From contig NZ_JACJJP010000015.1 in the NCBI RefSeq assembly GCF_016900095.1, forward strand, positions 1-64,000: a stretch of 64,000 nucleotides of DNA, given 5' to 3'. This stretch comes from Gemmiger formicilis (lineage in GTDB: Bacteria > Bacillota > Clostridia > Oscillospirales > Ruminococcaceae). Under the pieces are notes generated by a model. The model saw nothing but the letters and a program-made list of their open reading frames with translations, did no database searches and was not told the origin of the DNA. The stretch's first letter is position 1; every line of letters starts with the position of its first letter. Both the position numbers and the translations under genes were made by a program. This document shows, piece after piece, positions 1-64,000 of the stretch.

Positions 1-113
1 TGAATTTTATCTGCCGGCATTTTATCGTTGCTCTGGATCAACCGGATCTGCGGCGCAGTCTGGATGGCGACGTTTTTGCTCAGCTTTTCTTCATTCGTGA
101 GTTTTTCAGCCAA
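1..113 (-). CDS. Partial unknown protein (N-terminal 37 residues)
   Basis: The gene runs off the left edge of the window. I place the start at a TTG (111-113): a purine-rich ribosome site (GGAAAGAGGG) lies 7 nt upstream, and an in-frame TAA immediately before the TTG rules out a longer start. The visible peptide begins MAEKLTNEEKLSKNVAIQ and is polar with no motif I recognise. It points the same way as the relaxase gene to its right and belongs to the small mobile element by position only. No function is proposed. Confidence 0.45.
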   Translation of the reverse strand, partial: MAEKLTNEEKLSKNVAIQTAPQIRLIQSNDKMPADKI

Positions 114-360
114 ATTAGAAACCCTCTTTCCGTTGATCTATTTTAGGACTTAGCGGTATCTCACCAATATTCCCACATCCACTATTTTTTACGAGGAAGG
201 GAACACACTTGATGATCGGATGTATTTTTGAATTTGACCTCATATCTCCAAATTCTCACCAAAAAAGCCTACTTATTTCTTTTAGGACAAATACAAAGTA
301 TATACTTTTTAATAATACTATATCTTAGTTGATATTTCCACATCTATCGCCCTCATAATG

Positions 361-394
361 AAAAAGCCGACCGAGAGCAATTCCGGTCGGCTTA
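361..394 (-). terminator. Rho-independent terminator after the MobV relaxase gene
   Basis: A 10-bp perfect stem (AAGCCGACCG at 364-373 with CGGTCGGCTT at 384-393) is followed on the minus strand by a T run. It lies 30 nt past the stop of the relaxase gene. The rest of the gene-free stretch 114-424 is AT-rich and shows nothing else I can name. Confidence 0.85.
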
Positions 395-424
395 TCTTTT
401 CTATAAAATATAAGATCTACATTA

Positions 425-1600
425 TTATCTCTCGTTTCGTTCAGTGAACAGATTTTCCTTCCATGCAATTCCATGTTTACGCAGAAGCGCCGCCATGCCT
501 GCCTTTTCCCGTTTGAGGCGTGCGTTTTCTTTTTCCATCTGCATTCGCCGTGCTCTTTCCCCCATAAGTGCCTGACGATACTGGGCAGTCTGCTCTCCCA
601 GTCTGTTGGTCAGATTATTCACTTTCTCTTTCAGACTGTTCAGCACACTTTCCAGCTGTCGGATTTTCTCCTGGGCGGCATCCAGCAGTTTCTGCAGCTG
701 TTCATCCTGACGGCGGTACACCACATACTGTTTGGCTGCATGGAGCAGGTTTTCAAAGTCACTGCGCGGCAGCGTTACCCGGTCACTCAAAAGCGCCTTT
801 TTCGCACTGACGGCCTCGATCTTATCAAGGTCCACCGCCTGCTTCTGGACCGCCTGCAAGGTGTCCTCTATCTTTTCCACTTCGGTACGTTTCTGCGCAA
901 TGGCCGAATCCAGCTCCTTGACCTCCTTGCTGCGTTCCTGCTTTTTGTACTCCAGTACCGACAAGTGCTCTTCGTGGGTGCCGAGTTGCTCCCATTCGAT
1001 GCCATGCTCCTGCATGATATCCGCTAACATCTGCTTTTCCCGCTGCACCCAGAGATTCCACTCTGTGGCGCTGCGTGTTCCGCCCACAAAGCCCATCTGC
1101 GCCAGCGCCTGTTTGAGGGATACACGGGTATCCATTCCTCGTTTGCTGCCGGTGATATAGGGCACAAAATCAATATGGACATGGGGCGTTGCTTCGTCCA
1201 TGTGCAAATGGGCGGAGAACATACGCAATGTGCGGTTTCGTGCTTGAAAGCCACGGACATACGCTTCCAGACATTGCCGGGCGAGTTCCGCTGTTTCCGA
1301 GCCGATACCGGTATCGTCCTTGTTTCCGATTTGCAGCACAATCTCGTGGAAGGGCTTTTCCTGTCTGGAGGAAGCGATTTTTTCATAATAATCTGCGATA
1401 CGGCGGTCGCTGCGTGTCTGCTTTGCATTGTAACGCTGCTGTGCTGCGTCAAACAGTTCATGGTACACTGTTCGGATATCTTCCTTGCAGAATTCCACGT
1501 TCAGATGGCTGCGGGACGGGTCTACATTGGGGGCGTAAAACTCACGGCTGTTATGATTGAGGGAGCCTTTACCAACCATGGCGCTGATTGTCCTTTTCAA
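425..1600 (-). CDS. MobV/Pre-type relaxase (plasmid mobilisation enzyme)
   Basis: This 391-residue protein belongs to the Mob/Pre (MobV) relaxase family, which nicks oriT and pilots single-stranded DNA into a conjugation channel. The family motifs are visible: NVDPSRSHLN at about 25-34 and the metal-binding HMDEATPHVHIDFVP at about 133-147. The C-terminal half (about 225-375) is a charged coiled coil, as usual for the family. The start is TTG at 1600, with AAAGGAG five nt upstream; an ATG at codon 8 is a weaker alternative. A pair of palindromes just upstream is a candidate oriT. It identifies the left element as mobilizable, and no transfer-channel genes accompany it in the visible part. Confidence 0.9.
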   Translation of the reverse strand: MKRTISAMVGKGSLNHNSREFYAPNVDPSRSHLNVEFCKEDIRTVYHELFDAAQQRYNAKQTRSDRRIADYYEKIASSRQEKPFHEIVLQIGNKDDTGIGSETAELARQCLEAYVRGFQARNRTLRMFSAHLHMDEATPHVHIDFVPYITGSKRGMDTRVSLKQALAQMGFVGGTRSATEWNLWVQREKQMLADIMQEHGIEWEQLGTHEEHLSVLEYKKQERSKEVKELDSAIAQKRTEVEKIEDTLQAVQKQAVDLDKIEAVSAKKALLSDRVTLPRSDFENLLHAAKQYVVYRRQDEQLQKLLDAAQEKIRQLESVLNSLKEKVNNLTNRLGEQTAQYRQALMGERARRMQMEKENARLKREKAGMAALLRKHGIAWKENLFTERNER

Positions 1601-1636
1601 AATTTCTCCTTTCTCCGGCGCAAGCCGGCGGGTTCT

Positions 1637-1689
1637 GTTACTCTTGCCAAGAGTAACGCAAAAGCACTTTTGACACTTCGCATCAAAAG
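1637..1689. other. Two adjacent palindromes, candidate oriT of the IME
   Basis: Upstream of the relaxase gene lie a 21-bp palindrome (1637-1657, core TTACTCTTG-C-CAAGAGTAA) and a second inverted repeat, CTTTTGA/TCAAAAG (1667-1673 and 1683-1689), with a 9-nt loop. Paired inverted repeats beside a MobV gene are typical of an origin of transfer, but I see no exact known nick sequence, so this is a positional inference. Confidence 0.45.
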
Positions 1690-1742
1690 CGCCTTTGCGC
1701 CCTGCGGGGCTACCTAGCTGAAAAGCAAGCTCCTGTTTTCAA

Positions 1743-1788
1743 GAAGGCAAGATGCCCTGTTCTTATAGATAGGGTCATCTTGCCTCCT
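1743..1788 (-). terminator. Strong hairpin after the RepA-like gene
   Basis: A near-perfect stem of about 14 bp (GGCAAGATG-CCCT at 1745-1757 against 1771-1784) lies directly after the stop of the RepA-like gene. There is no long T run, so it may act as a terminator, an mRNA stabiliser, or a boundary to the relaxase gene. Confidence 0.5.
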
Positions 1789-1792
1789 TGCA

Positions 1793-2758
1793 TTATTTTT
1801 GTGGCAATTCCCACAACCATCGTTTTCCCACCTTGCGGGAGGTAATGCCCAACTCGTACCGGGCACTGCGCAGCGTTTTGGGCTTGATGCCTTTTTGCTC
1901 CGCAGCTGCCTCTATTTCAGTTTGCGGCAGAGCCCCTTCCGCCAGCACTTCCTGCAGGAAATTCTGTGCTTCCCGCAGCTTGTGCCCTCGGCTGTTGCCT
2001 GAAAGCAAATCTTCTGCGCTGATGTCATATTCACCTGCCCATTGAAAGCCCTGCTCCGGGTCGAGGCGAAAGGCGATAGCCTTTCCTTCCGGAGCCAGGG
2101 AACTTTTGGTGGGGCAGACAACCCGCAGCGTCGGGTCATCTTTGATACGGCCTACCACCAGAACACTTCTGGCAGCTGCCTGAAAGTCGATGGAGCCGAG
2201 CCCCCGGTAACTGGATTTTTCCCCACTGTTCTTGTTCATGTGTCCGATCAGGACGATGGCACAGTGATGCTTTTCAGCCAAGACACCGACCCTGTGCATC
2301 AGTGGTCTGATCTCGTTGGCGCGGTGCATATCCACCCCGGCCCCGATGTAGCCTTGAATCGGGTCAAGCACAACCAACCGTGCGTGGGTCTGCACAATGG
2401 CCTGTTCCAGCCGGTCATCCTCCAGTGTCAGCGCCCTATCGCTGTCGTCGATCACCAGCACCTTGTCACAGGCGGCACCGGCGGCGACGAGACGTGGCTT
2501 AATGGTATCCGGCAAACCATCCTCGGCCGTCTGGTAGATCACATTGCCGGGTGCCATGGGCGGCATTCCGTCCCATGCGGGTCTGCCGGTGGTCAGGCGC
2601 GCAATCAGCTGCAGAATAAAGGTGGTTTTCCCTTCGCCGGGATCGCCCTGAATGATGGTGATTTTCCCGCAGGGAATGAATGGATATACCAGCCACTCCA
2701 CTTCTCGTACGGGAATTGTATCCAGGGAAATCAATTTTACAGTACTCTCATTTTCCAT
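1793..2758 (-). CDS. RepA-like AAA ATPase (DnaB/RecA-fold helicase type)
   Basis: This protein of about 321 residues is an AAA_25/RepA-type ATPase, the family that includes the RSF1010 RepA helicase. Walker A GDPGEGKTT lies near residue 40, Walker B-like LVVLDP near 130, and the following GHMNK resembles a sensor motif. A C-terminal winged-helix-like segment (about 265-315) could bind DNA. I chose the ATG at 2758 because GGGAGG lies 4 nt upstream; the ATG at 2770 has only a weak site. It probably supports replication of the excised IME or its mobilised strand. A primase or initiator partner is not visible. Confidence 0.75.
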   Translation of the reverse strand: MENESTVKLISLDTIPVREVEWLVYPFIPCGKITIIQGDPGEGKTTFILQLIARLTTGRPAWDGMPPMAPGNVIYQTAEDGLPDTIKPRLVAAGAACDKVLVIDDSDRALTLEDDRLEQAIVQTHARLVVLDPIQGYIGAGVDMHRANEIRPLMHRVGVLAEKHHCAIVLIGHMNKNSGEKSSYRGLGSIDFQAAARSVLVVGRIKDDPTLRVVCPTKSSLAPEGKAIAFRLDPEQGFQWAGEYDISAEDLLSGNSRGHKLREAQNFLQEVLAEGALPQTEIEAAAEQKGIKPKTLRSARYELGITSRKVGKRWLWELPQK

Positions 2759-2787
2759 AAAGCCTCCCATTTTTTCTTCAAAAATGG

Positions 2788-2840
2788 CGGCTGCTGTGGT
2801 AAAATATCAGTGGTGCCTGATAGTTACACACAGCAGCCGC
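2788..2840. repeat. Nested stem-loop upstream of the RepA-like gene
   Basis: An outer inverted repeat (CGGCTGCTGTG at about 2788-2799 against 2829-2839) encloses a second hairpin, TATCAG-N6-CTGATA (2805-2822). It sits in the leader between the small HTH gene and the RepA-like gene. It could be an attenuator, a replication-control RNA or an origin structure. Confidence 0.5.
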
Positions 2841-2861
2841 TGTTGGAACTGTCTTTCATCG

Positions 2862-2897
2862 GAGCGTTTACCCCTGCACGGGTAAGCGCTCTTTTTT
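2862..2897 (+). terminator. Plus-strand terminator between two minus-strand genes
   Basis: An imperfect stem of about 12 bp (GAGCGTTTACCC at 2862-2873 with GGGTAAGCGCTC at 2880-2891) is followed by six T on the plus strand (2892-2897). Both neighbouring genes run on the minus strand, so it terminates no annotated gene. It may end an antisense RNA to the RepA leader. Confidence 0.7.
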
Positions 2898-2898
2898 G

Positions 2899-3141
2899 TT
2901 ACCCAACATGACTCTCCGGGTTAAAATAGCCGATTTCCTCCCATACCTTGCGGTCAGGACAGTAGTAGTTATACTCGTTGGAACCTTCCAGCTTGACTGC
3001 GTAACCGAACTTGAAAATTCCCTGTTGCAGGCCCACTCGTACATACTGCGCGTCCTTGTGCATTGCCCTTGCAATTTCCGTTACCGGCACATTTCTCCCC
3101 GTAAACGGCGGCATCTTTCCGTAGTTCTGACTTTCTCCCAT
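2899..3141 (-). CDS. Small HTH protein, excisionase-like
   Basis: This 80-residue protein starts at the ATG at 3141, preceded by a strong AAGGAGGTGG site; the longer open frame upstream has no ribosome site. The sequence VPVTEIARAMHKDAQYVRVGLQQG fits a helix-turn-helix of the excisionase/MerR-like kind, followed by a basic-aromatic tail. It is transcribed from a consensus promoter divergent to the XRE repressor gene, the arrangement expected of a recombination directionality factor or lytic-type switch gene. The role is inferred from fold and position. Confidence 0.65.
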   Translation of the reverse strand: MGESQNYGKMPPFTGRNVPVTEIARAMHKDAQYVRVGLQQGIFKFGYAVKLEGSNEYNYYCPDRKVWEEIGYFNPESHVG

Positions 3142-3184
3142 GCTTTCCACCTCCTTCTGCTTGTGATTGCTTTTCAGCAATTTC

Positions 3185-3213
3185 ATTATACGCAGTTTTA
3201 TCGCGTATGTCAA
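3185..3213 (-). promoter_or_regulatory. Consensus sigma-70/SigA promoter for the small HTH gene
   Basis: Read on the minus strand it has TTGACA (3208-3213), a 17-nt spacer and TATAAT (3185-3190), a perfect match at both hexamers. It drives the 2899-3141 gene, probably together with the RepA-like gene, and is presumably repressed by the divergent XRE protein. Confidence 0.9.
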
Positions 3214-3218
3214 TCTTG

Positions 3219-3241
3219 TATATGAATTTAATTTTCATATA
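3219..3241. promoter_or_regulatory. Palindromic operator candidate in the divergent region
   Basis: The inverted repeat TATATGAA / TTCATATA (3219-3226 and 3234-3241) is separated by 7 nt and lies just upstream of the -35 hexamer of the minus promoter. It is suited to a dimeric XRE repressor. The plus-strand XRE promoter should also lie nearby, so both directions could be controlled. Confidence 0.55.
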
Positions 3242-3304
3242 ATTTGCCTAAGATGCTTGATTTCTTCGCATTCCTATGATAGTATTAAGACGAGGTGAGA
3301 AGCC

Positions 3305-3907
3305 ATGAATCTTACAAACGAACAAATCGGACAGCGCATCAAAGAAGTCCGCACAGAAAAAAATATTACACAGACTCAACTTGCGAAGTTTTTGGGGAAA
3401 AGCCTGCGTACCGTGCAGAGCTACGAAAGTGGTGAAAGCAGGATTTTCTTTGACACCGTATGCAGCATTGCAAACTTTTTGGGCGTAACCCCTTCCTACC
3501 TGTTGGGGTTTGAAGAGCCACAAATGCAACTGAACTCTCTATCCGACGTCATAGCAGTACTCTATGAGCTCAATAAAAAGAAAGAGCTACATTTTGATGT
3601 GGACATCAAACACGAGCAAAACGATGATGGGAATTTCACCGCTTCCCTGATTTTTCGTGCTGACAATCCCGATGCCAGTCTGAATGGAACGCTTTGCTAC
3701 CTTCTGGAGAACTTCTCCTCCGCACGCACATGGTCCGAAGAGTACTGGCACAATCCCAAACAAATGAAAAGCTGGATGCAGGAGAATACGGCCCAATATG
3801 CCGGAACGCCCTTGACAGACAAACCCCTCTACTCCGCCGATCTCAGCAAATATAGCCTTGCCGAGCTGAAAGCAATGACCAAGGAGCAGCTGGAAAATCT
3901 GAAATAA
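3305..3907 (+). CDS. XRE-family transcriptional repressor
   Basis: This 200-residue protein has a classic HTH_3 domain at about 5-62 (IGQRIKEVRTEKNITQTQLA, then the GESRIFFDT recognition region) and a less conserved C-terminal half that may mediate dimerisation or signal sensing. The ribosome site GAGGTGAG lies 6 nt before the ATG. It is divergent from the small HTH gene across a palindromic operator and directly precedes the integrase gene. It is probably the maintenance repressor of the IME. Confidence 0.85.
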   Translation: MNLTNEQIGQRIKEVRTEKNITQTQLAKFLGKSLRTVQSYESGESRIFFDTVCSIANFLGVTPSYLLGFEEPQMQLNSLSDVIAVLYELNKKKELHFDVDIKHEQNDDGNFTASLIFRADNPDASLNGTLCYLLENFSSARTWSEEYWHNPKQMKSWMQENTAQYAGTPLTDKPLYSADLSKYSLAELKAMTKEQLENLK

Positions 3908-3972
3908 CGTTGATAAGAGGTTTTCCTCTTTATCATAAAATCTGCCTGAGCGAAAGGGAGTTTGATAAAAAC

Positions 3973-5034
3973 ATGAAATTACCCAATGGCTACGGCAGCG
4001 TAGTCAAAATGTCCGGAAAACGCAGGAAACCCTATATGGTACGCAAAACCATCGGCTGGCATTTGGATAAAGGAAAAGGCAGACAGGTTCAAGATTTCAT
4101 CATCATCGGCTATACTGAAACCAGAGCCGAAGGTCTGAAAATGCTGGCCGAATACAATCAGAACCCTTATGATGTCGATACCGCCAAAGTCACCTTCGCC
4201 GAAGTGTACGAGCGCTGGTCCAAATCCAAGTATCCCACCATCTCACATTCCAATGTAAAGGGGTATGAGGCGTCTTACAAAGTCTGCGGATTTTTGTACG
4301 ATAAAGCCTTCCGTGAGATCAAATTGTGCGACTTGCAGCTTGTCATTGAAACCTGCGGCAAGAACTATCCTACGCTGAAAAAGCTAAAGGGTCTGTTCAA
4401 CCAGATGTATGCCTATGCCATGAAAAACGACATCTGCAACAAGGACTATTCCCAATTTGTCGATCTGGCAGGTTACCGGGACAAGAATCCCAACCGGCGT
4501 GACCGCAATATCTTCACAAAAGAAGAGCTGGCAACCCTGTGGGCGCACAAAGCCAATCCCTATTGTCAGATTTTGCTCATGCTCAATTACAATGCCTGCC
4601 GCATTTCGGAGTTCCTGGATCTGAAGAAGGAGAACGTCCATCTGGAAAAACAGTATTTTGATGTGGTGGAAAGCAAAACCGAAAATGGTATCCGGAAGGT
4701 GCCCATTGCAGACAAGATGCTGCCTTTTTACAAAGGATGGATGGAGCGCTCCCCTTGCGAGTATCTGCTCTGCACCACCGACGGCAAGCATCTGGACTAC
4801 TTCAATTACTGCGACACCTACTGGGACCCTTTGATGGAAGAATACGGGATGAAGCACAAGCCCCACGACACCCGACACACCTGTATTTCCATGATGGCTG
4901 ATGCCGGTGTAAATCCCACCATCCAGAAGAAGATTGCCGGTCATTCCGGTGCCATGAGCCTGACCGAGCGTGTGTACACTCATCTGGATATCCAGACCCT
5001 CATCGACGGTATCAACATGATTTGCAAACCATAA
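3973..5034 (+). CDS. Tyrosine recombinase (integrase) of the IME
   Basis: A site-specific recombinase of about 353 residues. The catalytic set is visible: Arg in NACRISEFLDL, HDTRHTC for the His-x-x-Arg box, AGHSG for the next His, and the nucleophilic Tyr in ERVYTH close to the C-terminus. I chose the ATG at 3973 (MKLPNGYGSV) because it starts the conserved N-terminal arm-binding domain; an in-frame TTG at 3910 is an alternative. AGGGAG lies about 12 nt upstream, a long spacing. Its 3' end lies 237 bp from the rpsI-derived att copy at 5272, as expected if this att copy is an end of the IME. Confidence 0.85.
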   Translation: MKLPNGYGSVVKMSGKRRKPYMVRKTIGWHLDKGKGRQVQDFIIIGYTETRAEGLKMLAEYNQNPYDVDTAKVTFAEVYERWSKSKYPTISHSNVKGYEASYKVCGFLYDKAFREIKLCDLQLVIETCGKNYPTLKKLKGLFNQMYAYAMKNDICNKDYSQFVDLAGYRDKNPNRRDRNIFTKEELATLWAHKANPYCQILLMLNYNACRISEFLDLKKENVHLEKQYFDVVESKTENGIRKVPIADKMLPFYKGWMERSPCEYLLCTTDGKHLDYFNYCDTYWDPLMEEYGMKHKPHDTRHTCISMMADAGVNPTIQKKIAGHSGAMSLTERVYTHLDIQTLIDGINMICKP

Positions 5035-5054
5035 GGTCTTTCTTTTTTGCAAAC

Positions 5055-5096
5055 AAAAAAGCAGGAGACGTTCTCCTTGCGGAAAACGTCTCCTGC
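5055..5096 (-). terminator. Terminator just outside the left ICE end
   Basis: A 12-bp perfect stem (GCAGGAGACGTT at 5061-5072 with AACGTCTCCTGC at 5085-5096) is followed on the minus strand by a T run. It would stop minus-strand transcripts leaving the ICE. It could also have served rpsI when the IME alone occupied the site. A smaller hairpin, CCTGCTG/CAGCAGG, lies at about 5142-5161. Confidence 0.8.
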
Positions 5097-5271
5097 AATA
5101 GGCAATTTGCTTTTGTAAGGTCTGCTGCATACTCGCTTCTTACCTGCTGCTTTTTCAGCAGGTTCCAAGGCGATTTGCTGCATTCCACCACGTCAGGCGC
5201 ATCCGATTTTCTGCACACAATCGTGCAAAAAAGTCGTGAAGCGTACTGAAAAGTTCGCAAGTAGTGCGGAC

Positions 5272-5323
5272 AATCAGCGCTTGCTGAACTGCGGAGCGCG
5301 ACGGGCTGCCTTGAGGCCGTACT
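5272..5323. repeat. attL-type core: 52-bp copy of the rpsI 3' end
   Basis: This 52-bp stretch matches 55827-55878, the end of rpsI, with a single mismatch (T at 5307, G at 55862). Read on the minus strand it encodes the S9 tail [15 protein letters not shown] and a stop, and the mismatch is synonymous (GCA versus GCC, Ala). Similarity ends on both sides of the 52 bp. Confidence 0.95.
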
Positions 5324-5384
5324 GCTATCGTTTTAGCGCCGTTTTTCCTTGATTTTACGGGCTTTTTTGAGGTTGCATCCCTTG

Positions 5385-5405
5385 GTTGTCCTACCCCTTA
5401 ACCCA
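5385..5405 (+). repeat. Left arm-type repeat of the ICE
   Basis: The sequence GTTGTCCT-N5-TTAACCCA begins 61 bp inside the left core and immediately precedes the Int1 stop codon. Two similar copies lie inside the right end (55654-55674 and 55696-55715) in the same orientation. By analogy with Tn916-type integrases these are probably arm-binding sites. Confidence 0.7.
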
Positions 5406-5406
5406 A

Positions 5407-6630
5407 TCAACCGGCAGCATTATCCGCGGTGCCGGATGGGTGAAGCGCCTGATTCACAACGCCAAAAAGTTCTTCGGGCTTATTGTACTTGACCTTTGCA
5501 TAAATGTCCATAGTTGTTTTGCTATTTTCATGTCCAGCAAGGTACTGAACCGTCTTTGGGTCAACGCCCGCATAAAGCAAATTTGTAATGTAGGTACGCC
5601 GGAGCTGATGGGGTGTCACTTCAAAATCCAGGGTATAGACAATCCTGGGGTTGTTTTTCTGGCTGGTTCCCAGCGTCGGCTTTACCGTGTACTTAATGCT
5701 CTGTCCGTTCACATACTTATAATAGGTGCGCTCCTTGGTGGAGCGGACAACAATGTACTGCCACACTCGCTTGAACTGTGAGTAAGACAAGGGCTGTCCC
5801 TCACTGTCGGCAATCACATAGTCAGACGTAGAGGTTGCTTTCGCTTCCCGCAGACAGTCAGCCAGACACTTGGGGATAGGGATGTCTCTCCTGGCCGCCT
5901 TGGTCTTTAGAACCGTAGAGACCACCGGGCGGTTGTGTTCTGCCCGCCATGCCCGCCGTACCGAAATGTACGGGGTGGGAACATCCAGAAACACACAGTC
6001 CCATTGGAGGGCAAGGGCTTCTTCCCGACGCAGGCCAGCGTATAAGCCGATCATCACAAAGAGATATGGCGGCAATCCTTTGATGGTCTCCAAAAGTACC
6101 GCCACCTGCTGGTCGCTCAGGGCCTCCTTCTTCTGTGCCGGCTTCCCGCCCTTACCCGATATTCCCGCGCAGGGGTTATCTTCAAGAAGCTGGCTGCGCT
6201 CCGCCGAATAGAAAACGCACTTGATGAGCATATTCACTTTGTTATACAGGCCCTCTGACTTCCTGGACAGCGGCACCAGCGCCAGCCGGATGTCATCCGC
6301 CGTCACTTCCTCCATATACATATCGCCCATCGGCTTGATGACGTAGTTCCTCATGTTGGAGGCGTATCCTTTCAAAGTGGCTGCCGAAACTTTTGCAGAC
6401 TGCATCACCAGCCATTTCTCGCAATACTCCGCAACGGTCGGGTGCTGGCGGTGAAAGAGGATCTCCTGCACTTGGCGTCTCGCCGCTAATTGCTTCTCGT
6501 AAAGTTCCTCGCAGGTTGTCGCGTACAGGCTGACCTGCTTTCCATCGGCGTCCAGAATCCGCGTGCGGTAATACTGGATTCCTTTTCGCTCTACGCTGGT
6601 GTACTGGGGAATTGTTTTTTTCTTAGCCAT
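5407..6630 (-). CDS. Tyrosine recombinase Int1 of the ICE
   Basis: This 407-residue phage/Tn916-family integrase is the gene closest to the left att core, which makes it the leading candidate for rpsI-specific integration and excision. The catalytic residues are R201 (GLRREE), H341 and R344 (HQLRR), H367 (LAGHE) and Y377 (DIYAKV). The N-terminal ~60 residues form the arm-binding domain and about 64-160 the core-binding SAM-like domain. The start is an ATG with AGAAAGGA upstream. It is clearly paralogous to Int2 at 6772. An arm-type repeat lies directly beyond its stop codon. No excisionase gene is adjacent; the nearest lies beyond Int2. Confidence 0.93.
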   Translation of the reverse strand: MAKKKTIPQYTSVERKGIQYYRTRILDADGKQVSLYATTCEELYEKQLAARRQVQEILFHRQHPTVAEYCEKWLVMQSAKVSAATLKGYASNMRNYVIKPMGDMYMEEVTADDIRLALVPLSRKSEGLYNKVNMLIKCVFYSAERSQLLEDNPCAGISGKGGKPAQKKEALSDQQVAVLLETIKGLPPYLFVMIGLYAGLRREEALALQWDCVFLDVPTPYISVRRAWRAEHNRPVVSTVLKTKAARRDIPIPKCLADCLREAKATSTSDYVIADSEGQPLSYSQFKRVWQYIVVRSTKERTYYKYVNGQSIKYTVKPTLGTSQKNNPRIVYTLDFEVTPHQLRRTYITNLLYAGVDPKTVQYLAGHENSKTTMDIYAKVKYNKPEELFGVVNQALHPSGTADNAAG

Positions 6631-6721
6631 AGATAATTTCCTTTCTTATGCGCAAATCAAATTGATTCCTTCACTCCTTTTTTATCAGAAACGCCGGATT
6701 GAATCAAAGATACGGATTAGG

Positions 6722-6754
6722 AAAAGCAAAGAGCGAGGCGTTCCTGCCTCGCTC
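6722..6754 (-). terminator. Terminator between Int2 and Int1
   Basis: The stem GAGCGAGGC (6731-6739) with GCCTCGCTC (6746-6754) has a 6-nt loop. It is followed on the minus strand by TTTGCTTTT, just after the Int2 stop, so Int1 may need its own promoter. Confidence 0.7.
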
Positions 6755-6771
6755 CTACTGTATTTTCTGTT

Positions 6772-7992
6772 CTATGCCCACATGGCATCCCATTGGGCAA
6801 ATGCGCCGTCCATCGCTTTGACGACCTGATCTGGCTGATTGTATTTGACTTTGGCGTAAATATCCATCGTAATTTTGCTGCTCTCATGGCCCGCCAGGTA
6901 CTGCACCGTTTTGGGGTCCACCGAAGAATGAATCAGGTTGGTTATGTAGGTGTGTCTGAGTTGGTGGGGAGTGACCTCGAAATCCAGGCTGTAAACACAG
7001 TGACCGTTGTTCCGGGCCTTCTCTCCCAGCTGCGGGTAGAGGATATACTTCACATATTTCCCGTCTACCAGCTTCTTTGCCACTCTCGGTCTGGCGGTCC
7101 TTGTCACAATGTATTGCCACAGCCGCTTAAACTGTGTGTAGGACAGCGGGCCGCCATCCCGATTCGCCACCACATAATCAGAGGTAGATGTTTTCTTCGC
7201 CTCCCTCAAACACTCTGCCAGGCAGGTCGGGAGCGGGATATTCCGCTCTGCCGCCTTGGTCTTTAGTTCGGTGAGAATGACTGGCCGATTATGCTCCGTG
7301 TGCCATGCCCGCCGGACTGTCAGATAAGGGGCCTCCGCGTCCAAATACACCGAATCCCATTGGAGCGCGAGGATTTCTTCTCTCCGCAAACCGGCATACA
7401 AACCAATCATTACAAACACATAGGGTGGCAAGTCCCGGATTGCGTCTAAAAGTTGCTCGACCTGTTCATCCGTCAACGCCTGGCGGTCCTCCTGCGGGAT
7501 ACCGCCGCCTTTTGCGTTTAGATGGAGCGTCGGATTCACTTCAATCACATGGCTTTCCTTTGCCGCCCGAAAGATGGATTTATAAAGGATCACCACGGAC
7601 TTGTAAACCGATGCCGATTTTTTGGAAACCGGGACAAGAGCGAGCTGGATGTCATCCAGAGTTACATCTGCCATCCGCATCTCTCCCAATTCCTTAATGA
7701 TATGCCGCCTCACCTTGGAGGTGTAATCTGTCAAGGTGGTCTGCCGCACATGGACCGACTGCATCAGCAGCCATTTCTCACAGTATTCTGCTACCGTTGG
7801 CGATTTCCGATGAAACCGGGCATGACCGATCTGCTCCAACGCCTCCGTTTCTTTGTCATACAGTCCTTCGGGGGTTCTCGCATAAAGGGCGACCCGCTTG
7901 CCATCGGCATCCTCGATTCGGGTCCTGTAATACTCTACGCCATTCAGCGTGACCGTACTATAATCTGGAATTAGTCGTTTTCTTTTTGCCAA
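6772..7992 (-). CDS. Tyrosine recombinase Int2, paralogue of Int1
   Basis: This 406-residue integrase aligns with Int1 along its whole length, with long shared blocks such as FVMIGLYAGLRREE and VDPKTVQYLAGHE. The catalytic residues are intact: R203, H343, R346, H369 and Y379. Translation starts at TTG 7992 with GAGAGG eight nt upstream. The excisionase-like gene follows upstream in the same direction, so Int2 and not Int1 has the standard int-xis arrangement. It may be a second active recombinase, a remnant of an accreted element, or a duplicated copy now specific for another site. Nothing in the sequence shows that it is inactive. Confidence 0.93.
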   Translation of the reverse strand: MAKRKRLIPDYSTVTLNGVEYYRTRIEDADGKRVALYARTPEGLYDKETEALEQIGHARFHRKSPTVAEYCEKWLLMQSVHVRQTTLTDYTSKVRRHIIKELGEMRMADVTLDDIQLALVPVSKKSASVYKSVVILYKSIFRAAKESHVIEVNPTLHLNAKGGGIPQEDRQALTDEQVEQLLDAIRDLPPYVFVMIGLYAGLRREEILALQWDSVYLDAEAPYLTVRRAWHTEHNRPVILTELKTKAAERNIPLPTCLAECLREAKKTSTSDYVVANRDGGPLSYTQFKRLWQYIVTRTARPRVAKKLVDGKYVKYILYPQLGEKARNNGHCVYSLDFEVTPHQLRHTYITNLIHSSVDPKTVQYLAGHESSKITMDIYAKVKYNQPDQVVKAMDGAFAQWDAMWA

Positions 7993-8076
7993 TACCGTTA
8001 CCTCTCAAGAATCATATTCAGCGCTGTATCTTTGTTTTACCAGACACCACTTATTTCAGCAAGGATACGGATTAGC

Positions 8077-8307
8077 TCACGCCTCGGCACTTCGCACTTT
8101 GCGGTATGTGGCGCACTTTTCCACCGGCTTCGCCCGATGCGTGAATTTTGCGATGTACTCCTGAAGGCTTGCGTCTGTGAAATAGACGCAGCCGTTCTGC
8201 ACATACTGAACATAGGAAATCAGGCCATTGTTGCGGGCCGTGTCCAGTGTTGCAATACTGATTCCCAGGATTTTGGCCGCTTCTTTCCTTGTAAATAACT
8301 TTTCCAT
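8077..8307 (-). CDS. Excisionase-like MerR/HTH_17 protein
   Basis: This 76-residue protein starts MEKLFTRKEAAKILGISIAT, the standard HTH_17 excisionase opening (helix-turn-helix about 5-27). A wing region (YVQNGCVYFTDASLQEYI) and a basic tail follow. The ATG at 8307 has GGGAGAG eight nt upstream; the longer open frame upstream has no ribosome site. Its partner is probably Int2, 84 bp downstream, and it may also serve Int1. Such proteins bend att DNA and direct excision. Confidence 0.85.
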   Translation of the reverse strand: MEKLFTRKEAAKILGISIATLDTARNNGLISYVQYVQNGCVYFTDASLQEYIAKFTHRAKPVEKCATYRKVRSAEA

Positions 8308-8883
8308 ATAATCTCTCCCTTCTTTGTCAAGGATATGGTTGTGGCTTTCAAAATCACATGAATGCGCTGGCGGTTTTGCCTGCCAGCGCATGGTATCTAA
8401 TTTTGAAATTCTTTTTTGTGTTACGCCACATTTGCCACGCACCCCTGACGCAGGGGACAGGACAGGTCTCCGCTGGCGCGGCTGTCATAACTCCGCAGCG
8501 TCGTTCATAGCGTGCGCCGCAGGGTTCCCCCCAAGTCTTTGGCGGGCCGTGAGGAAGTATCTTTAAGCCCCCGCGCAGTCATCGCGCCGGATATGCCACC
8601 ATCCGGGTCACAGGGCCGTTGATCGCTCCGAAACAGCTTGTCCATCACCTCCTGGCTGCTCCATCTTCGCGGCGTCCTGCACTCGCTCATACGCGGGTTA
8701 TGTACCTGTTCTGCCGTGTATTCAGTTGTCAAAGATCAGCGAAGGAAAAATCCCCTTCTTGATAACCATGACAAAAACAGGCGATTTGTCCTGCCTGTAA
8801 TGCGATTTTTTTGAAAAATATTTTTGCCTTGCCGCTTCATAAGAGCTGCGGGCGAGGCAAGCATACAGCAAGCACAATAAAAT

Positions 8884-8895
8884 AGGTACTATCGT
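8884..8895 (-). promoter_or_regulatory. Operator-like motif, inverted copy
   Basis: On the minus strand it reads ACGATAGTACCT, one mismatch from the copies at 8963-8974 and 10002-10013. It lies upstream of the XRE gene and could be half of an autoregulatory operator. Confidence 0.5.
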
Positions 8896-8962
8896 ACTTA
8901 AAAACACCTTTTATAAGGTTCTTCCTGCAAGGAAATGGGCACGATAAAATATGATTAAGGAG

Positions 8963-8974
8963 ACGATAGTGCCT
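8963..8974 (+). promoter_or_regulatory. Operator-like motif over the XRE translation start
   Basis: ACGATAGTGCCT fills the interval between the Shine-Dalgarno sequence and the proposed ATG of the XRE regulator. Confidence 0.5.
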
Positions 8975-9349
8975 ATGGAATTGATAAAAGAGCTGGGACG
9001 AAGGATACAAAAAGCGCGCAAGGAAAAAGGTTTGACGCAGCAGGAACTCGCAGATCTGAGCCATGTTTCTCTGAAGCACGTTCAAGGCTGCGAAAGAGGG
9101 GTGAAGAACCCTTCTTTTGAGGTTCTACGCGCTTTTTGCAAAGTCTTGAATTTATCTTTAGATTCCTTGATGAATCTCGATCTGCCCGAAGATGAACAAT
9201 CCGCCAACGATATGCGGCAGCTCTACCTTTCGTGCCCTCCGGCTGCCAGAAAAGTGCTGTTAAACTCGACCCGTGCGTTGGCTGATGAGCTAAAAGAGAT
9301 GGTGCAGACGGCCGGGGTTGATCCAGATGAACATTTAGAGGATAAGTAA
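8975..9349 (+). CDS. XRE-family regulator of the ICE
   Basis: A 124-residue protein with an HTH_3 domain at about 2-57 (LGRRIQKARKEKGLTQQELA, then LKHVQGCERGVKNPS) and a helical C-terminus. It is the only plus-strand gene of the ICE backbone left end. I chose the ATG at 8975 because AAGGAG lies upstream, 12 nt away; an ATG at 8951 would add 8 residues. The spacer between the ribosome site and this ATG is exactly the motif ACGATAGTGCCT, which recurs at 10002 and inverted at 8884, so the protein may bind it and control itself and the sigma-like gene. Confidence 0.85.
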   Translation: MELIKELGRRIQKARKEKGLTQQELADLSHVSLKHVQGCERGVKNPSFEVLRAFCKVLNLSLDSLMNLDLPEDEQSANDMRQLYLSCPPAARKVLLNSTRALADELKEMVQTAGVDPDEHLEDK

Positions 9350-9388
9350 GCCGGTGGAGGAATAAAAATCCCCCACCGGCTACTTTTT
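9349..9388 (+). terminator. Terminator of the XRE regulator gene
   Basis: AGCCGGTGG (9349-9357) pairs with CCACCGGCT (9373-9381) and is followed by a T run on the plus strand. The stem overlaps the last base of the stop codon. Confidence 0.9.
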
Positions 9389-9409
9389 TGCCGCTATGCG
9401 GCGATCATA

Positions 9410-9835
9410 TTATCGGGCTGTGTCCAGCAACCGCGCCAGCTTCTTCAGCCCGCGCCGAATGCTCTCCCACACGCGGCGGCGGTCAGCGCCTTCGATTCGG
9501 GCGATCTCCGCCACCGTCATGCCCAGGTAAAACCGGGCGTAGATACGCCGGGCCTGGATGGCTGTCAGCTGCATCAGCGCGGCGTACACTTCCTCCCGCA
9601 GCTGCTTCTGCTCCAGGATTTCCTCCGGGGTGAGCGGCCGGTTGAGGGCATCGTTTTCAATGCCATCCTCCCGGTTCAGAGAGTAATGGGCCTTGTGCCG
9701 GAACTTCCGGCGTTCGTAGGCGGCATCGTCCTGCTCCTGGCCTCGGATCGCGGCCAGGACTTCCTCGGCTACATCCACAAAGACATCGGTTTTATACACA
9801 TCGGGATACAGCTCCCGAAGATTGATCTTCTGCAT
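9410..9835 (-). CDS. Sigma-70-like factor (region 4 type) of the ICE
   Basis: This 141-residue protein is of the sigma-70-like kind found near the int end of Tn1549/Tn916-type elements. A charged N-terminal half precedes a C-terminal HTH (about 95-141) with ALMQLTAIQARRIYARFYLG and AEIARIEGADRRRVWESI, matching sigma region 4. The ATG at 9835 has TGGAGG seven nt upstream; the longer frame has none. It probably activates an element promoter. A motif shared with the XRE operator lies at 10002-10013, about 170 bp upstream of its start. Confidence 0.8.
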   Translation of the reverse strand: MQKINLRELYPDVYKTDVFVDVAEEVLAAIRGQEQDDAAYERRKFRHKAHYSLNREDGIENDALNRPLTPEEILEQKQLREEVYAALMQLTAIQARRIYARFYLGMTVAEIARIEGADRRRVWESIRRGLKKLARLLDTAR

Positions 9836-9933
9836 TATGTACCTCCATTTCGATTCACGGGTTGACGGGTGAACCGAAACGAAGGCGGTGGGCGACACCT
9901 TTCGGGGAAATTCCCGAAAAAACGACAAGCAAA

Positions 9934-9966
9934 AGCGCCAGCATCCGAAGAACGGCGGCTGGCGCT
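9934..9966. terminator. Hairpin upstream of the sigma-like gene
   Basis: AGCGCCAGC (9934-9942) pairs with GCTGGCGCT (9958-9966). A run of T with interruptions follows on the minus strand, so it may stop transcripts coming from the cargo modules. Confidence 0.5.
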
Positions 9967-10001
9967 GCTAAAAGAGGACTTATGACGCTTATGAACCAGC
10001 C

Positions 10002-10013
10002 ACGATAGTGCCT
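10002..10013 (+). promoter_or_regulatory. Third copy of the ACGATAGTGCCT motif
   Basis: Identical to the copy at 8963-8974. It lies in the gene-free stretch 9836-10281 upstream of the sigma-like gene, which makes joint control by the XRE protein possible. The rest of that stretch holds hairpins and the cargo-flanking repeat. Confidence 0.5.
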
Positions 10014-10146
10014 GTTCATAAGCAGATGGAGGCCGATTGACGGTCAGGCTTTTTTTGACAGGTAAATCCCTGCCGAATTATGTCGAAGCAGTCTTTGCTT
10101 CACGGCGGCTCCCTCCTAAAGCCGCCGTCACCGTTGAAACAGGGTC

Positions 10147-10267
10147 GTCACTCTTTGGGCATAAGGAACGGCGGCCTTGATTTTGTCAAAGCCGCCGTAA
10201 GTGTGTTTAGGGCATGGCGATTGCCTGCTGAACGACGGCTTTTTTTCTTTTGCCGTCGTTCGGCAGA
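10147..10267. repeat. Cargo-flanking repeat, left copy
   Basis: About 120 bp carrying two strong hairpins: a CGGCGGCC...GCCGCCG stem and a CGAACGACGGC...GCCGTCGTTCG stem with a T-rich loop. A diverged copy at 17402-17523 has the same hairpins in the same order and orientation, starting with GTCACTC and GGGCATAA and ending with CGGCAGA. The two copies bracket the peptide-resistance module exactly. Confidence 0.85.
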
Positions 10268-10281
10268 GACATTGTTTACCC

Positions 10282-10773
10282 TTATTCTATTGCGATCTGA
10301 ATATAGCCTGAATAGTCGGTTCCGCTGATACCGATATAGTTAGCTCCTGCTTGAAGTTGAACGGTAACGCTCCCGTTGCCGGATTCAGCAAGCACTTTTT
10401 CCTCTAATTCAGGGGAAATATAGATGAGCTGGCAGTTCCCAGATTGAACATCAAAACTATACTGGATGGTGATTTCCCGGCACTCATTTTCTTTGAGGTC
10501 GGTATCTGCTACCAAAATATCCTGTCCATCGAAGCCCATTACAGAAGCGTCATAAGTAGCTTGAAAAGCATCGCTGTCCGAAGTACGGCTGCCCTCAAAG
10601 GACTGATAAGGTGTTATAAGTGCGTTGCTTTTCCCAATTACCACATCGTCACTGAGTTGCTCTGCCCCGTCCTTCAAATTATCACTTAATCTTTCGAGGC
10701 CGGAGCAGGCAGTACAGGATAGTAAAGAAAGAGTAATCAGACAGCACCCAAAAATTTTTCCGATTTTACGCAT
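10282..10773 (-). CDS. Putative lipoprotein of the peptide-resistance operon
   Basis: A 163-residue protein with an N-terminal signal (MRKIGKIFGCCLITLSLLSC) ending in a lipobox-like LLSC/TAC region at about 17-24. An extracellular domain follows that looks beta-rich near the end (GSVTVQLQAGANYIGISG). The ATG at 10773 is preferred because GAGG lies 8 nt upstream. It is last in the ABC operon and its ribosome site overlaps the upstream stop. A role in binding a peptide, or accessory immunity as with lantibiotic-immunity lipoproteins, is inferred from context. Confidence 0.7.
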   Translation of the reverse strand: MRKIGKIFGCCLITLSLLSCTACSGLERLSDNLKDGAEQLSDDVVIGKSNALITPYQSFEGSRTSDSDAFQATYDASVMGFDGQDILVADTDLKENECREITIQYSFDVQSGNCQLIYISPELEEKVLAESGNGSVTVQLQAGANYIGISGTDYSGYIQIAIE

Positions 10774-10783
10774 AACCATTTCC

Positions 10784-11080
10784 TCACTGAACGAAAGAAA
10801 GGAACAAAGCGAGTGCGACAATTCCTACCATCAGCAACAACCAAAAAGCACTGACTGCTGTTGATACGATATTGATAACACTGCGGCTTTCCCTGTTCCG
10901 CACACAAACTACCGAAAGAATCAGGCCCAGCAGGACAAAGACGATATTGGCTCCGGCCCAAACAGTTCGGATGCCGTCCGACAGCGAGAGGTGCAGAAAG
11001 GACGGGACAAGGGCTGCCAGCGGCAGGATGCTCACAATGAGCGCAGCAACACTGATTGATTGAAGTTTTTTCTTTTCCAT
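10784..11080 (-). CDS. Small three-segment membrane protein
   Basis: A 98-residue protein with hydrophobic segments at about 8-30, 40-60 and 72-96. It is not recognised as a named family. It sits 5 bp after the permease gene with its own GAGG site, and the next gene's ribosome site overlaps its stop, so it is expressed with the ABC transporter. It could be an accessory transporter subunit. Confidence 0.65.
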   Translation of the reverse strand: MEKKKLQSISVAALIVSILPLAALVPSFLHLSLSDGIRTVWAGANIVFVLLGLILSVVCVRNRESRSVINIVSTAVSAFWLLLMVGIVALALFLSFVQ

Positions 11081-11084
11081 AGAT

Positions 11085-11849
11085 TTACCTCATTTCTTTT
11101 TTCCCAAAGCGGGTGACAGCCAGCGCGAAAAGCAGACCGAACACGATGATCGCACATGGCAGGAACGGAAACAGCGAAAAAGCGGCATCGGAGGTTTCTG
11201 CTGTAAAGTCATGGAGAGAGCAGGAAACGAGATAGCCACTGTAACAGTACGGATAAACAATCCACAGCGGCGTATTCGCAACCAAGATACCGGGAATTAC
11301 AAGCAGCAAATTCAACCCAACGGAAAGAAGCGGCTTTTCAAACAGAACCGTGATTGCCCACATAGCCGCAATACACGGCAGCATTGTCAGGAACAGCCCC
11401 AGGCACCATTTCAGCAGATACAGGATCGGCAAGGTTTCTGTTACTCCCATCGTCTGTGTCGCAATCAATCCCGCAATTACAAACACTGCAAGAAACACCA
11501 CCATTTCCATGAACAGGTAAAATGCCAGCACACAGAACTTGGCAATCGAAAGCGCGTATCGGCTGACCGGCAACGCCAGCATTTTTAAGATGCCATTGTT
11601 ACCGGTTTCCCGGCCTGCAATCATTACACAGACAACAATCATACTGAACGGCAACAGGTAATACGCATAAACCAGTGCGCTCTGAATGAACATGGCAGGC
11701 CATGCGTTTGTATATTCCGGGGTAAAATAGCGGCTCAGGCTTGCAACCCCGGAGGCAACCACCAGCAAAGGTGCGATAAAGATCAGCGGTACAATCTTTG
11801 AGCGTTTTACCTTCATAAACTCAATTTTGAGCAATTCCAAAAAACTCAT
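11085..11849 (-). CDS. ABC-2 permease, lantibiotic-immunity type (subunit 2)
   Basis: A 254-residue membrane protein with six predicted helices. It resembles the MutE/MutG and CprB/CprC permeases of antimicrobial-peptide export systems. The N-terminal LLKIEFMKVKRSK cytoplasmic start is typical of this family. It follows a second permease by 15 bp and an ATPase further upstream. The predicted complex would extrude cationic peptides or lantibiotics from the membrane. The substrate cannot be read from the sequence. Confidence 0.85.
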   Translation of the reverse strand: MSFLELLKIEFMKVKRSKIVPLIFIAPLLVVASGVASLSRYFTPEYTNAWPAMFIQSALVYAYYLLPFSMIVVCVMIAGRETGNNGILKMLALPVSRYALSIAKFCVLAFYLFMEMVVFLAVFVIAGLIATQTMGVTETLPILYLLKWCLGLFLTMLPCIAAMWAITVLFEKPLLSVGLNLLLVIPGILVANTPLWIVYPYCYSGYLVSCSLHDFTAETSDAAFSLFPFLPCAIIVFGLLFALAVTRFGKKEMR

Positions 11850-11864
11850 TTCTTCAATCCCTCC

Positions 11865-12590
11865 TTACTCATAGCGTTTGCTTTTTGCCAGCCACAGTGC
11901 AATAGCAAGGAACAAAACAGTCTCTACCAGAGATACCACGGTCACAGCCATATCAGGCTGGGCGCTCATGGCAACTGCCGGTTTCAGCATAAGCACAAAA
12001 GGATGAACCATCAGGACAGCAAGATTTGAACTGGCCAGCGCCATACCGCTTAAAAATCCTGCGACTCCAACGCCGAGCGGTATCCACATATTTTCAAAGC
12101 GTGAAGAAATCAGCAGCATGAACGACAACACCGGCATGGATGTGAGGAAAGAATATCCGGCAAAGCGCACCAGTGTTCCCATTTCAAATGTCCCGTCCGG
12201 CAAGTCTGTTATGCCAATCTGCATAAGTGCTAAATTTTGCAGTACGATTGCAATCAAAAACAGCACCGTCAGAATCAGAAATTTGCACAGGTACATAGCC
12301 GGAACACTCATAGGGAGCATATACATCTTCTTAATGGCGCTGCCCTTAAACTCCATGTTGTAGATCATGCAGGTGGCAACTACAATACCGAACAGGTTCA
12401 GGATCATAATCACACCGTAAAGCTGGGTGAGCAGAACATCCATCGGGGCCAGCGGCAAATTGAGAAGCGTGTCTTTTCGCACGAGGAAGTTCACAAATGC
12501 GTATGCGGCTCCTAACACGCCAACGGCCAGCAATACAGGAATAACGCCGGTTCGCTTTTCTTTCCGAAGTTCGATTGACAGTACATTCAT
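11865..12590 (-). CDS. ABC-2 permease, lantibiotic-immunity type (subunit 1)
   Basis: A 241-residue six-helix permease with the N-terminal signature SIELRKEKRTG, paralogous to the downstream permease and similar to MutE/SpaE/CprB proteins. Its ATG overlaps the stop of the ATPase gene as ATGA, giving translational coupling. Two dissimilar permeases with one ATPase are the standard composition of this exporter class. Confidence 0.85.
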   Translation of the reverse strand: MNVLSIELRKEKRTGVIPVLLAVGVLGAAYAFVNFLVRKDTLLNLPLAPMDVLLTQLYGVIMILNLFGIVVATCMIYNMEFKGSAIKKMYMLPMSVPAMYLCKFLILTVLFLIAIVLQNLALMQIGITDLPDGTFEMGTLVRFAGYSFLTSMPVLSFMLLISSRFENMWIPLGVGVAGFLSGMALASSNLAVLMVHPFVLMLKPAVAMSAQPDMAVTVVSLVETVLFLAIALWLAKSKRYE

Positions 12591-13351
12591 AGCTGCGCCC
12601 TCTGCTTTCTGGCCGCGTTATCTTTCTCCACCATCGAGAGGAACATATCCTCCAGATTGTCCGCTGCAAAACCTGCCCGTAAAGCACTTTGGCGAAGCTC
12701 ATTCAGACTTCCTTCAAACAGAAGCCGCCCATGATTGAGAATACCGATGTCATCCGCTATCAGTTCGATCTCGGACAGCATATGGGACGAGATCAGGATG
12801 GTGCAGTCGTACAGATCTGGCAGGGACTTCACCAGGTTGCGGATCTCATGGATGCCTGAAGGGTCAAGCCCATTTGTCGGCTCATCCAAAATAAGGATAG
12901 GGGGCCTGCCCAGTAGCGCACCGGCGAGGCCGAGCCGCTGTTTCATTCCCAACGAATATTTTTTTGCCAGCCGATCGCCAAACTCCGTCAAGCCAACAAG
13001 GTCCAATGCATCCTCTACAGCACTTTTCGGAAGTCCCAAAATCCTGCGGATGACATCGAGATTTTCCCGGCCCGTCAGGTTTGCGTAAAACGAAGGTGAC
13101 TCAATGAACGAGCCGACTTCCTTCAAAATCGCAATACGGTCAGCCGGGAATTGCTTTCCATCAATGGTAAAGCTGCCTTTTGTGGGGGCGGTCAAACCCA
13201 GCAGCATTTTCATAGTGGTAGATTTGCCTGCTCCGTTCGGGCCGAGAAAGCCATAAATACTGCCTTTGCGGATATGAAGCGAAACATGGTTGACAGAAGT
13301 GAAGTTCTTATATTTCTTCGTCAACTGTTCCGTAGTAATCATGTAATCCAT
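12587..13351 (-). CDS. ABC transporter ATPase, lantibiotic-immunity (MutF/CprA) type
   Basis: A 254-residue ATPase: Walker A GPNGAGKS at 37-44, signature SLGMKQ at 133-138, Walker B ILILDEP at 152-158, and a switch His in the SSHML segment. The order ATPase-permease-permease and the sequence GRPPILILDEPTNGLDPSG are typical of BcrA/MutF/CprA proteins. The ATG at 13351 has AAAGGAG upstream. It is first in a minus-strand operon that diverges from the response regulator gene. Confidence 0.9.
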   Translation of the reverse strand: MDYMITTEQLTKKYKNFTSVNHVSLHIRKGSIYGFLGPNGAGKSTTMKMLLGLTAPTKGSFTIDGKQFPADRIAILKEVGSFIESPSFYANLTGRENLDVIRRILGLPKSAVEDALDLVGLTEFGDRLAKKYSLGMKQRLGLAGALLGRPPILILDEPTNGLDPSGIHEIRNLVKSLPDLYDCTILISSHMLSEIELIADDIGILNHGRLLFEGSLNELRQSALRAGFAADNLEDMFLSMVEKDNAARKQRAQL

Positions 13352-13447
13352 AAGAACATCTCCTTTCATTGACTTCATCATAGAACATCAACCTGACTTC
13401 TACATTCTCGCGTCCTTACTTTTACCTTACTTTTTCGGAATACCCGT

Positions 13448-13473
13448 CACAGGTTGGCATCCTGTGCTATAAT
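13448..13473 (+). promoter_or_regulatory. Promoter with palindrome upstream of the response regulator
   Basis: An inverted repeat CACAGG-N7-CCTGTG (13448-13466) directly abuts a TATAAT -10 box (13468-13473); no good -35 is present, as is usual for an activator-dependent promoter. The AGGAGG of the regulator gene lies just downstream. The palindrome may be the binding site of the response regulator. Confidence 0.6.
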
Positions 13474-13492
13474 AATTTCAGGAGGTGACGCT

Positions 13493-14194
13493 ATGGACAA
13501 CTCTTTTCTGCATCGAAAAAAGCTCCTGCTTGTAGATGACGAGCCGGAGCTGCTGAAAATGGTATCAGATATTTTGAAAGATGCTGGTTTTGAAACTGTT
13601 CTTACTGCCGGATTAGTAAAAGAAGCTGTCATGGCGGCAAAACAGGAAAAACCTGATTTGATGATATTGGATGTCATGCTGCCGGATGGAGACGGCTTTT
13701 CCCTGATGGAGCAGCTCCGCACTTTTACTGATGTGCCGGTTATCTTTCTGACTGCAAAAGACGAAGCGGCTGACAAACTGGCCGGTCTTGGCCTTGGTGC
13801 AGATGATTACATTTCAAAGCCATTTATGCCACAGGAGCTATTGCTGCGTGTCTATGCTGTCTTGCGCCGCACTTACAAAGAGGACAGCCCTCTGGTTGTC
13901 CTGGATGGATGCACGATTGATTTTAGCCGGGCAGAGGTCAACAAAGGCGGCAAGATTATCCCCCTGACCGCAAAAGAACATACTCTATTGGAAACGCTGG
14001 CTCGCAACGAAGGAAAGATTGTTACGGTTGACGCCCTTTGTGAAGCATTATGGGGTGACAATCCTTTCGGCTATGAAAACAGCTTGAACGCCCATGTGCG
14101 GCGTGTTCGGGAAAAAATTGAAGCCGATCCCTCAAAGCCTGTTTCCTTGATTACGATTAAGGGGCTGGGCTATAAATTGATTACAAGGAAGTGA
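13493..14194 (+). CDS. OmpR-family response regulator (CprR/NisR-like)
   Basis: A 233-residue protein with a receiver domain (acidic pocket D15 D16, phospho-acceptor D60 in LMILDVMLPD, K109 in YISKP) and a C-terminal winged helix (about 130-230) with the GYENSLNAHVRRVREKI recognition region. The ATG at 13493 has AGGAGG nine nt upstream. The histidine kinase gene follows by 4 nt. Placed divergently to the peptide-export ABC operon, it most likely activates that operon when its kinase senses peptide. Confidence 0.9.
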   Translation: MDNSFLHRKKLLLVDDEPELLKMVSDILKDAGFETVLTAGLVKEAVMAAKQEKPDLMILDVMLPDGDGFSLMEQLRTFTDVPVIFLTAKDEAADKLAGLGLGADDYISKPFMPQELLLRVYAVLRRTYKEDSPLVVLDGCTIDFSRAEVNKGGKIIPLTAKEHTLLETLARNEGKIVTVDALCEALWGDNPFGYENSLNAHVRRVREKIEADPSKPVSLITIKGLGYKLITRK

Positions 14195-14198
14195 CGCC

Positions 14199-15572
14199 AT
14201 GAAATCTTTTGGAACATATATTTCAAAGCATTTGGCGTCTTTCGCTGTATTTCTCCTAATACTGGTGATCGTCAACATCATTCTGTTTGGCATGACCTTT
14301 TATCACACGGTTTCAGAGGATTACGGAGAATCGTCCCCACGCGCTATGCTTGAGATGACCTCTACTGCGGCAACCACCGAAGGCTTGCCCGATAACGCGG
14401 TACAGAAATTGCGCCAGTACAATATTTGGGCCATGTATCTGACGCCAACAGGCAAATGCTTTTGGACGCTCGATCTGCCGGAAGAAGTGCCGCAAAACTA
14501 TAACATTCAGGATGTAGCCCTATTTTCAAAAGGCTATCTGGAAGATTATCCCGTTTTTGTCTGGAATACGGATGAGGGATTGTTAGTTTTAGGGTATCCA
14601 AAGAATAGCTACATGAAGCTCACCAGCAACTACTATTCCATTGAGGCAATTCAAAAAATTCCTCTCTATGTGATAGGAATGGTAGGCATGGATGCACTGT
14701 GTCTGTTTTTGGCCTATTATTTTTCAAAACGCAGGATCATCCAGAATACAGAGCCGATTGTAGATGCCATTGAAACATTGGCTGATGGCAAACCTGCTTC
14801 GCTTCATGTTGAAGGTGAGTTGTCTGAGATTGCAGGCAGTGTAAATAAAGCATCTCAGATAATAAGCAGACAGAACGAAGCCCGCGCCAACTGGATCAGC
14901 GGCGTCTCCCATGACATCCGCACACCGCTTTCTATGATTATGGGGTATGCTGGCCGGATTGCTGCAAACGAAGCAACCAGTGATACAGTTAGGGAGCAGG
15001 CAGAAATCGTGCGAAAACAAAGCGTCAAAATCAAAGAACTTGTGCAGGATTTGAATTTAGTATCCCAACTGGAATATGAAATGCAGCCGCTTCACAAGGA
15101 AAAAATACGCCTGTCTAAACTCATTCGTTCCTATGTGGCCGAATTGCTCAACTCCGGGCTTTCTGATGCCTATACGATTGAAATTGATGTAGCACCCGAA
15201 GCGGAAAACGCCATGTTGGAATGTGATGCTCGATTGATTTCACGGGCGGTCAACAACCTTGTCCAGAACAGTATCAAGCATAATCCGCAAGGCTGCAAAA
15301 TCCAGCTTTCCCTTAAAAGCACCGGCGAGGCACTTAGTCTAATTGTTGCAGACAATGGTGTAGGGCTTACCCCTGAAAAGCTGCAAGAATTAGAAGAAAA
15401 GCCACACTATATGGAAAGCACCGATGAACGGCTCGATTTGCGGCACGGGTTAGGGCTTTTGCTTGTGCGCCAAATCGTTGAGGCGCATGGCGGATCTATG
15501 AGAATGGATAGTATTTCAAATCAGGGATGCCAAACTACCTTATCCTTTCGGGTAAGCCCAACAAGAGGATAA
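14199..15572 (+). CDS. Sensor histidine kinase (CprK/NisK-like)
   Basis: A 457-residue kinase with a transmembrane helix at about 12-38, an extracellular domain of about 115 residues, a second helix at about 155-176, HisKA with H238 in SGVSHDIRTPLS, the N box VQNSIKH near 356-362, and G boxes DNGVGL and HGLGL. An extracytoplasmic domain of this size fits the lantibiotic-sensing class rather than the very short BceS type. It partners the adjacent response regulator. Confidence 0.9.
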   Translation: MKSFGTYISKHLASFAVFLLILVIVNIILFGMTFYHTVSEDYGESSPRAMLEMTSTAATTEGLPDNAVQKLRQYNIWAMYLTPTGKCFWTLDLPEEVPQNYNIQDVALFSKGYLEDYPVFVWNTDEGLLVLGYPKNSYMKLTSNYYSIEAIQKIPLYVIGMVGMDALCLFLAYYFSKRRIIQNTEPIVDAIETLADGKPASLHVEGELSEIAGSVNKASQIISRQNEARANWISGVSHDIRTPLSMIMGYAGRIAANEATSDTVREQAEIVRKQSVKIKELVQDLNLVSQLEYEMQPLHKEKIRLSKLIRSYVAELLNSGLSDAYTIEIDVAPEAENAMLECDARLISRAVNNLVQNSIKHNPQGCKIQLSLKSTGEALSLIVADNGVGLTPEKLQELEEKPHYMESTDERLDLRHGLGLLLVRQIVEAHGGSMRMDSISNQGCQTTLSFRVSPTRG

Positions 15573-15601
15573 ATTGCTAAAAGAGCAGGAAGGAAAAATG
15601 G

Positions 15602-16726
15602 ATGAGCCAATATTTAGAAGCATTACAACAAGCCATGTTCATCTTTCCGATAATCGTGATTCTGTTCACGGTGCCATACATCGCATGGAGCTATCACAAA
15701 TATGGGTCAGTTCTCAGTTTACGAGTGCTGATTGTGTACAGCTTTATCCTATATCTTCTCTGCGTTTACTGCCTGGTCATTCTTCCATTACCTACGCCGG
15801 AGAAAGCTGCTACGCTGCATGGACATAAAGCACAGCTTGTCCCTTTTTCTTTCGTAGCTGATATAGCCAAACAAGCGCAGATCCAGCCTGGACAGCCTGC
15901 AAGTTGGCTTAGCATTTTCACCGGCAGTGCCTTCTGGACCACCGTATTCAATCTGTTTATGACAATGCCTTTCGGTGTCTATCTGCGTTACTACTTCTGC
16001 TATAATTGGCGCAAAACTTTGCGACTATCTTTTTTGCTCTCTCTGTTTTTCGAGCTGACCCAACTCAGCGGCCTGTATTTTGTCTATCCAGGCAGCTACC
16101 GCCTATTTGACGTAGACGACCTGATCGTCAACACTGCGGGCAGCATGATTGGATTTGCCTTGGCTGGACCAGTGAGCCGTCTGCTGCCTACCCGACAAGA
16201 ATTGGATACCGTCAGTTTCCGGCGGGGTGCATCCATCTCCTTTACGCGGCGTGTTTTCTCATTTCTGGCCGATATAGCTTGCCTGACCTTTGCATCGTGC
16301 ATCCTGGCCGTGTTCGTAGTTCCGTTTGGAATCACCCTTTCCATTCAATGGCTGCCGGTTCTATTTCTTCTATACTTTGGGCTGCTTCCTGCTTTTTGTC
16401 ACGGGCAGACCCCAGGTAAGCGGCTGACACGAATGAAAATCGTGCAAGCGAACAGCGACACAGCGCATTGGTATCAATATTTTCTTCGGTATGGCCTGCT
16501 GATAACTGGTCTGGTCGGGGTTCCATACTGGTTGAACCGGCTGCTGTTTATTCTGATGAATGTACTACACCTGGACAGCCTGGCATCTCTTGTACTTCAC
16601 GGATTACTGGTCGGCGGGTATTTGTTCTGGCTATTCTTTGCCGGGATTCGCATGGCCCTGCACAAACCCTTGTTCTACGAGCGATGGTCGAGGACAAAGT
16701 TAATAAGTACAGTAAAACGCACATAA
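15602..16726 (+). CDS. VanZ-RDD fusion membrane protein
   Basis: A 374-residue membrane protein. Residues about 10-200 match the VanZ family (helices, the PLPTPEKA region, the conserved LFELTQL and FDVDDLIVNTAGSMIGF). Residues about 210-365 match an RDD domain (RRVFSFLADIACL, and GQTPGKRLTRMKI after it). VanZ proteins can raise resistance to teicoplanin and some other lipoglycopeptides by an unknown route. It is the last gene of the regulator-kinase operon, with a ribosome site AGGAAGGA, so it is probably induced with it. Confidence 0.88.
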   Translation: MSQYLEALQQAMFIFPIIVILFTVPYIAWSYHKYGSVLSLRVLIVYSFILYLLCVYCLVILPLPTPEKAATLHGHKAQLVPFSFVADIAKQAQIQPGQPASWLSIFTGSAFWTTVFNLFMTMPFGVYLRYYFCYNWRKTLRLSFLLSLFFELTQLSGLYFVYPGSYRLFDVDDLIVNTAGSMIGFALAGPVSRLLPTRQELDTVSFRRGASISFTRRVFSFLADIACLTFASCILAVFVVPFGITLSIQWLPVLFLLYFGLLPAFCHGQTPGKRLTRMKIVQANSDTAHWYQYFLRYGLLITGLVGVPYWLNRLLFILMNVLHLDSLASLVLHGLLVGGYLFWLFFAGIRMALHKPLFYERWSRTKLISTVKRT

Positions 16727-16884
16727 AATCAGACTTTGTAATATTGTAAGATAAGGACGGGAGTGACCGGCAAGCAATGCCTGTGGCTATCCAGATAGCC
16801 CCACGCGCTTGTTGAGGGATACCCCCAAGCCCCCTTTGAACGCAGAATTTCATTCTGCGGCTGCGCGTTCTACGAACGCTTTTA

Positions 16885-16920
16885 ACCCTGGCCATTTCTA
16901 TGTTGGCCAGGGTCTTTTTT
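16885..16920 (+). terminator. Terminator after the VanZ-RDD gene
   Basis: ACCCTGGCC (16885-16893) pairs with GGCCAGGGT (16905-16913), followed by CTTTTTTG. A second GC hairpin lies at about 16840-16875. Confidence 0.9.
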
Positions 16921-16923
16921 GCA

Positions 16924-17358
16924 TTACTCTTTTTCGTCAAGCGGCTCTGCAGCGAACACATAGCCCAGGTTGGAGATTGTTTTGATATATACAGGGTTGT
17001 CTTTGTCCGTTTCGATTTTCTTCCAAATACGGCTCACAGTATTTGAAATAGCACTCAGGCAACTTTCACTACTTTCATGCCAGACTTCCTCATAGATCTG
17101 TTCTTTACTGAACAGGGTCCCAGGATGTTGGGCCAGGAATATCAACACGCCATATTCATATCTGGACAAGTGAACGTCTTTTCCATCTTTCAAAACCCGG
17201 CGCTGATGTAGCCGAATCTCCAGATCAGGATAGAGAAGAACATTGGCGGAAAACAGGCGCGGATACCAATGTCCAGTATCAGTCCAAGTCATTAGTGTTT
17301 CTTCTTCAACCTGTGCATCATCTCCGGTAATGCGCGCTATGATTTCAATTTTTCGCAT
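16924..17358 (-). CDS. Winged-helix regulator without a receiver domain
   Basis: A 144-residue protein. Residues about 45-140 form an OmpR-type DNA-binding domain (VHLSRYEYGVLIFLAQHPG, then KEQIYEEVWHE and TVSRIWKKIE, ending in the IKTISNLGYVF hairpin). The N-terminal ~40 residues are too short for a receiver. The ATG at 17358 has AAAGGAG upstream. Convergent to the VanZ-RDD gene and inside the cargo repeats, it may regulate the module in a phosphorylation-independent way. Confidence 0.8.
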   Translation of the reverse strand: MRKIEIIARITGDDAQVEEETLMTWTDTGHWYPRLFSANVLLYPDLEIRLHQRRVLKDGKDVHLSRYEYGVLIFLAQHPGTLFSKEQIYEEVWHESSESCLSAISNTVSRIWKKIETDKDNPVYIKTISNLGYVFAAEPLDEKE

Positions 17359-17401
17359 GATTATTCTCCTTTGCAAACTGCCAGTCTGCCAGCAAAGAAG
17401 T

Positions 17402-17523
17402 GTCACTCCTATGAGGGCATAAAGAACGGCGGCCTTGATTTGTTCAAAGCCGCCGCAGCGATAAATAAGCATGTATAGTGTCTGTCGAACGACGGCTTTT
17501 TTCTTTTGCCGTCGTCCGGCAGA
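17402..17523. repeat. Cargo-flanking repeat, right copy
   Basis: Counterpart of 10147-10267 with the same two hairpins; differences are concentrated in the spacer between them. The pair marks the limits of a ~7.1 kb insertion. Confidence 0.85.
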
Positions 17524-17551
17524 TAATTACTATATTCTTTTGTTTTATGTT

Positions 17552-18808
17552 TTACGATACTTGATGTCGTTTCCATTCCCTTCGTACAAAAGGAATGCAA
17601 ATAAGGGCAATTATCGTATAAACAATCATCCGCATTATTACTACATCAAAAATTACTTTGCCAAACGGATAGTCAAAATAGCCAAAAAATTCGTCAGAAA
17701 ATACAGTTTGTGTTGCGTTGTATGGCAATAATGCAAGAATCCTGTTCCAAATACCGTTTGTTTCGCTGACGCCTAAAAACATCGGTAACATTATGGCAAG
17801 TACAATAAGCGCTAAAACAGGAACAGAAGATTTTAGTTTAGCCGACAAAAGGAGTGTAAAAGCTACCATACCAATCAAAATAAGATATAAAGTTGCTACT
17901 CCAAGTAATGTTGCTCCCATCAATGACAAATTATAGGGGGTAATCGTATCCAACACTTGAACAGGTAAATTCCAACCGTCAAAGCCAAATGCGAGAAGCT
18001 GAATCCCGCAACCCGTCAATATAAAGAGAGTAAATACTAATAAACTATATACAAATGCAGCTAAAATCTTTGCTGTAATGAGCTTTGATTTTCCATATCG
18101 GGACGAAAGAATAATACTGTCTGCACCAGACTTATATTCGCCACAGAATGTACCCGATACACAAATACAAATTCCAATAATGCCTATGACGAACAATTCC
18201 AAACAACTAAGTAGCATTTCCCAACCGGCGTGATAGCTGTATTCATACGGTGTTGTAATGGAGGAAACCCGATCTAACCAAAATGCTTTTTCGCTGTTTG
18301 AAAAATTCCAATCCACATATTCCTGATTTAACAACGTGTTAATTTTTTCGTCACGGGCAGCATAAAAGTCTATGCCATTCTCCAAATCCATATTAGTAAT
18401 TGCTGAAAAAGTAGAATCATAAGTAGAAGGAGCAACATAGTTTCCATTTATTAACTTCCAATAATCTGAATATGGAAAGAAATATTTGTAGTATGCACTA
18501 TCAGTTAGTGCCTTTTGTTCTGTGTCTTTGGAAACATTGGCAGGATCATCAAACAGGGCTTGATATGCCGCAATATCGGTCTTGATTTTTTCATCTGTCA
18601 GTTTACCTGCATAGGTATTAGCATATTCTTTTTCCATAGCAATTGCAGAAAGGCCATTAACCTGATTACCATCAGTATCAAGTACAATATATTGACTTAC
18701 CGGAAGATAAAACAATACTCCGATCAGCAATAGACATACTGCAATTACAATGATGTTCATTCTCTTTTTTGCAAGTTTTTTTAGTTCCAGTACAAACAGC
18801 GTTTTCAT
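17552..18808 (-). CDS. ABC transporter permease with large extracellular loop
   Basis: A 418-residue permease: an N-terminal cytoplasmic stretch LFVLELKKLAKKRMN, one helix at about 16-38, an extracellular domain of about 160 residues, then five or more helices. This layout matches ABC-2 permeases of BcrB-like resistance systems. Its start shares one base with the stop of the ATPase gene. It is AT-rich compared with the conjugation backbone, consistent with separate acquisition. The substrate is probably a cell-wall-active peptide but cannot be read. Confidence 0.83.
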   Translation of the reverse strand: MKTLFVLELKKLAKKRMNIIVIAVCLLLIGVLFYLPVSQYIVLDTDGNQVNGLSAIAMEKEYANTYAGKLTDEKIKTDIAAYQALFDDPANVSKDTEQKALTDSAYYKYFFPYSDYWKLINGNYVAPSTYDSTFSAITNMDLENGIDFYAARDEKINTLLNQEYVDWNFSNSEKAFWLDRVSSITTPYEYSYHAGWEMLLSCLELFVIGIIGICICVSGTFCGEYKSGADSIILSSRYGKSKLITAKILAAFVYSLLVFTLFILTGCGIQLLAFGFDGWNLPVQVLDTITPYNLSLMGATLLGVATLYLILIGMVAFTLLLSAKLKSSVPVLALIVLAIMLPMFLGVSETNGIWNRILALLPYNATQTVFSDEFFGYFDYPFGKVIFDVVIMRMIVYTIIALICIPFVRREWKRHQVS

Positions 18809-19692
18809 TACTTATCCCCCCTAACTTTCTCGTCTTGAAAATGATACAAATACAGATCATCAAGTGATGGAGGAACATTGATCGCCCCGCGGATCGGTTG
18901 TGTATCATTCACGATACGCAGCAAGACTTCGTTCCCCTGTTCGTGATGCAAATTTACAACACGAAAACGCTCGCTTATTTCCTCAAGCTGAGTTTGTTGA
19001 AGTTTGCACTTCCAAACTTTTCCTTCCATGCTGTGAATTGCATTGTCAGTGGAACAATTCATAATTAAAGTGCCATTTTTCATCATCAGAATATCGTCTG
19101 CAATATAATCAACATCCGAAACAATATGTGTTGACAGAATTACAATTTTATCCTTTGCAAGCTCCGCAATTAAATTACGGAACCTCATTCGTTCTTTCGG
19201 GTCAAGTCCCGCTGTTGGTTCGTCTAGGACAAGAATGCGAGGGTCATTGATAACTGCCTGTGCAATTCCAAGGCGCTGTTTCATGCCACCTGAAAAGGTA
19301 CGGATTTTTTTCCCTGCTACATCTGACAGATTAACCGTTTCCAAAATCTCCGAAACTTTCTTTTTTGTCTTTGCAGTATTAAGTCCCTTAACTGCTGCAA
19401 TAAATTCTAAATACTCTTTTGCAGTAAAATCTGGATAATATCCAAAATCCTGCGGCAAGTATCCGAGATAGTTGCGATAGGTTTCTCCTAATTCCTCAAT
19501 CTCTTTTCCGTCATAAAAAATTTTTCCAGAGGTAGGTTTTAGAATATCGCAGACCATACGCATTAGGGTTGTCTTACCGGCTCCGTTCGCACCCAGAAGT
19601 CCATAGACACCTGGCTGCAAAGTGACAGAAATATTATCCACTGCAACTTTTGAGCCAAAACGTTTGGATAATCCTTCAATAGATAATTCCAT
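18808..19692 (-). CDS. ABC transporter ATPase, BcrA-like
   Basis: A 294-residue ATPase with Walker A GANGAGKT (34-41), signature FSGGMKQR (133-140) and Walker B ILVLDEP (153-159). A C-terminal tail of about 80 residues ends in PSLDDLYLYHF, as in BcrA-type proteins. The ATG at 19692 has AAAGGAG upstream; the longer frame has no site. The gene lies downstream of a VanR/VanS-like pair and behind a hairpin that could act as terminator or attenuator. Confidence 0.9.
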   Translation of the reverse strand: MELSIEGLSKRFGSKVAVDNISVTLQPGVYGLLGANGAGKTTLMRMVCDILKPTSGKIFYDGKEIEELGETYRNYLGYLPQDFGYYPDFTAKEYLEFIAAVKGLNTAKTKKKVSEILETVNLSDVAGKKIRTFSGGMKQRLGIAQAVINDPRILVLDEPTAGLDPKERMRFRNLIAELAKDKIVILSTHIVSDVDYIADDILMMKNGTLIMNCSTDNAIHSMEGKVWKCKLQQTQLEEISERFRVVNLHHEQGNEVLLRIVNDTQPIRGAINVPPSLDDLYLYHFQDEKVRGDK

Positions 19693-19710
19693 ATAAAATC
19701 TCCTTTCATG

Positions 19711-19762
19711 CAAAAAGCCTGATCGCTTTTGGTATTATTGTACCGAAAAGCATCAGGCTTTG
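19711..19762 (-). terminator. Terminator or attenuator before the BcrA-like gene
   Basis: Two complementary arms (CAAAAAGCCTGAT... at 19711-19730 and GAAAAGCATCAGGCTTTG at 19745-19762) form a long stem that ends on the minus strand in GGCTTTTTG. It lies between the kinase gene and the ABC operon. Confidence 0.75.
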
Positions 19763-19763
19763 T

Positions 19764-19791
19764 ATTAAGTCCTAAACGATAATTTCCTAAG
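19764..19791 (-). promoter_or_regulatory. Candidate response-regulator site before the ABC operon
   Basis: On the plus strand the segment starts ATTAAG and ends TTTCCTAAG. The same two boxes occur at 21736-21752 upstream of the response regulator gene. Shared boxes before both transcription units suggest one activator. Confidence 0.5.
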
Positions 19792-19796
19792 AAAAA

Positions 19797-20996
19797 CTAA
19801 AGATTTTCGTGAGAATTTCCTTTGTGCTGGGTAGTTACATCCGGCAAGGTGATGTAGAATGTTGTTTTTCGATTTTCACTTTTCACCGTAATCGTTCCTC
19901 CGTGCAAAGTAATAATATTTTGGGCAATTGCCAATCCAAGACCAGCTCCTCCTGTATTTCCTTGTCTTGCATCATCTGCACGATAAAACTTTTCAAAGAT
20001 ATGAGCTTGTTGCTCTGGTGAAATGGTATCACCTGTATTTGTAATGGAGATTATCACCTTATCCATTTGATATAACGCAGAAATAGCAATGACTGTATTA
20101 GTCTCGCTATACGCTACTGCATTTTTAAGAATATTTTGAAACGCCCTTGCGAGATAATTTGCGTCCCCATAGATGTAAATATCTTTCGGCATATTTATCT
20201 GAATTTCAACTTGAGCCGCTTGCAGAGCCGGAGTAAATTCATCTGCAAGCTGTATCAGCATATAATGTAAATCAATTTTTGTTTTTAAAAGGGCAAAATC
20301 ATCTTGCCGGAAACGTGTAATTTCAAAAAATTCGTTAATCAGTTTTTCAAGGCGCATTGCCTTTTCCAATCCAACATGAATACATTTTTCTCTTTGAACT
20401 TGATCCATTTCTTTGTTTTCATCAAGAATACTCAAATAACCAATAACAGAGGTCAGCGGTGTTTTTATATCATGTGCCAAATATAGGATAAGCTCGTCCT
20501 TTTTCTGTTCGGAAAGTTCAGCTTCTCTGCGCTGTTGTTCAAGTGTTCGCTGGACAGTTTTCAGGTTTTCTTCAACGAACCGCATTTCTTTTGGCATTGT
20601 AATAGGCTCGCAATTCTCGTTCAAAAGTGCATTGATTCCCTTATTGATAGCGTCAAAGTATTTTCCAAACCATGTGAGAGAAAAATGGAATAGCATTAAA
20701 AATACAAGAGCCATTGCAAGGAACATAAATTCACCCCAATGTCCACGAAAAATGGCTTCGTAAGTAGTGTATGCTTTGTCATAATCAAAACCCGGAAGGA
20801 CAGAAAACAAACCTATTATCCATACACCGATTTTCCCTCGGAGAAAATTATATAAAAGTAATACGGCAATTCCAGAAATAAAAAGCATACACACAAGTTG
20901 AATAAATACTTTTCGTTTCATTCTTGAATAATCATTTTTCTCAACTCTCAATTTTGTACCCAACCCCCCATATTGTTTTAATGTAGCGTGGCTCAT
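19797..20996 (-). CDS. VanS-like sensor histidine kinase
   Basis: A kinase of up to 399 residues. Two helices (about 30-50 and 90-108) flank a ~40-residue outside loop; H175 sits in LYLAHDIKTPLTS, followed by IGYLSILDE, NILKNAVAYSE as the N box and GGAGLGLAIA as the G2 box. The N-terminal KNDYS-MKRK segment and the whole layout closely resemble VanS of glycopeptide resistance clusters. The ATG at 20996 has GGGAG nine nt upstream; an in-frame TTG at 20951 would put KNDYS at the expected position and is an alternative. It overlaps the regulator gene. Confidence 0.85.
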   Translation of the reverse strand: MSHATLKQYGGLGTKLRVEKNDYSRMKRKVFIQLVCMLFISGIAVLLLYNFLRGKIGVWIIGLFSVLPGFDYDKAYTTYEAIFRGHWGEFMFLAMALVFLMLFHFSLTWFGKYFDAINKGINALLNENCEPITMPKEMRFVEENLKTVQRTLEQQRREAELSEQKKDELILYLAHDIKTPLTSVIGYLSILDENKEMDQVQREKCIHVGLEKAMRLEKLINEFFEITRFRQDDFALLKTKIDLHYMLIQLADEFTPALQAAQVEIQINMPKDIYIYGDANYLARAFQNILKNAVAYSETNTVIAISALYQMDKVIISITNTGDTISPEQQAHIFEKFYRADDARQGNTGGAGLGLAIAQNIITLHGGTITVKSENRKTTFYITLPDVTTQHKGNSHENL

Positions 20997-21654
20997 CTAT
21001 GACATCTCCCATTTTTTCACGCAAATGGCGAATGTGAACTGTGATTGTATTGCTGTTTTTATCGTAATATTCATCAGTCCAAACATATTTAAATAATTCT
21101 TCTGATGTAACAACCCTGCCTTTTTTTTCACAGAGGGCTTGTAAAAGCTTAAATTCAGTTGGAGTAAGTGACAGAAGGGTATCATTAACCATGCAGGTAT
21201 GGGCGCTGATGTTCATTACCAAACCATTTGTGGTTGTTATGACGTTTTCTACCATTTTTGAATCAGATAATTCTGTAGGTCCACTGTATTTTTTATATCG
21301 TCGTAGTTGAGCCTTTACCCTTGCCATTAAAGCCAATGGCTTAAATGGTTTTGTAACATAATCATCTGCCCCCATTGTTAAACCTGTAATAGTATCAATT
21401 TCCCCATCTCTTGCAGTAAGCATGATAATGGGATAGGTATATGTTTCACGAATTTTTTTACAAAGCTGAAAACCGTCTATCCCCGGCAGCATAACATCTA
21501 AAATTGCCAGATCAAATTCTTCAGCGTTAATATACTCTAATGCTTTTTGTGCAGTATAAGCTTTATAAACAATATAATTTTCATTATGAAGATACATTTC
21601 GATTAAATCAGTAATTTCGGCTTCATCATCAACGATGAGTATTTTTTCAGACAT
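20941..21654 (-). CDS. VanR-like response regulator
   Basis: A 237-residue OmpR-family regulator with D9/D10 in ILIVDDE, phospho-acceptor D53 in LAILDVMLPG, K102 in YVTKPF, and a C-terminal winged helix with NSNTITVHIRHLREKMG. The opening SEKILIVDDEAEITDLIEMYL is very close to VanR. The ATG at 21654 is placed about 10 nt after AAAGGA; an upstream ATG at 21663 is too close to the site. It forms an operon with the VanS-like kinase and is followed by a BcrAB-like ABC transporter rather than van genes. Confidence 0.88.
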   Translation of the reverse strand: MSEKILIVDDEAEITDLIEMYLHNENYIVYKAYTAQKALEYINAEEFDLAILDVMLPGIDGFQLCKKIRETYTYPIIMLTARDGEIDTITGLTMGADDYVTKPFKPLALMARVKAQLRRYKKYSGPTELSDSKMVENVITTTNGLVMNISAHTCMVNDTLLSLTPTEFKLLQALCEKKGRVVTSEELFKYVWTDEYYDKNSNTITVHIRHLREKMGDVIDEPRYIKTIWGVGYKIES

Positions 21655-22204
21655 ATACACCATTCCTTTCCGAGGGTTTCATATTTATTGTAACAAATAG
21701 GTAAGCTGTGTTTATTATCAATTAAATGAGAAAATATTAAGGTTTTCCTAAGTCAACTCTTTTATTCGTTCATCTACAGGTTTTTCAGCATAATTCTGTA
21801 TTGGTTCAGAGTATAGACATCGTTAAAGCACCGTGATTGCACGAGACTGTTTACTTATTTCCTTTTCCTCTTTAAGTGTCATGCACCACATAAACTCAAC
21901 GCAGGCAACATTTATTATATTTCATTCTCCAAAACGGCACAACCAGGCAATGTGAATGATAAAGTGTAAGTATATGTCACATTCAAAAACAATTTATAAG
22001 CAGAAAGAGGCTGAATAACAGGGAGAAAGAAACTTGCTGTTTACTTTTACTCATTTAGATTGCTGATAAGGATGCCATTTTAAGGCCCCCAAGAGTGGTC
22101 GACGGGAAGGCAGGACAGATTATCTCCCCCCGCTGGAGAGGGCTTCTAAATGCGTAGGAAATTCTGATAATGGTATTTCTGGTACTTTGCTATGCTGAAG
22201 CAAG
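21655..22204. other. Gene-free stretch between cargo and relaxase
   Basis: About 550 bp, AT-rich up to about 22080 and then shifting to backbone composition. It holds the leader of the VanR-like gene and the boxes ATTAAG/TTTCCTAAG at 21736-21752. No convincing gene is present. The change in composition near 22080 probably marks the right limit of the second cargo module. Confidence 0.5.
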
Positions 22205-23620
22205 TCAACGCTTCTGCTCTTGATCACGTTCTTTCTCAACCCGCTTTTCATCCTCAAATCCCATAACACGATCCACATTTGCCTTGACCGTTTGTAGCTC
22301 CCGCATCTCCTCGCGGGCCTTCCGGTATTCACCGTAGGCTTTTTTCTTTTCGGCCAGTAATTCGGCATACTCGGCCTGCAAGCTCTTGATGGTGGGCAGC
22401 TTCTTAACATTCAACTCGTTAAAGGCGTTCTTGGCTGCTTTGTGGAGCAGAATATCCGCTTCGTGTTCAGCCAGGAACTTTTTCGAGTATCCGGCTTTGC
22501 GATACGCTACATAGACATCACGGGTTTTCGCATAATTGACGATGTGAGTACGCAGCACAGCGATCTCGGCCATGCGTTTTTCGGCTGCCTTTATCTGATC
22601 GGAAAGAGCGTGATAGTGTTCCGTCGCTTCTGCTGTGCGGGCATCCAGGTCTGCATACTCCAACAGCCCGTGTTCGGTCAGATAATTCATAGTCTTGGCC
22701 ATCTGCTTGAGATTGAACACCTTAGCCCAGCGGGCGTATCCGGCACCTTTCCCAGCCTGGAGTTTTGCCTGAATGTCCACCAGCAGATTGACCCTGGGCG
22801 GGGCGGCCTGCGGGACGGCTTGCTTGCGGGTCGTATGCTCTTTCTGGCCGGAGAGGACCGCCAACAGATCGTCCAGCGTGTAGCCGTCTCCCAGCCGGTC
22901 AAAGCGGACGTTGTTGCCCCAGCCCTCTGCGCTGATGGAGATGGTTTTGCCGCGCCGGTGAACGGTGAAGCCGTCCTGTTCCAGCAGGCGCAGCAGCTCC
23001 TCCAGGCTGGCCGGTTTCTGCGCCAGCGCCCGGTCGATGGCCTGGCGCAGCTGCTCCTTATGGGAGGGCTTGGCCGCATCGCCCAGCCATTTGTTGTAGC
23101 TCTGGCCGCGCCGCTTGGGAGCCTCCACGATGGAATAGCCGTTCTCGATGCAGATGGTGTCGCTCAGACGGTGGACGGCGCGGGTGCTGCCCCAAAAGTT
23201 GCGGAACTTGCGGTCGCACTCCAGCGTGGTGGAGTTCCATATAATATGGTTGTGGACGTGAGCCTTGTCGATGTGGGTGCAGACGATGAAAGCGTGCTTG
23301 CCCTTGGTGAAGCGCCGGGCCAGCTCCACGCCCAGGCGGTTGGCTTCCTCCGGCGTGATCTCGCCCGGCACAAAGGACTGCCGCAGGTGGTAGGCGATCA
23401 CGTCGTCCGCACCGCGCACCCGGCCGGTGCGGGCGGCGTAGGTCTGCTTGTCCAGCAGGAACTGAGCATCGGCCACGCGGCTGTCGCACTGGTAGCTGGT
23501 GATGAGCCTACCGTGGTCGGTCTTGTCTGGATTTTTTACATAGTCGATAATGTCGCTGATTGCCTTGCCGACCGTGCGGCCCTTGCCGGCGTGCAGCGGC
23601 ATGATGCGGGTGGTGGCCAT
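22205..23620 (-). CDS. MOBP-type relaxase of the ICE
   Basis: A 471-residue relaxase/MobA-VirD2 family protein that would nick the ICE oriT and lead the strand into the recipient. Motif I contains Tyr in IIDYVKNPDKTDHG (about 25-37), and the metal-binding His triad motif is at H116 and HVHNH 121-125. The C-terminal ~200 residues are helical and charged. The ATG at 23620 has AAAGGAGG upstream. It is last in the minus-strand transfer array, after the AbiE operon, and its accessory protein MobC is encoded 2.7 kb upstream, so the usual mobC-relaxase unit has been split by AbiE and small genes. Confidence 0.9.
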   Translation of the reverse strand: MATTRIMPLHAGKGRTVGKAISDIIDYVKNPDKTDHGRLITSYQCDSRVADAQFLLDKQTYAARTGRVRGADDVIAYHLRQSFVPGEITPEEANRLGVELARRFTKGKHAFIVCTHIDKAHVHNHIIWNSTTLECDRKFRNFWGSTRAVHRLSDTICIENGYSIVEAPKRRGQSYNKWLGDAAKPSHKEQLRQAIDRALAQKPASLEELLRLLEQDGFTVHRRGKTISISAEGWGNNVRFDRLGDGYTLDDLLAVLSGQKEHTTRKQAVPQAAPPRVNLLVDIQAKLQAGKGAGYARWAKVFNLKQMAKTMNYLTEHGLLEYADLDARTAEATEHYHALSDQIKAAEKRMAEIAVLRTHIVNYAKTRDVYVAYRKAGYSKKFLAEHEADILLHKAAKNAFNELNVKKLPTIKSLQAEYAELLAEKKKAYGEYRKAREEMRELQTVKANVDRVMGFEDEKRVEKERDQEQKR

Positions 23621-23678
23621 GTGGGGTCCGCCTCCTTTCCAAAAAATAAGCGGCCTGCTCATCACAGACCGCATCGGT

Positions 23679-24029
23679 TTACTCTATATCAGTTTCCTCG
23701 TCCATATAAAAATCGAAATCTTCTTCAAAGTCATCTTCCAATTCATCCAGTTCTATCCTGGGCGGGAACCGCATTTCATACTGCTCCGTTGCCAAGGCCC
23801 GCACGGCATCCCGCCTGTCTTTCATCCGTTTCTTCAACCACGAAAGTTGTTCTTTGGATAATCGCCAGGGAAGGTTGACAAGGCGGGTAAGCGTCATTTC
23901 TTCTGCCTGCTTTTCTGGCGGGAGGGCGGCGCAGGTTTTACAAATGTGCGCGGCATGGCCTTTGCCGGAAAACTTTTCGTTTGCCTTATACTCGCCACAT
24001 ACCTTGCAGTAATGTCCACTTTTTTTCAT
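23679..24029 (-). CDS. Zinc-ribbon protein coupled to AbiE
   Basis: A 116-residue protein. Two CxxC pairs (CKVCGEYK and CKTCAAL, about 8-11 and 29-32) form a likely zinc ribbon. A basic helical segment with RLSKEQLSWLKKRMKDRRD follows, then a strongly acidic C-terminus (ELDELEDDFEEDFDFYMDEE). The ATG overlaps the abiEii stop as ATGA, so it is translated with the toxin. The family is not recognised. It could be a third component, a nucleic-acid binding partner or a transfer accessory. Confidence 0.7.
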   Translation of the reverse strand: MKKSGHYCKVCGEYKANEKFSGKGHAAHICKTCAALPPEKQAEEMTLTRLVNLPWRLSKEQLSWLKKRMKDRRDAVRALATEQYEMRFPPRIELDELEDDFEEDFDFYMDEETDIE

Positions 24030-24874
24030 GCCGTGCCCTCGCAACGAGCGAACAGCTGCCGCACCGCAGCCATGACCGTATCCCAGCCAAGGTCGGACGC
24101 ATAGGAGAACTTTTTCTGATAGGCCGCCCACAGGTCCTGCATGACCGGGCTGTTCTCCACTTCATCAAAGACTTCGGCGGCCTCGGCCAGATGGCGCTCG
24201 GTGCCGCGCTTGTGGGCTGTCGCCAGCAGCGCGTCATGGAGAATGTGCGGGTCCAGAGTGCTGCCATAGAGTTGTTGCAGGATGGCGATGTCGTAAAAAT
24301 CTCTCATGCGGGTGTTGGTCGTGGTCCGGGTGATGATGGTTTCCAGCTTTTCAGCCAGCACAGTTTCCAGGTTATAGGCCCAAACGTCGATGGAGCGGTC
24401 CTCCAGCATGAGCTTGAAGCTGTACCGCACCTCTTTAGGGGTGATGGCGTCGCCGGTGGAGATGTCGATTTTCAGCGGGGTGCGTACCCCGTCAAAAAGC
24501 GTTGTCATCGTCACCCGGATGCCGGGATATTCCGCTTCATCCATGATTTCCGAAATGCTTTTCACCTGGAAGGTAACGCCATCGTCAATGGGAACCGCGA
24601 TGATCTCGGCCATCATGTTCTCCACATCCTCCACGCTGACGTTGGCCCCCTTGACTGTTGCGTCCAGGTCCATCGTGGAGCGGGCGTCCAGGCCGACCAT
24701 CGCGGCCACCAGCATCCCGCCCTTGAGGATAAATTTGTCCCGGTAGGACGAGAGAGAAATGCGTTCCAGAAACCGCTCCATCATATAGTTGCGCATCAAA
24801 ATCTGCGCGTCCGCAGCGTTTTTCTTTGACAGGTTGCGGATCAAATCTTTCAGCTGCCTGGCTGTCTTTATCAT
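24026..24874 (-). CDS. abiEii: AbiEii-type toxin (nucleotidyltransferase)
   Basis: A 282-residue member of the AbiEii/AbiGii toxin family. The nucleotidyltransferase core is visible: FILKGGMLVAAM followed by RSTMDLDATV (about 48-73), with the DLD acidic pair, then LKIDIST with a third acidic residue near 137. AbiEii acts as a bacteriostatic GTP-dependent or NTP-dependent nucleotidyltransferase in a type IV toxin-antitoxin system and gives phage abortive infection. Its ATG overlaps the abiEi stop (ATGA). Confidence 0.9.
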   Translation of the reverse strand: MIKTARQLKDLIRNLSKKNAADAQILMRNYMMERFLERISLSSYRDKFILKGGMLVAAMVGLDARSTMDLDATVKGANVSVEDVENMMAEIIAVPIDDGVTFQVKSISEIMDEAEYPGIRVTMTTLFDGVRTPLKIDISTGDAITPKEVRYSFKLMLEDRSIDVWAYNLETVLAEKLETIITRTTTNTRMRDFYDIAILQQLYGSTLDPHILHDALLATAHKRGTERHLAEAAEVFDEVENSPVMQDLWAAYQKKFSYASDLGWDTVMAAVRQLFARCEGTA

Positions 24875-25473
24875 AACAGTACCTCCAAATACTGGCGTAA
24901 AATCTTCTCGACCCGGAACAGTTTAGCATAGCGCACCAGCGTCCGCAGGTCCTTGTCTTTCCGGCGGGCATACGCTTTCAAAGCGTCCTGAAATGTCTGC
25001 ATCTCGATGTGGCTCCGGCTGCGCAGCACATCGCAGATCGTCCGTTCCATATCATAGACCGGCACATCGTGGCCGAAGGGGGTCTGTGCGGTTGACAGGC
25101 CGACCTCATACAGCTCCGCCTTGATGGTAAAGACCTGAACGCCCTCACTTTTAAGCCGGGTGGGGTTGTAGCCCGTCTTGACCGTAATGGAATAGGCCAG
25201 CGGCTCCCGGTCGGTCAGGTCGTGGAAAAACAGCGCCGTTTCATGGGAAAAAACTGCCTGCGGACAGCGAAGATGCAGCAGATACATGGCGTCCACCCAG
25301 GCGTCTTTGGAAAGATAAATCCCATGCGCCGCCTGTTCCAGTCCACGAGACTGCACGAATTGATAAAAAACAGGTTTTGAGATCCCGGCCGCGAGGGCCT
25401 GCCCGGTGCGCAGCATCCCGTCCTGGCGTTCCATCAGCTGGTCCAGCTGTTGAAATTGGCTCACGTTCTTCAC
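24871..25473 (-). CDS. abiEi: AbiEi-type antitoxin and autorepressor
   Basis: A 200-residue protein with an N-terminal winged helix (about 5-60: LDQLMERQDGMLRTGQALAA) and a C-terminal domain including VFSHETALFFHDLTDREP and PVYDMERTICDVLR, both hallmarks of the AbiEi family. It counteracts AbiEii without direct binding and represses its operon. An inverted repeat over the promoter upstream is its likely operator. The ATG is preceded by AAGGAAGG. Confidence 0.9.
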   Translation of the reverse strand: MKNVSQFQQLDQLMERQDGMLRTGQALAAGISKPVFYQFVQSRGLEQAAHGIYLSKDAWVDAMYLLHLRCPQAVFSHETALFFHDLTDREPLAYSITVKTGYNPTRLKSEGVQVFTIKAELYEVGLSTAQTPFGHDVPVYDMERTICDVLRSRSHIEMQTFQDALKAYARRKDKDLRTLVRYAKLFRVEKILRQYLEVLL

Positions 25474-25483
25474 CTTCCTTTCA

Positions 25484-25519
25484 TGCTAATATTATACGCG
25501 AAATTAGCACGAAAGTAAA
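25484..25519 (-). promoter_or_regulatory. abiE promoter with overlapping operator
   Basis: On the minus strand TTTACT (25514-25519), a 17-nt spacer and TATAAT (25491-25496). An inverted repeat TGCTAAT / ATTAGCA (25484-25490 and 25503-25509) brackets the -10 box, a good place for AbiEi autorepression. Confidence 0.8.
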
Positions 25520-25524
25520 GTCAA

Positions 25525-25557
25525 AAAATTGCCGGGCAATCACTCCCGGCAATTCTT
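25525..25557 (-). terminator. Terminator upstream of abiE
   Basis: ATTGCCGGG pairs with CCCGGCAAT around an 8-nt loop, and TTTTTTG follows on the minus strand. It closes the upstream operon (25568-26181) and isolates abiE as its own unit. Confidence 0.9.
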
Positions 25558-25567
25558 CGCTTCCTAT

Positions 25568-25879
25568 TCAGCCGTACACCGCGTCCTGAATCGCATACCG
25601 CAGGTCCTGCACCTTACCCACCAGCCAGGCAGCGGCCATCGGCAGGCCCAGCGGGCTGACCAGGAAGGCAATCACCAGCAGGATCAGGCCGTTTTGCGGC
25701 GAGTAGGTCACAAGCACCGCGATCCCCAGCAGCGCCACCACTGCGGAGGCCAGGCCGAAGATAAAGCTGGACACATACAGCAGCCCGAAGCACAGCCAGG
25801 TGAACAGCATCAGCGCCAGCACCACCGGCGCGGCAAGGATTTTCAGCCCCAATTTCAAAATAAACAGTACCGCTCTCAT
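25568..25879 (-). CDS. Small hydrophobic membrane protein
   Basis: A 103-residue protein dominated by three to four membrane helices (about 5-30, 31-55, 57-85). The ATG at 25879 has AAGGAGG upstream and overlaps the preceding stop as ATGA. A conserved hypothetical of CTn-type elements; no function is proposed. Confidence 0.7.
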   Translation of the reverse strand: MRAVLFILKLGLKILAAPVVLALMLFTWLCFGLLYVSSFIFGLASAVVALLGIAVLVTYSPQNGLILLVIAFLVSPLGLPMAAAWLVGKVQDLRYAIQDAVYG

Positions 25880-26181
25880 TTCAGCGCCTCCTTCCGCCAG
25901 TCCAGGTATGGCTGGCACAGTTCCTCTACGGCCTTTTCGTCCGCCTCTGTGACCTCCCGGCGTCCCCGCGTCCGGCAGATCATGGCAAAGTCCTGAAAAT
26001 CCGAAAGAAGTATATCGAACAGTTCCTCCGGGGTCCGGCAGAGAATGCCGTCCACGCAGTAGCGGGAATCCTTGTCCCAGGTCAATCGGACATAGCCGCG
26101 TTTACAAGGGAGAACTTCTTCCTCCGGGTCGCGCAGCAGGTACTCTTGAAAAATCTTTAAGACGTTTTCAAACGTCAACAT
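25876..26181 (-). CDS. Conserved hypothetical protein of the transfer region
   Basis: A 101-residue soluble protein with several acidic and aromatic residues (FQDFAMICRTRGRREVTEADEKAVEEL). It is coupled to the membrane protein downstream by an ATGA overlap. I do not recognise the family. Confidence 0.65.
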   Translation of the reverse strand: MLTFENVLKIFQEYLLRDPEEEVLPCKRGYVRLTWDKDSRYCVDGILCRTPEELFDILLSDFQDFAMICRTRGRREVTEADEKAVEELCQPYLDWRKEALK

Positions 26182-26248
26182 CAGCCATCACCTCGTTTCT
26201 GACTCCATTATCAAGCACAACCCGCCAAAACGCAACGATACCGGCAAA

Positions 26249-26300
26249 GAAAAAAAGAGGGAGGCCCGGCGATGCAGCCTGCACGCACCGGACCTCCCTC
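26249..26300 (-). terminator. Terminator after mobC
   Basis: A long GC stem (GAGGGAGGCCCGG at 26257 onward with CCGGACCTCCCTC at 26288-26300) is followed on the minus strand by a T run. It ends the long upstream operon after mobC. Confidence 0.85.
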
Positions 26301-26322
26301 ACAGCCGGGGCGTATGCCCCTG

Positions 26323-26667
26323 TCACGTCAGCTTTGCCAGCTGGGTCAATACCTGATGCACCCCATCCCACAAAGCCTCTTGCCGCCGGGATATATCCTC
26401 CAGGTCAGCGTCGTAAATGCGCCCGGTTTCATTCACGCGGCGGGCCAGCTGGTTCAAGTTGTTGCTGGAATAGCGCATCAGAGAGACAAGCTCCTTCAGC
26501 TCCGGCAGTTCCAGGCGCACCACATAGCCGTCCAGGGCCATCTTGCGCAGGTAGGCTTCCCGGTTCTTTGTCCCCAGCTGGGCCATCTTCTGCTCAATCA
26601 GCGCCAGTTCCTCCGGCGAGACCCGGAAGTTCAGCTGCACCTCCCGTTTGCGCTTGGGGCCGCTCAC
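26323..26667 (-). CDS. mobC: MobC-like relaxosome protein
   Basis: A 114-residue protein: a basic start MSGPKRKREVQLNFRVSPEE typical of ribbon-helix-helix relaxosome proteins, then a helical MobC domain with ELVSLMRYSSNNLNQLARRVNE. Such proteins bind near oriT and help the relaxase open the DNA. The start overlaps the stop of the upstream gene (ATGA). The ICE relaxase itself is encoded 2.7 kb further on, beyond the AbiE unit. Confidence 0.88.
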   Translation of the reverse strand: MSGPKRKREVQLNFRVSPEELALIEQKMAQLGTKNREAYLRKMALDGYVVRLELPELKELVSLMRYSSNNLNQLARRVNETGRIYDADLEDISRRQEALWDGVHQVLTQLAKLT

Positions 26668-27731
26668 CGCTCCGGCTCCTTTTTCTTATGGATGTGAGCT
26701 TTCTTTTCAGCGGGGCGCGGCTCCTGTTTCAGCTGGCGGCGGACCGAGGGGCGGCGCTGGCGCAGCTCCTTGGAGCGGTCCTCACTGGCCAGGATGGTAA
26801 CATAGGTGCCGGGCAGGTCCTTCATGCCGGTGATCGCCAGGCTGCGGAACGGCAGCAGAGCCATCAGCTGGTCATGGGCCTGGGTGCCGGCGCGGGCCAG
26901 AAAGTCCGGCGAGACGCGGGCCATGTAATGGGTGCCGTGGGGGCTGTTGGGCGTATCCGGCGCACGAAGCTCCTGCAACAGCCGGGCGGCCTCGGCGTGA
27001 ATCTCCTCCGGCGTCAGCGGTTGGAGACGCAGATAATCCTGCCGCGCCTGGCTCAAAAACAGATCGACCAGGCCGGGGTGGCCGTCCACCACGAAGTCCA
27101 GGTTGCGCTCACCGCCAAAGCCGTCCGGGTTGGGCGGGATGTCCACCGTTTTGGCCCACGCCTTGTTGGCCGGGCTGAACCGCTCATCCCAATCTTTCTG
27201 CTGCACGGTGTTTGCCAGCACATAGAGGGTGCGGGTGTAGCCGAACTGCTCGATCACCTGGGGCACCGCGTCCTTGTCCAGCCGGTTGTCCCGGTAATGT
27301 TCTGAAATGGACACCTCAATAGCCTCCTTGCAGGCGATGTTGGCGCGGCGGGACGCCCGGTACAAATCCAGGTCGCCCTGTTCGCGGGCATAGGCGGCGT
27401 CGTGCCGGTAGAGCGGCAGTTCCCGCAGGGCGTCCAGCGCCGCCTCGGCCCGCTGCTCAATGCTGTCCCGCACCACATCCATGTAGGAAGTCTCCCGGTC
27501 AGAAAACTCCTTGTAGACATCGGCCAGCGGGGACGGCGACGCCAGCAGCGCGGCGGCCCGGCTTTGGGGCAGGTCCAGCTCCTCCATCGCCATCAGGATG
27601 TCCTCCCGGACCGTGTACTCATAGGTATGCTTTAGAATTTCCTCCGGGGGCTGGCTTTTCAGCCAGTCCCGGAACTTGTCCTGTTCGGCGGCCATCTTCT
27701 CATAGAGGGCCGTGTTTTTATCGGTATTCAT
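26664..27731 (-). CDS. DUF3848/DUF3849-like ICE protein
   Basis: A 355-residue protein. The N-terminal part (about 5-75: YEKMAAEQDKFRDWLKSQ, then YTVREDILMAMEEL) resembles DUF3848, and the central part (about 100-200: YRASRRANIACKEAIEVSI) resembles DUF3849, both common in Tn1549-like elements. The C-terminus is basic and proline-rich. It begins one base after the giant methylase/helicase gene. Function unknown. Confidence 0.75.
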   Translation of the reverse strand: MNTDKNTALYEKMAAEQDKFRDWLKSQPPEEILKHTYEYTVREDILMAMEELDLPQSRAAALLASPSPLADVYKEFSDRETSYMDVVRDSIEQRAEAALDALRELPLYRHDAAYAREQGDLDLYRASRRANIACKEAIEVSISEHYRDNRLDKDAVPQVIEQFGYTRTLYVLANTVQQKDWDERFSPANKAWAKTVDIPPNPDGFGGERNLDFVVDGHPGLVDLFLSQARQDYLRLQPLTPEEIHAEAARLLQELRAPDTPNSPHGTHYMARVSPDFLARAGTQAHDQLMALLPFRSLAITGMKDLPGTYVTILASEDRSKELRQRRPSVRRQLKQEPRPAEKKAHIHKKKEPER

Positions 27732-27732
27732 G

Positions 27733-30700
27733 TTATCGCACCTCCTGTTCGTGGTGTTTGGGTTTCTTTTCGGGATTGCGCGGCACCGGGCGTTTCAGGC
27801 CCTCCAGCACCGAGGGGCGGCTGCTCTTGGCAAGCACCGCCTCCGGCGCAGGGCGGCTCCGGCCGTCCATGTTCAGCAGTACATCCAGCTCGGTCAGCCG
27901 GGCGGACTTTACCCGCAAATCATCCTCAAAGGGGAAGGGCTTGCCCACCTCCGCCTTGGCGGCGGCCTGCTGCTGGTAGAGATTGTCCAGCTGGTTCTTC
28001 ACCGCCTCCAGCCGCTGGGGCATCTGACTGAGCGCATTGTCGATACGGGTGAGGTTGCCACGGGGGTCTATGCCCAGCGTCGCCCGGTGGGTCATCTGGC
28101 CTTTCAGCAGGAGCATATACTCCTGCCGGAAAGCGTCAAACGACACCGACATAGCGAAGCCCCGGTAACCGCCCACCGGCACCGGGTCGGTCCCTTTGAC
28201 CTCCTTGCAGGCGTCCAGCAGCGCCGCCCCGGCGTTCTCCTTGTCGGTGAGGGTGTCGCCACGGACTTCCATCCCGGCAAAGCCGTCCTCCGGGTGAGGA
28301 TGAGCGGCCAGGGTCGCCATATCCGCTTCCAGCCCGGCGATAAAGCCCTTGTTTTTCTCGATCTCCTCCGGGAAGGTTTTCAGCAGCTGGTCCTCCAGGC
28401 GGTACTGCTTGCTCTGGTGGTCGGCCTTCATCAGCTTTAACCGCGCCACGTCCACATCCAGGTCCATACGCTCCTTGATGCGCGGGTCTCCGGCGCACAG
28501 CGCCTTGATCTCGGCAAAGGAAAGCGCCGTTTCGTCCACATCGTCGCAGCTTCGCACTGGCGATTTAGAAGTCATGATCTGGCTGATGAATTTCTGTTTG
28601 TTTTCCACCGTCTGCCAGAGGTAGGCATCGAAAGTCCCCTCGGTGACATAACGGTACACATGGACGGTCTCGTTCTGGTTGCCCTGGCGCTCGATGCGCC
28701 CCTTTCGCTGGGCCAGGTCGCCGGGCCGCCACGGACAGTCCAGGTCATGCAGCGCCACCAGGCGGTCCTGCACGTTGGTGCCCGCGCCCATTTTGGCCGT
28801 GCTGCCCAGCAGGACGCGCACCTGGCCGGTGCGGACCTTGGAGAACAGCTCCTTTTTGCGCACCTCGGTGTTGGCCTCATGGATAAAGGCGATCTGCTCG
28901 GCGGGCACGCCTTTAGCGATGAGCTTCTGCCGGATGTCCTCGTACACAGTAAAAGCCGGTTCCGGCTCGTCCAGCGGCACCGCGTCCTCCAAAGCGTGGA
29001 GGGTCGGGTTGTCCAGCGCCTTCGCCACCTTTTTGGCAGGCCGGGCCTGGGGCGTGGAAATGTCGCAGAACACCAGCTGGGTCAGCTTGTCGGCCTCGCC
29101 ATCCCGCCAGATTTGCATGATATTGTCCACGCACTGGTTGACCTTGGTGCCCGGCTCATCCGGCAGCAGCTGGTTGATGATCCGCTGGTCCAGCCCCAGC
29201 TTGCGCCCGTCGCTGGTGATCTTGAGCATATTGTCCTGGGACGGGTCCACCGTACCGCTGTGTACCAGGGAAGCGCGTTCTGAAAGCGCCTTCACCATTT
29301 CCTGCTGCTGTTCGGTGGGCTGGGCCACGATGTTGTGGTACTCCACCTGGGGCGTGGGCAGGTGCAGCTGGTCGGCGGTTTTGATGTCCGCGATCTCCTT
29401 AAAGAGATTCATCAGCTCCGGCAAGTTGAAAAATTTGCTGAATCTTGTTCTTGCCCGGTAGCCGGTGCCCTCCGGGGCCAGCTCCAGCGCGGTCACGGTC
29501 TCGCCAAACCGGGACGCCCAGCAGTCAAAGTGGGTCATGCCCAGCTCTTGCAGGCGGTCATACTGGAGATAACGCTGCATGGTGTAAAGCTCGGTCATGG
29601 AGTTGGACACAGGCGTGCCGGTGGCAAAGATGACGCCCCGGCTGCCGGTGATCTCGTCCATGTAGCGGCACTTGGCGAACATATCCGAAGATTTCTGCGC
29701 ATCCGTGGTGGAGAGGCCCGCCACGTTGCGCATTTTTGTGTAGAGAAAGAGGTTCTTGTAATTGTGCGCCTCGTCCACGAACAGCCGGTCTACGCCCAGC
29801 TGTTCAAACGTCACCACATCGTCCTTGCGGCCCTCGGCTTGCAGCTTTTCCAGCCTTGCTTCCAAAGACTTTTTCGTGCGTTCCAACTGCTTGACGGTGA
29901 ACCGCTCCCCGCCGCTGGCCTCCACCTCGGCGATGCCCTCGGTGATTTCCCAAATCTGCTCATGCAGCAGCCGCTCCTGGCGTTCCTTGCTGATGGGGAT
30001 CTTCTCGAACTGGGAGTGTCCCATGATGATGGCGTCGTAGTCGCCTGTGGCGATGCGGGCACAGAATTTCTTGCGGTTATGCTTCTCGAAGTCCTTTTTG
30101 GTCGTTACCAGGATGTTCGCGGACGGGTACAGACGCAGGAACTCCGAAGCCCACTGTTCGGTCAGGTGATTTGGCACCACAAAGAGGGATTTCTGGCACA
30201 GGCCCAGGCGCTTGGCCTCCATCGCGGCCCCCACCATTTCAAAGGTCTTACCCGCGCCCACCTCATGGGCCAACAAGGTATTGCCGCCGTACAGTACATG
30301 GGCGATGGCATTTTTCTGATGTTCCCGCAGGGTGATGGCCGGGTTCATACCGCCGAAAACGATATGGCTGCCATCATACTCGCGGGGCCGGGTGGCGTTC
30401 ATTTCCTCGTTGTACTGGCGTACCAGCGCCTGCCGACGTTCCGGGTCGCGCCAAATCCAGTCCTTGAACGCCTCTCGGATGGCCTGCTGCTTTTGGGCGG
30501 CCAGGGTGGTTTCCTTGGCGTTCAGCACCCGGCGCTCCTTGCCGTCTGCGTCCTCCACGGTGTCGTAGATACGCACGTCCCGCAGATTGAGGGAATCTTC
30601 AAGGATTTTATAGGCGTTGGCGCGGCCGGTCCCGTAGGTCGAGTAGGCGGCCACGTTGTTTTGCCCCACGACATTTTTGCCGGAGATCTGCCACTCCGCC

Positions 30701-33700
30701 GTAAAGGGGGTGTAGTGGACTTCAATGCTGCGCTGGAGGTAAAAAGGCGTGTCGAAGGTCTCGTACATGAATTGCTGGATGTACTCCTTGTCGATCCATG
30801 TTGCCCCCAGCCGCACCTCGATCTCGGAAGCGTCCAGGTCTTTGGGCTGGGCAGCGGTCAGGGCCTCCACGTTGACCGCAAAGGCCGGGTCCTGCTCCGC
30901 AGCCCGTTGGGCCTGGCGCAGTTTCCGGCGCACGTTGCCGGACAGGTACTCGTCCGCCGTGACGTATTGGGGCCGTTCGCCCTCCGGCACCGGGCCGGGC
31001 AGGCGGAAAATCACGCCCCGCAGTTCAGCGGCCAGTTCCTCGCCGGTTTTGCCGGTGAGCTGTTCCATGTAGGCCATGTCCACGCAGGCTTTTTCAGAAA
31101 TGGAGACTGCCAGGGCCTCGGAGGCGGTGTCCACGGTGGTGACGGCCTCATGGGGCTTAATGGTCCGTTTGGTGAACATATCCGCCTTACGCTCCAACCG
31201 GCCATCCTCGTCCAGCACCTCCAGGGCACAGAGCAGATAGTAGCTGCTGTCATCGGAAAAGGCCAGCCGGTTCGCCCGGTCGTTGATAAGGCCGTACTTG
31301 GCGGAGAAATCGTCATAGCGGCGGTTCAACTCGGCCATCTGCGCCCGGATGTCGGCATCCGGCGCGGCGGCGTCCATCTCCAGGTCGATGAGCCGTTGCA
31401 CACAATCCCGCAGCCCCACCAGCCCTTTGACACGGGCCTCGGCGGTGGCGTTCAGGTCAGGGCGCACCATGCGGCTGTTTTCCCGGAAGTACACCGCCCC
31501 GTCCACCACCGTGTAGGAGTAATTCTTCACGTTGGGGTCAGCCGGAAGGGAATCGTCGATGTCCTCGCCTTCGCCCAGCTCCGGCAGCGCGGCCTCCTGG
31601 TAGGTGCCATGAATGTGCTGTATGGCGTCGTGCAGCTGATCGGCCAGCTCCGGCCCCTCGATGGGGACCACGGTGTAGTCCTGCTTGCCATATTGGGTGC
31701 TTTCGGCGGTGGGCTGCCCCAGCACCATCTCCGGGTGGTCGAGAAAATACTGGTTGACAGTGAAGCCATCTTCGGTCCGGCCGGTCTGCGTCCAGTCCGG
31801 GGTAATGTCCACCGGACGGTCCCGCTTTTGCAGGAAGAGAATATCCGAAACGACCTCAGTTCCGGCATTTGCCTTGAACGCATTGTTTGGCAGGCGGATG
31901 GCCCCCAGCAGCTCGGCCCGCTGGGCCAGATACCGGCGCACGGTGGAATCCTTGGCGTCCATTGTATAACGGGAGGTCACAAAGGCCACTACGCCGCCCG
32001 GCCGCACCTGGTCCAGCGCCTTGGCGAAGAAATAATTGTGAATGTTGAAGCCCAGCTTGTTGTAGGCTTTGTCGTTCACCTGGTACTGGCCGAAGGGCAC
32101 GTTGCCGATGGCGAGGTCATAGAAGTCTCGCCGGTCGGTGGTTTCAAATCCTGCCACCGTGATGTCGGCCTTGGGGTAGAGTTGCTTGGCAATCCGGCCG
32201 CTGATGGAATCCAGTTCCACGCCGTACAGACGGCTGCCGGCCATGCTCTCCGGCAGCATCCCGAAGAAGTTGCCCACGCCGCAGGACGGCTCCAGAATGT
32301 TGCCGGTACGGAAGCCCATCTGTTCTACCGCGTCGTAAATGGCGCGGATGACGGTGGGGCTGGTGTAGTGGGCGTTGAGGGTGGAGGCCCGCGCCGCCTC
32401 ATATTCCTCCGGGGTCAGCAGCTCCTTCAGCTCCGCATACTCGGCGGCCCACGCGGGTTTGTCCGGGTCAAAGGCATCCGGCACGCCGCCCCAGCCCACA
32501 TAGCGGGACAGCACTTCCTGCTGCGCCGGCGTGGCCTGCCCGGTGGTTTCCTCCAGGTATTTCAGCAGCTTGATCGCCGCCACATTGGCCTGGTACTTGG
32601 CCTTGGGGCCGCCCTCGCCCAGATGGTCATCGGTGATGTGGAAGTTCTCGGCGTTACGGCGCAGATTGTCCCGGTATTCCTGATAGGCCGCCTGCTCGGC
32701 TGCCCTCTGGTTGGGGAAAGTCTGCCACTCGCCGTTGACCGGGATAGAAACCGGGTGGTCCGGCTTTTCCTCCGGCTCCGTGTCCGGCGTTGGTTCGGGC
32801 GGCGTGGGTTCCGGCCGGTCAACGTGCAGCCGTTCCACCACCACGTCATAGGGAAGTCCGTTTTTGTCACCGGGGTAGACGGCTACCGTCTCGGAGTGGA
32901 ACGCCGGTGCCTCGGCAGCTTCTTCAATGGGCTTGGCGGCTTCGGCAGGTTCTTCCACGTCGGCAGGGGCTTCCATATACGGTTCATCCTGCTCCTGCAC
33001 AAAGCCGTCCAGCTGGCGGGCATACAACCCGCGCAGCAGCGGCGCGACCTCATCCCAGCGGAAGAACAGCATGGCCAGCCGCTTCTCGTCCGCGTCCAGC
33101 ACTTCCAGCTCAATGCCTTCGGGTATGGTGCGGTAGTCGGCGGTGTCGCCGGTCTCCAGCTCCATCGTCTCGATGATGTCGGGATAGGCCCGGCTCAGCC
33201 ACAGGGCGACTTCCCGGTTGCTCTTGCCGGTGCGCAGCAGTTCGGAAAGCTCCGCCTTGTCCGGCGCACCGATGAGGCCGTGGGTCAGCACGTCCCGCAG
33301 GTCCTGATCCGCCGTGTCGGGGTTGACGGGCAGGAACTCGGTGTAAAAGTCGTTGCGGTTGTCTGCCCGCAGAAGCTGCTCGAACCGATCCCGGCTCTCG
33401 GCCCGGTAGATGGGATAGCTCATGCCGGTGGGCAGCAGCTGCACCGTATCTTCCCGCAGTTCGGTGATCTGGTGGGCGCGGTCATCCAGGTAGACGGTAT
33501 CGCCCACGTTGTAGACCGGGGCGGACGGGTCATAGGCGGTGCGCTCCGGGATGGTGCCCCGGATGGCGGCATATTCCTCATCCGACACCGTGATGTCGAT
33601 CTCGCGGGTGGGTTCGCCGCTGCCGATGGTGAGGGTGTCGCCCTCGCGGGTGATGGGCTGGCCGGATAAGTCCGGCAAAGGCGGTTTTGCCGCCGTCTCG

Positions 33701-35370
33701 GCCTGTTCTTCTGCCGCGACGGCCTCCACATCCCGCATGACCTGCTGGATGAACGGGTCATTGTCCAGCTTTTCCGGGTCCACCACCTGGCCGTTCACGA
33801 TCCCGCGCTCGGCCAGGGCCTCCCGGATGGCGATGGGGTCGATGTTGTCAAATCGGTCCTGCTCCGCCTCAGTGTAGAACCGATCTTCCTTGATAAGCTG
33901 GGCGATCCGGCGCTGCACCTTGGGCCAGGGTACGTCGCCCGCCGCGCCGTCCACCGTCACAGGCAGGGCCGGGAGGTCATCGCCGTACTCCTGCCGCAGC
34001 CAGGCGGCGGTGTCCTTTTCACGGGCGTGGTCCTTCATGTGGCGGACAACCGCGTGCTTGCTCTCGATATTGCCGTTCCATTCCTGGATGGCGGCGTCGA
34101 TCTCCGCCTGGGTCAGCGCCCGGCGCACAGGTTCCGCCTGCGCAGCCGGTTCGGGCATAGAAAAAGCAGAGGGCGTTTTCACACTCTCTGCTTCGTCGAT
34201 TTTATGGATTTGTTCCGCTTCGGAGAGGAACAGGTTTAAGGTCAGCTGTTGATAAGTTCCGCCAGCAGGATCTCCTCCGCCTGGGCCTTGCAGGTGTTCA
34301 TCAGGCCCACCCAGGCCATCGGGTCGCCGGCTTTCAGCGCCTCCGTCGCGCCCACGTCTTTCGCCAGCTGGGACATCATCTGCTCCAGACGGATGTTCGC
34401 GGTCTCGTCGATCTCCCGAAGGTGCGGGTACAGCTTCTCGGTCATCAGCAGCTGATTGTACAGGATGGGCCGGTGTTCTTTCAGATACGCTTTCCTCATC
34501 CTGCCGTACTTGCCCAGGGGTTTCTCCGGCTGTTCGGACAGCTTCAGGTCGGGGATCAGGTAATCGCCGTTCCTCGTGTAAGTCAGGTTGTTCTCCATGT
34601 GTGGCACTCCTTTCCGCGCTCTTGGCGCGCTCATAGTTCTGAATGGTGACACCGATCTGCCGCAGCACCTGCTGGTTTATCTGGCTGACCGCCGTGCCCA
34701 GCGCCCCCACGGTGGCGGGGGTGTTGAAGTCGAAGATCGCCATGAAATCCTCATGGCTGAAATACTGCTCCGGCTCCAGCCCGCAGCGGGACATCAGGGC
34801 GTAGGTGATGCTGACAGCGGCGGCGGATTTGAACTGGACTTCGATGTTGTACTCATCGTACTCCTCCAAAAAGGAACCGTCAACGATATAGAGAATGTCC
34901 TGCCGGTGATCCGTCCAGTATTCTTCTGCCAGACCGGCGGCCACATCGGCCAGCTGCTGGGGCAGTTCTTCGCCGCCCACACCGTAGTTGCCCTCCAGCA
35001 TCGCCATGACCGGCATGGTGTGTTCCTCGTTCATCGTCCACAGCCAGGGGGTGCGGGAGTGTTCACGGGTGCCGGTGTCGGAAATGTCAAACACATACCG
35101 CAGCCGGGGCCGGTCCCCGGAATCGTCCACCAGGGCGATGCCCTTGGACCCGCGCCGCACATACCGGCCCATGCGGTCATTCCACAGGTCGTACTCGGCG
35201 CAGGCGGTGGCGTCCGGGCGCTGGGCGTAGATCATCAGCTGCTCATGGAACGGGTATTTGTAAAGCCGGGCGGCGGTGGTGAGAAAGCCCGCCCACTCCT
35301 GCCAGCTGCCGGTGAGCTGCCGCGCCACCTGATCGGCCATCTTCGCATATTGTTCTGCTTTGGTTGGCAT
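27733..35370 (-). CDS. Giant DNA methylase/SNF2-type helicase of the ICE
   Basis: A 2545-residue multidomain protein. About 1-240 is an N-terminal domain of the ICE family (LYKYPFHEQLMIYAQRPDAT). About 258-376 is a low-complexity charged linker that coincides with tnpV in another frame. An adenine-specific methylase domain lies at about 985-1250 (HYTSPTVIRAIYDAV, LEPSCGVGNFFG, AIGNVPFGQY). A SNF2/DEAD-type helicase follows, with Walker A HEVGAGKT near 1700, DEAH in VDEAHNYKN near 1868, and a C-terminal helicase motif RKGRIERQGNQN near 2220. It is thought to protect or remodel transferred DNA. The ATG has GGAGG upstream. Confidence 0.9.
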   Translation of the reverse strand: MPTKAEQYAKMADQVARQLTGSWQEWAGFLTTAARLYKYPFHEQLMIYAQRPDATACAEYDLWNDRMGRYVRRGSKGIALVDDSGDRPRLRYVFDISDTGTREHSRTPWLWTMNEEHTMPVMAMLEGNYGVGGEELPQQLADVAAGLAEEYWTDHRQDILYIVDGSFLEEYDEYNIEVQFKSAAAVSITYALMSRCGLEPEQYFSHEDFMAIFDFNTPATVGALGTAVSQINQQVLRQIGVTIQNYERAKSAERSATHGEQPDLHEERRLPDPRPEAVRTAGETPGQVRQDEESVSERTPAHPVQSAADDREAVPAPSGDRRDREHPSGADDVPAGERRGRDGGAESRRPDGLGGPDEHLQGPGGGDPAGGTYQQLTLNLFLSEAEQIHKIDEAESVKTPSAFSMPEPAAQAEPVRRALTQAEIDAAIQEWNGNIESKHAVVRHMKDHAREKDTAAWLRQEYGDDLPALPVTVDGAAGDVPWPKVQRRIAQLIKEDRFYTEAEQDRFDNIDPIAIREALAERGIVNGQVVDPEKLDNDPFIQQVMRDVEAVAAEEQAETAAKPPLPDLSGQPITREGDTLTIGSGEPTREIDITVSDEEYAAIRGTIPERTAYDPSAPVYNVGDTVYLDDRAHQITELREDTVQLLPTGMSYPIYRAESRDRFEQLLRADNRNDFYTEFLPVNPDTADQDLRDVLTHGLIGAPDKAELSELLRTGKSNREVALWLSRAYPDIIETMELETGDTADYRTIPEGIELEVLDADEKRLAMLFFRWDEVAPLLRGLYARQLDGFVQEQDEPYMEAPADVEEPAEAAKPIEEAAEAPAFHSETVAVYPGDKNGLPYDVVVERLHVDRPEPTPPEPTPDTEPEEKPDHPVSIPVNGEWQTFPNQRAAEQAAYQEYRDNLRRNAENFHITDDHLGEGGPKAKYQANVAAIKLLKYLEETTGQATPAQQEVLSRYVGWGGVPDAFDPDKPAWAAEYAELKELLTPEEYEAARASTLNAHYTSPTVIRAIYDAVEQMGFRTGNILEPSCGVGNFFGMLPESMAGSRLYGVELDSISGRIAKQLYPKADITVAGFETTDRRDFYDLAIGNVPFGQYQVNDKAYNKLGFNIHNYFFAKALDQVRPGGVVAFVTSRYTMDAKDSTVRRYLAQRAELLGAIRLPNNAFKANAGTEVVSDILFLQKRDRPVDITPDWTQTGRTEDGFTVNQYFLDHPEMVLGQPTAESTQYGKQDYTVVPIEGPELADQLHDAIQHIHGTYQEAALPELGEGEDIDDSLPADPNVKNYSYTVVDGAVYFRENSRMVRPDLNATAEARVKGLVGLRDCVQRLIDLEMDAAAPDADIRAQMAELNRRYDDFSAKYGLINDRANRLAFSDDSSYYLLCALEVLDEDGRLERKADMFTKRTIKPHEAVTTVDTASEALAVSISEKACVDMAYMEQLTGKTGEELAAELRGVIFRLPGPVPEGERPQYVTADEYLSGNVRRKLRQAQRAAEQDPAFAVNVEALTAAQPKDLDASEIEVRLGATWIDKEYIQQFMYETFDTPFYLQRSIEVHYTPFTAEWQISGKNVVGQNNVAAYSTYGTGRANAYKILEDSLNLRDVRIYDTVEDADGKERRVLNAKETTLAAQKQQAIREAFKDWIWRDPERRQALVRQYNEEMNATRPREYDGSHIVFGGMNPAITLREHQKNAIAHVLYGGNTLLAHEVGAGKTFEMVGAAMEAKRLGLCQKSLFVVPNHLTEQWASEFLRLYPSANILVTTKKDFEKHNRKKFCARIATGDYDAIIMGHSQFEKIPISKERQERLLHEQIWEITEGIAEVEASGGERFTVKQLERTKKSLEARLEKLQAEGRKDDVVTFEQLGVDRLFVDEAHNYKNLFLYTKMRNVAGLSTTDAQKSSDMFAKCRYMDEITGSRGVIFATGTPVSNSMTELYTMQRYLQYDRLQELGMTHFDCWASRFGETVTALELAPEGTGYRARTRFSKFFNLPELMNLFKEIADIKTADQLHLPTPQVEYHNIVAQPTEQQQEMVKALSERASLVHSGTVDPSQDNMLKITSDGRKLGLDQRIINQLLPDEPGTKVNQCVDNIMQIWRDGEADKLTQLVFCDISTPQARPAKKVAKALDNPTLHALEDAVPLDEPEPAFTVYEDIRQKLIAKGVPAEQIAFIHEANTEVRKKELFSKVRTGQVRVLLGSTAKMGAGTNVQDRLVALHDLDCPWRPGDLAQRKGRIERQGNQNETVHVYRYVTEGTFDAYLWQTVENKQKFISQIMTSKSPVRSCDDVDETALSFAEIKALCAGDPRIKERMDLDVDVARLKLMKADHQSKQYRLEDQLLKTFPEEIEKNKGFIAGLEADMATLAAHPHPEDGFAGMEVRGDTLTDKENAGAALLDACKEVKGTDPVPVGGYRGFAMSVSFDAFRQEYMLLLKGQMTHRATLGIDPRGNLTRIDNALSQMPQRLEAVKNQLDNLYQQQAAAKAEVGKPFPFEDDLRVKSARLTELDVLLNMDGRSRPAPEAVLAKSSRPSVLEGLKRPVPRNPEKKPKHHEQEVR
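34242..34598 (-). CDS. tnpV: TnpV family protein nested in the methylase/helicase gene
   Basis: A 118-residue protein starting MENNLTYTRNGDYLIPDL and containing KPLGKYGRMRKAYLKEHRP and EQMMSQLAKDVGATEALK, which match the TnpV family of transposon-encoded proteins. It lies entirely inside the 27733-35370 gene, on the same strand in another frame. AAAGGAG lies 8-9 nt before its ATG at 34598. The big protein's matching segment is charged and low in complexity, so TnpV looks like the ancestral frame. Its function is unknown. Confidence 0.8.
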   Translation of the reverse strand: MENNLTYTRNGDYLIPDLKLSEQPEKPLGKYGRMRKAYLKEHRPILYNQLLMTEKLYPHLREIDETANIRLEQMMSQLAKDVGATEALKAGDPMAWVGLMNTCKAQAEEILLAELINS

Positions 35371-35446
35371 GGGGTTCTATCCTCCCTTCCTTCGGATATG
35401 AAAATGGGGCGGCACGACGGCCGCCCCGGCTGGTTAAAACAGGGGG

Positions 35447-35662
35447 TTACTCGTCAAAATCCGGGTACAGTTCCAGCTCATCAAACTCGGCGTCGGTCAT
35501 AGCGCGCAGCTTGGCGAGGGTGCTGTCGGTCAGAGCCAGCAGCTCGGCCTCATCCGCCTGCAAGTGGCCGCGCATCTCGGTCAGAGCCTCGATGGCCCCC
35601 TGGCGGATGCCGGGGTTGTAGATGCACAGCAGGTTGGTTTCCTCAAAGGTCAAAGCGTTCAT
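35447..35662 (-). CDS. TTRAP, transposon-transfer assisting family protein
   Basis: A 71-residue acidic protein beginning MNALTFEETNLLCIYNPG, the hallmark of the transposon-transfer assisting family found in CTn/Tn1549 elements. The ATG has AAGGGAGA nine nt upstream. It sits between the CHC2-ArdC gene and the giant helicase gene. The molecular role is not established. Confidence 0.88.
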   Translation of the reverse strand: MNALTFEETNLLCIYNPGIRQGAIEALTEMRGHLQADEAELLALTDSTLAKLRAMTDAEFDELELYPDFDE

Positions 35663-35663
35663 A

Positions 35664-38600
35664 TCAAATCTCCCTTTCCGCGCTCTTTTTGGGCGCTGTC
35701 TTTTTATGTTCGGGTTTGGGCTGGCTTTTCAGCTGCTCCACGACGGATTTCTTCTTGTCCCGGTCCTCCCGGTGGGCGGCGGCAGCCAGGTCCATTAGGG
35801 AAATGGGCTGGCCGCTGCGGGCCTGCTGTTCCAGCTGGGCCACCGTCTGCTCCTTGGGGCCGTTGTTGATGATACCGTCGATCATGCCGTAGTCATCCTC
35901 CACGGCCATCTCCGTATTTTTCAACGGGTTGTCCGGCAGGAAGCCGGGAACCTCGGCAAAGCCAAAGCTGTCGCAGTAATGACAGGATACCTTGCCGTCC
36001 CGCTTGATGGCAACGATGTCGCTGACGCTCATGGACGGGTGGCGGTAGTCGGCGGGGTGTTCGTTGTTGAAGCGGTATTCAAGATTGTCCAGCACGCTGC
36101 CTTTCAGGTCGCCAGGGGCCAGCGGCGCGGTGTAGACCAGATCATAATTGTCCCGCTGCACCGTCTGCCCGATGGACTTGATCCATTCCAGCCCCTCATA
36201 GCGGATGTCCCGCAGCTCGTCGGTGTGCTTCACCTGATAGATGGCGAAGCAATCGCCCTTGTGGTCGAGGAACGCCTGCTCCCGTTCCTGCTGGTGGTCC
36301 ATGCGCTCCTTGACCTGGGCCTCAAAAGCCGGGCTTTCCTCCCATTCCTCGCGGGTGACGGCGAAGATCCCGTCGTGGGCGTCCAGGTCAGTGGTATCAA
36401 AGGCCATCGCCGGGTTCTCGCCCTGCTGAACGATGTAAACGGTCAGGTCGCGCTCCATCAGCTCATAGGCGCGTTCTTTGGAAAGGGGCAGAAGGTCCCC
36501 ATCCAGATAGCCGCACTTTTCCAAATCGTCCTGGGTCAGCGTGGGGTCCGGCATGGGGTATTCATCCAGATGCTGCTCCGGGGCATCCGGTAGCATGGTA
36601 CTTTCCGGGACGGTGGCCTGGGCCGTTGCCTCCTGCATCTGCTGGTAGGCCGCCTCCTGCAAAGTTTCAATCATGGCAAGGGGCGTATACTGAACGGTCT
36701 GGCCGCCCATCCCGTGCATCTCGCAGATTTTCAGCGCGGCGGTGGACAGGGGCAGCTCCGGCGCATCCAGCTGGCCGCCGTCCAGCTGCTTCCTGGTGAC
36801 GGCGTCGTAGAGCGTGTAGTCCCAGCCGGTGTCGCAGGGCTGAACATGAAGATAGGTGGTATCGTCCAGCACCAGCAGGGCCTCGCGGTACTCGGCGCTG
36901 GGCTGGGTGCTTTCAGTATCGAAGGATACCGGGAATTCCTTATCGGAGTTCCACGCAGTATCTACGCCCATCGCCATCGCTTCATCTGCCATTTTCACAA
37001 GGTTGGGGTCAGGTTCCGGCACCAGTTGCTCCAGACGATCCAACAGCTCGGCAGCTTTTGTGGCCGCTTCTCCACGTTCATTTTCATCGGCAAATTCCTG
37101 GAGCCAGTCCCGAACACTGTTGACATCCCCGCCGCGGAGCGCAGCGGTCAGTTCCCGCAGCGCATCCTCACGATTATCCACCTGATCCCGGTATTCATAG
37201 GTATCGTAGTCAAAAGAAAACTGGTCGATGTCGGCTGCCAGCTGCTCGATAGGGTCCCGTTGCGGTTCCGGGGCAGCAGTCAGGTCAATGCCGCGCTCCT
37301 TGCAGATAATCTTATAATGCCGGTCAATGTCCGCGATCAGTTCCCCGGCCGCCTTGTTGATGGTCTCTAAACTGGCCCGCAGCTCCGGCAGCTCCTTACC
37401 CTGGCTCCAGTTGGCGATGTAGCCGAAGCTGTTCTCGCCGGTCTGGATACCGTAATACTGGCAAACCGCGTAGGAAATGCTCTCGGCCTCCACCTCCTCG
37501 GTGTTGCGGTCTTTCTTCTTGGGCGGCTCCTTGTCACCGGCCCTGGCCGCTTCCTCCTGGGCCTTGGCGTAGTTGTGCAGTTTACTGTGGGCGATCTCAT
37601 GGACGGCAGCGGAAACGGTCTGCACCTCGCTCATGCCTGCCCGGATGGCGATGCGCTGCTGGTCCGGCGAGAAATACCCGTCCATGTTGGCGGCCATCGG
37701 CTCCACGGAGAGCGGCACCGGCGCGGACCGGCGCAGGGCCTCCATGAAAATCTCGTAGTTCTGGACGCTCCCAGACAGGGAGGACGCCAGCTCCGGCAGG
37801 GGCTTGCCGTCCGTCTGGCTCACATCGAACACCTTCACCGGGCGGAACATGGGAATCTCAACTTCCCGTTCCTCCATGATAACCTTGCCCTCTGCGTCCA
37901 GCATGGGGGCTTTGGTGTCCGGGTCCAGCTTTTGTTCCTCGATCTTTTTCTTGAATGGCGTGGGCGCGATGATGGTGATGCCGTGTTCACCGCGCTTCAC
38001 ATGGCGCTCAAACTGATTTTTCCACTTGTTGTACCCGGCCACCAGCGTGGCGTCCGGCTTCTGCATATAGATGAGCATGGTGTTGTTGACGGAGTAGCGG
38101 TGGAACCGTGACATCACGGACAGGTAGCGCATATACTTTTCGCTCTCGAACAGATCTTTAATGCCCTGTTCGATGCCCGCCGTGATCTGTTGCAGCCGTT
38201 CCCGGTTGGTGGGTTTGTCAGCCATGAGGTTCACTCTCCTTTCTATGGCCGAAATTTCAGCGGTGTGTTCAGCAATCCACTGGTCCCGTTCCTCGTTGCT
38301 GCTGTCAAGAAAGGTATCCAGCAGATAGCCCATGTACTCTTTTTTCTGAACAGACTCCAAAAAGCGCGGGTGCGGGTCCTCGTCCGGCGTTCTGGGGGAA
38401 AAGTCGGTTTCCCATTTTCGGAGCAGGTGGTAGTAGTCCGCCAGCACGCGCCAGGCGTGTTCGCGTTTTTCTTTCCGCAGCTGCACCTCGGATTTCTGCC
38501 GGACATAGTTTCGCCGGATGGGGGCTTTTCTGTCATAGGAAAGGCCAAAATCCTGGACCAGCTTTTCGGCGGCCTCTTTCGGGGACAGGTTATACAGCCG

Positions 38601-38801
38601 GGCGGTGAAGTCAATCACGTCGCCGGTGGCCCCGCAGCCAAAACAGTAGAAATAGTCCTCGTTCAGCTTCAGACTGGGGTGCCGGTCATCGTGGAAGGGG
38701 CAGCAGGCCATGCCGCTCCGGCTGACCTCGATGCCGTACAGTTCCGCCGCCTCCCGGACGGTGACGGACTGTTTTACGACTTCAAAGAGATTTTCGCCCA
38801 T
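35664..38801 (-). CDS. CHC2 zinc finger fused to ArdC/YodL-type antirestriction protein
   Basis: A 1045-residue frame combining two proteins usually separate in this family. Residues about 1-110 carry a primase-type CHC2 zinc finger (CCPFHDDRHPS then YFYCFGCGATGD). Residue 193 (38225) is a Met with AAAGGAG upstream, starting MADKPTNRERLQQ, the normal start of the ArdC-like protein. The ArdC ssDNA-binding N-terminal domain (RFHRYSVNNTMLIYMQKPDA, about 233-300) and the metalloprotease motif VHEIAHSKLHNY near 398 follow. A YodL-like region lies near 770-830. Expected role: protection of incoming single-stranded DNA, possibly with priming. Internal initiation at 38225 may give a second product. 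Confidence 0.85.
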   Translation of the reverse strand: MGENLFEVVKQSVTVREAAELYGIEVSRSGMACCPFHDDRHPSLKLNEDYFYCFGCGATGDVIDFTARLYNLSPKEAAEKLVQDFGLSYDRKAPIRRNYVRQKSEVQLRKEKREHAWRVLADYYHLLRKWETDFSPRTPDEDPHPRFLESVQKKEYMGYLLDTFLDSSNEERDQWIAEHTAEISAIERRVNLMADKPTNRERLQQITAGIEQGIKDLFESEKYMRYLSVMSRFHRYSVNNTMLIYMQKPDATLVAGYNKWKNQFERHVKRGEHGITIIAPTPFKKKIEEQKLDPDTKAPMLDAEGKVIMEEREVEIPMFRPVKVFDVSQTDGKPLPELASSLSGSVQNYEIFMEALRRSAPVPLSVEPMAANMDGYFSPDQQRIAIRAGMSEVQTVSAAVHEIAHSKLHNYAKAQEEAARAGDKEPPKKKDRNTEEVEAESISYAVCQYYGIQTGENSFGYIANWSQGKELPELRASLETINKAAGELIADIDRHYKIICKERGIDLTAAPEPQRDPIEQLAADIDQFSFDYDTYEYRDQVDNREDALRELTAALRGGDVNSVRDWLQEFADENERGEAATKAAELLDRLEQLVPEPDPNLVKMADEAMAMGVDTAWNSDKEFPVSFDTESTQPSAEYREALLVLDDTTYLHVQPCDTGWDYTLYDAVTRKQLDGGQLDAPELPLSTAALKICEMHGMGGQTVQYTPLAMIETLQEAAYQQMQEATAQATVPESTMLPDAPEQHLDEYPMPDPTLTQDDLEKCGYLDGDLLPLSKERAYELMERDLTVYIVQQGENPAMAFDTTDLDAHDGIFAVTREEWEESPAFEAQVKERMDHQQEREQAFLDHKGDCFAIYQVKHTDELRDIRYEGLEWIKSIGQTVQRDNYDLVYTAPLAPGDLKGSVLDNLEYRFNNEHPADYRHPSMSVSDIVAIKRDGKVSCHYCDSFGFAEVPGFLPDNPLKNTEMAVEDDYGMIDGIINNGPKEQTVAQLEQQARSGQPISLMDLAAAAHREDRDKKKSVVEQLKSQPKPEHKKTAPKKSAEREI

Positions 38802-38803
38802 GC

Positions 38804-39085
38804 TTACTTGCCGCCCGCTTTCGGGACGGGCGGTTTATACCCGGCAGCCTTGGCCCGCTCGCTGGCGGCCTTGCGGCGCTCGGCGCTGTACGGCTCCCGC
38901 ACCGACACGCAGCGTTTGGGCACCGTGAAGGTCTGGCGGTCCTTTTTCACGATCTGGTCCGGGTACTTCTCGGCCAGCCGCCGCAGCTTTTCCAGCAGGC
39001 GCGGGTCGTGGGAATAGACCTCGGCGGTGGCCTCGGCCTGGTTGTAGAGGATAATCGTTTCCTGTTCATACAAACTCAGTTTCAT
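38804..39085 (-). CDS. Conserved hypothetical protein of the transfer region
   Basis: A 93-residue protein, helical and basic at its end (SAERRKAASERAKAAGYKPP), with the opening MKLSLYEQETIILYNQAEAT. It overlaps the topB stop as ATGA and precedes the CHC2-ArdC gene by 2 bp. It is commonly present at this place in related elements; function unknown. Confidence 0.7.
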   Translation of the reverse strand: MKLSLYEQETIILYNQAEATAEVYSHDPRLLEKLRRLAEKYPDQIVKKDRQTFTVPKRCVSVREPYSAERRKAASERAKAAGYKPPVPKAGGK

Positions 39086-41184
39086 TTGCCGCCGCCTTTC
39101 TGCCGGTCAAAGTCCAGCTTGAAGTTGACGTACTGGCCGGTGTCCTCCAGCACCACGGTGGCGTCGTAGGTCTTGCCGCTTTTCTCGGAGTACAGCCCCG
39201 CCACATGGGCGCGGCCATCTTTCAGCAGCGCCTCCACGATGGCCTTGGTGGGCTGCTTGCGCTTGGCGGCCCACCACTTACTGTTCTTCCAGATTGCAAA
39301 TTTGCAAGATTTGTCCTGGCAGAAGAAGCCTTTTTGCATTTCTGCAATTTCACCGCCGCAGCGGGGGCATCTGCCCACTACCTCACGGGGCGGGGTGAAC
39401 AGGTACTCGCTGCCCTTGATGACCTGATAGGTTTCCACCAGCTCCTTCAGCATGGCGGTGATCTCGGCCATGAAGTCCTCCGGGGCCAGCTCGCCGCGCT
39501 CGATCTCGCCCAGACGGTACTCCCACTCGGCGGTCAGCAGCGGGGATTGCAGCTGCTCCGGCAGGACGGTAATCAGGGAAATGGCATCGTGGGACGGCAG
39601 GAGCTGTACGGTTTTCTTACTCTTTTTCCGTTCCAGAAAGCCGGTGGACACCAGCTTCTCCAAAATCCCGGCACGGGTGGCAGACGTCCCCAGCCCTTTG
39701 CGCTCGGCATCCTCCGGCATATCGTCTTTCCCGGCAGTTTCCATCGCGGAGAGCAAGGTGTCCTCGGTGAAATGCTTGGGCGGGGTAGTCTTGCCCTCCT
39801 TGACGGCGGCACCGGCGACCGGCAGCTCCTGGCCCTCGGACAGTTCAGGCAACGCCTTATCTTCGGAATTGCCGTCCTGTTCCGGCGCACTTTTCATGCT
39901 GGCCCGGTAGGCAGCGTCCAGCGCCCGCCAGCCGGGCTGCTTCACCGTGCGTCCTTTGGCGGTGAACGTTGCTCCCGCGCACTCTACTGTGATAGCGGTC
40001 TCGGCGTAGGTATAGGGCTGGGCCACCGCACACAGCAGCCGCAGGGCCACCAGCTCCAGAATGGCCCGTTCACCCACCGGCAGAGCGGACAGGTCCGCTT
40101 CCCGGAGGTTGCGGGTGGGGATCACCGCATGGTGGTCGGTCACTTTCTTGTCGTTGATGACCGTTGCTACATCGCAGGAGATGGCGATGCCTTTGCGGAA
40201 CGGCATGGCGTTGGCGACCAGATTCACCAGCACCGGCAGGCCCTCGGCCATATCGGAGGTCAGGTAACGGCTGTCCGTCCGGGGATAGGTGCAGAGCTTC
40301 TTTTCATAGAGGTTTTGCAGATAGTCCAACGTCTGCTGCGCCGTGAACCCCAGCAGGCGGTTGGCGTCCCGCTGGAGGGTGGTGAGGTCATAGAGGGCAG
40401 GCGGCTTCTCGGATTTGTCCCTGCGCTCCACCTTTTTCACCGTGGCCGTGCCGCCCTGACAGGCACTTTTCAACTGTTCGGCATCGGCTTTCTTGTCCAT
40501 CCGGGCACTGGCAGCGGTAAAACCGGGCAGGTCCAGCGCCACGGTATAGAACGGCACCGGCTTGAAGGCGTCGATCTCGGCCTCCCGCTGGACGATGAGG
40601 GCCAGCGTCGGGGACATGACCCGCCCGATATTGAGGGTGCGGTGGTACAGCACCGAGAACAGCCGGGTGGCGTTGATGCCCACCAGCCAGTCGGCCTTGG
40701 CCCGGCAGAGGGCCGCCTGGTGCAGCCCGTCATAGTCCGCGCCGGGGCGCAGGTGTGCAAAGCCCTCCCGGATGGCGGAATCCTCCATGCTGCTGATCCA
40801 CAGCCGTTTCATGGGCTTCTGGCAGCCCGCCAGGCAGTAGACGGTGCGGAAAATCAGCTCGCCCTCACGCCCGGCGTCGCAGGCGTTCACCACCTCGGTC
40901 ACGTCCTCCCGCCGCAGCAGGGTCCGTAGCACGTCGAACTGATCCCGCTTGTCCTTGGCGATGGTGAAGCGCCAGGACTCCGGCAAAATGGGCAGGTCAT
41001 CATAGCGCCACTTGGCGTAGTCGGGGTTGTAGGTGGCGGCGTCCGCCAGCCCGGCCAGATGCCCCAGGCACCAGCTCACCAGCCAGCCGCCGCCCTCCAG
41101 GTAGCCGTCTTTGCGGGAAGTGGCCCCCAGCACAGCGGCCAGGGATTTTGCCACCGAGGGCTTCTCGGCAATTACCAATTTCAT
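39082..41184 (-). CDS. topB: DNA topoisomerase III (ICE type)
   Basis: A 700-residue type IA topoisomerase. The Toprim domain begins MKLVIAEKPSVAKSLA, with DAGREGELIFR at about 107-117; the catalytic Tyr is in CTYPRTDSRYL. A C-terminal zinc-ribbon (CPRCGGEIAEM...CQDKSCKFAIW) and a basic tail follow. It would relax or decatenate ICE DNA during transfer or replication. The ATG at 41184 overlaps the preceding stop (ATGA), with GGAGG upstream. Confidence 0.93.
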   Translation of the reverse strand: MKLVIAEKPSVAKSLAAVLGATSRKDGYLEGGGWLVSWCLGHLAGLADAATYNPDYAKWRYDDLPILPESWRFTIAKDKRDQFDVLRTLLRREDVTEVVNACDAGREGELIFRTVYCLAGCQKPMKRLWISSMEDSAIREGFAHLRPGADYDGLHQAALCRAKADWLVGINATRLFSVLYHRTLNIGRVMSPTLALIVQREAEIDAFKPVPFYTVALDLPGFTAASARMDKKADAEQLKSACQGGTATVKKVERRDKSEKPPALYDLTTLQRDANRLLGFTAQQTLDYLQNLYEKKLCTYPRTDSRYLTSDMAEGLPVLVNLVANAMPFRKGIAISCDVATVINDKKVTDHHAVIPTRNLREADLSALPVGERAILELVALRLLCAVAQPYTYAETAITVECAGATFTAKGRTVKQPGWRALDAAYRASMKSAPEQDGNSEDKALPELSEGQELPVAGAAVKEGKTTPPKHFTEDTLLSAMETAGKDDMPEDAERKGLGTSATRAGILEKLVSTGFLERKKSKKTVQLLPSHDAISLITVLPEQLQSPLLTAEWEYRLGEIERGELAPEDFMAEITAMLKELVETYQVIKGSEYLFTPPREVVGRCPRCGGEIAEMQKGFFCQDKSCKFAIWKNSKWWAAKRKQPTKAIVEALLKDGRAHVAGLYSEKSGKTYDATVVLEDTGQYVNFKLDFDRQKGGGK

Positions 41185-41381
41185 TTTTGCTTCCTCCTTT
41201 CGCGCAGCCACGCAGTCAGCTCTTTGTGGCAGAAACCCACACAGGGCTGGCCGGGGCGGTAGGTTCCGCAGCCATAGCAGGGGTGGCCGGAAGATAAAGA
41301 GGGAGGACGGGAAGCTGCCTTCCCGCCCTCCGGCCTGCGCGTCATCATGGGTTCATAGGGGCTGTCGGTGAACCGGGTCAT
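41181..41381 (-). CDS. Small cysteine-rich protein
   Basis: A 66-residue protein with a Cys/His-rich segment (HPCYGCGTYRPGQPCVGFCHKE) that could bind zinc, and a basic end. It overlaps the DUF4366 stop and the topB start, both as ATGA, which makes it a translationally coupled link. Function unknown. Confidence 0.65.
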   Translation of the reverse strand: MTRFTDSPYEPMMTRRPEGGKAASRPPSLSSGHPCYGCGTYRPGQPCVGFCHKELTAWLRERRKQK

Positions 41382-42160
41382 TGGGCCGGGTTCTCGCTTT
41401 CCTCATCGCCGCCCCCGCCGGCGTCCTCCGGCTCGTCGGATTCCTCGGTCTCCCAGGGGTCCGCATCCTCCTGTTCGGTATCGTCCTCGCCGTAGTCGTA
41501 ATCATCCAGGTTGTCGCTGCCCTTGGTCTTGGGCTTCTGCTTGATGAATTTGAAGTAGACCAGCGCACCGATGCCGCCCAGCACAGCCAGCACCACCAGC
41601 AGCATCGCCGGGTTCAACCCTGCCGGTTCCTGTTCCGGCTCCGGGTCTGTTTCCGGGGCGGGCGTGGGTTCCGGCTCCTGGCCCGTACACTCCGCCATAT
41701 TCACAGCGCAGACAGGGCAGGCCGTGTTCACCGCACCGGCGGCGCACTTTTCCGTACAGTTGCAGACAGCGGGCGTTTCCTCCGCCGTCTCACTGTCCTC
41801 CATCAGCGCCTCTAGGTCGGCCTCGTCCACCTGGTTCAAAAAGTGGACGGCGGTCTCCTTGTCCTCGTTGGCGCGGTCAATGAGGATATAGAAGTAGTTG
41901 CCCGCCTTGGTGGTGACGGTGATGAGCTGCTTGTTGCCGCCGTAGTCATCCACCAGGGCGGCGTTGCCCTCCGGAGTCAGGGCGGGACTGTCCTCGGTTT
42001 CCTCCACCACCACGTTGCTGTCGTTGGTGGCATCCGCCGCCGGTGTGGCCGTAGGCGCAGGGTCAGCGCCCTGGGCAAAGGCGGTCACAGAGAAGCCGCC
42101 CATCAGCATCAGACAGGTGCAAAGGGCGGCAAAAGTTCTCAAAATCTTTTTATTCTTCAT
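41378..42160 (-). CDS. DUF4366-type membrane-anchored surface protein
   Basis: A 260-residue protein with a signal peptide (KKILRTFAALCTCLMLMGG, cut near AFA) and an outside domain of about 150 residues with a CNCTEKC...CPVC cluster. A proline/glutamate spacer, one membrane helix at about 186-206 and an acidic cytoplasmic tail follow. This matches DUF4366 proteins of Tn1549-like transfer regions. Possible role in mating-pair contact or channel assembly, inferred from place. Confidence 0.82.
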   Translation of the reverse strand: MKNKKILRTFAALCTCLMLMGGFSVTAFAQGADPAPTATPAADATNDSNVVVEETEDSPALTPEGNAALVDDYGGNKQLITVTTKAGNYFYILIDRANEDKETAVHFLNQVDEADLEALMEDSETAEETPAVCNCTEKCAAGAVNTACPVCAVNMAECTGQEPEPTPAPETDPEPEQEPAGLNPAMLLVVLAVLGGIGALVYFKFIKQKPKTKGSDNLDDYDYGEDDTEQEDADPWETEESDEPEDAGGGGDEESENPAQ

Positions 42161-42404
42161 GGGTCATTTCCTCCTGTTCAGAATCGGCGGGACCCACCGC
42201 CCGGCCGGACACCATGCCGCCAGACAGCATGGCGGACAGCTGGGCCGGTGTCATACGCAGGGCACGCACCATCTGGACGATCTCCAGGTTCTCCGCCTCG
42301 GTTTTCTGCGCTTCCAGGTCTTTCAGCTTTTCCTGCTGTTCCGCGATCTTCTCGCGGGTCTTGGCGATCTCCTGGTCGATGCGCTCAATTTTGTTTTTAG
42401 CCAT
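42150..42404 (-). CDS. DUF4315-type small coiled-coil protein
   Basis: An 84-residue protein starting MAKNKIERIDQEIAKTREKI, a heptad-rich coiled coil, followed by EIVQMVRALRMTPAQL. This matches DUF4315 proteins that pair with DUF4366 in CTn elements. The ATG at 42404 has AGGAGTG upstream, and its end overlaps the DUF4366 gene start. Confidence 0.82.
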   Translation of the reverse strand: MAKNKIERIDQEIAKTREKIAEQQEKLKDLEAQKTEAENLEIVQMVRALRMTPAQLSAMLSGGMVSGRAVGPADSEQEEMTHEE

Positions 42405-42437
42405 AGTCAAATCACTCCTATTCTTCATAAAAATTTG

Positions 42438-44171
42438 TCACCAGTTCATCAAGCCATAGCCTTTGATACACTGATAATCAAGGGAATAACTCTTGATCTT
42501 GCAGGCGTCGCCGGAATTGCCTTCCACGGTGTAAACCCGGCTGCCATCGGTGCCGACAACAATGCCCACATGGTCGGCGCTGCCATCCAGGTCCCAATCG
42601 AAGAAGATAGCGTCGCCGGGGGCGATGTTGGCGTAATCCCGCCCGCCCCATTGTCCATGCGACTGGAACCAGGGGATGCCCTGGGACTGGCAGGCGGCAA
42701 AGCGCGGCTCGGAAAGGCCCATCTGGCCGTAACACCAGGACACGAAGCAAGCACACCACTCCACGCGGGAATTAAAGCCGTACCAGCTCCAATAGGGCTG
42801 GCCGCCCACGTTGCCCACCTGGCTTTTGGCGATGTCCACCACCGCCTGATTGCCGGGGCGGGTGCCGTTTACAAACTCCACACCGGCCAAACTTTCAGAA
42901 TCGCTGGTGTCGGCGGACCCGCCGCCGAAGATCAGGGGCTTGTTGCCCAGCGTCTGCCGGTACACCTGGTACATTTCCAGCTGGTCCGGCGTCAGCAGTT
43001 CCGACGCCACGGAGGAGATGGGCTTGCTGGTGAGGGTCACATTTAAGATGTAGTAGTTGTAGGGCACTTCCACGTCATACTCGTTGCCCTCGCTGTCCGT
43101 CCGGGTCTCGGTGCGGTAGCGCACCTCCACTTCCTCGGTCAGCGTCAGCTGGTATTGGGCCGCAAAGATGCGTTCCAGCTCCGCCTGGGCGCTTGCCCGC
43201 GTGTAGCCTTGCAGCACAGCGGACAGGTAGGCCGCCAGCTCGTGGGGGTCGTGGCCAATCATATCCAGGTCATAGCGGTATTCGTCATAGCCGGGGTGGC
43301 TGCTCTCGATGTTGTCGATCTCGGCTTGCAGCGCGGCCTCCTTGGCGGCGTAGTCGGCTTCCACCGCCACCAGCTCCGGGTCATCCGAAGGATAGGTGGT
43401 GCCGGAGATCGCCGAACCGATGCTCTGCGCCATCATAGAGCAGGAGGACATGGTGTTGAGCAGCAAGCAGACGATTAAAAATAGGCCCAGGGCGATGCCA
43501 AAGCCCTTTTTGTGGCGCATCACATAGGCCCCGGCTTGCTGGGCTTTTTCCTTGACCGTCTTGGCCGCCTTGCCGGTCTTTTGGGCGGCACCGGCGGCGG
43601 TCCCGCCAGACTGTGCGGCCCGTTTGGCGGCGGCGTACTGCTTCTTGATCTGCTGTTTCTGCTGCCAGCGGGACAGCGGGTTGCTGGCCGCCGCAGGGTT
43701 TTCATAGACGGATTTCTGGAACAGCGCCTCGATGTTGGTCTTTTCCAACTTCCGCTCGGCCTGGGCGGCCTTGCGGTAGGGTTTCAGCTTGTGGCTGCGG
43801 TAGCCCTCCCGGACCAGATGCACGCCGGTCTCCACGGCTTCCTCGGACTTGTGGGCGCTTTCCACGCCCACGTTATCGTCCTCGGTCTTGCGGATCTCCT
43901 GATGGAGCTTACCCGCCACCGCGTTGCCCGGCGCGTCCCGCACCGTATGGGACAGTTTGGAGGGCGGCCGGGGCTTATCCTCCAGCACCAGCTTGGTCGT
44001 GACCTTGCCGGTCTTTGGGTCCACCTCGGCCCGCTTGACCTGCTTTTTCGGGATTTTTGCCTGCGCCTTGTCCGCTTTGGCGGCGGCCTTTTCCGCCTTG
44101 CGGATGGGCTTTTCCAGCGCCGGGTCTGCCCGTTCTTCCTCCGTGAAGCGCAGGCGCGGTTCCTTAATCAA
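42438..44171 (-). CDS. CHAP-domain peptidoglycan hydrolase (VirB1-like)
   Basis: A protein of about 577 residues: a basic cytoplasmic N-terminal region (about 1-215), one membrane helix (about 222-245), an outside linker domain, and a C-terminal CHAP amidase/endopeptidase with Cys in EWCACFVSWCYGQMG and His in ADHVGIVVG. It would open peptidoglycan for the conjugation channel. The start is a TTG at 44171 overlapping the upstream stop by 8 nt, with GGGGGA upstream; the longer frame lacks a site. Confidence 0.88.
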   Translation of the reverse strand: MIKEPRLRFTEEERADPALEKPIRKAEKAAAKADKAQAKIPKKQVKRAEVDPKTGKVTTKLVLEDKPRPPSKLSHTVRDAPGNAVAGKLHQEIRKTEDDNVGVESAHKSEEAVETGVHLVREGYRSHKLKPYRKAAQAERKLEKTNIEALFQKSVYENPAAASNPLSRWQQKQQIKKQYAAAKRAAQSGGTAAGAAQKTGKAAKTVKEKAQQAGAYVMRHKKGFGIALGLFLIVCLLLNTMSSCSMMAQSIGSAISGTTYPSDDPELVAVEADYAAKEAALQAEIDNIESSHPGYDEYRYDLDMIGHDPHELAAYLSAVLQGYTRASAQAELERIFAAQYQLTLTEEVEVRYRTETRTDSEGNEYDVEVPYNYYILNVTLTSKPISSVASELLTPDQLEMYQVYRQTLGNKPLIFGGGSADTSDSESLAGVEFVNGTRPGNQAVVDIAKSQVGNVGGQPYWSWYGFNSRVEWCACFVSWCYGQMGLSEPRFAACQSQGIPWFQSHGQWGGRDYANIAPGDAIFFDWDLDGSADHVGIVVGTDGSRVYTVEGNSGDACKIKSYSLDYQCIKGYGLMNW

Positions 44172-44544
44172 ACCATTCCCCCAGCATGAGGGAGGCCGCC
44201 ATGCTGGAAAGCTCCGCATAGGCCGCCAGCCCCAGCGGACCCACAAAGCGGCACTCGGTCAGGCAGGCGTAGAGCTGGGCCACCACGTCGGCCAAAATCT
44301 GGACCTCGGTGCCCTCCAGCACAGTCTCACCGGCCTGCCCGCGCTGGACCTTGGCGGCGCACAGAATCTCCACCAGCCGCAGCAGGCCGGTCTCGCCGGT
44401 CTCGGTCAGTTCAGCGGCCTGGTCCGCCGCCGTGCGGCACTCGGAAACGGCATCCGCCATCGCCGTCAGGAGCGCGGTGCGCTGGGTTTCCAGCGCCCGG
44501 TCCAGAAACATCATGTGGTCGTTATGCAGAATTTCGGGTTTCAT
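44164..44544 (-). CDS. Hypothetical ICE protein between VirB4 and CHAP
   Basis: A 126-residue helical, alanine- and glutamate-rich protein (RLVEILCAAKVQRGQ, ADVVAQLYACLTE). It overlaps the VirB4 stop (ATGA) and the CHAP start. Not recognised; possibly a channel accessory by position. Confidence 0.65.
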   Translation of the reverse strand: MKPEILHNDHMMFLDRALETQRTALLTAMADAVSECRTAADQAAELTETGETGLLRLVEILCAAKVQRGQAGETVLEGTEVQILADVVAQLYACLTECRFVGPLGLAAYAELSSMAASLMLGEWFD

Positions 44545-46988
44545 CGTCCATCAGCCTCCTTCATTTCCTGGGGTTTGGTCGTCATAATGCGATACAGTTC
44601 GGTATTCTTGGGGAAGTGGTCCACAAAGGGCAGGATGGTGGAGCCGTAGAACAGCAGCCCCTCGCCCTCGCCGGAGTGGGTCACATAGGACAGCTGGTGC
44701 GGGGAAATGCCCAGCTGCCGGGCCAAAATCTGCCGGTCACCGCCCGCCTGGTTGAGCATATACACGAAGTCGGAGTTTTCAAAGATGTTTTCCACCTCGC
44801 GGCTGCTCAAAAGGTCTTTGACATTCTGCGTGATGCCCGTGGGAATGCCGCCCCACTTACGGAACCGCTTCCAAATCTCCACCGTATAGGCGGCGGTCTG
44901 TTCCTCTTTCAAGAGCAGGTGCATCTCGTCGATGTAGTAGCGGGTGGACTTGCGGGCCGCCCGGTTGATGGTGACGCGGTTCCACACCTGGTCCTGCACC
45001 ACCAGCATACCGATCTTTTTCAGCTGCTTGCCCAGCTCCTTGATGTCGTAGCAGACAATGCGGTTGTTGATGTCCACGTTGCTGCGGTGGTTGAACACGT
45101 TGAGGGAGCCGGTGACGTAGATTTCCAGCGCCGTGGCGATGTACTGCGCCTCTTTCTCGTCCTGCGCCCGCAGCAGGTCGTACAGATCCTCCAGAATGGG
45201 CATATTCTCCGGGCGCGGATCGTTGAGGTAGTCCTGATACACCAGCCGCACACAGCGGTCAATAATGGTTTTCTGTACCGGCTGCAATCCGTCCTTGCCG
45301 CCCACGATCAGCTCGCACAGCGACAAGATGAAGTCGGATTTCAGCGACAGCGGGCTTTCATCGTCCGAATAGTCCAGGTTCAGGTCCATCGGGTTGATAT
45401 AGTTGGTGGAGGTGGGCGAGATTTTGATGACCTGCCCGTGCAGGCGCTCCACCAGCGGCGCGTACTCGGCCTCCGGGTCACAGATGATGACATCATCGCT
45501 GGTGAGCAGGAAGCAGTTAGCGATCTCACGCTTGGCGCTGAACGATTTGCCGCTGCCCGGCGTGCCTAAAATCAGGCCGTTGGGGTTTTTCAGCAGCTTG
45601 CGGTCCACCATGATGAGGTTATTGGACAGGGCGTTGATGCCGTAGTACAGCGCCTCTTTGCCATTCTGAAAAAGCTCCTGGGTGGTGAATGGCACGAAGA
45701 TGGCGGTAGAGCTGGTAGTCAGCCCGCGCTGGATCTCCACCTGGTTCAGCCCCAGCGGCAGAGAGGACATCAAGCCTTCTTCCTGCTGGAAGTCCAGCCG
45801 GGTCAGCTGGCAGTTGTACTTCTGCGCGATGGAGCTCGCCTGGAAGATGTTGTTGCCCAGCTGGCGGGGATTGTCCGCGGTGTTCAGCACCAAAAACGTC
45901 ACCAGGAACATCCGCTCGTTGCGGCTTTGCAGGTCCTGCAACAGCTTCTTGGCCTCGGCCCCGTAGGTAGCAAGGTCGGACGGGATGATGTCCATGTCAT
46001 ACCCGGCGCGGACGGCCTTTTTCTGTTCCTCGATCTTGCTGCGGTCCAGGTCGGTGATCTTGCGCTTCACCGTCTTGATGGCCTTCACCTGGTCCACCGA
46101 CTGGATGTGCAGGTTGACGATGAGGGAACTTTCCATATCGAGAAAATCCGCCAGCATACGGTCATTCAGCTCCGGGGCCAGAATCTGCACGAAGCTGACG
46201 GCCCCGTACTTCTTTCCCATGCGGAACTGCTTGCCGGTGCGGAACTCGAAGCCGGACGGAGCGATAAAGTCTTTGGTGGAAAGGCCGCTGGGAGCCAGCC
46301 AGTCCCACTCGAACTGGAACGGTGCCTGCTCGTCCATGTGGAAGATGGCGTGGAGCTGGGCCAGCCGAGCTTTGCCGTCCAGGACCTCGGCGGCCACGCC
46401 CAGCCGCTTGAAGTTGTTCAGCACATCGGTCTCGATACGCTCCAGACGGGGCTTGGCGGAGCGGATGCTGTCGGCCTCGATGGAAAAGGTCAGGTACTTG
46501 GTCTTGATGAGGCCGTTGTTGCCCCGCGCCAGCTGGTTTTGCAGCATCTGCGTGTACTCCACCCGGATGGGGTCAAAGTCATCTCCCTGAGCCGGGATGG
46601 TGATGCTGTTGGCGAAGGTCTCCTGGGACGCTGCCAGGTTCAAAAAGGACAGCTGGAAACGGATGGAGCTGTCAAAATAGTTGAGGAAATCGCACCAGCC
46701 TTCAAAGATGGCGGTCTTGTCCTCGTTCTGGCTGAGCTGGTAGTTGATGTCCTGGAACTGGATGGTCTTGGTGTAGCGGCCATCCGCCACCTTGCAGATG
46801 CCGTCCGGCCACATCCGCTCATAGGGGATGCTGTCCTGGGCGGACTGTTCCTTTTTGCCCGTGCGGTTGGCGCGGGCAATCGCTGCCTCGATCTGTTTGC
46901 GTTCGGCGCGGGTCAGCTTACGCCGGGGTTTGGTCTGCGGCTCTGCCGGTTCAGCCTGCCGCTTTGTCTTTGCCGCGAACAATGTCAT
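44541..46988 (-). CDS. virB4: VirB4-type conjugation ATPase
   Basis: An 815-residue protein of the VirB4/TraE/ConE family that powers type IV secretion. Walker A LGTPGSGKSFSAKRE and Walker B RYYIDEMHLLL are visible, with the DVIICDPEAEYAPL segment between. I chose the ATG at 46988; AAGGAGG is close to it (3 nt), so the TTG at 46982 is an equally possible start. The gene begins inside the PrgI gene, overlapping it by 38 bp. The longer open frame upstream is a shadow of that gene. Confidence 0.92.
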   Translation of the reverse strand: MTLFAAKTKRQAEPAEPQTKPRRKLTRAERKQIEAAIARANRTGKKEQSAQDSIPYERMWPDGICKVADGRYTKTIQFQDINYQLSQNEDKTAIFEGWCDFLNYFDSSIRFQLSFLNLAASQETFANSITIPAQGDDFDPIRVEYTQMLQNQLARGNNGLIKTKYLTFSIEADSIRSAKPRLERIETDVLNNFKRLGVAAEVLDGKARLAQLHAIFHMDEQAPFQFEWDWLAPSGLSTKDFIAPSGFEFRTGKQFRMGKKYGAVSFVQILAPELNDRMLADFLDMESSLIVNLHIQSVDQVKAIKTVKRKITDLDRSKIEEQKKAVRAGYDMDIIPSDLATYGAEAKKLLQDLQSRNERMFLVTFLVLNTADNPRQLGNNIFQASSIAQKYNCQLTRLDFQQEEGLMSSLPLGLNQVEIQRGLTTSSTAIFVPFTTQELFQNGKEALYYGINALSNNLIMVDRKLLKNPNGLILGTPGSGKSFSAKREIANCFLLTSDDVIICDPEAEYAPLVERLHGQVIKISPTSTNYINPMDLNLDYSDDESPLSLKSDFILSLCELIVGGKDGLQPVQKTIIDRCVRLVYQDYLNDPRPENMPILEDLYDLLRAQDEKEAQYIATALEIYVTGSLNVFNHRSNVDINNRIVCYDIKELGKQLKKIGMLVVQDQVWNRVTINRAARKSTRYYIDEMHLLLKEEQTAAYTVEIWKRFRKWGGIPTGITQNVKDLLSSREVENIFENSDFVYMLNQAGGDRQILARQLGISPHQLSYVTHSGEGEGLLFYGSTILPFVDHFPKNTELYRIMTTKPQEMKEADGR

Positions 46989-47334
46989 ACACCTCCTTGT
47001 CGAGATTTGCCTGCCGCTCCAACACGGCATAGAAGTTGTTGGTGCGGTAGGGGCGCTGCTTGGGCCGGATGACGGCCACCTTGAGGATGTTGCCGATGAT
47101 CTTTTCCAGGGGCTGGCCGTGTTTTTCATACATCGCCAGCATGAAGAAGGGCAGCATGACGAGCATCATGCACATGGCCGCCACGCTGTTGCCAGCAGGA
47201 CCCCGGAGCAAAAAGAAAAGCGGCACGCCGATGAGCGCCCCGCAGCCGAAGCAGACAAGCTGTCTCTTGGTTAAGTTGAACGCGACCTTGGTTTTGACTT
47301 TCGTCAGGTCTTTGGGTACGGGTACATAAGCCAT
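46951..47334 (-). CDS. PrgI family membrane protein
   Basis: A 127-residue protein with MAYVPVPKDLTKVKTK at the start and two membrane helices (about 32-48 and 53-70), then a basic C-terminal part. This is the PrgI-type partner (VirB3-like) that precedes VirB4 in Gram-positive conjugation systems. The ATG at 47334 has AAGGAGGG upstream. Confidence 0.88.
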   Translation of the reverse strand: MAYVPVPKDLTKVKTKVAFNLTKRQLVCFGCGALIGVPLFFLLRGPAGNSVAAMCMMLVMLPFFMLAMYEKHGQPLEKIIGNILKVAVIRPKQRPYRTNNFYAVLERQANLDKEVYDIVRGKDKAAG

Positions 47335-47356
47335 TGGTAAATTCCCTCCTTCCGGG

Positions 47357-48226
47357 TCAATGTGCGTTGAATACGGCTTTGGACAGGCTGCCGGTCTTGA
47401 ACAGCGTAAAACACAGCAGCACGGTATAGCCCACACAGCTCCAGATCGCCATGATGATGTCCTCCTCGGTGGCGATGTTCTGCACCAGTACGGCGTAGAT
47501 CGCTACACAGACGATAATCAAAAATGCCTGGAAGCCCAGAGCCAGCAGGCTGCGCAGGTAGTTCTGGCCCATGCCGCCCCATTCCTTGCCCATCATGGTC
47601 GCCATCGGGATGGGGGCCACCGACGTGACAAGGTAAATTTCGATCATACGGCCATAAATGACGATGAAAATGCAGATATACAGCGCCCACATGGTAATGC
47701 CGATAAAGAGCGACTGGAACCACAGGCCGAACAACGGCCCCAGGTCCATATCCATCAGCCGGGACTCCATATCGGTCATAACAGCGGAGATGTCGATGGA
47801 AGCGTCCGAACCGATGATGCCGGACGCCTGGGCCACCACGCTTTGGGCCATGTCGAACACGGCCATGACGAGGTTCCAGGTGTTGGTGACGAGCAAAATC
47901 GCGGCGGCGGATTTGAACACCCATTTGAAGATCATCCAGGTGTCCACGTCATGCAGGTTGTTGCGGTCGGTAATCATCTGGATCAGCTCCAGCGTCATCA
48001 CGATAGCCAGGATCACGCCAGCAATCGGCACCATGATGGAGTTGGAGAGGTTCTGGATCATACTGAAAATGCTGCCGTTCCACCCCTGCGGGGTCTGGCC
48101 CACCTGTACGGATATATCCGCGACCTGCTGATTTACGCTGTCGAACATCCCCGATAAGTTTCCCATGATGCCGCCCACCAGCATCTCTTTCAGCCAGTTG
48201 GTAAGGGCATCCAATAAGAAATCCAT
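47357..48226 (-). CDS. VirB6/TrbL-like channel protein
   Basis: A 289-residue polytopic membrane protein with about five helices (around 60-82, 105-125, 168-200, 218-245, 252-272). It has a MDFLLDALTNWLKEMLVGGI start and a conserved APIPMATMMGKEWGGMGQNYL loop typical of the CD0411/VirB6-like family. It would form part of the inner-membrane channel. AAGGAGG precedes the ATG. Confidence 0.85.
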   Translation of the reverse strand: MDFLLDALTNWLKEMLVGGIMGNLSGMFDSVNQQVADISVQVGQTPQGWNGSIFSMIQNLSNSIMVPIAGVILAIVMTLELIQMITDRNNLHDVDTWMIFKWVFKSAAAILLVTNTWNLVMAVFDMAQSVVAQASGIIGSDASIDISAVMTDMESRLMDMDLGPLFGLWFQSLFIGITMWALYICIFIVIYGRMIEIYLVTSVAPIPMATMMGKEWGGMGQNYLRSLLALGFQAFLIIVCVAIYAVLVQNIATEEDIIMAIWSCVGYTVLLCFTLFKTGSLSKAVFNAH

Positions 48227-48296
48227 ACGGTGTCAAACCTCCTTTCAGCCCCTCCCGCTGTGCGCGGGAGGGGGCGAGGATTTCAGCGGGGTACGA

Positions 48297-48515
48297 TCAG
48301 ACGGTGAACAGGCCGGACAGCAGCGGTACAAGGACCATGCCCACGATGGCGACGCCCGCGCCGGCCATCAGCTGTTTCATGCCCTGCGACTTCGCGCCGG
48401 GGTTGTCGTTGCCGTAACCTTCCAGCAGGTTGATGACGCCCCATACGCCGAGACCGGCACCGAGGGCGATAACGAGGGTCTGGAGAACGGTGATTGCCTG
48501 ATTGAAAAATTCCAT
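48297..48515 (-). CDS. Maff2-family VirB2-like pilin
   Basis: A 72-residue protein with two hydrophobic helices separated by a short loop (VLQTLVIALGAGLGVWGVIN, and LMAGAGVAIVGMVLVPLLSG). This matches the Maff2 family, the VirB2-like component of these ICEs. No clear Shine-Dalgarno sequence precedes the ATG, and an 11-bp inverted repeat spans the leader. Confidence 0.85.
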   Translation of the reverse strand: MEFFNQAITVLQTLVIALGAGLGVWGVINLLEGYGNDNPGAKSQGMKQLMAGAGVAIVGMVLVPLLSGLFTV

Positions 48516-48525
48516 AAATAAAGTT

Positions 48526-48623
48526 GGCCGGAATCAGTTTGAAAAGTTTGATTTAGTCATGGTTCATAGGCATACAAAAGCCGGATGATCGCCGCCCGCT
48601 TTCCGGGGGCTTGATTCCGGCCT
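48526..48623. repeat. Inverted repeat spanning the pilin leader
   Basis: GGCCGGAATCA (48526-48536) and TGATTCCGGCC (48613-48623) are perfect 11-bp complements separated by 76 nt. They occupy the gap between VirD4 and the pilin gene and may fold in the mRNA. Confidence 0.6.
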
Positions 48624-48729
48624 TCCTCCTTTTTCATTTTTTGATAGAGATCGTCCGCTTTGTACGCCAATGGCCCCGTCCGGGGCGGTTGTGGCGGGTA
48701 GATAGGACCCCTCCTTTCATAGCGGAGCA

Positions 48730-50559
48730 TCAATCGTCGGCTGCGGCGTCGATCTCATACACGTCGCAGACCTGGTTGGGTTTCAGCTTCAACCTGGCCC
48801 GCAGGAAATCTTCAATGCTGAACGCATTTTTCGGGTCGGCGTCGGCGGTGTACTTGTAGTTGGGGTGCTGGGTGATGTCGTACTTGTCCGACAGAAACGG
48901 CCGCACCCCGCGCAGCTGGAGGATGCACTTGCCACCGTCCATGACGGCCAGCTCATCCTGGCTCATCAGCTCTTTGCCGAGCTTCTGGTAGTTGAGCGAG
49001 TGGGAAGTTTCCCGCCCTCGGCTCTCGCCGGTGTTGTAGGTGTCGATGGTCTCCTTGCCCAGCACGGCGGCCAGCTCCTTCAATGTGGTCGGCTCCTTGC
49101 CGCCCAGGAAGATGGAACTGTCCATATTGCCGATGATGGTGTCGGCGTTGTCCTTGTAGATGGCCTTGAGTTGGCTCTGTGCCTGCAAGACCAGGCAGGC
49201 GGAAATCTCCCGGCTGCGGATGGTAGCCACCAGCTTTTCCAGCTTGGGGATCTGGCCGATGTTGGCGCACTCGTCGATGAGGCACCGCACATGGACCGGC
49301 AGCCGCCCGCCGTACACATCGTCGGCTTTCTCGCACAATAGGTTGAACAGCTGGGTGTAGCACATGGAGATCAGGAAGTTAAAGCTATCGTCGGTATCAC
49401 TCATAATGAGGAACAGGGCCGTCCGCCGGTCTCCCAGGGTATCCAGCTCCAGCTCATCGTAAGAGGTGATCTCCCGCAGCTCGGCAATATCGAACACGGC
49501 AAGCCGTGCCCCGCAGGAAATCAAAATCGACTTGGCGGTTTTGCCCGCCGCCAGCTTGTATTTCTTGTATTGCCGCACCGCAAAGTGGTTGGGGCTTCTG
49601 GCTTCCAGCTCGTCGAACATCAGGTCCACCTGATTTTTGAACTCCTCGTCATCCTCCCGCACCTCCATCGCGTTGATGAACTCGATGAGGGTGGAGAAAT
49701 TCTGTTCCTCCACCGGGGCCTCATAGTGGATGTAGCCGATGAGCGCACAGTACAGCAGCGTTTCCGCCTTGACCCAGAAATCGTCCCCGGCCTTGCCCTC
49801 GCCCTTGGTGTTGGCGATCAGCGTTGTTACCAGCTTTAAGATGTCCTTTTCGCTATGGATATAGCTGAAGGGGTTATAGTGCATCGACTTTTTGAAATTG
49901 ATGGTGTTCAGCACCTTGATCTGGTACGGCTCGTAAATGACCTTTCCGTGCTTGTCCTTCATGGGCTTGCCGTCCTTGCCCAGCTTGGGTGCGCCCCGCT
50001 GGAGCATTTTGCCGCACTCCACCAGGATGGTGCCCTTGGGGTCGGTAACGACGTAGGAGCTGTGCATCTGCATCAGGTTGGGCTTGAGCCAGAAACGGGT
50101 CTTGCCGCTGCCGGAACCGCCGATGACCAGCACGTTTTTATTGCGGGCATACTTGGGGTTCTTGGGGCGGCTGGACATGGTGAGGCGTTCGGTCTGGGTC
50201 AGAATGACGTTGTTCTGGAACACCGGGTCGATGTAGGGGGCAATATCGTCATGGGTGCCCCATCTGGCCGAGCCGTACTCCATGTTGTGGCGGTACTTCT
50301 TGGCGTTTTTGCCTTTCAGGTACACCGCCAGCCGCAGCGCAGCACCGCAGCAAAGCCCCACGGCCAGGTCCAGCGGGTGCAGGCTGGGCCACCAGCTCCC
50401 CAGCGCCACCGGCAGGGTGGAGAAAAACGAGAGCATCTTGGCCGAAGCGTCCGCTCCGGTTGCCAGCCGCCAGGCTTCCCCCAGGTTGGTGGCAAACAGG
50501 CCCAGCAGGATATAGGGCAGGTTCAAAAGGACCAGCTTTTTCACATTCAGCTGCTTCAT
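48730..50559 (-). CDS. virD4: VirD4/TcpA-type coupling protein
   Basis: A 609-residue type IV coupling ATPase with N-terminal membrane helices (about 9-28 and 53-80), Walker A VIGGSGSGKTRFWLKPN, Walker B/DECA motif CLIDECANIGQIPKLE and the conserved SILISCGARLAVFDIAEL region. It links the relaxosome to the channel. The ATG at 50559 overlaps the PcfB stop (ATGA), with GGAAGGAG upstream; the longer frame is a shadow. Confidence 0.93.
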   Translation of the reverse strand: MKQLNVKKLVLLNLPYILLGLFATNLGEAWRLATGADASAKMLSFFSTLPVALGSWWPSLHPLDLAVGLCCGAALRLAVYLKGKNAKKYRHNMEYGSARWGTHDDIAPYIDPVFQNNVILTQTERLTMSSRPKNPKYARNKNVLVIGGSGSGKTRFWLKPNLMQMHSSYVVTDPKGTILVECGKMLQRGAPKLGKDGKPMKDKHGKVIYEPYQIKVLNTINFKKSMHYNPFSYIHSEKDILKLVTTLIANTKGEGKAGDDFWVKAETLLYCALIGYIHYEAPVEEQNFSTLIEFINAMEVREDDEEFKNQVDLMFDELEARSPNHFAVRQYKKYKLAAGKTAKSILISCGARLAVFDIAELREITSYDELELDTLGDRRTALFLIMSDTDDSFNFLISMCYTQLFNLLCEKADDVYGGRLPVHVRCLIDECANIGQIPKLEKLVATIRSREISACLVLQAQSQLKAIYKDNADTIIGNMDSSIFLGGKEPTTLKELAAVLGKETIDTYNTGESRGRETSHSLNYQKLGKELMSQDELAVMDGGKCILQLRGVRPFLSDKYDITQHPNYKYTADADPKNAFSIEDFLRARLKLKPNQVCDVYEIDAAADD

Positions 50560-51056
50560 CGCTCCGGCTCCTTCCTGTGGGCGCGGTCCACCACGGCGCT
50601 TTTTACCAGCTCTTTGAACTGAGCCAGCTTCTCCAGCACGGACGGACACTCGCTGCGCTCCGCCTTCTTGACCTTTTTCTGGGTGTATTCAGAAAAAGCA
50701 GCGGTCAGCGCGTCGGCGTCCCGGCCCTTGAAGAAGATCAGGTACTTGGGCGGCGAAGTGCTGCGGTCCTTTTTCACCGCATAGTCCACGCCGTACTTGC
50801 GGGCGATACGCTCAAAGTCCCGGATGGACGGGTCGTTGATCTCAATGTTGGAAACGCCCTGGTTCTGCCCGATGAGCTGTTTCACCGTCTGTTTGCCCTT
50901 GGGGGTGACGGGGGAATCCCGGCTGCGCTGCTTTTCCAGCTTCTTCTCCCTGCGGTGGGCCATGTACTTGGATATGGCGGCCTTGAACAGCCGCCCGGTG
51001 AACTTTGTGCCGCTGACTACCAGCGTCAAAGTCCTGTTTTCCACTTCCTCCTGCAT
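50556..51056 (-). CDS. PcfB-like conjugation accessory protein (DUF3801)
   Basis: A 166-residue protein with MQEEVENRTLTLVVSGTKFTG at the start, a basic middle and a conserved ISNIEI/IRDFERIARKYGVDYAVKKD block. It matches the PcfB/DUF3801 family encoded just before the coupling protein in enterococcal and CTn elements. PcfB couples the relaxosome to PcfC in pCF10. Confidence 0.85.
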   Translation of the reverse strand: MQEEVENRTLTLVVSGTKFTGRLFKAAISKYMAHRREKKLEKQRSRDSPVTPKGKQTVKQLIGQNQGVSNIEINDPSIRDFERIARKYGVDYAVKKDRSTSPPKYLIFFKGRDADALTAAFSEYTQKKVKKAERSECPSVLEKLAQFKELVKSAVVDRAHRKEPER

Positions 51057-51143
51057 TTTTCTCGCCTCCCTTCGTCGGTTATGCAGAAAGCGGTCTTGGG
51101 TACTAAGGCGGGACCACCAGCCGCCGTAACAGGTGGCGGCCCG

Positions 51144-51911
51144 TCATACCGTCACCAAAATCAGGGACCGAAGTTCCGCAAAGTGCAGCTTGCCCTTTGG
51201 CGTCACCAGCGTGTAGGAGCCGGTGTGGCCGTTGCGGCAAAAATCCTTGACACAGAACAGGCCCTCGTTGCTGCCTTTGGCGTAGGGCAGCACACAGCCC
51301 GACGGAGTGCGGTAGACGTACCGGCGTTCCAGCAGAAAGCGGACGAACCGCCGTTCCGGCACGTCCAGCTCCTTGGCGGTGGTGCGCAGGTTGGTACTGT
51401 GTCGCAGGTCGATGAACAGGTCATAGTAGACGGCCTTGCCTTGCAGCCGGGCGTTGTCCTCCCGCAGCGCCGCATTTTTCTCGCGCTCGGCCAGCAGGTC
51501 GGAACAGAGCTTCAGCAGCGCCTCCGGCGAGGTGGCGACCTCCCACAGCTTTTCTCTGGTGAGGTAAGCCCCGTGCTGGCGGATGGTGGGCAAGACTTCA
51601 TCGAACACCCAGCGTTCAAATCGCTCCGCCGAGGGCAGCTTGCTGTGGACAATGAGGCGGTAAACGTCGCCTTCGGGGATAAAGAGCATTTCCACCATCT
51701 GCACGGCGGGTGTGCCATCCGCCTTTTTCCCGGTCTGGACCCCTATGGAACATTTCGTTCCACAGCGGGTGTGGTCGCGGACGGCCTTACGGGGATTGGC
51801 ATATCCCAAAGCAGTTGCTACATCCGTTCCGCAGAACAGCACCTTGCCGTCCTGCTCAAAAGTGCGGATGCTTCCAAACTCCGGGTTTTTGAAAATTTCC
51901 ATCTGGTTCAT
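51144..51911 (-). CDS. BRO-N/ANT domain antirepressor-like protein
   Basis: A 255-residue protein. Residues about 10-115 form a BRO-N/Bro domain (VLFCGTDVATALGYANPRKA, FIPEGDVYRLIVHSKLPSAE, FERWVFDEVLPTIRQHG). The C-terminal ~110 residues form an ANT-like domain (LRTTAKELDVPERRFVRFLLE). Phage antirepressors of this kind relieve repressor control. In this ICE it could modulate the XRE regulator, which is inference. Confidence 0.85.
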   Translation of the reverse strand: MNQMEIFKNPEFGSIRTFEQDGKVLFCGTDVATALGYANPRKAVRDHTRCGTKCSIGVQTGKKADGTPAVQMVEMLFIPEGDVYRLIVHSKLPSAERFERWVFDEVLPTIRQHGAYLTREKLWEVATSPEALLKLCSDLLAEREKNAALREDNARLQGKAVYYDLFIDLRHSTNLRTTAKELDVPERRFVRFLLERRYVYRTPSGCVLPYAKGSNEGLFCVKDFCRNGHTGSYTLVTPKGKLHFAELRSLILVTV

Positions 51912-51950
51912 ATCGTGCCTCCTTGGGCGGTGCAGCAGAAAAGGCGGCCA

Positions 51951-52829
51951 TTACCAGCCGCCTGCGTGCATATCGTGGTTGACCTGGGCCGTGTAGTGGT
52001 TGTTCATGGTGGTAGGCGCGTTGAACAGCACGGTCAGCAGGTACTGCTTCATATTGCGGACCTCGGTGGTGTTGTTGTGCAGGCACTCCATGACGAACTC
52101 GATGTGGGAGCTGTCCAACTTCAAGAACCGGGACCGCACCACCTCATGGGGGAAGTCCGCCCCGGCGATCCGGGTGGTCTTGCGTTTGGCGCAGACCGTC
52201 TCCACGATCAGCTCCACGATCTCATCCAAATCCTCTCGGTAGGTGGTAAACTCCCGGCACAGATGGTCGTACTCGATGTTCTCCAACACCAAATCCCGAT
52301 AACTCTGCATTTCTTTCACCGACATCGCATCCCGTCCTTTCCGTTCCGGCAGCTGCGCTGCCGCAAAGCCCCGGAAGGGAATGGAATCGGTACTTGATCC
52401 CTGAGTATTTAATTTTTGGGTCCTTGATTTCTCTATATTTAATTCAGCGGGCTTTTCCGTATCCGGGTCAGCCAGATACGGGTTTTCCGTATCTGGTGAA
52501 ACCGTATCCGGCTGGGGCGTATCCGGCGCTTTGGGCTGGGGCTGCTCATAGATGACGTACTCGGTGTCGCTGATGCGGCCCTGACGGTCCCGCAGCTGGT
52601 GGCGGACGATGTACCCGGCGCTTTCCAGCTCCCGCAGTGCCCCGCCGATGGCGTCCACGCCCTCCTTGCAGATTTTCGCAAGTCCTCTGGTGGTGTAGTT
52701 CCAGTCCTCCGGCAAGGACAGCATCATGGACAAAAGCCCCTTGGATTTCAGCGACAACGCCTTGTCGCGCAGGTGATGGTTACTCATAACGGTATAATCA
52801 CGGGTCCGTTCAATACGAAAAACGGCCAT
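51951..52829 (-). CDS. Replication-type HTH protein (DUF6017-like)
   Basis: A 292-residue protein. Its N-terminal winged helix (about 1-85: MAVFRIERTRDYTVMSNHHL, then LPEDWNYTTRGLAKICKEG) is the RepA_N/helix-turn-helix type. An acidic proline-rich linker with repeated PDT follows, then a C-terminal domain (DLVLENIEYDHLCREFTTY) similar to DUF6017. The ATG at 52829 has GAGGAG upstream; the longer frame has no site. It may initiate replication of the excised ICE, beside parA/parB. Confidence 0.8.
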   Translation of the reverse strand: MAVFRIERTRDYTVMSNHHLRDKALSLKSKGLLSMMLSLPEDWNYTTRGLAKICKEGVDAIGGALRELESAGYIVRHQLRDRQGRISDTEYVIYEQPQPKAPDTPQPDTVSPDTENPYLADPDTEKPAELNIEKSRTQKLNTQGSSTDSIPFRGFAAAQLPERKGRDAMSVKEMQSYRDLVLENIEYDHLCREFTTYREDLDEIVELIVETVCAKRKTTRIAGADFPHEVVRSRFLKLDSSHIEFVMECLHNNTTEVRNMKQYLLTVLFNAPTTMNNHYTAQVNHDMHAGGW

Positions 52830-52888
52830 TTCATCACTCCTCTCGGCATTTATGGCATGAAAAAAGCCGCTGTCAGTTATGACGCGGC

Positions 52889-53392
52889 TCAAACTTCATA
52901 GAAAACTCCGGGCATCCCGTCAAAAGGATGGTCGTTGATGTCCTCAAAGGCATCGGCAATCTCCTCTGGCGGATAGTCCTGCCAGTCCCGGCCCTTGACG
53001 ATATGGTGTACCGTGCGGTAGCAGGTAGAAAACCGCTCGTATGCCGAACGGTATTTTGTAGTCACGCCGGACACCTCCACAAACCGTCCATCCTCCAGAA
53101 ACCACAGTTCCCGGATACAGGCGGCATCCACCTGGGTGGAATGACTTTGGACCGTTTTTTGGTAAATACAGCACCCCCGCTGGGGAAACAATTCCGGCCC
53201 GTAATAGTCCAGGGCGCACGCATGGCTGCCAGAAGTCTGGTAGGCAAGGACGCTTTCCCCACGATAGCGCACACCCTGCGCCACAAGCTCCAGGTCCAAT
53301 CTGGAAAGCGCCCGTTTCCGTTCCTTTTTATCAGGAAACAGGTGCAGATACGCTGTCCGAATGGCATTACAGATTTCTTTTTCTCTGAACAT
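52889..53392 (-). CDS. Hypothetical ICE protein
   Basis: A 167-residue soluble protein with CIRELWFLEDGRFVEVSGV and an acidic end. It is not a family I can name, though similar proteins occur beside parB in CTn elements. It begins 1 bp after the next upstream gene's stop, so it belongs to the par operon. Confidence 0.65.
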   Translation of the reverse strand: MFREKEICNAIRTAYLHLFPDKKERKRALSRLDLELVAQGVRYRGESVLAYQTSGSHACALDYYGPELFPQRGCCIYQKTVQSHSTQVDAACIRELWFLEDGRFVEVSGVTTKYRSAYERFSTCYRTVHHIVKGRDWQDYPPEEIADAFEDINDHPFDGMPGVFYEV

Positions 53393-53393
53393 C

Positions 53394-53660
53394 TCATTTC
53401 CTCCGTTTTTTCTTTACATACAGGACGTGCCCCTCAACCACATGGGCGCACTTTTTGATTTTGAGCTCCCGGCGCTGCTGGCTGAGTAAGGCGGCCTGAT
53501 AGCCGTCCTCGGTGAGAAACAGCCGCACCTCATCGCCGGGGCTGCCGTAGGAACCGGGGCGCAGGACGGAAAACTCGATCATCCAGCGGGTATTGTCCCG
53601 AAACCGCTCCACGGCAAGAATGTTGTGTCCTTTCAGCTCACGGGCTGAAATATCCCTCAT
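53394..53660 (-). CDS. Small hypothetical protein of the par operon
   Basis: An 88-residue protein (MRDISARELKGHNILAVERF, and a very basic KKKRRK end). The ATG at 53660 has AAAGGAG upstream and lies just after the ParB stop-overlap region. Function unknown; the basic tail could contact nucleic acid. Confidence 0.65.
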   Translation of the reverse strand: MRDISARELKGHNILAVERFRDNTRWMIEFSVLRPGSYGSPGDEVRLFLTEDGYQAALLSQQRRELKIKKCAHVVEGHVLYVKKKRRK

Positions 53661-53671
53661 AGGCGCTCCTT

Positions 53672-54601
53672 TCATCGCTCCTGGTCTCTCTGGCGCTTGC
53701 GCTGCCACGCTTCCAGCAGCTTGATAATGGTCTCCTGCATCCGGGCGGGGGTGTAGCTCCTGGGAAAATACTTGCGCAGGGTGTCGCTGGTGAAGGTGAT
53801 CTTATCCAGGTCGCTTTTCTTTTCTTCCCCCATGATGACGCGCATCATGTCGAGGGTCAGGTGGCCCTCCTGGCTGTACTTTTTCAGCCGCTGGGCCTGG
53901 GAGAGCGACGGCGTAGCCTGTTCGCTGTCCATCGCGTCCAGAAGCTGCGTCTGTTCCTCTTTTTTGAGGAAAGACAGCTCATAGGCCGGGTTGAAGGCAA
54001 TTTTCTTCTCATCCACCATGTCCAGCAGTTCGGGAATTAACTCGGTAAGGCGGATGTAGCGCATAACCTGTATGCCGCTGCGCTCACCTGCATCTTTCGC
54101 CACGCGGTCACGGGCGCTTAACTTCTGTTCAACTTGAACAGAAGTCAGGTCTGTTCTGGCCCCCTGGTGCTTGATGGCCTCCAGCTTCATCTTATAAGCA
54201 AAAGCTCGCTCGCTGGGGAGCAGGCTTTCCCGCTGCAAATTGCTGTCAACCATGATGATAGTGGCCTGATCGTCATCCAGGTCACGGACAATGACCGGCA
54301 TGGTATCCTTGCCAGCCAGTTCGCTGGCCCGGTGACGCCGGTGTCCGGCGACCAGCTCATAGCCGCCGTTCGGGTCCGGGCGGGCGATGGCAGGAACCAG
54401 CACGCCGTACTGCCGGATGCTGTCGGCGGTCTCCATCATGGCCTCATCGTCCTTGACCTTAAAGGGGTGGTCCTTGAAGGGGTGCAGCTCCGACAAGGGA
54501 ATTTCCAGAACCTTCTCCCGCTGGGCGTCGGCCCGGCTTTCCTCTGTGGAGAACAAGTCATCTACCGAGGCCAGCTCTACTTTTTTCGCGCTGCTTTTCA
54601 A
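53672..54601 (-). CDS. parB: ParB-like partition protein
   Basis: A 309-residue ParB/Spo0J-type protein. The ParB/Srx nuclease-like domain (about 30-120) shows ELVAGHRRHRASELAG, and an HTH region lies at about 165-235. The start is TTG 54601 with AAGGAGG upstream, overlapping parA by 44 bp. With ParA it would segregate the circular form of the ICE. Confidence 0.9.
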   Translation of the reverse strand: MKSSAKKVELASVDDLFSTEESRADAQREKVLEIPLSELHPFKDHPFKVKDDEAMMETADSIRQYGVLVPAIARPDPNGGYELVAGHRRHRASELAGKDTMPVIVRDLDDDQATIIMVDSNLQRESLLPSERAFAYKMKLEAIKHQGARTDLTSVQVEQKLSARDRVAKDAGERSGIQVMRYIRLTELIPELLDMVDEKKIAFNPAYELSFLKKEEQTQLLDAMDSEQATPSLSQAQRLKKYSQEGHLTLDMMRVIMGEEKKSDLDKITFTSDTLRKYFPRSYTPARMQETIIKLLEAWQRKRQRDQER

Positions 54602-55379
54602 GTTTCAACACCTCCTTTGTCAGATTGCGGTAGCCCTCGGCCACCTTGCCGCCGGGGTCATGGGCGAAGATGCTCTTGCCCTCGGCGCTGATCTCCTTGG
54701 CCCGGACTGAATGTGGAATCTCGGTGCCGAACACCTTGATTTTGCTGCCGTAGGTCTCCCGCAGCAGGGCGGCGATTTCTTTCGCAAAATTGGTTCGGCT
54801 GTCCACCATCGTCAGCAGGATGCCGTCGATCTGGAGTTTAGGGTTCAGCTGCCGCTTGACCTTGCTGATGGTGGACAGCAGCTGTTCCAGGCCCTTGGCA
54901 GGCAGATACTCCGCCTGAACGGGGACTATGATCCTGTTGGCGGCGGCCAGGGCGTTGACTGTGAGCATCCCCAGGGAGGGCTGGCAGTCAATCAGGATAT
55001 GGGAATACTGTCCCTTCACGCTGTCCAGATACTGCCGCAGGACGGTTTCTCGGCTCATGGCGTTCACCAGCGATACCTCCATGCCGGACAGCTGGATGTC
55101 GGCGGGCATGAGGTCCACGCCCTCCGGGTGGTGCAGGATGCCCTCGCCGGGGCGCAGCGGCTCGTCCATCAGGATACGGCCCATCGCGTCAGACAGGGTA
55201 AAGGGCAGCTTGTCCGGCTGCGGGTTGCCCAGGCTGATGGTAAGGCTGGCCTGGGGATCGGCGTCCAGCAGCAGCACCTTCTTCCCGGCCTGGGCCAGCC
55301 CGATGCCCAAGTTCGCGCAGGTGGTCGTTTTGCCGACGCCGCCCTTCTGGTTGGCGACGGCGATGATTTGTGGGTTCAT
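54558..55379 (-). CDS. parA: ParA-like partition ATPase
   Basis: A 273-residue Walker-type ATPase with the deviant Walker A NQKGGVGKTTTCANLG (about 10-25), LLLDADPQ and ILIDCQPSLG. It is the first gene of the long minus-strand array at the right end of the ICE. GAGGTGAA lies before the ATG. Confidence 0.93.
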   Translation of the reverse strand: MNPQIIAVANQKGGVGKTTTCANLGIGLAQAGKKVLLLDADPQASLTISLGNPQPDKLPFTLSDAMGRILMDEPLRPGEGILHHPEGVDLMPADIQLSGMEVSLVNAMSRETVLRQYLDSVKGQYSHILIDCQPSLGMLTVNALAAANRIIVPVQAEYLPAKGLEQLLSTISKVKRQLNPKLQIDGILLTMVDSRTNFAKEIAALLRETYGSKIKVFGTEIPHSVRAKEISAEGKSIFAHDPGGKVAEGYRNLTKEVLKLEKQREKSRAGLGR

Positions 55380-55425
55380 CGTATTTCACCTCGTTTCTGT
55401 TTGTCGTGTTTGGTTCTGGAAATAG

Positions 55426-55470
55426 AAAAAGCCGCCACTACTTTCTTGAAAAAAGAGTGACGGCTTTTTC
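55426..55470. terminator. Bidirectional hairpin upstream of parA
   Basis: AAAAAGCCGCCACT pairs with AGTGACGGCTTTTT with one bulge and has T runs on both strands. It insulates the ICE operon from transcripts entering from the right. Confidence 0.75.
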
Positions 55471-55500
55471 TGATCCCGGAACATTAGTCCCCGGAAATAC

Positions 55501-55532
55501 AAAAAGCGCCCAGCAGGAACACTGAGCGCTTT
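55501..55532 (-). terminator. Second hairpin in the right ICE end
   Basis: AAAAAGCGCCCAG against CTGAGCGCTTT; on the minus strand a T run follows. The gene-free stretch 55380-55828 holds these hairpins, the arm repeats and the rpsI terminator, and no gene. The parA promoter was not identified with confidence. Confidence 0.65.
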
Positions 55533-55653
55533 CGCAATAAAATCATATTCATTTGTTCAGATTTGGTCAAACTCTGCCAAACCGATTTTGCATAAAAATT
55601 CGGAGGGGCAAAAATGCAAAAATGACCTCATGGGAGGGTGCAGGGGCAAAAAA

Positions 55654-55674
55654 GTTGTCCTATAATTTAACCCA
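55654..55674 (+). repeat. Right arm-type repeat, copy 1
   Basis: GTTGTCCT-N5-TTAACCCA, same orientation as the copy near Int1 (5385-5405) and as copy 2 22 bp away. Confidence 0.7.
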
Positions 55675-55695
55675 TTAGCCCTCATTTTAGGGGTG

Positions 55696-55715
55696 GTTGT
55701 CCTTTATTTAACCCA
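55696..55715 (+). repeat. Right arm-type repeat, copy 2
   Basis: GTTGTCCT-N4-TTAACCCA, one base shorter between the boxes than copy 1. It lies about 110 bp inside the right core. Confidence 0.7.
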
Positions 55716-55774
55716 TAAAAATTGGTTCAAAACAGGTCAGACCATGCCAAAACAGGCCAAACAATCTGAAAAGG

Positions 55775-55810
55775 AAAAACCCCGAAAACCGCATGGTTTC
55801 GGGGTTTTTG
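55775..55810. terminator. Terminator for rpsI supplied by the ICE end
   Basis: AAAAACCCCGAAA and TTTCGGGGTTTTT form a strong stem with a short GC loop, 19 nt past the rpsI stop. It lies inside the ICE, so the element restores termination as well as the coding end. T runs on both sides make it bidirectional. Confidence 0.88.
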
Positions 55811-55826
55811 AGCTGTTTTGAACTGA

Positions 55827-55878
55827 AATCAGCGCTTGCTGAACTGCGGAGCGCGACGGGCGGCCTTGAGGCCGTACT
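55827..55878. repeat. attR-type core at the end of rpsI
   Basis: The counterpart of 5272-5323 (51 of 52 bases). It covers the last 15 codons and the stop of the intact rpsI. Confidence 0.95.
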
Positions 55879-56227
55879 TCTTACGTTCCTTCATACGAGG
55901 ATCGCGGGTCAGGAAGCCAGCCTTCTTCAGGGTGGTGCGCAGCTCGGGGTTGAACTGCAGTAGGGCGCGGGACAGGCCATGGCGGATAGCGCCGGCCTGG
56001 CCGGAGTAGCCGCCGCCGACCACGTTGACGACAACGTCAAACTGGCCTTCGGTGCCGGTCAGAACCATGGGGCTGCGAGCCAGCAGCTTCAGGGTGTCCA
56101 GGCCGAAGTAGTTGTCCAGCTCACGGCCATTGACGGTGAACTTGCCGGTGCCGTTGTACACGCGGACGCGGGCAACGGAATGCTTACGACGGCCGGTGCC
56201 GTAGAAATATTCTTTAGTCTCGTACAT
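55829..56227 (-). CDS. rpsI: 30S ribosomal protein S9
   Basis: A 132-residue S9, complete: [20 protein letters not shown] near the start, [15 protein letters not shown] in the middle, and the conserved C-terminus APQFSKR that reaches the ribosomal P site. It follows rplM by 17 bp in the usual rplM-rpsI order. Its 3' end is the integration site of the ICE, and the reading frame is preserved because the element carries the same end. GGAGGCAGCG precedes the ATG. Confidence 0.98.
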
Positions 56228-56244
56228 ATTCGCTGCCTCCTTGC

Positions 56245-56676
56245 TTAGAATTCGACCGCTTCAGGCTTCTGGGCGGTGTGGTTGTGTTCTGCGGTCTTGT
56301 AGCAGTGCAGGCGGGTCATAGCCTTGGCGCCCAGGGTGTTGGAGGGCACCATGCCCTTGACAGCGTAGGTCATGGCCTTGTCGCTGGCCTCGGCCATCAG
56401 GTTCTTGTACTGGGTTTCCTTCAGACCGCCGATCCAGCCGGAATGGGTGCGATGGAACTTCTTTTCCAGCTTCTTGCCGGTCAGGACAGCCTCGTCGCAG
56501 TTGATGATGATGACATGGTCACCGCAGTCAACGTTGGGGGTGAAGGTGGGCTTGTTCTTGCCGCGCAGAATAACGGCGGCCTGGGCGGCAACGCGGCCCA
56601 GGGGCTTGCCGGCAGCGTCGATCACATACCACTTGCGGTCAGCCATCTCAGCGGGCTTAGCGAGCGTAGTACTCAT
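56245..56676 (-). CDS. rplM: 50S ribosomal protein L13
   Basis: A 143-residue L13: [55 protein letters not shown] and the [16 protein letters not shown] block. The ATG at 56676 gives the expected length, with GGAGGA upstream; the longer frame is leader. Transcribed with rpsI from the promoter at 56779-56807. Confidence 0.98.
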
Positions 56677-56772
56677 AATACTGAATCCTCCATACTGTAT
56701 ATTCACGCGCCCTTTGGCTTTTGTGGTCCGCAGGGAGTATCGGGAACGTCCAGACGGACGTTTTTTAGCGCA
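56677..56772 (-). ncRNA. rplM leader, possible L13 autoregulatory RNA
   Basis: About 95 nt of 5' leader between the promoter and rplM. It contains the hairpin AACGTCC-N4-GGACGTT and further GC-rich pairing segments. Bacillota often have an L13-binding leader here; I cannot confirm the consensus by eye. Confidence 0.4.
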
Positions 56773-56778
56773 AGAGTG

Positions 56779-56807
56779 ATTATAACAGACCTGGGGACGC
56801 AAGTCAA
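56779..56807 (-). promoter_or_regulatory. rplM-rpsI promoter
   Basis: On the minus strand TTGACT (56802-56807), a 17-nt spacer and TATAAT (56779-56784). Confidence 0.9.
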
Positions 56808-56926
56808 CGGTTTTTGATCCGTTTTTTCATTTATTCCTTTGTAGCTCTTGTTTTCTCTTGTTTACTCTCGTTTTCTCCTGTTTTCTTTTATGGCATTTTC
56901 GGGTTTGCAGCTGCCTGTCCGCACAC

Positions 56927-56955
56927 TTCTCAAACGGGGCGGTATGTGATATAAT
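56927..56955 (+). promoter_or_regulatory. alr-lepA promoter with extended -10
   Basis: TATAAT at 56950-56955 preceded by TG at 56947-56948, with a weak -35 (TTCTCA, 56927-56932) at 17 nt. Transcription would start near 56963, almost on the ATG at 56966, which supports the TTG at 57008 as the alr start. Confidence 0.7.
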
Positions 56956-57007
56956 AGTAAGGTATATGGCCAGAAACAGGCATCCCGATGATATCGAGGT
57001 GGTAGGG

Positions 57008-58194
<1,187 letters not shown>

Positions 58195-58195
<1 letters not shown>

Positions 58196-60003
58196 TGGCA
58201 CAGGATTCCATCCGCAATTTCTGCATCATTGCACACATCGACCACGGCAAGAGCACCTTGTCCGACCGTATTCTGGAACTGACCGACAGCGTGGACAAAC
58301 GCACCATGGAAGACCAGATCCTGGACGACATGGAGCTGGAACGGGAGCGCGGCATCACCATCAAGGCCCGGGCCGTGACCATGCATTACAAGGCCGATGA
58401 CGGCAAGACCTATATGTTCAACCTCATCGACACCCCGGGCCACGTGGACTTTTCCTACGAGGTCAGCCGCAGCCTGGCGGCCTGCGAGGGCGCCGTGCTG
58501 GTGGTGGACGCCAGCCAGGGCGTGGAAGCCCAGACCCTGGCCAACTGCTATATGGCCATCGACCACAACCTGGAAGTGGTGCCCATCCTGAACAAGATCG
58601 ACCTGCCCAGCGCCGACCCCGACACCGCCGCCAAGGAGGTGGAGGACATCATCGGCCTGCCCTGTGAGGATGCCCCTCGGGTGTCCGCCAAGCTGGGCAT
58701 CGGCATCAAGGACGTGCTGGAACGGGTGGTGCAGGACATTCCCGCCCCCCAGGGGGATGAGAACGCCCCCCTGAAAGCCCTGATCTTCGACAGCGTGTAC
58801 GACAGCTACAAGGGCGTCATCGTCTATATCCGGGTGTTTGAGGGCACCGTGCGCCCCGGCGACACCATCAAGCTGATGCACACCGGCGCCCAGTTCCAGC
58901 TGGTGGAGGTGGGCCACATGGGCGCCACCGCCCTGGCCCCCTGCGACTGCCTGAAAGCCGGCGAGGTGGGTTACCTGACCGCCAGCATCAAGACGGTGCG
59001 GGACACCCGGGTGGGCGACACCGTCACCCTGGCCAACAACCCCACCGCCGAACCCATGCCCGGTTTCCGCAAGGTGACGCCCATGGTGTTCTGCGGCATC
59101 TACCCCGCCGACGGCGCCGACTACCCCGACCTGAAGGACGCGTTGGAAAAGCTGCAGCTCAACGACGCCAGCCTGAGCTTTGAGCCCGAGACCAGTGCGG
59201 CTCTGGGCTTTGGCTTCCGATGCGGGTTCCTGGGTCTTTTGCACATGGAGATCATCACCGAGCGTCTGGAGCGGGAGTTTGACCTGGACCTGATCACCAC
59301 CACCCCCGGCGTTCAGTACCGCCTGACCCTGACCGACGGCACGGTGGAGATCATCGACAATCCTTCCGCCTACCCCGACCCCACCCGCATCGAGAAAGCG
59401 GAGGAGCCTTTCGTCAACGCCCACATCTACACCCCCAACGACTACGTGGGCCCGCTGATGGACCTGTGCCAGCAGAAGCGGGGCGTTCTGGTGGACATGA
59501 AATATATGGACGAAACCCGCGTGGACCTGCACTACCAGCTGCCGTTGGGCGAGATCGTCTATGACTTCTTTGACGCCATCAAGAGCCGCAGCCGCGGCTA
59601 TGCCAGTTACGACTACGAGTGGGAGGACTGGCACCAGTCCAACCTGGTTAAGCTGGACTTTTTGCTCAACGGCGAACCGGTGGACGCGCTGTCCATGATC
59701 GTGTTCAGCGACAACGCCTACGCCAAGGGCCGCCGTATCTGCGAAAAGCTGAAGGAGAACATCCCCCGCGCGCTGTTCGAAATTCCCATCCAGGCGGCGG
59801 TGGGCGGCAAGATCATCGCCCGCGAAACGGTCAAGGCCATGCGCAAGGACGTGCTGGCCAAGTGCTACGGCGGCGACATCACCCGCAAAAAGAAGCTGCT
59901 GGAAAAGCAGAAAGCCGGCAAAAAGAAGATGCGCCAGCTGGGCAGCGTGACCTTGCCCAGCGAGGCCTTCACCGCCGTGCTCAAGCTGGATTCCGATTCC
60001 TGA
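58195..60003 (+). CDS. lepA: Translation elongation factor 4 (LepA)
   Basis: A 602-residue GTPase: G1 [14 protein letters not shown]2/effector REREGITIKA-type segment, G3 DTPGHVDF, G4 NKIDLP, and the LepA C-terminal domain ending [14 protein letters not shown]. It back-translocates or rescues ribosomes under stress. The ATG at 58195 has GGAGGAAGG upstream; the longer frame lies in alr. It forms an operon with alr. Confidence 0.97.
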
Positions 60004-60014
60004 TGATACAAATA

Positions 60015-60060
60015 TGCGCCGGGCGCTTCCCTGTTTTGGGAAAGCGCCCGGCGCTTTTCT
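60015..60060. terminator. Bidirectional terminator between lepA and vanT
   Basis: A perfect GC stem around GCGCCGGGCGCTT with a short loop, followed by T-rich sequence on the plus strand. It separates the convergent alr-lepA and van operons. Confidence 0.88.
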
Positions 60061-60061
60061 T

Positions 60062-62152
60062 TTATGGATGCAGCACCTGCAGGCCCAGCCGGGGCCCCAG
60101 GCGGGAGAGCAGTTCGTTGGTGATGGTGCCGCAGGTTTCGGCCACCTCCTCCGCGTGCAGGGTTTCGGCGCCGTCGGTGCCGATGAGGGTGGCGGTCTCC
60201 CCCGCTTTCGGTGCGGCGGGCAGGTCGGTGGCATCCACCAGCATCTGGTCCATACACACCCGCCCCACCACCGGGCAGCGGGCACCGTGGAGCAGCACCA
60301 CGCCCCCTTTGGCGGCATAATCCCGGGGCAGACCGTCGGCGTACCCGATGGCCAGCACGGCCAGGCAGGTGTCCCGCCGGGCGGTGAAGGCCAGGCCATA
60401 CCCTGCCCCCTCCCCCGCCGGAACACGGTGCACCGCCGCCACCCGGGCCCGCAGGCTGAGCACCGGCCGCAGGGGCAGAGGATGCTCCACCTTGGCGGTA
60501 TCGCTGTACACCCCGTACAAGACCAGCCCCGGCCGGGCGGCCCCGAAGGCGAGTCCCACCACGCAGGCAGGGTTGAGGATGCCATAGCTGGCCTGCAGGT
60601 GGGTCAGGCCGGGGTCCAGGCCCAGACCCCGGAGCATGGCCAGGGTGTGGGCAAAGGTTTCGGCCTGCCGCCGGGCAAACGCCCGGTCATTTTCCGCGGA
60701 TCCGTCGGCGGTGCACAGGTGGCTGTACACCCCCGTCACCCGCAGGTTGGGCAGGGCGAACAGCGACGCCAGGGTTCCGATCTCCTCCGCCGGGATGCCC
60801 AGCCGGTGCATACCCGTATCCACAGCCAGATGCACCCGCACCGACACTCCCTGGGCGGAGAGCGCCCGGCCGTGTTCCGCGTCCGCCACCGTGGCGGTGA
60901 GCTTCCACCGGCGGAGCAACGGCGCCTGGGCGGGGTCGGTCCAGCCCAGAATCAGGATCCTGTCCCGGATGCCCGCTCTGCGCAGGGCAATGCCCTCGGC
61001 CAGGCAGGCCACCGCGAACAGCCGCACTCCTTCCCGCCGCAGAGTCCGGGCCACCGGCACGGCGCCGTGGCCGTAGGCGTCCGCCTTGACCACCGCCATG
61101 AGTGCACAGGAGGCAGGCAGGGTTTCCCGCAGCAGGGCGGTATTCTGACGCAGGGCATCCAGGTCGATCTCCCGCCAGGCCCGGGCATCCGGGGGCAGGG
61201 ACCGGCGGTTTGTGAGAGATTGCAGCACAAAGGCCAGGGCCACGCTCAGGGGTACCACCGCCACGAAGTGGAGGAGGGAATTTTCCACCAGAAGGTCCCA
61301 AAGGCCGAAAAATCGGGCCCCCACCCGCACCACCACAATGCACCAGGGGTGCAGGATGTACACCAGGGTGGCGGTGCGGCGCACTGCCCGGTCCTGCCCG
61401 CCGTTCACGGCCAGCAGCAGGCCGAACAGCCCCCACATGGTCAGGGGCAGAAAGAGGTACATACTGTCATGCCGGGGAATATGGGTCCCATGCAGCACAA
61501 AGGCTTCCACCGTCATGGCCCCCAGCCCCAGCAGGGTCAGGCGGGCACCGGAGCGGGCATCCGGCACCGGCCGGGCGGCAAAAGCAGCCCCCAGCAGCAG
61601 AAACACCGGCAGGGTGAACAGACCGTTGCGGGTGTAGTCCCAGAGGGTGAAAACACCTTTATAGAAGTCCCCCAGCCCCGGCAGCTGTCCTACCAGGCCG
61701 TAGTAGCTGTCCCCGCCCAGGCCGATGAGGTAGAGTACCCCCGCCGCAGCCAGCCCCCCGCGTTCCCCGCGGGCCAGCAGGCGGGCGATGGGCAAAGCCA
61801 ACAGCAGGGCGGGCAGGTACCACAGATGGTAGAAGGTGCCGTTGAACACCAGAGCCCGCACCCCCACCGGGTTGCCCGCGTAAAGGTTCAGGGGCAGGTA
61901 CAGCAGAACCGACGCGGCGTATAGCACCAGGGTGTGCCGCCACAACCGGGTGGTCCCCTGCCAATGGTTCCGGGCCAGAAAATACCCGCTGACCATGGCA
62001 AAGTAGGGCACCGCCACCCGGGCCAGCACCCGGGTCAGCCACAGGTCCGCCAGGGGAGAGAAATCCCCCAGGGGACCGGTGTGGATGGCCACCACCAGCA
62101 CGGCGGCCGCCAGGCGGAACCGATCCAGAGCGGGAAAGCCTTGTCTGGTCAT
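60062..62152 (-). CDS. vanT: VanT-type membrane serine racemase
   Basis: A 696-residue fusion. Residues about 1-330 form a ten-helix acyltransferase-3-like membrane domain (FRLAAAVLVVAIHTG, YFAMVSGYFLARN) thought to import or handle serine. About 335-696 form an alanine-racemase-like domain with the PLP lysine near 353 in AVVKADAYGHGA, HLAVDTGMHRLG, and GRVCMDQMLVDAT. VanT makes D-Ser for D-Ala-D-Ser-ending precursors. Length and layout match VanTC/VanTG. The ATG overlaps the vanXY stop (ATGA). It is the last gene of the operon. Confidence 0.9.
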   Translation of the reverse strand: MTRQGFPALDRFRLAAAVLVVAIHTGPLGDFSPLADLWLTRVLARVAVPYFAMVSGYFLARNHWQGTTRLWRHTLVLYAASVLLYLPLNLYAGNPVGVRALVFNGTFYHLWYLPALLLALPIARLLARGERGGLAAAGVLYLIGLGGDSYYGLVGQLPGLGDFYKGVFTLWDYTRNGLFTLPVFLLLGAAFAARPVPDARSGARLTLLGLGAMTVEAFVLHGTHIPRHDSMYLFLPLTMWGLFGLLLAVNGGQDRAVRRTATLVYILHPWCIVVVRVGARFFGLWDLLVENSLLHFVAVVPLSVALAFVLQSLTNRRSLPPDARAWREIDLDALRQNTALLRETLPASCALMAVVKADAYGHGAVPVARTLRREGVRLFAVACLAEGIALRRAGIRDRILILGWTDPAQAPLLRRWKLTATVADAEHGRALSAQGVSVRVHLAVDTGMHRLGIPAEEIGTLASLFALPNLRVTGVYSHLCTADGSAENDRAFARRQAETFAHTLAMLRGLGLDPGLTHLQASYGILNPACVVGLAFGAARPGLVLYGVYSDTAKVEHPLPLRPVLSLRARVAAVHRVPAGEGAGYGLAFTARRDTCLAVLAIGYADGLPRDYAAKGGVVLLHGARCPVVGRVCMDQMLVDATDLPAAPKAGETATLIGTDGAETLHAEEVAETCGTITNELLSRLGPRLGLQVLHP

Positions 62153-62898
62153 GCTTCCCCCTCCCACACCGTCAGAATGAAGCCGCCCTCGTTGGTGCCG
62201 GACAGCTGCCAGCAGGCGCCGGGGGCCGGGCGGCGGGTTTCGGTGCCGGTCCAGGGCAGATAGCTCACCTGCACCCGGCGGCCGTTTTCCAGCCGGACCA
62301 CCCGGGGCGCCTGCCGCAGAAAAGCCGGGTACTCCTCCAGGCAAAGGCCCGCTTCGGTGAGGATGGCGGCGTGGGGAACCCCCACATACCGGAAATGCCA
62401 GGGTTCGGCAGCAATGCCGGTTTTGTCCTGCTTTTCCTCGGTGTACCGCTGGATAAAGCCGTACCGTGCCGCCACCTTGCGGAAGGTCCCGCACACCCCG
62501 TCATAAGGGAACTCGGGGCGGATAAAGTCGATGTGCTCGGCGCACAGGGCCAGGTCCACCGCCAGGCCGGTCTGGTGTTCGCTGCACCCCGGCCGGGCCA
62601 CATACCGGGCGGTAAAGTCGGGGCCATGGTCGGTGAGGGAGCTGTTCCAGATGGCCTGCTGTTCGTCCTGGCTGCGCCAGCCGGACACCGGCAGGATCTG
62701 TCCTGTCCCCTGCACCGCCCGGATGGCCGCGTCCAGCATCCGGGCGGCGGTGCGGTCCAGGTGCTGGTCCGGCCAACCGCCCTGCAGCGGCACCAGGTCG
62801 GGAAACAGCTCCCCCTGCAAGGGATGGTCCCGGTTGACGAGAATCAGGCTGCCTTTGCGGGCCCCGGCGGCGGTCAGATGCAGTTCGGCGGGCCTCAT
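62149..62898 (-). CDS. vanXY: VanXY-type D,D-dipeptidase/D,D-carboxypeptidase
   Basis: A 249-residue VanY-superfamily zinc peptidase: SGWRSQDEQQAIW near 72-84, metal ligands H108 and D115 in CSEHQTGLAVDL, and E165/H168 in EPWHFRYVG. No signal peptide is visible, in line with cytoplasmic VanXY, which removes D-Ala-D-Ala and the terminal D-Ala of precursors. It overlaps the ligase gene stop by 4 bp (ATGA). Confidence in VanXY rather than a plain carboxypeptidase comes from its place in the cluster. Confidence 0.88.
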   Translation of the reverse strand: MRPAELHLTAAGARKGSLILVNRDHPLQGELFPDLVPLQGGWPDQHLDRTAARMLDAAIRAVQGTGQILPVSGWRSQDEQQAIWNSSLTDHGPDFTARYVARPGCSEHQTGLAVDLALCAEHIDFIRPEFPYDGVCGTFRKVAARYGFIQRYTEEKQDKTGIAAEPWHFRYVGVPHAAILTEAGLCLEEYPAFLRQAPRVVRLENGRRVQVSYLPWTGTETRRPAPGACWQLSGTNEGGFILTVWEGEA

Positions 62899-63950
62899 CC
62901 TTCCACCCCCAGTTCCACCAGCTTGTCCAGCAGGGCCGGGAAGGTGTACCCCGCCTGTTTCATCATGGCGGGGAACCGGCTGTGGGAGGTCAGCCCCGGG
63001 ATGGTGTTCACCTCATTGAAGACGATGCGCCCCGCCGGGGTCAGGAACAGGTCCACCCGGGCAAAGCCCCGGCAGCCCAGGGCCCGGTAGACCGTTCTGG
63101 CGGCGTCCCGGATGCGGGCGGCGGTTTCTTCGGGGATGCGGGCGGGGCAGTGGATGGCCGAATGGCGCAGGGTGTATTTTTCGGTGTAGTCGAAGAGCAC
63201 GTCGGTGGGGGCCAGCTCGATCTCGTCCACCGCCCCCACGGTCAGCGGCCCGCCGGGGTTACCCATGACCCCGCAGCCCACCTCAAAGCCGGGGATAGTC
63301 TCCTCCAGAACCAGCTCGTCGTCGTGGCGGAAGGCCTCCTCCACCGCCGGGGCCAGGGTCTCGGGGTTTTCCACCCGGCTGATGCCGAAGGAGGACCCTG
63401 CCCGCACCGGCTTGACGAAGACCGGCCAGCCGATGGATTCCGCGGCGGCCTGAATTTCGGTCAGGTCCGCGCCCCGGTGAAACACCGCGCTTTGGGGCAC
63501 CGCCACCCCGGCCAGGGCGGCCAGCTTGTGGGCCCGGTCCTTGTCCATGCACAGCGCCCCCGCCAGGCAGCCGCAGCCGATGAGGGGCACCCCGGCCAGT
63601 TCCAGCAGGCCCTGCAGGGTGCCGTCCTCCCCATTTTTGCCGTGGAGCACCGGAAAAGCCGCGTCAAAGGAGATACGGCGGCCGTCGGCCAGCCACAGTG
63701 CCCCCGCACCCCGGGTGGCGTCCAGGGTGCAGCGGGCGCAGTGGGCGGCGTCCCGGTGCCAGGTATCGGCGGGGATGGCCGCCAGCGGACCGGTGTAATA
63801 ATACCAGGCCCCTGTCCGGGTGATGCCCACCGGCACCGGGGCCCAGCGGGCGGGGTCGAGATTTTCCAGCACGGCCGCCGCCGATTGCAGGGAAACGGCG
63901 TATTCGGTGGAGCAGCCGCCGAAAAACACCAGGATTTTGCGTGCATGCAT
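62895..63950 (-). CDS. vanG: D-Ala-D-Ser ligase, VanG type
   Basis: A 351-residue ATP-grasp ligase: FFGGCSTEYAVSLQSA at the start, AFPVLHGKNGEDGTLQG, FVKPVRAGSSFGISRV, FARVDLFLTPAGRIVFNEVN and TIPGLTSHSRFPAMM. The omega-loop region 257-271 (EKYTLRHSAIHCPAR) fits VanG/VanC/VanE ligases rather than Ddl or VanA/B. The ATG at 63950 has AAGGAGG upstream; the longer frame has no site. It heads the vanG-vanXY-vanT operon. No vanR/vanS adjoins it inside the window, so regulation must lie outside or be absent. Confidence 0.88.
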   Translation of the reverse strand: MHARKILVFFGGCSTEYAVSLQSAAAVLENLDPARWAPVPVGITRTGAWYYYTGPLAAIPADTWHRDAAHCARCTLDATRGAGALWLADGRRISFDAAFPVLHGKNGEDGTLQGLLELAGVPLIGCGCLAGALCMDKDRAHKLAALAGVAVPQSAVFHRGADLTEIQAAAESIGWPVFVKPVRAGSSFGISRVENPETLAPAVEEAFRHDDELVLEETIPGFEVGCGVMGNPGGPLTVGAVDEIELAPTDVLFDYTEKYTLRHSAIHCPARIPEETAARIRDAARTVYRALGCRGFARVDLFLTPAGRIVFNEVNTIPGLTSHSRFPAMMKQAGYTFPALLDKLVELGVEG

Positions 63951-64000
63951 GGGGATTCCTCCTTGCAGGACGCGGAAATTTTGCCAAGACAAAGCGCCCT

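Follow-up and report, generated by a model that had tools for sequence, protein, structure and literature searches.

How can a large element occupy the 3' end of an essential ribosomal gene and leave its product unchanged, and which part of that gene then belongs to the element? The question is raised by rpsI in a 64,000-nucleotide stretch of Gemmiger formicilis DNA, hereafter the window. Our analysis indicates that a 50.5-kb ICE has very probably inserted site-specifically into the 3' end of rpsI by exchange near the start of a repeated core, displacing the host tail of the gene to its integrase side, where it is stacked with a second element.

A predicted ICE between two copies of the S9 tail

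Direct alignment of the two core copies bore out the 52-bp duplication reported in the initial annotation. Positions 5272-5323 and 55827-55878 are identical at 51 of 52 bases, with a 61-base extension of the match at 93% and a start-to-start spacing of 50,555. The lone mismatch (5307/55862) is T/G on the plus strand and GCA/GCC on the coding strand, synonymous at Ala122 as had been claimed. Either copy encodes the S9 tail of 15 residues plus the stop. S9 is indeed intact, rpsI being an open 132-aa frame with a complete tail. A hairpin of 33 nt with a T-run after it starts about 20 nt past the rpsI stop, in agreement with the terminator previously placed at 19 nt; it was absent from the output of a simple terminator scan. 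The features of this region are:

55829..56227, minus strand, rpsI (ribosomal protein S9, 132 aa), ORF open to 55829; judged from tail and switch point, host codons to about 118 and the remainder probably element-supplied
55827..55878, minus strand, rpsI-joined core copy (putative element tail, codon 122 = GCC)
5272..5323, minus strand, far core copy (putative host tail, GCA), common to the ICE and a second element
55776..55808, minus strand, putatively element-supplied terminator hairpin after rpsI (fold -18.5 kcal/mol)

Scanning the whole window revealed no third core copy at up to 21 mismatches of 52. An extra core between the two integrase genes, as expected of an old element tandem, was considered and rejected at the same threshold.

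The 50.5 kb between the core copies encodes a relaxase, a coupling protein, VirB4, a VirB6-like protein and two tyrosine recombinases, int1 and int2, arranged as follows:

5407..6630, minus strand, int1, tyrosine recombinase closest to the core (Pfam PF00589)
6772..7992, minus strand, int2, second tyrosine recombinase, 59% identical to int1
8077..8442, minus strand, small HTH_17 protein adjoining the integrases, a possible excisionase by position only
10784..21663, unstranded, cargo: two ABC transporter sets, two histidine kinases, a response regulator and a VanZ-like protein
22205..23674, minus strand, relaxase (MobA/VirD2 type)
24026..24874, minus strand, AbiEii-type toxin of a type IV toxin-antitoxin pair
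39082..41211, minus strand, DNA topoisomerase
44541..47129, minus strand, VirB4/TraG-type ATPase
47357..48226, minus strand, TrbL/VirB6-like protein
48730..50649, minus strand, coupling protein (T4SS-DNA_transf)
53672..54601, minus strand, ParB-domain protein
54558..55379, minus strand, ParA ATPase, first gene after rpsI

With relaxase, coupling protein, VirB4 and integrase inside two delimited ends, the segment is an ICE by its gene content, and its excision and transfer are predicted. The S9-tail direct repeat, the integrase at one end and the unchanged S9 place it in the class of tyrosine-recombinase elements of the rpsI 3' end. The earlier reading of an ICE that restores S9 is thus supported by the core repeat, the intact S9 and the transfer genes. 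The element also holds CD1107-like, DUF3848/3849, DUF3851, DUF4315 and TrbL_2 domains, and the conjugation module presumably resembles the Tn1549/Tn5252 type.

Relatives without the ICE carry a single core

In four Gemmiger relatives (L023, L024, L026 and L030) the native G5/3D gene directly follows rpsI, and one core copy was found in the 3.4 kb examined. Similarly, in G034 the far flank is joined straight to rpsI (96.7% identity over 877 bp), and the 2.7 kb examined contain a single core. ICE-free relatives with both core copies, the counter-example named in the initial annotation, were not encountered at any of these five sites within the stretches examined.

Host and element DNA in the rpsI tail

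Comparing one element across hosts allowed the exchange to be located. All 24 integrase-side copies are alike from -55 to -2, with variation setting in at -1. On the rpsI side, the sequence is element-constant from +1 in 12 of 19 copies, taken from different hosts, and from +31 in all 19. The remaining seven depart from the element consensus somewhere in +3 to +30; a single fixed exchange point therefore does not account for all copies. Two insertions outside rpsI retain [AG]TACGG. Together, the variation per position in these junctions and the secondary sites point to one segment:

5316..5322, minus strand, inferred ICE exchange segment, bases -1 to +6 of the far core

The bases of this segment recur in rpsI at 55871-55877. 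Exchange thus probably occurs mostly at codons 117-119 (Lys117-Tyr118-Gly119). It had been claimed that the element brings its own last 15 codons; the supply of codons stands, but the number is closer to 14, counted from Gly119. It had also been suggested that the divergent base would tell which strand came from the element, and because of the host-element switch points in relatives, GCC in rpsI is very probably element DNA and GCA in the far copy host DNA.

Were the exchange instead at the 3' end of the core, rpsI would have kept its own tail, GCC would be host sequence and GCA would have arrived with the element. The seven deviating rpsI copies would suit such an exchange, among them L116, whose rpsI tail deviates up to +27 and there equals its own far copy. 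Nevertheless, we regard it as very improbable, given that the integrase-side copies are element-constant only to -2 and that most rpsI copies are identical from +1. A point against exchange near the core start is that rpsI tails vary among loci sharing the left end of the window (L001, L025 and L113-L115; L005 and L131 are close to that end), so that within this lineage the element does not have one constant allele.

A second element at the same site

The flank to the left of 5272 is a second rpsI-targeting element. Plain chromosome was ruled out here by a MobV-type relaxase, a different integrase and a 17-bp shared end:

425..1600, minus strand, Mob_Pre (MobV-type) relaxase of the second element
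1793..2770, minus strand, AAA_25 ATPase of the second element
3305..3907, plus strand, HTH protein of the second element
3910..5034, plus strand, tyrosine integrase of the second element
5274..5290, minus strand, AGTTCAGCAAGCGCTGA, 17 bp common to the core and the far end of the second element

These last 17 bp are all that the second element shares with the S9 tail. With its own relaxase and integrase, and ends at the same target, it is classed as a putative IME. Parts of it lie on contigs C6 and C32, and the middle was read incompletely; C32 holds its other end as well as the native gene downstream. In G026, no far end of this element was found. Contig C32 was also considered as the start of another ICE and rejected, as it continues into lgt-like and G5/3D genes and showed no match to any ICE protein.

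The rpsI site is accordingly best described as a two-element array. In the mechanism that we propose, tyrosine recombinases would exchange strands near the core start, at bases -1 to +6. The rpsI gene would retain its own codons up to the exchange and receive the last ~14 codons, stop and terminator of the element, and the original host tail would move to the integrase side, where it would double as the attachment site of the second, smaller mobilizable element. The order would then be rpsI - ICE - tail - IME - 17 bp - chromosome. We infer the continuity of C6 and C32, and likewise the order in which the two elements arrived.

Conservation and distribution of the integrase pair

For the distribution of the element, the 80 best integrase relatives from genome contigs were kept. 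The S9 tail lies downstream of the integrase within 260 nt in 74 of the 80, and within the locus in 76; L062 is without a core and its int1 frame runs on, and the sequence of L034 stops before the core. Of 30 genomes with the integrase in which rpsI was sought, 25 have the ICE ParA adjoining rpsI. In a class-wide survey of 291 genomes, 5, including that of the window, had int1 at E <= 1e-90; the other four hold the integrase pair (three genomes) or a fragment (one). A phage collection yielded nothing but integrase matches below 60% identity (430 records).

In 73 of the 80 loci, int1 has int2 as its neighbour, and six of the seven misses start too close to a contig edge. The integrases of Gemmiger gallinarum DSM 109015 are 98.5 and 99% identical to those of the window. 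The identities of int1 and int2 correlate (r = 0.96, 68 loci), and int1 adjoins int2 in all five Gemmiger genomes having int2. With a median dN/dS near 0.05 (0.049 for int2), both integrases are under purifying selection. int2 is partial, cut or interrupted at five of the 73 loci (L036, L062, L067, L070 and L071), is listed with one internal stop in G016 and is missing beside int1 in L087 (Roseburia faecis) despite enough upstream sequence.

Damage of this kind in L036, L062, L067 and L071 might suggest a decayed, immobile island whose repeat is a relic. We consider this improbable: the window has open frames for both integrases and for the main transfer genes, integrases about 85% identical to those of the window occur in many named genera with identical integrase-side ends, and the dN/dS values are low for both.

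Whether int2 is needed is more finely balanced. That int1 alone integrates and excises, with int2 a passenger or given to another task, has in our view slightly less than an even chance; L087, the five damaged or partial copies and the G016 stop fit it, whereas the near-constant pairing, the correlated identities, the low dN/dS of int2 and the Gemmiger pairs argue against it. More speculatively, and well short of an even chance, int1 and int2 may form an obligate XerC/XerD-like two-protein recombinase, one protein for each arm of an asymmetric protein-coding attachment site. On this reading, the last 16 rpsI codons would form a docking site in layers: unrelated elements, each exchanging at a different codon, would stack there and overwrite the S9 tail with the synonymous codons that they carry, the protein staying unchanged.

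Comparison with known rpsI elements

Our results imply that the foreign part of an essential ribosomal gene can be identified from sequence alone, and that comparing one element in many hosts can narrow the site of integrase exchange to a few bases. One gene end is shared by two element families that differ in their exchange points, which accounts for the stacking of ICE and IME at rpsI. The long-kept integrase pair offers a concrete system in which to ask if two different tyrosine recombinases can be required by one ICE.

ICEs in rpsI have been published (PMC4701971, PMC12904643) and the kind is already known; the cross-host comparison adds the exchange location and a second element in the same site. 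Judged by its description in the accessible text, ICE_RhoA2-183_rpsI of Roseburia hominis A2-183 (FirmiData annotation; PMC12904643) is likewise an rpsI ICE of gut Clostridia. The streptococcal rpsI ICEs (PMC4701971) similarly use a tyrosine integrase at the rpsI 3' end and leave the product unchanged, but differ in their ICESt3-type conjugation module and hosts, and the accessible part of that paper does not mention paired integrases. IMESag-rpsI (PMC5090054, PMC5704250), as described in the accessible parts of those papers, resembles our second element as a small rpsI IME with a MobV relaxase and a tyrosine integrase, although its host is Streptococcus agalactiae.

According to the accessible text on the McRImecD islands of Macrococcus caseolyticus (PMC5341023), these also combine a tyrosine integrase at rpsI with a 61-bp core in direct repeats, and circular excision was demonstrated for one of them. 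Unlike the ICE described here, they are resistance islands with one integrase and imperfect repeats of 160-163 bp, and are not called conjugative in that text. In the openly accessible literature consulted, we came across no description of conserved paired integrases at rpsI in Clostridia, which is a weak negative. Two tandem tyrosine recombinase genes likewise occur in MTnPi1-3 of Prevotella intermedia; as far as the accessible text (PMC5704250) describes them, those recombinases are distantly related to each other, whereas the pair described here is 59% identical and rpsI-specific.

Organisation of the ICE and its duplicated S9 tail

The initial annotation had described an ICE inserted in the 3' end of rpsI with ribosomal protein S9 kept intact, and these essentials were borne out. 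The two core stretches match at 51/52 bases as claimed, and the match extends to 61 bases at 93% identity. Within the 52 bases the sole mismatch (5307/55862) is silent: the far copy has GCA where the copy joined to rpsI has GCC, and both encode the 15-residue S9 tail and a stop. A terminator had been placed 19 nt past the rpsI stop; we found a hairpin (-18.5 kcal/mol) followed by a T-run beginning about 20 nt after it, absent from the list of the consensus terminator scan.

Features of the window
Left of 5272: HTH protein, AAA protein and Mob_Pre relaxase, second element
3910-5034: tyrosine integrase, second element
5407-6630: int1, tyrosine recombinase, between the core copies
6772-7992: int2, tyrosine recombinase, between the core copies
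22205-23674: relaxase, between the core copies
24026-24874: AbiEii-type gene, between the core copies
Between the core copies: helicase- and methylase-like protein (2545 aa); topoisomerase, CD1107-like and CHAP proteins; VirB4-like, VirB6-like and coupling proteins; ParA and ParB
55829-56227, minus strand: rpsI ORF

This gene set fits the usual definition of an ICE, with a predicted transfer function. The cargo includes a VanZ-like protein, two ABC transporter sets, a response regulator and two histidine kinases. Around the cargo, 10157-10250 and 17415-17507 share a pair of short repeats (41 nt at 93% and 39 nt at 77%) spaced 7.26 kb apart, which perhaps derive from a duplicated regulatory region.

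Four loci of relatives free of the ICE (L023, L024, L026 and L030) carry a single core rather than both in the 3.4 kb examined of each, with a G5/3D gene directly after rpsI. Among the copies findable by the search pattern, the same amino acids are encoded by 56/57 rpsI tails and 72/76 far tails. One amino acid is changed in the other four far tails (L056, L087, L100 and L108); if these changes arose after insertion, excision would give S9 a changed tail.

Site specificity and the integrase pair

Scanning genome contigs with int1 yielded 291 relatives, the best 80 of which were used for locus counts. The S9 tail lies within 260 nt past the integrase stop in 74 of these 80 loci and somewhere in the locus in 76. 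As for the four loci without a tail, the contig of L034 stops before the tail position, and in L062 no core was found and the int1 frame continues. In L084 and L099 the element ends about 100 nt after int1, and beyond [AG]TACGG the sequence is a different one; these two are insertions outside rpsI, at targets sharing just about [AG]TACGG with the core. Hungatella hathewayi has one element in rpsI (L079) and one elsewhere (L099).

When rpsI was searched in the genomes of 30 loci chosen among the int1-relative loci, the ICE ParA lay within 1.5 kb after it in 25, a second-element-like integrase in one and neither in four. In a set of 30 rpsI loci (genus relatives L001-L028 and L030, with L029 as an order relative), the contig ends less than 300 nt after the S9 tail in 12 (L002, L003, L005, L011, L012, L014-L017, L019, L025 and L028), as if mixed site occupancy had broken the assembly.

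The gene int2 precedes int1 in 73 of the same best 80 loci; six of the other seven begin too close to a contig edge, and L087 is truly without int2. Tyrosine recombinases share a catalytic set of Arg, Lys, His-x-x-Arg, His and Tyr. The candidate residues are conserved throughout 81 sequences of int1 and 69 of int2, counting those of the window, except for the second Arg of int2 (68/69); five of the 73 int2 genes (L036, L062, L067, L070 and L071), being partial, interrupted or cut, were not aligned. Pairwise identities of int1 and int2 correlate at 0.96 over 68 loci. Median dN/dS among 14 representatives each was 0.051 for int1 and 0.049 for int2, from the 42 and 59 of 91 pairs, respectively, with usable dS. 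Searching from the int2 side, 5/35 Gemmiger genomes were positive and int1 adjoins in all five, one int2 copy (G016) having one internal stop listed. An int2-type gene occurs in 28 of 30 further genomes, which were drawn from int1-relative loci and so are not independent; G377 has a fragment only, G385 carries it on a different contig from int1, and none was found in G384 or G389. The pair was present in three of the four other genomes with a match in a class-wide survey. Why two integrases are retained is a testable question.

Exchange point and origin of the two tails

In the numbering used here, the codon for Tyr118 begins at +1. On the integrase side, we compared 24 loci with an identical integrase-side end (L037-L060): -55 to -2 is invariant in all 24, one locus differs at -56, and -1 differs in nine, with variation from there through the tail and past the stop. 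On the rpsI side, 19 rpsI loci with the same left end are variable upstream and, in 8/19, at -1; +31 to +68 is invariant in all of them. Twelve match the consensus from +1 onward, and the rest first deviate at +18 (L007), +6 (L019 and L119), +7 (L116), +30 (L117), +12 (L132) or +3 (L138). This places the main switch between -1 and +6. Exactly [AG]TACGG is kept at both insertions outside rpsI, which fits this segment. The minority of rpsI-side copies would represent later switches, conversions or element variants.

With the switch there, rpsI holds the element's tail and the far copy the host's; short of full certainty, GCC is the element allele and GCA the host allele. What speaks against full certainty is that no single tail is common to the rpsI loci whose left end is that of the window (L001, L025 and L113-L115, with L005 and L131 close to it).

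A second element at the same tail

The window at 4457-5332 matches genome G034 at 96.7% over 877 bp, continuing directly into rpsI; G034 therefore carries this end of the second element at rpsI, with no ICE at that site. Integrases related to that of the second element (61 to 99% identical) adjoin rpsI or a core copy in seven genomes (G004, G016, G024, G026, G034, G049 and G079). Far ends share AGTTCAGCAAGCGCT[GA]A with the tail in G004, G016, G049 and G079, and with one mismatch in G006; in G026 no second-element far end was found. The far end in G079 continues straight into an ICE left end, the mirror of the window's order. Two complete genomes, G004 and G026, have rpsI first, then the ICE (about 62 and 64 kb), a core and the second element. 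The genome of the window itself has a matching far end near 8799 on contig C32, followed by an lgt-like gene and the G5/3D gene that stands immediately after rpsI in L023, L024, L026 and L030, and we infer a junction between C32 and the window's contig, C6, in this strain. Before that far end (L179, about 2566-8459) are genes for sigma-like, RsgI-like, VTC and CotH proteins, possibly the second element's cargo.

Arrays at rpsI recur. Among 76 core-bearing loci, the far core is followed by another ICE's ParA in six (L043, L049, L069, L073, L096 and L103) and by a second-element-like integrase in nine.

Comparison with known rpsI elements

ICEs targeting rpsI are already known, and the element here is a clean example. 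In streptococci, ICEs have 18 targets, rpsI among them, and such insertions are stated to alter the product of the gene little or not at all (PMC4701971). Tandem accretion of ICEs and IMEs has been published, as have tandem tyrosine recombinases (PMC5704250), and in FirmiData an ICE may have one, two or three integrases (PMC9092696). Our analysis adds a map of the crossover, shows two element families using a single tail in layers, and finds the integrase pair to be constant. The target gene is the one used by IMESag-rpsI (PMC5090054), by McRImecD with its 61-bp core (PMC5341023) and by ICE_RhoA2-183_rpsI of Roseburia hominis (PMC12904643).
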